Under the pieces are notes generated by a model. The model had not been told where the DNA came from and made no database searches. It saw only the letters and a program-made list of their open reading frames with translations. A DNA stretch of 22,621 nt, from assembly GCA_016190205.1 (NCBI GenBank), contig JACPQZ010000034.1:1-22621 (forward strand), given 5' to 3'. The DNA is from Candidatus Omnitrophota bacterium. GTDB taxonomy: Bacteria; Omnitrophota; JACPQZ01. The translations under genes were made by a program, and so were the position numbers. Below, one piece after another: positions 1 through 22,621 of this stretch. Numbering within the stretch: the stretch's first letter is position 1; each line of letters starts with the position of its first letter.

Positions 1-4
1 GTAT

Positions 5-26
5 ATTTAAAATCTAATAAATGTAT
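5..26 (+). repeat. AT-rich upstream element, copy 1
   Basis: A 22-base AT-rich sequence that recurs with a single mismatch at 2559-2580, in front of the second paralogous gene. It ends 17 bases before the start codon here but about 71 bases before the start codon there. It overlaps the -35 region of the proposed promoter. It may be a shared regulatory site, or simply sequence copied when the gene was duplicated. Confidence 0.5.
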
Positions 27-34
27 ATTAAAAT
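6..34 (+). promoter_or_regulatory. possible sigma70-type promoter for the first paralog
   Basis: TTTAAA at 6-11 and TAAAAT at 29-34 are separated by 17 bases, a reasonable but not strong match to the sigma70 consensus in AT-rich sequence. The -10 box ends 9 bases before the start codon at 44, which would give an almost leaderless transcript. AT-rich DNA throws up such matches by chance, so confidence is limited. Confidence 0.35.
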
Positions 35-43
35 AGTTAAGAG

Positions 44-2458
44 ATGAGCGTCCGAATGCAAATTCTTTTGACACTCCGGAAAATTAGAATCACCCTCCTA
101 TGTTTTAGCTTAGCCCTAAACGGCTACTGTCCTACAGCTCTGGCCGGAAGGGTCATGGATCACCTGGAAACCGAGGTATTAGACCGGGGAGGGTTCATGA
201 GCCTTGCGCAGTTCCGCAACCAGATCAGGCAGGAGGAAATCGAGCTTGTCCGCAGAGAGCTCCTCAACGCGGCATATGAAACGAGAGGAGCTCTCTCTCT
301 GAAAAAGACGGGGGCGCTGCTTGAGGAGAGCGGCCGGGAGCAATTGCATTCCGCTTTAGTCATCGAAGAGCAGATCTTAGAGGGACGTCAAGTGGCTGCC
401 GGCGCTTCTGCCGGTGCCCAGGTGGCGGTTGAGATCCCTCAACCCGTCGAGCAAAATGTGGGTATCACCACGCAGGAAGTAGCCGTCAAAAAGGAACTTA
501 GCCTGGAAGAGATTCGCCTCATGCTCAAGGAGTTTAGCAAGGAGAATACGCTTTTTCAGGACCATGCCCCACAAAAACGAATCAGACCGACTGGGGAAGA
601 CTCTATGGTCGATGTTGAGCGTGATGCCCATACGGGTGAAATTGTGGGCGTTACTGAAATCGTGAAAGATGCGGCTGGCAAGGCCATCATTGAGCGGTCT
701 GTGAATGGGATCGCGCGCAGGGAAGGCACGAGTGACGTCCTGGCTTTCAACGTCGTGGTTAAAAATATTGCCGACGCGGGGCGACGAACGATTGAATACG
801 CCATCGACGAGATCCGCTATGGAGAGGGCGGATTCATTACTGCCTACGCCCTCACCATGAGGGAGCAGTATCCCTGGAGGCCGGCCGATGAATGGACCGT
901 GCGGCCTAAGATGCATCTGTACGACATTGAGAGGGATAAGGACGGCGGCATTGAGGGTTATTTCATGAAACAGACGGAAGAGAATACCCTTAGCAAAAAC
1001 ACATCCAATTGGCATCGAACGGAATGGCTGTATCGCGTCGAGAAGGATAAGATCGAGGTGACGGCGGATCGGGAATACTTCATTGCCCGGCCCGGCCGGC
1101 ATGCCATCCGGCGGGCAGAGGTTGAGGTGGGAGAAGGTAACTCGATACGCTTGCTTCGGGATCGGGCTGAAATTTATGATAAAAGTACGGGGCAGAGCCG
1201 GCCCTATCAGCCCGCGAACGTGGTCAAGCTGCATGAGTTGTTGGTCAACTCGCAGATTCGAATGATCGTGACTGGCATGAATGAAGCGCGCGGGCTGGCG
1301 CACGACAGGACCGCGCAGTCCATCAACAAAGCCACTCCAATAGTCGAGAAAAGGATTGTCACCCAGCAGGCGGCTCCCAGCGCGCGTGACGACAGCCCAA
1401 GTGCGGGGGCGTCAAAGGCCAACCGCACGGCCAGAGGCGGTGTGACGGGTGCCATTGAGGAAATACAACGACTCGCCAAGTCCCAGACGGAAACGCAAAA
1501 GGCCGCTCTCGAAACCGCTGCCCCGGCAGATTCGTTGTCCGCTTCCCAAAAAGTGAGTGATGCCGTTCTCCTCGAACGGGTGGGTGTTAAAGGAGAAGGC
1601 CAGGAAGGGGAAGTTGTCGTGTTGAATGGAGCGCCGGGCGTCTCGGGCGGGGTGGAGTTTACAGGGTCTAGCCTCGAGCCGGTACTGCCGGAGGCAGGGG
1701 GAGAAATCGGTACCTCGATGGAAGGGGGCATGAGCCGCCTGGGCGCTCAAGGCGCCGGCGAGAACACCGGGGTCATCGAGGTCGAGGGAATCTTTATCCA
1801 GGTCGTTTCCAAGGAGGATGAGGGGGCCGAGAAGGCCAAAGACATTTATGAGTTGATTCATATGACCCCGGAGCTTTTCCTTGACCCGCGCGTTAAGTTT
1901 GGACTTACGCTGGTCAACGGAGACCCCCAGGGCGCCGCCCAAAAGCTGTGGAGTCAGCTGCGGCTGGGCGCTTTTTCCAAGGTGAATATTGAACAGCTCA
2001 AATCCGCATTCGACCGCATCCATGAGGTGCGGGAAGGCGCCGTGAAGGCTTTCTACGAAGAGACGAGGCTTTATTATGACCGGGTGCTGGAAGAGCTAAA
2101 GGCTCATCCCGAACTTGTTAAACAGGATCTCACCACGTTGGGTGTTGAGGAATTAAACTTGGACGATGCCCAGGGGCTCGACGCCGTTGGTCGCCGGTCT
2201 CTTGATGAGATCGTCGGGCTCGTGCACGGTCATCTGGACGGGGCTCAAGATAATATATCGAGGAACTTCCTCGCGCTTGAAACCAGTCTGCGCGAGACCA
2301 TCCTGGTCGCGGCGGTGGAGAGGTTAAAGCAGAGGCTGTCCGAGGGGGTTCATGAGCTCACAGGCGAGGTGCGCGCCCTGCTGGAAAAGAGCGGGGCGGA
2401 TCTCATCGACTCCGGCCACGAGATCCAGGCCATGATCGTCCTCCCGCAAAAGGGCTGA
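44..2458 (+). CDS. exported protein of unknown family, paralog 1 (804 aa)
   Basis: I do not recognise this family. The start has a basic, hydrophobic signal peptide (about residues 5-34) with a TALA-G site suited to signal peptidase I, so the product is probably periplasmic or outer-surface. After it come a charged helical block (36-115), a linker, a short helical motif (150-172), a region rich in alternating polar and hydrophobic residues that looks beta-structured (about 185-410), an Ala/Gly/Ser-rich low-complexity stretch (440-575) and a helical C-terminal domain (about 577-804) with coiled-coil-like charge patterns. No enzyme motif is visible. The protein is collinear with its downstream neighbour along its length, so this is a tandem duplication. 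Start could instead be the ATG at 56; neither has a clear Shine-Dalgarno sequence. It is upstream of, and unrelated to, the translation genes that follow. Confidence 0.85.
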   Translation: MSVRMQILLTLRKIRITLLCFSLALNGYCPTALAGRVMDHLETEVLDRGGFMSLAQFRNQIRQEEIELVRRELLNAAYETRGALSLKKTGALLEESGREQLHSALVIEEQILEGRQVAAGASAGAQVAVEIPQPVEQNVGITTQEVAVKKELSLEEIRLMLKEFSKENTLFQDHAPQKRIRPTGEDSMVDVERDAHTGEIVGVTEIVKDAAGKAIIERSVNGIARREGTSDVLAFNVVVKNIADAGRRTIEYAIDEIRYGEGGFITAYALTMREQYPWRPADEWTVRPKMHLYDIERDKDGGIEGYFMKQTEENTLSKNTSNWHRTEWLYRVEKDKIEVTADREYFIARPGRHAIRRAEVEVGEGNSIRLLRDRAEIYDKSTGQSRPYQPANVVKLHELLVNSQIRMIVTGMNEARGLAHDRTAQSINKATPIVEKRIVTQQAAPSARDDSPSAGASKANRTARGGVTGAIEEIQRLAKSQTETQKAALETAAPADSLSASQKVSDAVLLERVGVKGEGQEGEVVVLNGAPGVSGGVEFTGSSLEPVLPEAGGEIGTSMEGGMSRLGAQGAGENTGVIEVEGIFIQVVSKEDEGAEKAKDIYELIHMTPELFLDPRVKFGLTLVNGDPQGAAQKLWSQLRLGAFSKVNIEQLKSAFDRIHEVREGAVKAFYEETRLYYDRVLEELKAHPELVKQDLTTLGVEELNLDDAQGLDAVGRRSLDEIVGLVHGHLDGAQDNISRNFLALETSLRETILVAAVERLKQRLSEGVHELTGEVRALLEKSGADLIDSGHEIQAMIVLPQKG

Positions 2459-2558
2459 TCCTAATTGTCACTTTTACCATTTACTCCTGCCCGCTGCATA
2501 TCATTTGTCATTCCTGCCGTTGCTTCACCAACAGTAATATGTTATATTTTCCAGGTGC

Positions 2559-2580
2559 ATTTAATATCTAATAAATGTAT
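2559..2580 (+). repeat. AT-rich upstream element, copy 2
   Basis: Matches 5-26 at 21 of 22 bases. It lies in the 193-base gap between the two paralogs, where no terminator and no other gene are visible. TATGAT at 2578-2583 could act as a -10 box, with TSS some 60 bases before the start at 2652, but there is no convincing -35 box. Confidence 0.5.
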
Positions 2581-2651
2581 GATAAATGTGTTTGAATTCT
2601 AGCACTTCTGAATACCAATGACACCGCCCCTTTAAAACAAATGGGACACTT

Positions 2652-5039
2652 ATGCGGACGCTGACCTATAGAAGTCGCTCCCACTGGATAACTTTCCTAT
2701 GCTTAGCCCAGCTCTTATACGGGCCTGCTACGCCGGCGACAGCAGGCCGTGTCATTGATCAGTTGGAGATGGACGTCCTGGATCGCGGGGGATTTATGAG
2801 CCTTGCGCGCTTCCGTGAGGAAATCCAGCGTGAGCAGAGCGACTTGGCCCGAAGGGAGCTTTACTACATGGCTTACGAGGCGGGCGGAGCCTTTGCACTC
2901 AAAAAGACGGGCGCACTCCTTCAGGATGAGGACAATCAAGAGACGGTCGCCGCTCTTGTCATTCAGGAGCAGATCCTTGATGCGCGGCAGCTTGCGGGGG
3001 ACGCGGCAGGGTCCCCAAAGCTCATCCAGGGGACCCTGGACGGAGAGGAAGGCAGTGCCCCGACCATCCGTGAGATCACCCTGAAAAAAGAGCTTTCCTT
3101 GGAGGAAGTCCGCGCGCTGCTTAAGGAATTCAGCAAGGGGAACACGCTTTTCAAGGGACACAACTTCATCAGCACAAACGGTGAGGATTCGGTGGTAGAT
3201 GTGGAGCGCGATTCGACGACGGGCGAAATAATCCGCGTAACCGAGATTGTCAAAGACGCATCCGGGAAAAGTATTGTCGAGCGGTCAGTTTATGGGATTA
3301 CGCGCCGGGAGGACACGCGCGACGTTGCGGGATTCCATGTGGCCATTAGCAACATAGCAGACCGCCGTCATCGCCTGGTGGAGTACTCTGTAGGTGATAT
3401 CCGGTATAGGGACGACGGCCTTGTCACTGGATACAATCTGGGTTTTCGGGAACAATTTCCCGGTCTTCACAGGAATGAGTGGCGTGCGGTTCCGAATACC
3501 CGGATATTTGACATTGAGCGCAATGCAGATGGATCCATTGAGCGCTATTCTATGAGTAGGACGCGCGAGATTTTCTTCGGAGGCGATGCGTCCAAATGGG
3601 TTCGGACGCAGTGGCTCTATCATGTGCAGAAAGGTTTTTTGGACGTGGAGTCCGACACGACGAGATGGAATACATCTTCAGACCGTCACGAACTCCAGAA
3701 GGCAAAGTTTGCTATCGGCGAAGATCTTTCTGTACGTACCCTGGAACACCGGTATGAAAACTATTATGAAAGTACGGGAAGGCGTTTTTCCTTTGATTCC
3801 GGCAACTTGGCCGAGACGACAAGGTACTTGATCGAAAGGGACATCGTGCCAATTATTACGGGCATGTATGTGACGAGGGACCTGGCTCACGAGAAGACCG
3901 CCCAATCTATTAATAAAGCGACTCCGAAAATAGAGAAAAAGACTGTCGCGAGCCGGGATGCTGTCCGCGACGATGCAGAAAGAGTAGGTTCAGGAAAGGC
4001 AAAGGCCGGCCGACCTGTCTGGGGAGGGGTGGTGGGCGCAATAGGCGAGATTCAGCGCCTCGCCCAGGCAAGTCCGCAAAAGACCGCACTCGAGACCTCG
4101 GTAACAGTGGGTTTGCCTGGGGCGGTGGCAGCGCAGAAGGTGAGTGATGCTGCGCTCGTTGAAAAGGTAGCGGTTAAGGGGAGTGGCCAGGCCGGGGATG
4201 CCGTCGCTTTAAACGCGAATGCGGGCGGGGTATTTCCCGCAAATCCTGAGATAGAGGCCGCACAACCGGTGGTCGAGGGGGAAATAGGCGCCTCTATGGA
4301 CGTCGGCATGCGCGCTCAAGGAGCGCATGGGAAGGGAGACGGCGAAGATACGGTGGTCGTTGAGGTCGATGGAATTGTTTTCCATGTGATTCCCCGGGAA
4401 GAGGGGTCCGAGAAGTCCCAGGATATTTATGAGCTCATCCGCACGGCGCCGGAGATCTTTCTTGACCCGCGTGTCCAGTTTGGGCTCACCCTCGCTCATG
4501 GCGATCCGGAGGGAGCGGCCCGGAAGTTGTTGGGCGAGCTTAGGCAGGGTGCTTTTTCCAAAGTTAATATTGAAGTACTCAAGTCGGCCTTTGACCGCAT
4601 CCACGAAGTTAGGGAAGGCGCCATCAAGGCGTTCTACGAAGAAACGAGGCTTTATTATGACCGGGTGCTGGAAGAGCTAAAGGCTCATCCCGAACTTGTT
4701 AAACAGGATCTCACCACGTTGGGTGTTGAGGAATTAAACCTGGACGGTGCGCAGGGGCTCGACGCCGCCGGGCGCCGGTCCATCGATGAGATCGTCGGGC
4801 TTGTGCACGGTCAATGGGACGGGTCTCAAGATCAAGTGTCGAGGAACTTCCTCGCGCTCGAAACCAGACTGCGCGAAGAAATCCTGATCACGGCTGTGGA
4901 AGATTTGAGCCAGCGTCTTACCGAAGGGGTTGAGGAGCTCACAGGCGAGGTGCGCGCCCTGCTGGAAAAGAGCGGGGCGGATCTCATCGACTCCGGCCAC
5001 GAGATCCAGGCCATGATCGTCCTCCCGCAAAAGGGGTAA
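2652..5039 (+). CDS. exported protein of unknown family, paralog 2 (795 aa)
   Basis: Collinear with the gene before it and of the same plan: signal peptide (about residues 1-31, ending in an Ala-Thr-Ala-Gly stretch), the conserved block following GRV(I/M)D with LDRGGFMSLA, a beta-looking middle, an Ala/Gly-rich linker and a helical C-terminal domain. The middle is clearly diverged from paralog 1, but the C-terminal domain is much closer. Two stretches are identical to paralog 1 at every base, synonymous sites included (4644-4739 and 4935-5035), which suggests recent gene conversion. Both proteins end in the same MIVLPQKG. Function unknown; a periplasmic or envelope structural or binding role is a guess from the signal peptide and lack of catalytic motifs. 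A terminator follows at 5091. Confidence 0.85.
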   Translation: MRTLTYRSRSHWITFLCLAQLLYGPATPATAGRVIDQLEMDVLDRGGFMSLARFREEIQREQSDLARRELYYMAYEAGGAFALKKTGALLQDEDNQETVAALVIQEQILDARQLAGDAAGSPKLIQGTLDGEEGSAPTIREITLKKELSLEEVRALLKEFSKGNTLFKGHNFISTNGEDSVVDVERDSTTGEIIRVTEIVKDASGKSIVERSVYGITRREDTRDVAGFHVAISNIADRRHRLVEYSVGDIRYRDDGLVTGYNLGFREQFPGLHRNEWRAVPNTRIFDIERNADGSIERYSMSRTREIFFGGDASKWVRTQWLYHVQKGFLDVESDTTRWNTSSDRHELQKAKFAIGEDLSVRTLEHRYENYYESTGRRFSFDSGNLAETTRYLIERDIVPIITGMYVTRDLAHEKTAQSINKATPKIEKKTVASRDAVRDDAERVGSGKAKAGRPVWGGVVGAIGEIQRLAQASPQKTALETSVTVGLPGAVAAQKVSDAALVEKVAVKGSGQAGDAVALNANAGGVFPANPEIEAAQPVVEGEIGASMDVGMRAQGAHGKGDGEDTVVVEVDGIVFHVIPREEGSEKSQDIYELIRTAPEIFLDPRVQFGLTLAHGDPEGAARKLLGELRQGAFSKVNIEVLKSAFDRIHEVREGAIKAFYEETRLYYDRVLEELKAHPELVKQDLTTLGVEELNLDGAQGLDAAGRRSIDEIVGLVHGQWDGSQDQVSRNFLALETRLREEILITAVEDLSQRLTEGVEELTGEVRALLEKSGADLIDSGHEIQAMIVLPQKG

Positions 5040-5090
5040 TCCCTCCTTACATCTCGCAAAAAATCCTCAAAAATACCCGGAATAAATCCC

Positions 5091-5139
5091 GCGCTTGAGG
5101 GTTCTGATAATTGGATATCAGCACTTTCAAGCGCTTTTT
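5091..5139 (+). terminator. intrinsic terminator after paralog 2
   Basis: GCGCTTGA (5091-5098) pairs with TCAAGCGC (5127-5134) and is followed at once by TTTTT (5135-5139). Inside, CTGATA (5104-5109) pairs with TATCAG (5116-5121) around a 6-base loop, leaving an internal loop between the two stems. Position and T-run fit termination of the paralog pair, separating it from the housekeeping run. Confidence 0.7.
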
Positions 5140-5163
5140 GTCATAATCACAATTTGCACATAA

Positions 5164-5235
5164 GCCCCAGTGGCTACGTAACTTGAGTACGGGGCGGTCT
5201 CAAGCTACAAACGATGAGAATCGAGCTGCTGGGGC
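5164..5235. other. candidate structured RNA or DNA element, three-way junction
   Basis: The 72 bases fold into three helices. P1 is 12 base pairs (5164-5175 with 5224-5235) including two G-U pairs. P2 joins 5178-5187 with 5199-5208 (9 pairs, one mismatch), with an 11-base G-rich loop. P3 is CGAT/ATCG (5212-5215 with 5220-5223) closed by a GAGA tetraloop. It does not fit a tRNA or any riboswitch or ribozyme consensus I know. It sits after a terminator and before the promoter of the next gene, so it is not obviously part of either transcript. Strand is undecided because the complement folds too. Confidence 0.35.
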
Positions 5236-5269
5236 CTTTGTGTGTCACCAGGCCTCCCCGCAATGACGG

Positions 5270-5298
5270 TTGTGAGTACACCCTATGTGAGTTATACT
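5270..5298 (+). promoter_or_regulatory. sigma70-type promoter of the housekeeping run
   Basis: TTGTGA (5270-5275) and TATACT (5293-5298) with a 17-base spacer. The -10 box ends 9 bases before the ATG at 5308, so the mRNA would start within a few bases of the start codon. No Shine-Dalgarno sequence is present, which fits a leaderless transcript. Confidence 0.6.
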
Positions 5299-5307
5299 AT
5301 CTAGCTC

Positions 5308-5598
5308 ATGAAAATTGGTCTTATGAAGGTGGAAATTTCCATTCCCGGGAATAACTCCCTCAAGGGTAAGCGCAGTGTCCTCCGCAGTATTAAAGACCGT
5401 ATCCGGAATAGTTTCAACGTGTCCGTCGCCGAGGTTGAGGACCAGGGCCTCTGGCAGAGGGCGGTCATTGGGGTGGCCTGCGTGGGCCCGGACCAAAAGT
5501 ATTTAAACGGCCAGCTCAACCGCATCCGGGACCTCGTGGAGCATGAGCGGCAGGTGGAGCTGGTGGACTGCCAGATGGATTTTAGCGAAGCGGGATGA
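5308..5598 (+). CDS. ylxP: DUF503 / YlxP-like protein
   Basis: A 96-residue protein of the DUF503 family (YlxP in Bacillus). Diagnostic features are the N-terminal beta strand running into SLKGKRSVLRSIKDRIRN, then FNVSVAEV and a C-terminal helix with the family's usual length. The biochemical role of the family is not settled; members are nearly always encoded between infB and rbfA, so a link to ribosome assembly or initiation is inferred from context. Here infB is not upstream: two unrelated exported-protein genes are. The start at 5308 follows the promoter almost directly; ATG at 5323 is an alternative. A 12-base gap separates it from rbfA. Confidence 0.85.
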   Translation: MKIGLMKVEISIPGNNSLKGKRSVLRSIKDRIRNSFNVSVAEVEDQGLWQRAVIGVACVGPDQKYLNGQLNRIRDLVEHERQVELVDCQMDFSEAG

Positions 5599-5610
5599 GG
5601 CGGGTAACTC

Positions 5611-6036
5611 ATGGCACGTGCACGGCATGAACGGGTGACGGAATCGGTTCGCAAAGAAGTAAGCGAGCTTCTTCAGCATGAGGTCAAGGACGTACGCATC
5701 GGGTTTACGACCGTAACGCGCGTCGAAATGTCCGAGGACTTAAGGCACGCCATTGTCTTTTGCAGCATCCTGGGGACGGACAAGGAAAAGCGCGATTCCA
5801 TGGTGGGTCTTAACCGGGCCAAGGGTTTTATGCGGCGCGAGATTGGGCGCCGTTTGAAACTTCGGTTTACCCCCGACATTCACTTTCGGCTGGACACTGC
5901 CCTGGACCACAGTTTCCATGTCGAAGAGGTCCTTAGAAAAATAAAGAGCGAGGACGGAGGAGCCGGGGGAGGAGAGATGAGGGACGAAGGACGTGGGACG
6001 TTGGACGTGGGACGTGAGAGGAAGGGTGAAGGATGA
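5611..6036 (+). CDS. rbfA: ribosome-binding factor A
   Basis: RbfA is a KH-like protein that binds the 30S subunit and assists late 16S rRNA maturation. The family hallmarks are visible: RxxRVxESVRKEVSELL at the N-terminus (residues 5-21), VRIGFTTVTRVEMSEDL (28-44), a FCSILG strand, and KGFMRREIGRRLKLRFTPDIHFRLD (71-95). The core ends near residue 112. The remaining tail, about 28 residues rich in Gly, Glu, Asp and Arg, is encoded by a low-complexity stretch including an array of 7-base units, and is probably not part of the fold. The stop overlaps the next start as ATGA, so translation of the downstream DHH gene is likely coupled. Confidence 0.93.
   Translation: MARARHERVTESVRKEVSELLQHEVKDVRIGFTTVTRVEMSEDLRHAIVFCSILGTDKEKRDSMVGLNRAKGFMRREIGRRLKLRFTPDIHFRLDTALDHSFHVEEVLRKIKSEDGGAGGGEMRDEGRGTLDVGRERKGEG
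5982..6016 (+). repeat. heptanucleotide array inside rbfA (GGACGNN x5)
   Basis: Five consecutive 7-base units, GGACGAA, GGACGTG, GGACGTT, GGACGTG, GGACGTG, followed by two degenerate units to 6030. They encode residues about 124-135 of RbfA, beyond its conserved core. The degenerate end contains AGAGGAA (6017-6023), 9 bases before the next start codon, so the array may also provide its ribosome binding site. Confidence 0.8.
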
Positions 6037-7004
6037 GCCGGCCGCTGGATGAGATCTGCCGCCTGATCCGGCGCAGCAGGAGCTTTGCCATCACCTCTCA
6101 TATTGCGCCGGACGGAGACGGGGTGGGGAGCATGTTTTCCATGGCGGCACTCCTCAAAGGGTTGGGAAAGAAGGTCACCGTTGTATGCGACGACGCGATG
6201 CCGGAGCGTTACCGCTTTTTGGGCAAGACCTGGGTCCGGACGAAGGACGCGGGTTCTCTTAAGCCTGACTGCATGATCACCATGGAATGTCCGGTCCTGA
6301 CAAGGGTGGGGCACACGATCAAGATCTTCCGGCGCGCCAAATATACCATTAATATCGATCATCATCCCGGAAACGACGAGTACGCCACCGTGAATTGGGT
6401 CAACGTGGGCGCAGCGGCCACGGGCGAAATGATCTACGAACTTTTCAAGAAGATGCACTACCCCCTGGACCAGGAAACGGCGAGGCTCATCTATATTTCC
6501 ATCTTGACGGATACCGGCTCGTTCCGCTATGCGAACACCACGCGCAGGACGCATGCCATCGCGGGGGAGCTTATCCAGTACGGTGTTCAGCCTGACCGCC
6601 TGATGGACGAGATCTACGAATCCAACACATACCGCGGGATGCGCCTTCTGGGGAGGGCGCTTTCCACTCTTCGGCGGAGCCCCGATAAAGAGATTGCGTG
6701 GCTCGCGGTCACGTCTCGAATGCTCAAGGAAAGCTGCGCCAAAAGCGAGGACGCCGATGGGTTTGTCAATTTTGCCCGAAACTTACGCGGCACCAAGGTG
6801 GCGTGCTTCTTTCTCGAAAACAATAACGGTGAAGTCAAGGTGAGCCTTAGGTCCAAGAGGTCTATTGATGTCAATCAAGTGGCGGCGGCCTTCGGGGGCG
6901 GGGGTCACAAGGCCGCGAGCGGCTGCCAGGTGAAGGGGCGCCTTGCGGCGGTTGAGAAGGAAGTAATCGCCAAGATTCGAATGGGGCTTGATGATGCACG
7001 TTAG
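6033..7004 (+). CDS. nrnA: DHH/DHHA1 phosphoesterase, NrnA-like
   Basis: A 323-residue DHH-family phosphoesterase; relatives in this position degrade short RNA oligonucleotides and 3'-phosphoadenosine 5'-phosphate. Motif I is SHIAPDGDG (H23, D27, D29), motif III is NIDHH (D109, H110, H111), motif IV is LTDTGSFRY (D160), and the DHHA1 substrate-binding domain ends in GGGGHKAASG (288-297). Motif II normally carries a metal-binding Asp in a D-C-P context; here it reads MECP, placing Glu85 there. Length matches the family. It overlaps rbfA by 4 bases and truB by about 11 and is part of the conserved rbfA-DHH-truB-ribF order. Substrate not proven: NrnA activity is assigned by family and neighbourhood. 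Confidence 0.87.
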   Translation: MSRPLDEICRLIRRSRSFAITSHIAPDGDGVGSMFSMAALLKGLGKKVTVVCDDAMPERYRFLGKTWVRTKDAGSLKPDCMITMECPVLTRVGHTIKIFRRAKYTINIDHHPGNDEYATVNWVNVGAAATGEMIYELFKKMHYPLDQETARLIYISILTDTGSFRYANTTRRTHAIAGELIQYGVQPDRLMDEIYESNTYRGMRLLGRALSTLRRSPDKEIAWLAVTSRMLKESCAKSEDADGFVNFARNLRGTKVACFFLENNNGEVKVSLRSKRSIDVNQVAAAFGGGGHKAASGCQVKGRLAAVEKEVIAKIRMGLDDAR

Positions 7005-7695
7005 TATGGATGGAATCTTGATCGTGGACAAACCCCAGGGCCGCACGAGCCATGACGTGGTGGATTTTGTCCGCCGCCGTTTTTCCATTCGCAAGGTGGG
7101 GCATGCCGGGACCCTGGACCCCCTGGCCACAGGCGTATTGGTAGTCCTTTTGGGTCAGGCCACCAAGCAGGCGCGGCGCTTTATGAATGACGATAAGGAA
7201 TATGATGCCACGCTCCGGCTGGGGATCACGACGGACTCCGGCGACGCCTGGGGAAAGGTGCTTTCGACCCGGGAACCCATCCAGGTTGAGAGCGGGCGGA
7301 TCGAGCAGGTCTTCCAGGAGTTTCGGGGCGAGATCCTTCAAATCCCGCCTATGGTCTCCGCGCTGAAATACAAGGGGAGGCGTCTGTACAAGCTCGCCCG
7401 CGAGGGCAAGGTGGTTCCCCGCCTGCCGCGCCGGGTGACCCTGCATGAGCTTGCCATTACCGAGATCCGTCTTCCCTGGATCGATTTTCATTTGACGTCC
7501 TCCAAGGGCACCTATGTCCGGACCCTCTGCCACGACATCGGAGAGCGCCTGGGCTGCGGGGCGCACATGTCGCGCCTGATGCGCGTGCGCAGCGGGGGCT
7601 TTCGTTTGTCTGACGGCGTCACGATACCTGAACTGGAACGGATGGGGGTGCGGGAACTCGCGGGCCGCATACGCATTGTTCAGGAGATCGCATGA
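6994..7695 (+). CDS. truB: tRNA pseudouridine(55) synthase
   Basis: TruB isomerises U55 in the T-loop of tRNAs. The N-terminus has GILIVDKPQGRTSHDVV and the catalytic block GHAGTLDPLATG, with the nucleophilic Asp at about residue 42. Other family blocks follow: YDATLRLGITTDSGD, IPPMVSALKYKGRRLYKLAREG and the strand before GTYVRTLCHDIGERLG. At about 233 residues it is the short bacterial form with no obvious C-terminal PUA domain. The start is uncertain: ATG at 6994 has GGGG 7 bases upstream, ATG 6991 and TTG 6988 are possible, and ATG 7006 lies just after the DHH stop and gives the most typical N-terminus. It overlaps ribF by 4 bases. Confidence 0.92.
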   Translation: MHVSMDGILIVDKPQGRTSHDVVDFVRRRFSIRKVGHAGTLDPLATGVLVVLLGQATKQARRFMNDDKEYDATLRLGITTDSGDAWGKVLSTREPIQVESGRIEQVFQEFRGEILQIPPMVSALKYKGRRLYKLAREGKVVPRLPRRVTLHELAITEIRLPWIDFHLTSSKGTYVRTLCHDIGERLGCGAHMSRLMRVRSGGFRLSDGVTIPELERMGVRELAGRIRIVQEIA

Positions 7696-8624
7696 AGGTT
7701 GTGACCCGCCCGTCCCAGCTTCCCAAGCGGCCGCGGATCCTTGCCATCGGCACCTTTGACGGGGTGCACGTCGGCCATCAAAAGATATTGGCGGCGCTCG
7801 TCCGGCGCGCCCGGCGCGAACGGGCGTCGAGCGTGGTCCTGACATTTCCCAATCACCCGCAGATGGTCCTGAAGCCTCGAAGGCCCATGCCGATGCTTTT
7901 GAGTCTCGCGCTCAAGGTCGATCTCATCCGGGAGCAGGGGGTGGACTACTGTTATCTGGCCGACTTTAACCGCCGGTTTTATTCCCAAGAGGCCGATGCG
8001 TTCGTACGGGGTTTCGTCTTGGGTAAGCTCGGCGTGCGGCATCTGGTCGTCGGATATGATTTTAAATTCGGAAAAGGAAGGGGAGGGGATGTGGAGCTCT
8101 TGAAGCGGCTCTCCCGCGAGCGGGGTTTTGGTGTGACGATCGTGCCTCCCGTGCGCAGGGACGGCGGCGTAGTGAGCAGTACCCGCATCCGGGGGCTCAT
8201 TGAGCGCGGTGATCTTACGGGGGCGTCGCGGCTTTTGGGCAGGCCCTACCGCATCGCCGGTAAGGTGGTCCGGGGGGCTCACCGAGGGGGGCTCACGGGG
8301 TATCATACGGCCAATGTGGTCTTGGAAGGGGGTCAGGCCCCTGCCGTGGGTGTATATGCCGCCCGGGTCCGTATAGGTCTCAAGGAATCTGGGGGTATGG
8401 TGAATGTAGGTTTTAGACCCACGTTTGTGCCGCGCCGTCTGCGCCCCCACGATCCCACCGTGGAAGTCCACGTTTTTGATCTTGACCGGAATTTATATGG
8501 TAATCGTATCGAAGTGGAGCTTTTGAAACGCATCCGGGGGGAGCACCGCTTCCCCACCGCGGAGGCCCTTCGCCGCCAGCTTAACCACGATGAGCAGGCG
8601 GCCCGTCAGATCTGCTCGAATTAG
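7692..8624 (+). CDS. ribF: bifunctional riboflavin kinase / FAD synthetase
   Basis: RibF phosphorylates riboflavin to FMN and adenylates FMN to FAD. The N-terminal nucleotidyltransferase domain shows GTFDGVHVGH (residues 20-29), GYDFKFGKGR (121-130) and SSTRIR (162-167). The C-terminal flavokinase domain shows the TAN motif (206-208), NVGFRPTF (238-245) and the catalytic-type Glu in VEVHVFD (258). Length of 310 is normal. ATG overlaps the truB stop as ATGA, indicating coupled translation. The TAG stop codon is itself the first three bases of a 197-base palindromic element that lies between this gene and rpsO. Confidence 0.94.
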   Translation: MKVVTRPSQLPKRPRILAIGTFDGVHVGHQKILAALVRRARRERASSVVLTFPNHPQMVLKPRRPMPMLLSLALKVDLIREQGVDYCYLADFNRRFYSQEADAFVRGFVLGKLGVRHLVVGYDFKFGKGRGGDVELLKRLSRERGFGVTIVPPVRRDGGVVSSTRIRGLIERGDLTGASRLLGRPYRIAGKVVRGAHRGGLTGYHTANVVLEGGQAPAVGVYAARVRIGLKESGGMVNVGFRPTFVPRRLRPHDPTVEVHVFDLDRNLYGNRIEVELLKRIRGEHRFPTAEALRRQLNHDEQAARQICSN

Positions 8625-8818
8625 AGGCTATGCCGAACCCCCCTTTCTACTGCAATCGCTGCTTTTGGCCTGCGCCTTTGCGCCGTTCGGCTTGCGTACC
8701 GCTGCGGGTACGCTGCGCCTCACGCCGCTGCGGCTCTCCGCAAAAAGCGGATCCGCCTCTGGCGGAGGCTGCAAAATCAGCGATTTCGCTACGAAACGGG
8801 GGTTCGGCATAGCCTCTA
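8622..8818. repeat. mosaic palindromic element, copy 1
   Basis: Outer arms 8622-8647 and 8793-8818 are inverted copies matching at 25 of 26 bases. Further in, the sequence around AATCGCTG (left) pairs imperfectly with its partner (right), making a stem of about 50 bases. The interior holds smaller hairpins: CGTAC/GTACG (8695-8712), TCCGC/GCGGA and CCGCC/GGCGG around a GGATCC centre. A 31-base core at 8745-8775 is identical to 22461-22491. Start includes the ribF stop codon. Near-mirror short open frames on both strands are side effects of the symmetry. There is no T-run, so it is not a standard terminator, though the transcript could block RNase or polymerase. Confidence 0.85.
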
Positions 8819-8910
8819 GCCGATGTAACCTTTTTCACTTTACTAAGTTACAAATTCGTGTTACTCTAGGTACTTTAGAAAATAGACATAACTTTCACAA
8901 GAGAACGCAC

Positions 8911-8916
8911 AAGGAG
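8911..8916 (+). promoter_or_regulatory. ribosome binding site deciding the TTG start of rpsO
   Basis: AAGGAG lies 8 bases before TTG at 8925. No ATG or GTG in frame gives a full-length S15, so this site supports TTG initiation. The A/T-rich 100 bases between the palindrome and this site probably carry an rpsO promoter, but no convincing pair of boxes can be picked out. Confidence 0.75.
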
Positions 8917-8924
8917 CGCGTTGG

Positions 8925-9194
8925 TTGAGCGTCGACAAGGTTAAGAAGGCCGAGATCATGAGACGGTATCAGGTCCACGAAAAGGATACCGGCTCATCCA
9001 AGGTTCAGATTGCGCTATTAACGGAGCGCATCAATGATCTTACGGACCACTTCAAATTACACAAAAAGGACCATCACTCCAGGCGAGGGCTCTTGCGCCT
9101 CGTCGGTCAGAGGAGACGGCACCTGGATTACCTGAAGCTTACGAACTCGGCCGCCTACCAGGCGGTAGTTGAAGAGCTCAACCTCAGAAAATAA
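8925..9194 (+). CDS. rpsO: 30S ribosomal protein S15
   Basis: S15 binds the central domain of 16S rRNA early in small-subunit assembly. The 89-residue length and the sequence are typical: [55 protein letters not shown] is spread over residues 10-65 with the conserved DTGSSxVQxALLT and HHSRRGLL blocks, then LDYLK and a C-terminal Arg-Lys. Initiation is at TTG behind a strong Shine-Dalgarno sequence. It lies 2 bases before pnp, the common rpsO-pnp pairing. In other bacteria S15 represses its own leader; the 106-base leader here is long enough for that but I cannot see a known S15-binding fold. Confidence 0.96.
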
Positions 9195-9196
9195 GC

Positions 9197-11641
9197 ATGA
9201 CAACTAGACTGAAGTGTGTGTGGGGGGGGAGAGAACTTGTATTTGAAACAGGGAAGGTGGCCAAGCAGGCAGACGGCTCGGTAACCGTTCAGTACGGCGG
9301 TTCCATGGTGCTGTCCACGGTGGTGGTCGCACCCGAACCTAAGGCAGAAGTCGATTTCCTGCCCTTGACGTGTGAGTATCAGGAGAAGACCTATTCCGCC
9401 GGGAAGATTCCCGGCGGTTTTTTTAAGAGGGAGGGCCGTCCGTCCGAGAAGGCCACGTTAAGCTCGCGCCTGATCGACCGGCCCATCCGGCCGCTTTTCC
9501 CAAAGGGCTGGGCGAATGAGGTGCAGGTCGTCTCCCTCGTGCTTTCGGCTGACGGGGAGAACGATACCGACGTCCTGGCGATGATCGGGTCGTTCTGCGC
9601 CCTCGGACTATCTTCCATTCCGCTCAAACAGCAACTCGCGGCCGTGCGGGTAGGTTTGATCGACGGCCAGTATGTCCTCAACCCCACGTTTAAGCAATTG
9701 GAAACGAGCAGGCTCAATGTGGTGCTGGCCGCGAGCCGTGACCGGGTGATGATGGTCGAGGCCGGCGCGCGCGAGGCGAGCGAGGAAGAGACGCTTGCCG
9801 CGATCGACTTCGGCCAGAAGGCCATCCGGGAGATCATCGATCTTGCGGAAGAGCTGGTCACAAAGGCCGGCAAGCCCAAAAAGGAATATCCTCTGCTGAA
9901 GACCCCTGATGGCCTTGAGGAAAAAGTGCGCGGTCTGGCCACAGAAAGAATCGATGCCTTAAACCGTAATGCCTCGGGCAAAAACTCGCGTGAAGAGGAG
10001 ATGACGGCCCTCCGGAAATCGCTCATTGATGAGCTCGTGGTGGATGAGGGGCCGGTCAGCGAAACACACGTGAAATCAGCCCTGGCCGCGGTTGAGAAAG
10101 AGCTGGTCAACCGGATGATCCTTCGAGAGAAGCGGCGCGCGGATGGACGGTCGCCTAAGACCATCCGCCCCATCACTTGTGAAGTGGGGCTTCTCCCCAG
10201 GGCGCATGGTTCATCCCTCTTTACACGGGGCCAGACACAGAGTCTTGCCGCAACGACCCTGGGCGGCAGCGACGACGAGCAGACAGTCGACGCCATCGAG
10301 GGAGAAAGCTACAAGCGCTTCATGCTGCACTATAACTTTCCATCCTTCAGCGTCGGAGAGGTGCGGCCGATACGCGGGCCCGGCAGGCGGGAGATCGGAC
10401 ACGGCGCCCTGGCTGAAAGGGCCCTGGCCCCTGTCATGCCGCCGGAGCTGGAATTCCCCTATGTGGTCCGCCTGGTGTCGGACATCCTCGAGTCGAACGG
10501 CTCGAGCAGTATGGCAACGGTTTGTGCGGGCTCTTTGGCCCTCATGGATGCAGGGGTTCCCATCAAGGCGGCCGTCTCGGGGATAGCCATGGGTCTCGTC
10601 ATGAATGAGGCCGCGCATGTGGTGCTCACGGACATAGCCGGGCTCGAGGATCACCTGGGCGACATGGACTTTAAGGTGGCAGGGACGGAGCAGGGGATCA
10701 CCGCCCTCCAAATGGATATTAAGATCGGCGGGGTCACGCAAGATGTGCTCAAAGAGGTCTTCGGCCAGGCACGGGAGGCCCGTCTGGAAATTCTTCAGGC
10801 GATGAACGGGGTCCTTTCGAAAGCGCGCGCTGAACTTTCTCCACTCGCCCCGCGCATTGTCCAGCTTACGATCGATCCCGAAAAGATCGGCGCTGTGATT
10901 GGTCCGGGCGGGAAGATGATCCGCCGGATCAGTGAGGAGACCGGCTGTGAGATCAACATCGAGGACAGCGGCGTGGTGCAGGTGCTCTCAACGGACGCTG
11001 ACGCCTCGGTCAAGGCGGTGGATTGGATCAAGTCGATCGTCGCCGAGCCGGAGATCGGAATGGTTTACGAAGGGCGCGTCTCCCGCATGATGAAGTTCGG
11101 GGCTTTTGCGGAGTTCATGCACGGCAAGGAGGGGCTCATTCACGTATCGGAGCTTGCAGAAAACCGCGTGGAGCGTCCGGAAGACGTGGTGAGGGTGGGC
11201 GATGCGGTCAAGGTCAAAGTCATTGAAATCGACGAGCAGGGGCGCATCAATTTAAGCCGCAAGCAGGCCATGACCCCGGAGGAGCTCAAGCAGGATACCC
11301 AGGCCCGCGCACAGGCGGGACCCCGTCCCCCCATGCCGCCGCAAAGAGACTCTTTCAGGGGGCGTCCTCATCGGCGCGATGAGAGGCCCCGCGGCCGTGA
11401 CTTTGGCCGTGGCCGGGACCAGGACCGAGGCAGAGATCAAGGCCGTGGCCAGGGCCAGGACCGTGGCAGTGATCAAGACCGTGGCCGGGACCAGGACAGA
11501 GGCAGTGATCAAGACCGTGGCCGGGATCAAGACCAAGGCCAGGATCCCAACCGGGAAGGGGGAGAGGGTCCTCCCAGGAGGGATCATGACAGGCGTCCGT
11601 TCCGGGACCGGGATTCAGGGTTTCGCGGCCGCCGGTATTAG
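9197..11641 (+). CDS. pnp: polyribonucleotide nucleotidyltransferase (PNPase)
   Basis: PNPase degrades RNA 3' to 5' using phosphate, as a trimer in the degradosome. Two RNase PH-like domains are present: the first with GGFFKREGRPSEKATLSSR (about 73-91) and RPIRPLFP, the second with LFTRGQTQSLAATTLG (341-356), HYNFPSFSVGE and GHGALAERAL (401-410). A KH domain (about 553-615, GPGGKMIRRISEETG) and an S1 domain (619-688) follow. Beyond residue 690 is an unusual tail of about 125 residues rich in Arg, Gly, Asp and Gln, including eight six-residue repeats at about 738-785 and ending in FRGRRY. The core is of normal length, so this tail explains the extra length. It probably binds RNA or protein through charge; that is inference. 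Confidence 0.96.
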   Translation: MTTRLKCVWGGRELVFETGKVAKQADGSVTVQYGGSMVLSTVVVAPEPKAEVDFLPLTCEYQEKTYSAGKIPGGFFKREGRPSEKATLSSRLIDRPIRPLFPKGWANEVQVVSLVLSADGENDTDVLAMIGSFCALGLSSIPLKQQLAAVRVGLIDGQYVLNPTFKQLETSRLNVVLAASRDRVMMVEAGAREASEEETLAAIDFGQKAIREIIDLAEELVTKAGKPKKEYPLLKTPDGLEEKVRGLATERIDALNRNASGKNSREEEMTALRKSLIDELVVDEGPVSETHVKSALAAVEKELVNRMILREKRRADGRSPKTIRPITCEVGLLPRAHGSSLFTRGQTQSLAATTLGGSDDEQTVDAIEGESYKRFMLHYNFPSFSVGEVRPIRGPGRREIGHGALAERALAPVMPPELEFPYVVRLVSDILESNGSSSMATVCAGSLALMDAGVPIKAAVSGIAMGLVMNEAAHVVLTDIAGLEDHLGDMDFKVAGTEQGITALQMDIKIGGVTQDVLKEVFGQAREARLEILQAMNGVLSKARAELSPLAPRIVQLTIDPEKIGAVIGPGGKMIRRISEETGCEINIEDSGVVQVLSTDADASVKAVDWIKSIVAEPEIGMVYEGRVSRMMKFGAFAEFMHGKEGLIHVSELAENRVERPEDVVRVGDAVKVKVIEIDEQGRINLSRKQAMTPEELKQDTQARAQAGPRPPMPPQRDSFRGRPHRRDERPRGRDFGRGRDQDRGRDQGRGQGQDRGSDQDRGRDQDRGSDQDRGRDQDQGQDPNREGGEGPPRRDHDRRPFRDRDSGFRGRRY
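11408..11551 (+). repeat. 18-base tandem repeat in pnp (8 units)
   Basis: Eight 18-base units, largely alternating between a CGTGGCCGGGACCAGGAC type and a GGCAGTGATCAAGAC type, which gives a 36-base higher-order period. They encode RGRDQD-like hexapeptides in the PNPase tail. Because 18 is a multiple of three, unit gain or loss keeps the frame, so copy number can vary without breaking the gene. Confidence 0.85.
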
Positions 11642-11660
11642 AAGTTGGGTAGCCGTGCCC

Positions 11661-11915
11661 GTGATTCGTGATTCGTGAAACGTAGCAGACGACTTGAGTA
11701 ACCAGAAACCAGTAACCAGATACCAGATAGATACCAGAGACCAGGTACCAGAACCATGCGTGTAGCAATTTGATCTTCAACTATCTACCCTTTATTGCCC
11801 TATTGTTGCAAATCCTTTGTTCTGGTTTCTGGTATCTGGTCTCTTCTGGTTACTGGCAACTGGTATCTGGTTTCTTTTTTTCACGATTCACGATTCACGA
11901 TTCACGATTCACGAA
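11661..11915. repeat. nested inverted heptanucleotide arrays between pnp and ftsK
   Basis: The 308-base gap 11642-11949 holds no gene. It contains four arrays of 7-base units arranged as a nested palindrome. Outer left 11661-11681 is three GTGATTC-type units; outer right 11881-11915 is five TCACGAT-type units. Inner left 11701-11753 is seven ACCAGNN units with a 4-base interruption; inner right 11820-11871 is seven NNCTGGT units with a 3-base interruption. Arm pairing is good: 17 of 19 bases in an outer segment and 18 of 21 in an inner one. The centre, 11754-11819, is AT-rich and featureless. The folded transcript may separate pnp and ftsK expression. It is not CRISPR: units are too short and lack spacers. 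Confidence 0.85.
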
Positions 11916-11939
11916 GAAGTGATTTTAGGATGCAGGGTG

Positions 11940-11946
11940 GGAGGAG
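11940..11946 (+). promoter_or_regulatory. strong ribosome binding site of ftsK
   Basis: GGAGGAG, with the GGAGG core 5 bases before the ATG at 11950. It is the best Shine-Dalgarno match in the window and supports 11950 over the GTG at 11953. No promoter boxes are evident between the repeat arrays and this site. Confidence 0.7.
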
Positions 11947-11949
11947 CCT

Positions 11950-14229
11950 ATGGTGCTTAAGGCTCAGCGTCGGAATGAACTTTGGGCGTGCGCCCTCCTC
12001 GCCGCCGCCTTGTTTCTGGCGATCAGTCTTTTAAGTTATGATGTCGGGGATACCGCCCTCCGATCCTCACCCGCCAATTCCCCAACCTTAAACCGCACCG
12101 GAGTCATCGGGGCGTACCTCTCTGAAATTCTCATCCTCTTCTTTGGAAAGAGCGCTTTTCTCGTTCCCCTTATTTTTTTTGTTTGGTCACTATCCCGGTT
12201 CCTGGGCGTCGTGCCTCCCAAGCTGGGTCTTAAGCTTTTCGGATTTTTCGTCCTCCTTTTTTCGGCCTCTGCGTGGACGGGAATCGGGAACCGGGAATCG
12301 GGTATCGTTGTACAGCAGGGGGGGGTGTGTGGACTCCTGCTTTCGTCCCTGCTCACCCCGTATTTCGGCATGCTGGGGTCACGCATCGTGGTGGGGGCCT
12401 TGCTGGCCCTATCCCTCCTTTTAGCCACTGAATTTTTGTTCGTTCCTTTCTTTCTCCGAGTCTGGAAACTTGTGGCGGGTTTGATCGCACACGTCAGGGA
12501 AGAGGATGAAGGCCGCCGGATCAAGCCTGTCCTTAAGATTGCGCGCAATGCACCCAGGATGAAGGGAAGGGAAGAGGCGCCTCCAGCAGAACCCCCCCGT
12601 CCCGCACGGCCCTTTGGACCGCTGCAGAGGCTTGAGAGGGAGAGGTCTTTTGCCAAACCCATCATCAAGCCGCCTGTGAAGGTGAGGCCGGCGCAAGCTG
12701 CAAGAAGGGAACCGGTGGAGCTCAAATCCCTGCCCGCCGAGGATAGGCCTGTTTTTACCACCCCGTCACCCGACATCCTCTCTGCTCCTCCCCAAGACGC
12801 TTCCGATGACCTGGCTGAGGACTTGGCCGAAAATTCGCGCGTCCTGGAGGGGACCTTGAGCGATTTCGGCATCGAGGCCCGGGTCGTGCAAGTGAACCAG
12901 GGCCCGGTGATCACGCGCTACGAGCTTTTGCCGGCTCCGGGGGTCAAGGTGGGGCGGATTACTGCGCTTACCGACGATATCGCCCTCGCCATGAAGGCGC
13001 AAAGCGTGCGGATTGTGGCCCCTATCCCGGGAAAGGCGGCGGTGGGCATCGAGGTTCCGAATATGAAGATGTCGCTCGTGTACCTTCAGGAGATCTTAAG
13101 GTCGGAGGCCTTTGCCAAGGTCGACTCGAAGCTCGCCATTGCCCTGGGGAAGGAAATTTCCGGAAGCCCTCTGGTGGCGGATCTTGCGGAGATGCCGCAC
13201 CTCATGATCGCCGGAACGACGGGGAGCGGCAAGACCGTGTGTGTCAATGCCATTATTGCGAGCATCCTTTTTAACGCGACGCCGGAGGATGTCCGCTTCA
13301 TCATGGTGGATCCCAAGATGGTTGAGCTCGTAGCGTTCAACAAACTGCCGCACTTGGCGTGTCCCGTGGTCACGGATGCGAAGAAGGTGGCGGCCGCTCT
13401 TTCCTGGGTGGTCCAGGAGATGGAAGACCGGTACCGGCTTCTCGCGAGCTCCGGGGTGCGCGATATTCAGTCCTATAACAGGAAGGGGCCGGAACGGAAA
13501 CTCCCTTATATCGTGGTCGTGATCGACGAATTGGCGGATCTTATGCTGGTAGCCGCTGACAAGATCGAGGGGGCGATCACGCGCCTGGCGCAACTCGCGC
13601 GTGCGGTGGGCATTCACATGGTGCTGGCGACCCAGCGGCCTTCTGTGGATGTCATCACAGGCGTCATCAAGGCCAATTTTCCAGCCCGCCTCTCGTTTAA
13701 GGTGGCCTCCAAGGTGGATTCGCGCACCGTCATGGATATGGGGGGCGCCGACAAGCTGCTGGGTAAGGGAGACCTTCTTTTCTTGAGGCCGGGTCAGTCC
13801 AAGCCTGTGCGCGGGCAGGGGGCCTTGGTGAGCGATGAGGAGATCGCTCGTCTCATTGAGTCTTATTCGAGCCAGGGCAAGACGCAGTACGAGGAAGCGC
13901 TCATGGAAAGGCTGAAGGACAAAGAGGGCGGGCGCGGCGAGACCGATCGGGACGAGCTCTTCGATGACGCAGTCCGGGTGATTCTGGATACGGGGCAGGC
14001 CTCCACCTCCATGCTTCAAAGGCGCCTCAAACTCGGGTATACCCGCGCGGCGCGCATTATCGATGAGATTGAGCAGGCTGGTTATATCGGGCCTTCCCGC
14101 GGGGCCAAGCCGAGGGATATCCTGATCAGCGATGTCCCTCCCGAAGGGGCTAAGGCCGCCCCTTTACTTAACCAAGGGGCAAATGAGAAGACCGATGAGA
14201 CCCTGCCGGTCACGGAGAAGAAAGGTTAG
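11950..14229 (+). CDS. ftsK: DNA translocase FtsK/SpoIIIE
   Basis: FtsK anchors at the division septum and pumps DNA during chromosome segregation. The N-terminus has about four membrane segments (roughly 11-30, 57-82, 92-109, 125-170). A Pro/Arg-rich linker (about 185-280) is shorter than in E. coli. The motor follows: an alpha domain (about 290-400), Walker A GTTGSGKT (422-429), Walker B IVVVIDELAD (521-530) and ATQRPSVDVITG. The C-terminal gamma winged-helix domain (668-727) has LQRRLKLGYTRAARIIDEIEQAGYIG split across the recognition helices, so it should read orienting DNA sites. A heptanucleotide array encodes part of a loop between membrane segments 3 and 4. It is followed 6 bases later by rimO. 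Confidence 0.95.
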   Translation: MVLKAQRRNELWACALLAAALFLAISLLSYDVGDTALRSSPANSPTLNRTGVIGAYLSEILILFFGKSAFLVPLIFFVWSLSRFLGVVPPKLGLKLFGFFVLLFSASAWTGIGNRESGIVVQQGGVCGLLLSSLLTPYFGMLGSRIVVGALLALSLLLATEFLFVPFFLRVWKLVAGLIAHVREEDEGRRIKPVLKIARNAPRMKGREEAPPAEPPRPARPFGPLQRLERERSFAKPIIKPPVKVRPAQAARREPVELKSLPAEDRPVFTTPSPDILSAPPQDASDDLAEDLAENSRVLEGTLSDFGIEARVVQVNQGPVITRYELLPAPGVKVGRITALTDDIALAMKAQSVRIVAPIPGKAAVGIEVPNMKMSLVYLQEILRSEAFAKVDSKLAIALGKEISGSPLVADLAEMPHLMIAGTTGSGKTVCVNAIIASILFNATPEDVRFIMVDPKMVELVAFNKLPHLACPVVTDAKKVAAALSWVVQEMEDRYRLLASSGVRDIQSYNRKGPERKLPYIVVVIDELADLMLVAADKIEGAITRLAQLARAVGIHMVLATQRPSVDVITGVIKANFPARLSFKVASKVDSRTVMDMGGADKLLGKGDLLFLRPGQSKPVRGQGALVSDEEIARLIESYSSQGKTQYEEALMERLKDKEGGRGETDRDELFDDAVRVILDTGQASTSMLQRRLKLGYTRAARIIDEIEQAGYIGPSRGAKPRDILISDVPPEGAKAAPLLNQGANEKTDETLPVTEKKG
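12278..12305 (+). repeat. heptanucleotide array inside ftsK (CGGGAAN x4)
   Basis: Four units, CGGGAAT, CGGGAAC, CGGGAAT and CGGGTAT, encoding about residues 110-119 (GIGNRESGI) in a loop between two predicted membrane segments. The unit is almost the same as the CGGGAAG array at 20921. The loop position would tolerate extra residues. Confidence 0.75.
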
Positions 14230-14235
14230 CTCGGC

Positions 14236-15594
14236 GTGCCTCCGCTCAAGACAGCCACGTTAAGCGTCATCAGTCTGGGGTGCCCCAAGACCCTCGTAGA
14301 TACCGAGAGGGCATTGGGCTTTTTGAAAAAAACCCCGGTGCGCATGGTGGACAAAATCGAAGGCTCGGACTGCGTCCTCATCAATACGTGCGCCTTTATC
14401 GAATCGGCCTCCCAGGAATCCATCGACACCATCTTAAACGCCGTCCGGCTTAAAAAGGACGGCTCCTTAAAAAAGATCATCGTGACGGGGTGTCTCCCCC
14501 AGCGCTATGGCCAGGACCTTGTCCGCGAGCTGGAAGAAGTGGACGCCTTTTTGGGCACGGATGCCTACCACACCCTTCCGGAAACGCTCGCGAGGGTCCT
14601 GCAAGATGAGCGCGTCACACAGCTAGCCGACACAAGGACGCTTTATGACGAGCTTTCCGAACGCTCCCTGTTTACGGCAACGCACACGGCGTATCTTAAG
14701 ATCGCCGAGGGGTGCGATAAGAAATGCACGTTTTGCACGATTCCCTTCATCCGGGGCGGACAGCGCAGCCGGACGATCGAATCACTTGTGAGGGAGGCGG
14801 AGGGACTGGCGGCCCAGGGGGTGAAGGAACTCGTCCTCGTCAGCCAGAATACGACTTCATTTGGTTTCGACCGCGGGCGGCCGGAGCTCGCCCGGCTTTT
14901 GAAGAGTCTCGCGCGCGTCCCGGGCGTCCGCTGGATCCGTTTCCTCTATAACTATCCGGACGATTTTGGAGAGGAGGTCATCGAGGCCCTGCATGAAGAG
15001 GAGGCGCTTGTTCCCTATGTGGATCTTCCGCTCCAGCACGTGAGTGACCGCATTTTAAGGCGCATGGCGCGTCCCATGGGGCGGGCGGCTATCGAAGAGC
15101 TGCTCCAAAAGATTCGTAAACGGGTACCGGATGTGGCCATCCGCACGCAGTTTATCGTGGGCTTTCCGGGAGAGGGTGAGGAGGAATTCACCGAATTGTG
15201 CGGTTTCTTAAACGAATGGAAGTTCGAGCGGTTGGGACTTTTTATGTTTTCCAAGGAAGAGGGAACTCCCTCCGCGCGTCTGGACGGCCAGGTGAGCGAT
15301 CGGGTCAAAGAGGAGCGCTTTGACCGGGCGAGCCTCCTCCAGCGGGAGGTTTCGACCGGGCTCAACGCCCGGCTCATGGGCCGCGAGGTCCTGTGTCTGG
15401 TAGATGAAACGGCCCAGGAGAAAGGCGTTTATTTGGGCCGCACCGCATGGGATGCCCCCGAGGTGGATGGGCAGGTCTTTATCCACTCCGAAGAGGCGCT
15501 TCATCCGGGCGATTTCGTGCGTGTCCGGATTGAAGACACGCTGGAATACGATCTGGTCGGCCGCGCCCTTCGAACCGGCTCCGGTCAAGCATGA
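14236..15594 (+). CDS. rimO: ribosomal protein S12 methylthiotransferase
   Basis: RimO is a radical-SAM enzyme that adds a methylthio group to the conserved aspartate of ribosomal protein S12. The N-terminal MTTase domain has the three cluster cysteines in SLGCPKTLVDTE (C16), NTCAFI (C52) and TGCLPQRYG (C86). The radical-SAM domain has GCDKKCTFCTIP (C160, C164, C167), FIRGGQRSR and RFLYNYPDDF, which separate RimO from the MiaB tRNA branch. A C-terminal TRAM domain (about 370-445) is expected and its length fits. Start is GTG at 14236, 6 bases after ftsK, with AAAGG upstream. The stop overlaps pgsA as ATGA. Confidence 0.94.
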   Translation: MPPLKTATLSVISLGCPKTLVDTERALGFLKKTPVRMVDKIEGSDCVLINTCAFIESASQESIDTILNAVRLKKDGSLKKIIVTGCLPQRYGQDLVRELEEVDAFLGTDAYHTLPETLARVLQDERVTQLADTRTLYDELSERSLFTATHTAYLKIAEGCDKKCTFCTIPFIRGGQRSRTIESLVREAEGLAAQGVKELVLVSQNTTSFGFDRGRPELARLLKSLARVPGVRWIRFLYNYPDDFGEEVIEALHEEEALVPYVDLPLQHVSDRILRRMARPMGRAAIEELLQKIRKRVPDVAIRTQFIVGFPGEGEEEFTELCGFLNEWKFERLGLFMFSKEEGTPSARLDGQVSDRVKEERFDRASLLQREVSTGLNARLMGREVLCLVDETAQEKGVYLGRTAWDAPEVDGQVFIHSEEALHPGDFVRVRIEDTLEYDLVGRALRTGSGQA

Positions 15595-16181
15595 CGCTCG
15601 CCAACCAAATTACACTTTCGCGGATAATCCTCGCATTCCTCTTCATGTTCCTTTTGTTTCTGCCCGGGTGGCTGGGGAAGGTCCTGGCCCTCGTGGTTTT
15701 TATCGCGGCGGCCCTCACCGATCTCTTGGACGGACGCCTGGCGAGGGGGCGGGGCGAGGTCACAGATTTTGGCGTGCTCATGGACCCCATCGCAGACAAG
15801 GTGCTGGTACTGGCCGCGTTCCTCGCTTTTTTGGAACTTAAACTCATCGCGGCCTGGATGGTCGTGCTCATCGTGGCCCGGGAACTTTTGGTCACAGGGT
15901 TGAGGCTTTTGGCGGCCTCTAAGGGACTTGTCCTGGGCGCGGAGCGGGGCGGGAAGCATAAGACCGTGTCCCAGCAGGTTGCGATCATCACCATCCTTGT
16001 CGTGCTCGTTTTGCAGAGCCTGAACGAGGATTTTGACCTCTCGCCGTTTGACCGGGTTTTGGGAATTGCGGACCGCGTGATATTTATGCTGATGCTGGCC
16101 GTGACCCTCCTTACCCTGGGTTCCGGGATTGGCTACATCCGGCGCAATTGGGAGAAGATCACCCGTGCAGCGGCTGGTTAA
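15591..16181 (+). CDS. pgsA: CDP-diacylglycerol-glycerol-3-phosphate 3-phosphatidyltransferase
   Basis: PgsA makes phosphatidylglycerol phosphate from CDP-diacylglycerol and glycerol-3-phosphate in the inner membrane. The CDP-alcohol phosphatidyltransferase signature is complete: D44, D47-G48, A51-R52, G61, D65 and D69. The protein begins LANQITLSRI, typical of PgsA, and has several hydrophobic segments (about 10-42, 70-110, 125-145, 160-178). Its 196 residues match the family. It overlaps rimO by 4 bases and pgpA by 17, and the product of this enzyme is the substrate of PgpA encoded next. Confidence 0.92.
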   Translation: MTLANQITLSRIILAFLFMFLLFLPGWLGKVLALVVFIAAALTDLLDGRLARGRGEVTDFGVLMDPIADKVLVLAAFLAFLELKLIAAWMVVLIVARELLVTGLRLLAASKGLVLGAERGGKHKTVSQQVAIITILVVLVLQSLNEDFDLSPFDRVLGIADRVIFMLMLAVTLLTLGSGIGYIRRNWEKITRAAAG

Positions 16182-16602
16182 GGCGTTGGCAAGCTGTGGT
16201 CCGGTGGGCTACATCCCCATCGCCTCGGGGAGTGTGGCGAGCCTTATTGGCGTGGGGCTTTTTGCCGCCCTGGGGTCTTTTCCGGCGCTTTACGCGGAGG
16301 TCACTTTAGGGGTGGTGGTCTTGAGCTTTGCCGTGACCATGCGCGCCGAGGCCCTCTTCGGCGAGGATGATCCCCGCATCGTGCTGGATGAAGTGGCCGG
16401 TCAAATGGTTAGTCTTTTGTGGATACCGGTATCGGCGGGGTGGGCGACCTGGGGTTTCTTCCTCTTTCGGTTTTTCGATATCTTCAAACCCCCTCCCATC
16501 CGCTGGTTGGAAGAGCGCCTGGGCCCCGCCGGCGTGTGCGCCGACGACGTGGCGGCGGGGCTTTATACCCTCCTCATACTCCAACTAATCAAAATACTTT
16601 AG
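16165..16602 (+). CDS. pgpA: phosphatidylglycerophosphatase A
   Basis: PgpA removes the phosphate from phosphatidylglycerol phosphate, completing phosphatidylglycerol synthesis after PgsA. Family blocks are clear: GYIPIASGSVASLIG near the N-terminus, DDPRIVLDEVAGQMVSL with its acidic metal-binding residues, FRFFDIFKPPPIRWLEE, and GVCADDVAAGLY. Several membrane segments are present. I chose GTG at 16165 because GGAGAAG lies 7 bases upstream and the resulting 145 residues start like other PgpA proteins; a TTG at 16129 would add 12 residues of no family likeness. It converges on thpR. Confidence 0.9.
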   Translation: MQRLVKALASCGPVGYIPIASGSVASLIGVGLFAALGSFPALYAEVTLGVVVLSFAVTMRAEALFGEDDPRIVLDEVAGQMVSLLWIPVSAGWATWGFFLFRFFDIFKPPPIRWLEERLGPAGVCADDVAAGLYTLLILQLIKIL

Positions 16603-16628
16603 TACAGAGACGAGTTCGAGTCTGTCGT

Positions 16629-16698
16629 GTGTGTTGTGTGATGTGTGGTGAGACCCGGGAATCACTCACTACTCACCACTCACGACTCACGACTAACG
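16629..16698. repeat. inverted heptanucleotide arrays between pgpA and thpR
   Basis: Left arm 16629-16649 is GTGTGTT, GTGTGAT, GTGTGGT. Right arm 16664-16698 is five units of ACTCACN type ending in ACTAACG. GTGGTGAG (16645-16652) pairs perfectly with CTCACCAC (16672-16679) around a loop containing CCCGGG. The last right-arm unit provides the TAG stop of thpR on the minus strand. Between convergent genes, such a hairpin could act as a transcription block for both sides, though neither strand has a T-run. Confidence 0.75.
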
Positions 16699-17256
16699 AG
16701 CTAAAAGTGGAAACTGGTCCAGGGTTCTATAAACGGGCCCCTGGGGCGTGAGGGTGCTTTCGATGAGGCTTAAGGCGGTTACTGTCATAGAACCCTCCGC
16801 CGTGAGGGAAGGGGATTTGAGGGTTCTCACGAGCCGCGTGCGGTCCTTGATAAATCGGACGCGGCCCAGGGTGACGTGGGGGGTGAACGCGCGCTCCTCT
16901 TTTTGAAACCCCAGCAAGGCCAGGGCCTCCTCCAGTTTTTGAGCTATATCTTTTGCTGAATCCTGCCCCTTCTCTATTCCTACCCAAAGCACACGGGGGT
17001 TCTCCAGCTTCGGAAAGGCGCCGAGCGGCCCTAAGGTGAATTCGAAGGGGGACAAGCCTTCAGCCACTTCCCGGATAGCCCCTTTTAGGGCTTCCAGTTT
17101 TTCCTCCGCCGTTTCACCCAGGAAGCGGAGGGTGAGATGTATTTGACCGGGATTCACCCATTTGACCTGGCTGGGACTGCGCTTCAAAACTTCCTGGATG
17201 TGGGCGAGGGAAGCTTTTATTTCGTCGGCAAGTTCGATGGCGATAAAGAGTCTCAT
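16693..17256 (-). CDS. thpR: RNA 2',3'-cyclic phosphodiesterase
   Basis: ThpR (LigT-like, 2H phosphoesterase) opens 2',3'-cyclic phosphates on RNA; early members were found by a tRNA-half ligase activity. The two HxT motifs of the active site are H40-L-T42 (in HLTLRFLGE) and H127-V-T129 (in HVTLGRVRF). MRLFIAIEL is the standard N-terminus. I start at 17256 rather than at an upstream codon because that extension is a low-complexity reading of the cinA end. The ATG overlaps the cinA stop as ATGA, so cinA and thpR are coupled. Length of 187 is normal. Confidence 0.92.
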   Translation of the reverse strand: MRLFIAIELADEIKASLAHIQEVLKRSPSQVKWVNPGQIHLTLRFLGETAEEKLEALKGAIREVAEGLSPFEFTLGPLGAFPKLENPRVLWVGIEKGQDSAKDIAQKLEEALALLGFQKEERAFTPHVTLGRVRFIKDRTRLVRTLKSPSLTAEGSMTVTALSLIESTLTPQGPVYRTLDQFPLLAR

Positions 17257-18497
17257 TCGAGAAGCGCCCTGCGCACGAGGTTCAGGGCCGCCTGCACGCC
17301 CTTGTCCCTGATGTCTTTGCGCTCGCCCGAAAAGTGGTAACGTTCGCACAGGGCCCTGTTTTTGTGATCCAGGGCGATGTAGACGAGACCTACCGGTTTC
17401 GCTTTGGATCCTCCTGTAGGGCCTGCGATACCCGTCACGGCTAGTCCCAGGTCTGTGCCGGCGCTCTTACGCGCGCTCTTCGCCATAGCTTTTACTACAT
17501 CGGCGCTCACCGCGCCGTGGCGCACGAGGAGCCTTTTCGGTACTTTGAGCAGTCTTATTTTCTCCCTGTTGTCGTATGCGACGATAGAGGAGCGCAGGTA
17601 CCGTGAGCTTCCCGGGGTATCCGTGAGGCGGCTTGAAACCAGACCTCCTGTGCAGGATTCAGCAACTGCCAACGTGAGGCGCTTGCGCGCGAGCAGGCCC
17701 CCCACCACTTGTTCAAGAGGAGTGCCGTCGGCGCTGTAAAGGTGTGAACCCAGACGGCTCTTGATTTTTTTCTCGAAGGGGGCCATAAGCTTCACGGCAG
17801 CCTGTCTGGTACGCGCCTTGGCGGTGAGACGCAGGGTTACCGAGCCGGGGCAGGCGTAAATTCCGCAGGTGACTGCTCCGCCCATCGTGAGGAGGTCCTC
17901 CGCCCTTGCCTCAACCTGGGGCTCGGAAAGTCCAGTCACCAGAAAGTCCCGGCTTTCGATGACCCAGGGAAGGCGAAGGAGCCTCTTAAGTCTCTGGGCC
18001 GCATCCTCCATCATGGCCCTGGCCTCGGAGGGAACTCCGGGCAGGAGCACGACACAGTGTTTTTGGACCCGCACCAGTTGCCCGGGCGCAGACCCCACGC
18101 GATTGGGGAGTATCTCGGCGCCCTGAATGATCCGGGCCTGCCGCTTCATGGAGGGTATAATCTCAATTCCCCGAGCTCGAAAACGGCGCTCTATCTTGCT
18201 CCACGTGAAGGGATCAAAACGCCATGTGCGCTTGAGCCCAGCCGCTACCCCGTCAACGGTCACGTCGTCCAGGGTGGGCCCGAGCCCGCCGGTCACGACC
18301 ACCACATGCGCCCTCCGGAGGGCCGCTCGGACCGCGTGGGCAATACGACCTGTGTTATCGCCGACCACCACGTGCTTATAAACGTCCAACCCCAAGCCGG
18401 CCAGAATCCTCGACAAAAAAGAGGAGTTCGAGCTTACGGTGAAGCCCAGGAGGAGCTCAGTCCCGGCAGAGATAATTTCAGCTTGAACGTGCTTCAT
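17253..18497 (-). CDS. cinA: CinA-like protein: MoCF-fold domain plus nicotinamide-nucleotide amidohydrolase
   Basis: CinA proteins join an N-terminal MoCF-fold (COG1058) domain, linked to ADP-ribose pyrophosphatase activity in some members, to a C-terminal NMN deamidase domain of pyridine-nucleotide salvage. N-terminal marks are EIISAGTELLLG (7-18) and VVVVTGGLGPTLDDVT (65-80), then LPGVPSE (152-158). The C-terminal domain has AESCTGG (279-285, with the Ser in the active site) and VTGIAGPTGG (354-363). Reading could extend to 18575, but a perfect TATAAT on the minus strand (18553-18558) lies inside that extension, and the ATG at 18497 gives the typical start. In many bacteria cinA follows pgsA or pgpA in the same direction; here it faces them. 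Confidence 0.92.
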   Translation of the reverse strand: MKHVQAEIISAGTELLLGFTVSSNSSFLSRILAGLGLDVYKHVVVGDNTGRIAHAVRAALRRAHVVVVTGGLGPTLDDVTVDGVAAGLKRTWRFDPFTWSKIERRFRARGIEIIPSMKRQARIIQGAEILPNRVGSAPGQLVRVQKHCVVLLPGVPSEARAMMEDAAQRLKRLLRLPWVIESRDFLVTGLSEPQVEARAEDLLTMGGAVTCGIYACPGSVTLRLTAKARTRQAAVKLMAPFEKKIKSRLGSHLYSADGTPLEQVVGGLLARKRLTLAVAESCTGGLVSSRLTDTPGSSRYLRSSIVAYDNREKIRLLKVPKRLLVRHGAVSADVVKAMAKSARKSAGTDLGLAVTGIAGPTGGSKAKPVGLVYIALDHKNRALCERYHFSGERKDIRDKGVQAALNLVRRALLE

Positions 18498-18552
18498 GGT
18501 GGTGGGGCGAAGTATGCATATGGCACTTTTACCCGTGTGAATCTTGACACAC

Positions 18553-18582
18553 ATTATAATCCCAATCGATTTCAAATGTTAT
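18553..18582 (-). promoter_or_regulatory. promoter of cinA-thpR
   Basis: On the minus strand, TATAAT (18558-18553) is preceded 18 bases upstream by ATAACA (18582-18577), a four-of-six match to the -35 consensus. Transcription would begin near 18546 and give a leader of about 50 bases to the cinA ATG at 18497. It is back-to-back with the + strand promoter. Confidence 0.5.
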
Positions 18583-18585
18583 AAT
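18577..18585 (+). promoter_or_regulatory. extended -10 promoter pointing to the lyase gene
   Basis: TGTTATAAT is a perfect extended -10 element, which does not need a strong -35 box. Transcription would start near 18592, so the transcript meets a strong terminator some 20 bases later. Confidence 0.55.
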
Positions 18586-18610
18586 TGATGTAGACAGATG
18601 AAGTGCAACT

Positions 18611-18650
18611 ACCGCCCTTCTCCGGCTCAGCCGGAGAGGGCGGTTTTTTT
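18611..18650 (+). terminator. intrinsic terminator in the leader of the lyase gene
   Basis: ACCGCCC (18611-18617) pairs with GGGCGGT (18638-18644); inside, TCTCCGGC pairs with GCCGGAGA around a TCA loop with one unpaired T. Seven T follow from 18644. It works only on the + strand, since there is no A-run on its left. No + strand gene precedes it for 2 kb, so it either ends a small RNA of about 60 bases from the 18577 promoter or acts as an attenuator for the gene at 18675. Confidence 0.85.
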
Positions 18651-18674
18651 GCCCCAAAAGTTTAGGAATTTCAA

Positions 18675-20375
18675 ATGACGATTAAAATATTTTTTACCGT
18701 AAGAGATGTGGTTTTAGCAAGTCTCATGGTACTGATTCCTGTTGGCACTGCCTTGTCTTACGATGCAAAGCACCCCAACCTTTTCTTTAATCAAAGGGAA
18801 ATAAATGAGATCAAAGGAAAGATACGAGAGGGGCGCGAGCCCTGGGCGAGCCAGTTCTTGCGGCTTAAGGCATCCGAAGACGCTTACAGCGCTCCCCCCG
18901 ATGTGTATGATGGCCCCGAAGTTAAGGAGTGGCGCATGAAATTCGAGCTTCAAGATTCCGAACACGCCGCCCGCAACGCCCTTATTTATGTTCTTACGGA
19001 TGATGCGCGCTACGCGGAGCGCGCTAAGGAATTTCTCGTGGCGTGGGCTTCAGGATCGCTGAAACGTATCCAAGACTACAGCCATTTCGAAGAAACAAAT
19101 CGGCGTGCACGCGTAGACGCGGCCCTGCGCTTGAGCCTGGGCTTTCGCAATTTTAGCAATGCCTACGACCTCATTTATAATAATAGCCACGTACTTTCCC
19201 TTCAAGATCATGTGCTTATTCAAAGCTGGCTCCGAAGAGGCTATCACTTGATTAAACAGGGAACCCTGTATTGGCCTCAACACGTGAATAGGTGCCATTC
19301 AGTTTCGAACCATGTTACAGCACATCTTGCAGGACTTTCAGCTATAGGTTTTGTCTTGGATGACTACGAGCTTGCTTTGGAAGCCATTGAGGGAAGGAAC
19401 ATACCCAGAAATTGGAAGACAGCTATGGAACAGGCGATATATGTAAGCGGGGAACGCTCCTCGGGGTGCGACTCGGGTCGCAGACCTGTGACGAACGTCG
19501 GTGAAGTGTTTGATCGCTACCGTCATTATGACGTCCCCGGCGCTGATCCCTGGAGCGATGCAAACCGAGGATACGGCTATTCGGTTCTTTCCGCAGCAAA
19601 CCTTGCAGCCACCGCGGAGGCGGCCTATCACCACGGCATTGATCTTTACCATTACGTGGCGCCAAGAGGCGAACAGTTGCTTTTGCCGGGTATTTATTAT
19701 TCCTGTTTCCGGCAAAAGTTTGCGGGCGGGAGACACCTCATCCAGGCGACAGGTTGTCGAGGCGAGGGCGGATACGTGAACGAGGTGATGAAAGATGGAT
19801 ATATCAACTTTTTCGATATCTTGGCGTACCGATTGCATCATGACTCTCGCGTTACACGGGCCTTCGATAACCTGCCCGATGCTGCACGGCGGTTCCAACC
19901 GCCCGAGTTTTTTGGGAAGATGTTTGACAGGAAGGAGATTGCTTGGAATTTTCATCTCGATGGCATCATGGAAGGTTGGTTCGTTCGTCCGAATGGACAT
20001 GTGATAAATGCACGAGTAAGAGACGGCGCGTTGTCATGTGACGTTGTGGGAGGAGATCCCATGCTGGAGGCGCATCGTTTGTCGCTTAACACTGATTTAT
20101 ATTCCGTATTGAAAGTGCGTATGAAGCTCGACGACGGCGTGAACGATGGTCACGCAGTCCCTATCCAGGTATTTTGGATTGAAAGTGGAGGAGGTGCGTA
20201 CAGTAATGAAAAGAAGGCTTGGACAAAAGGGAGCGTAGATGGCATTTATCGTATCTATCAGATTGATCTTAAAAGCTGTCCAGAGTGGAAAGGAACAATA
20301 GAGAAACTGCGCTTTGATCCTGTCACCCATGCCGGTGTTTCTGTGTCAATCGATTCGATCACTTTGCAGTATTAG
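18675..20375 (+). CDS. secreted alginate-lyase-like polysaccharide lyase with C-terminal beta-sandwich
   Basis: A 566-residue protein with signal peptide (about 1-29) and an (alpha/alpha) toroid like the alginate lyase and heparinase superfamily. HPNLFFNQREINEIKGKI (33-50) and NALIYVLTDDARYAERAKEFLVAWA (101-125, read in parts) are typical. Candidate catalytic residues by analogy with PL5 are N212 and H213 in SNHVTAH, and R298 with Y302 in RGYGYS. From about 424 a beta-sandwich begins with WNFHLDGIMEGW and ends near VSIDSITLQ, resembling carbohydrate-associated modules. It should cut uronate-containing polysaccharide in the periplasm or outside, but the substrate is unknown. AGGA lies 7 bases before the ATG. 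It looks unrelated to the housekeeping genes nearby; the DNA seems less GC-rich than its neighbours. Confidence 0.8.
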   Translation: MTIKIFFTVRDVVLASLMVLIPVGTALSYDAKHPNLFFNQREINEIKGKIREGREPWASQFLRLKASEDAYSAPPDVYDGPEVKEWRMKFELQDSEHAARNALIYVLTDDARYAERAKEFLVAWASGSLKRIQDYSHFEETNRRARVDAALRLSLGFRNFSNAYDLIYNNSHVLSLQDHVLIQSWLRRGYHLIKQGTLYWPQHVNRCHSVSNHVTAHLAGLSAIGFVLDDYELALEAIEGRNIPRNWKTAMEQAIYVSGERSSGCDSGRRPVTNVGEVFDRYRHYDVPGADPWSDANRGYGYSVLSAANLAATAEAAYHHGIDLYHYVAPRGEQLLLPGIYYSCFRQKFAGGRHLIQATGCRGEGGYVNEVMKDGYINFFDILAYRLHHDSRVTRAFDNLPDAARRFQPPEFFGKMFDRKEIAWNFHLDGIMEGWFVRPNGHVINARVRDGALSCDVVGGDPMLEAHRLSLNTDLYSVLKVRMKLDDGVNDGHAVPIQVFWIESGGGAYSNEKKAWTKGSVDGIYRIYQIDLKSCPEWKGTIEKLRFDPVTHAGVSVSIDSITLQY

Positions 20376-20417
20376 AGGGGGATACACGAATTCTCCTGCC
20401 CCTTTGTATGTCCCCCT
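20376..20417 (+). terminator. hairpin after the lyase gene, weak terminator
   Basis: AGGGGGATACA (20376-20386) pairs with TGTA-TCCCCCT (20405-20417, two unpaired bases). Only three T follow, so it is a weak terminator at best. The stop TAG immediately precedes it, the same TAGAGG junction seen at both palindromic elements. Confidence 0.45.
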
Positions 20418-20430
20418 TTCGAAAATTAGA

Positions 20431-20459
20431 TTGACATACTTATTATTGTAGAGTAGTAT
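20431..20459 (+). promoter_or_regulatory. sigma70-type promoter of the 648-residue protein
   Basis: TTGACA (20431-20436, perfect -35) and TAGTAT (20454-20459) with the ideal 17-base spacer. Transcription from about 20466 leaves only about 8 bases before the ATG at 20474 and no Shine-Dalgarno sequence. It is the strongest promoter match in the window. Confidence 0.7.
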
Positions 20460-20473
20460 TAGTAGCACATCCC

Positions 20474-22420
20474 ATGCTACTCTTAAAGAAGAAGTTTAGA
20501 GCCCTAGTTCTTGTCCTCTCATTTCTTAATATCGCACTACCTGCCGAGGCTCTCTCTGCTTTTTCCGCCGATCGGGAATATCTAGCCACAGAGTCGCGGT
20601 ATCATGCCGATCGACATTTCCTAGAAGTCAACTCGATGGCCGGTACGCTCCTTATGCTTCACCAGAAGCTGTATGATACTCTGGGCCGGCCGGTTCGTGT
20701 CCATGAAATTTCCGCTGACATCAGAACGCTTCTTGTGAGTGATCGCTGGGCGGGCGCCGTCATTCGGCCCGTTCAGGGTGACGGGATCGCGGTGCAGTTT
20801 GCTAACGAACCCCACGAATGGGTCGTCGCCCCGGCTGGAAGCGACGCGAGCGCTGTCCAAACCCTGGGGCCTTTTAAGGTTGGCGGGGGAGAGGTGGTTA
20901 TTTATGCAAGGCCGGTTGGTCGGGAAGCGGGAAGCGGGAAGCGGGAAGCGGGGGCAGACGCGAGCGTGGCCCAGGTACCGGAGGGGGATGGGTTAAGCAG
21001 GGGGCCGGCCCAAAACTGGGACGAGTTGGCTGACCGGACAGTGGAATACTACAGTGATTTGGTGGCTGGCACACGTACAGGTCTTCCTACTAACCCGGAG
21101 CTAAAGTTCGGCACAAGGGATGTGGCCGTGGGTGAGGCTGTAAATTATTTTAACAATTATCCTGAAAGGTCCGTCTTCGCACTGACGCTGCAAAAGGTAA
21201 TACGCACCATGCGCCCCGTCGATTTGACGAACGCCACTGCCCCATCGATACTCGCACGTCTGGCACGTGAAGTGAAGAAGCGCGATTTTCCCCGTTGGGC
21301 GCATGACGACTATGACCAACAGTACAAACCTTTCCTCCGTACCTGGTCCCAGCACGACGACCACACCCTGGCGCAAGGAGATGGAATTTCGGCCGAGGAG
21401 TTAAAGAGTGGTCTGAATGGGGCAGTCCAGAGGTTCGTCGCGTATGCAGATGAGCTGCTGGAAGAGCACGGGAGGGGCTCGGAGTTTGGAAAGGAAGTTT
21501 CTAGGGCCAGGGAGAGAGTTTCAAGAATTGTTAACGATGCGTCTTCCGGGGGGCTGGATATTGGGCGTCTGACCGAGGCCTATAATGAGGTCAGGCGTTT
21601 GTACGGGACCATTCAATCCAAAGAAATTGATATATCCAGATCCGGAAAGGTGGAACAGAGGGGGCAGGACGCGCGCCCCGCGACACAAGCGAAGCGGTCT
21701 AAGCCCAGCGGGGAACGTGGGCCGAGCAACTCGTGGGACAATGCGGTGCGGACTTGGGAAGACGGTGGGAACCCGTCGGGCGATGGCGTCTTGGCTGACT
21801 TGCGAGGGGAGTTGTCTCAAGATATGCGCGAAACAACTTACTCGAGTTTGAAAAGCGTTATCGCAGAATCCCGCGCTCAAGGGCTCAAAAGTGTTGAGCT
21901 CGCGCGGCGCATTGTGGCTGCGGGCCGTGAGTCTGATTCGGGGTTCGGAACCGCAGGCCAGGTGCTGACTACGGAGGTCGTCGTCCCGGTCGGAGAAGAA
22001 GCCATCCGCGCCGTGCAGGGTATTTTCGGAGGCCAATCGCCGCGCTGGGTGAGGCTGGTCGCCGTTGCTGATTCCGAGCTTCACCGGGGTCAATTGGCCC
22101 GGTTCCCGGGGGAGACAATCGTGCGCAGTCCGGCCGTCATTCGGAACGGGAAGATTACCGCCCAGAGTCTCGAGCACTCGGCCCGCGGGGCCATCCAGAT
22201 GCCGGAGGGACCGGTCCACATCATCCCGGTCTTTGGCTCGGACTCCCTGGAGTATATGGCGGCCCATACGGATGATCCCTCTGCCATGCAAGTCCAAGAT
22301 TTCATGCGGTACATCAGGAACTCCCTTGAAGAGATCATGACCCACCGGGTCACCGATAACCCCGAAGATATCCAGCTTATTTACCGCGCCGCTGCCCTCT
22401 TCCTCGACCTTTCCGCCTAG
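20474..22420 (+). CDS. exported protein of unknown family (648 aa)
   Basis: I do not recognise the family. A lysine-led hydrophobic signal peptide (about 1-28, ending near PAEALS) points to export. Residues about 50-150 look like a compact alpha/beta domain (VHEISADIRTLL, GAVIRPVQGDGIAVQF). A low-complexity insert at about 150-160 (GREAGSGKREAGA) is encoded by a heptanucleotide array. A long charged helical region (180-385) and a polar linker (385-440) lead to a C-terminal region (about 500-648) with strands VRLVAVAD, PVHIIPVFGSD and terminal helices ending FLDLSA. No catalytic motif stands out. The gene has its own promoter. Base composition and secreted design resemble the paralog pair at the other end, but I see no alignable homology with them. 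Confidence 0.8.
   Translation: MLLLKKKFRALVLVLSFLNIALPAEALSAFSADREYLATESRYHADRHFLEVNSMAGTLLMLHQKLYDTLGRPVRVHEISADIRTLLVSDRWAGAVIRPVQGDGIAVQFANEPHEWVVAPAGSDASAVQTLGPFKVGGGEVVIYARPVGREAGSGKREAGADASVAQVPEGDGLSRGPAQNWDELADRTVEYYSDLVAGTRTGLPTNPELKFGTRDVAVGEAVNYFNNYPERSVFALTLQKVIRTMRPVDLTNATAPSILARLAREVKKRDFPRWAHDDYDQQYKPFLRTWSQHDDHTLAQGDGISAEELKSGLNGAVQRFVAYADELLEEHGRGSEFGKEVSRARERVSRIVNDASSGGLDIGRLTEAYNEVRRLYGTIQSKEIDISRSGKVEQRGQDARPATQAKRSKPSGERGPSNSWDNAVRTWEDGGNPSGDGVLADLRGELSQDMRETTYSSLKSVIAESRAQGLKSVELARRIVAAGRESDSGFGTAGQVLTTEVVVPVGEEAIRAVQGIFGGQSPRWVRLVAVADSELHRGQLARFPGETIVRSPAVIRNGKITAQSLEHSARGAIQMPEGPVHIIPVFGSDSLEYMAAHTDDPSAMQVQDFMRYIRNSLEEIMTHRVTDNPEDIQLIYRAAALFLDLSA
20921..20948 (+). repeat. 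heptanucleotide array inside the 648-aa gene (CGGGAAG x4)
   Basis: Four perfect CGGGAAG units and a degenerate fifth, coding for part of a Gly/Arg/Glu-rich linker between two domains. The unit differs by one base from the ftsK array at 12278. Perfect units suggest recent growth or homogenisation. Confidence 0.8.
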
Positions 22421-22621
22421 AGGTGGTTTCATAAGTACTTTCTGCTGCGGTCTCCGCCAGAAGCGGATCCGCCTCTGGCGGAGGCTGCAAAGGCCGAGGT
22501 CTTCGTTCTCGGGGACCAAAGGTCCTCAACGTAGCGCTGCGGCTACGTTTCCGGGCCTTTGGCCCCTGCGGCCTCGACCTCGGCCTTTTCGCTCGACCTC
22601 GCGACGAAACCACTTATGAAA
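22418..22621. repeat. mosaic palindromic element, copy 2, cut by the window end
   Basis: It starts at the TAG stop of the preceding gene. TTTCATAAGT in the left arm (about 22427-22436) reappears inverted at 22612-22621, where the window stops, so the right arm probably continues. Within lie the 31-base core (22461-22491) identical to 8745-8775, perfect hairpins GGACC/GGTCC, AACGTAGC/GCTACGTT (22528-22549) and GGGCC/GGCCC, and an inverted AAGGCCGAGGTC pair. The order of core and CGTA-hairpin is reversed relative to copy 1. No gene or T-run is seen in it. Confidence 0.8.

Follow-up and report, generated by a model that had tools for sequence, protein, structure and literature searches.

Genes and heptad arrays of the window

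The window, by which we mean the whole stretch of 22,621 nucleotides analysed here, is contig 23 of a metagenome assembly (1.65 Mb, 92.8% complete, 76 contigs) from the phylum Candidatus Omnitrophota. Its genes are ordinary: rbfA, a DHH phosphoesterase, truB, ribF, pnp, ftsK, a rimO-like gene, pgsA, pgpA, a LigT-like gene, cinA, an alginate-lyase-like gene and genes for three long unassigned proteins. Two long proteins of 804 and 795 amino acids (44-2458 and 2652-5039) have no Pfam match, and both partly match repeats elsewhere in the sampled genome or each other. Neither Rfam matches nor tRNA genes were found in the window. The following features, with arrays delimited by Tandem Repeats Finder, consist of 7-nt units:

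5969..6019, plus strand: purine-rich lead-in followed by a GGACGNN array, in the 3' tail of rbfA (gene 5611-6036), past the RBFA domain, which ends at amino acid 108 of 141 (5981-6016 in Tandem Repeats Finder)
11652..11917, no strand assigned: palindromic element, dispersed in the genome and composed of nested heptad arrays, in the spacer from pnp (PNPase) to ftsK, 266 bp, with 44 self-matches in the sampled genome
11660..11678, plus strand: CGTGATT array, left outer arm of the pnp-ftsK element
11697..11756, plus strand: ACCAGNN array, left inner arm, with four cores, a 4-nt register shift and three more cores (11701-11756 in Tandem Repeats Finder)
11820..11875, minus strand: NNCTGGT array (TTCTGGT), right inner arm, the inverted form of ACCAGNN
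11880..11914, minus strand: five TTCACGA units, right outer arm, the inverted form of CGTGAAT
12278..12307, plus strand: CGGGAAN array of exactly four units followed by CG, in the part of ftsK that encodes a loop of the N-terminal membrane region
16628..16647, plus strand: TGTGTGA array, apparent inverted partner of the ACTCACN array at 16664..16699
16664..16699, plus strand: ACTCACN array, essentially intergenic: it occupies the spacer that separates pgpA from the convergent LigT-like gene and just touches the 3' edge of the latter
20921..20952, plus strand: (CGGGAAG)x4 followed by CGGG, inside a 648-aa gene (20474-22420) of no assigned family

A first-pass annotation of this DNA had reported a 7-base period at six sites. 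Tandem Repeats Finder returned period 7 at all six, and three more arrays were detected. The GTGATTC (11661) and ACCAGNN (11701) repeats had been listed as separate; their period held, but together with the arrays at 11820 and 11880 they form one palindromic element, in which the CGTGATT and ACCAGNN arrays (11660-11756) face their inverted counterparts (11820-11914) across a loop. The three arrays described as lying in frame are indeed within open frames (the rbfA tail, ftsK and the 648-aa protein), but since 7 is not a multiple of 3, this means only that the reading frame stays open. The combination of lead-in and GGACGNN array seen in rbfA was found again at other loci.

The window also contains repeats of other kinds. 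Between ribF and an rpsO-like gene (8622-8818) lies another dispersed palindromic repeat, which has no heptads, has the ends GAGGCTATGCCGAAC...GTTCGGCATAGCCTC and shows four self-matches in the sample. At 11407-11539, a 36-bp (2 x 18) tandem repeat codes for the Arg/Asp/Gly-rich C-terminal tail of PNPase; its period, unlike that of the heptads, is a multiple of 3.

Period and unit number across the genome

The genome was sampled as stretches totalling 664 kb (about 40% of the total), some of which were picked for a match. Periods were scanned as exact lag-p runs of at least 12 matches, with order-3 Markov shuffles as the control. In the first set (399 kb), lag 7 gave 75 arrays, every other period from 2 to 13 gave 0 or 1, and the shuffles gave none; lags 14, 21 and 28, as multiples of 7, were set apart. 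The contigs of this set had been picked for a CGGGAAG match, and therefore 255 kb of the same genome was also scanned with no selection. This second set contained 26 arrays at period 7 and at most 3 at every other non-multiple. Likewise, CG dinucleotides spaced by 7 nt formed 142 chains of at least five, against 2-8 chains at spacings of 5, 6 and 8-11. The arrays belong to many unit families within the one genome, including CGGGAAN, ACCAGNN, CGTGANT, CGTACNG, CGTNCTT, CGATNAC, CAGCGAC, AGCTNTC, GGACGNN and others. The first-pass annotation had named a genome-wide excess of period 7 over 5, 6, 8 and 9 as the observation that would support it; the excess is present in both sets, and we confirm it as real and stronger than that annotation had put it.

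The arrays are also uniform in size, at about 30 bp. When one detector was applied to all periods in the pooled stretches of the phylum, 221 of 479 arrays at period 7 had four units, the modal number, while periods 5, 6, 8 and 9 showed no four-unit peak. The peak was present in each of the rich genomes taken singly (31/58 in G056, 15/43 in G016 and 10/13 in G031). In our genome, ACCAG arrays had three cores 25 times, four cores 41 times and five cores once, and closed CG modules of 2, 3, 4, 5 and 6 units numbered 40, 26, 69, 20 and 2.

Heptameric repeats are known from Xanthomonas (GGGAATC) and Nostoc (GGGGA(C/T)T), and the four-unit mode in Xanthomonas has been ascribed to G-quadruplexes (Rehm et al. 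2015, PMC4692102). Selection for this structure might fix the number four here as well, as (CGGGAAG)4 has four G3 tracts. However, only the CGGGAAG family has four such tracts, most arrays are free of G3 and C3 tracts, and the four-unit mode was also found in arrays that lack them (107/208). G-quadruplex selection is thus contradicted as a general cause and is a very improbable source of the four-unit rule, although it could still act on the CGGGAAG family.

Position, pairing and dispersal of the arrays

Placement and partners were counted for 200 arrays in the sample; one further call, on a masked contig, was left out. By our simple, home-made gene models, on which the coding and intergenic calls are based, 162 of the 200 were intergenic, against 87% of the sample being coding, and the coding arrays were mostly near gene ends. 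Compared with solved homologues, the gene for the folate enzyme HPPK (L016:18606-19241) has about 26 extra codons near the N-terminus that consist wholly of heptad arrays, and carA has about 24 extra codons made of heptads. Dihydrolipoyl dehydrogenase has 6 extra codons. The arrays of ftsK, phosphomannomutase and kdsB bring no net gain in length relative to homologues, a pattern more in keeping with replacement or later compensation than with simple insertion. The genes that carry arrays are housekeeping genes (ftsK, HPPK, carA, pgk); phase-variation (contingency) repeats switch surface genes through a variable copy number.

It is conceivable that each module is a selected site, either bound by a protein that contacts four heptads or acting in the transcript as a hairpin or terminator. 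The fixed unit number, the intergenic placement, the long hairpins into which inverted pairs fold and the enrichment in co-directional spacers (2.9 arrays per kb, against 1.0 in convergent and 1.6 in divergent spacers, the last being few) are in its favor. However, one genome holds dozens of unrelated units, arrays lie within ftsK, HPPK, CarA and other housekeeping genes, and they are sparse in convergent spacers, where terminators would lie. The lack of an Rfam match in the window and the absence of the pnp-ftsK element from the orthologous site in another genome (G056) also count against selection, which we regard as quite improbable. We saw no sign of function in the arrays; their positions in spacers, gene ends, linkers and loops fit tolerated elements.

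Inverted pairing is common. An inverted partner lay within 300 bp of 97 of the 200 arrays, compared with 27 in a control with exchanged neighbourhoods, while direct partners were at the control level (45 versus 34). Terminal inverted repeats, as expected of MITEs, were present only in the ACCAG composite.

The arrays are also dispersed. The CGGGAAG arrays match 20 further places in the genome, usually as exact 30-mers. Of 16 such arrays in the sample, 14 had at least four units, nearly all followed by CG, and their flanks were unrelated; no target-site duplication was seen by eye in these flanks. In ACCAG arrays, the three variable slots were linked across loci: 44 pairs were identical, whereas 2000 shuffles gave 20 on average and never more than 39. 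Clean gaps between dispersed copies were 7 nt long 30 times, 6 nt 8 times, 8 nt 10 times and 9 nt 9 times, and most longer sizes occurred about once at most. The dispersed CGGGAAG arrays, the linked ACCAG slots and the 7-nt gaps together indicate that whole arrays travel and that heptads are gained and lost singly. However, 7-nt indels inside heptad arrays are expected whatever sets the period, and they do not account for the step of 7.

These observations bear on slippage of the replicative polymerase by 7 nt, the length that it grips, with each array arising locally and independently. This idea of Mrazek 2007, already cited in PMC4692102 and PMC4679880, is close to the first-pass annotation, and it explains both the exclusive period over unrelated units and the 7-nt indels. 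Local births should nevertheless yield random units, whereas a few units are found tens of times between unrelated flanks, and separate loci have ACCAG slot combinations in common. Neither the sharp fall beyond four units nor the scarcity of arrays in sister genomes, whose polymerases are presumably similar, would be expected from slippage. As the sole cause, it therefore seems unlikely.

Some further features of the arrays were examined. The T at the left end before CGGGAAG and CGTACNG arrays is real and is probably part of the copied module rather than a choice of target. A register kept between neighbouring different arrays was considered and rejected, as 5 of 14 were in phase (p 0.04) and the signal was gone for gaps of at least 3 nt. 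REP/REPIN elements are mobilised by RAYT, a Y1 transposase whose gene they flank. Our genome has four Y1_Tnp genes, and arrays occur near two of them, about what the general density gives and no clear enrichment. In another stretch (L015:40-240 and 3200-3430), a larger repeat surrounds a heptad module: its tandem copies measure about 81 bp, and every copy includes a CGTACNG array of four units.

Origin of the arrays and known heptameric repeats

Other Omnitrophota genomes, related to ours at the phylum level, were used for comparison. In one of them, G056, the gene order pnp-ftsK-rimO-pgsA-pgpA is kept, but the orthologous place has neither the pnp-ftsK element nor the array in ftsK, nor any other heptad array. 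G056, G016 and G035 themselves abound in period-7 arrays, whose units differ in part from ours. Among 40 other Omnitrophota genomes, sampled as unselected stretches, arrays were few except in G031. The first-pass annotation had proposed a comparison with related genomes for lineage specificity, and this specificity was borne out, many genomes of the phylum having few arrays. Eighty contigs of many phyla, retrieved through an ACCAG array, contained after masking 44 period-7 arrays of other units, while the periods 4-6 and 8-11 had 1 to 11 arrays each; because of this selection, they show only that heptads keep company.

The same comparison bears on descent with modification, in which one ancestral heptad family would have spread and diverged by point mutation and homogenisation, so that the period would be inherited and no length measured. 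Units in our genome are densely linked through single changes (at one mismatch they fall into 8 clusters, shuffled units into 11-26), and mixed arrays change by grades. On the other hand, so few 7-mers are possible that shuffling leaves the units almost as well connected, and in other Omnitrophota, as in other phyla, the units are quite unlike ours but also have period 7. Descent from one family is in our view distinctly unlikely.

We propose that the arrays are one genome-wide class of modules of about four heptads (about 30 bp) in dozens of units, produced by duplication in 7-nt steps and module dispersal acting together (probability about 0.5). The modules would sit alone or be paired in inverted orientation, giving imperfect hairpins. 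In one process, DNA would be duplicated in 7-nt steps, so that related copies would differ by whole heptads and some arrays would switch unit with the register intact. In the other, completed modules of about 30 bp, as well as palindromes composed of two modules, would be copied to new, mostly intergenic sites. This proposal draws on the observed period, size, inverted pairing, dispersal and unit-wise indels, and on the absence from the orthologous pnp-ftsK locus of another genome. Since rich genomes hold many unit families at once and other genomes of the phylum few, we infer that step and size are both set by a host process that acts on many sequences. As far as can be told from sequence, a host process and an unseen mobile element would fit alike. 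A broader version, in which an as yet undescribed, host-encoded process writes short arrays whose geometry is fixed (about 30 bp, in about four steps of 7 nt) while their sequence is free, in some Omnitrophota lineages, and perhaps in other phyla judging from the Xanthomonas data, is a long shot.

The first-pass annotation had suggested a mechanism that measures length, such as a polymerase or repair process, rather than the spread of one repeat family. The constant period agrees with the former; spread coexists with it, however, as CGGGAAG occurs at about 20 sites with unrelated flanks and ACCAGNN slots are linked. A length-measuring process remains plausible because step size and copy number are both fixed, and its polymerase version had been published before (Mrazek 2007, as cited in PMC4692102 and PMC4679880). 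The repair version is unsupported. MutS (PF00488) is missing in 94 of 145 Omnitrophota genomes, including ours, but its absence does not track heptad density: unselected stretches contained 9 strict arrays in 255 kb of genomes with MutS and 3 in 269 kb of genomes without it. As seven of the nine came from one genome, G031, the comparison says only that MutS does not predict heptads, and MutS loss was dropped as a cause. Repeats written by a reverse transcriptase (telomerase-like or DGR) were also rejected, as our genome, 92.8% complete, has no RVT_1 match.

Heptamer repeats rank, to our knowledge, with the most frequent long simple repeats of bacteria, and over decades no cause for them has gained acceptance. 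Where a genome has 7 as its near-sole period, dozens of units and a constant number of copies, G-quadruplexes (as a general explanation of the number four), MutS loss and reverse transcriptase drop out of the candidates. Seven times four is a clean regularity that any mechanism must reproduce.

Among known systems, the Xanthomonas GGGAATC and Nostoc GGGGA(C/T)T repeats (PMC4692102) are similar in period, dispersal, mostly intergenic location, modal four units and the occurrence of some inverted pairs, and the unit of our CGGGAAN family is nearly identical to theirs. Unlike them, our genome has dozens of units, most of which are unable to form G-quadruplexes; half of its arrays are inverted-paired, and its four-unit rule is independent of G tracts. 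The cyanobacterial STRR, as cited in PMC4692102, also comprise several unrelated 7-nt units per genome (three in Calothrix). They belong to another phylum, however, and our genome has more units, the size of about 30 bp and palindromic composites. The TAACTGA repeats of marine Beggiatoaceae (MacGregor 2015, PMC4679880) resemble our arrays in having two to six heptamer copies, in being intergenic and in their patchy distribution across phyla, but they are essentially one unit in Beggiatoaceae, against many here.

According to Mrazek 2007, as cited in PMC4692102 and PMC4679880, heptamers are the commonest long simple sequence repeats in many genomes, and the polymerase footprint was hypothesised as the reason. 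Compared with the long repeats described there, period 7 is almost the sole period in our genome and the copy number is fixed too. MITEs and REPIN/REP elements (for example BrickBuilt, a tandem repeat within a MITE, PMC4596501) are likewise short dispersed palindromes without genes, whereas the arms of our palindromes are heptad arrays, and neither target duplication nor a linked transposase was seen here. In our arrays, 7-nt units are in excess over other lengths, dispersed and mostly non-coding, as in the class of heptameric repeats (STRR or heptamer simple sequence repeats). The best reading is therefore that they represent this known bacterial class (STRR) in an extreme form. The new features of this case are that period 7 is nearly exclusive, that unit families are so numerous, that palindromic composites occur and that the four-unit rule extends to arrays unable to form G-quadruplexes.
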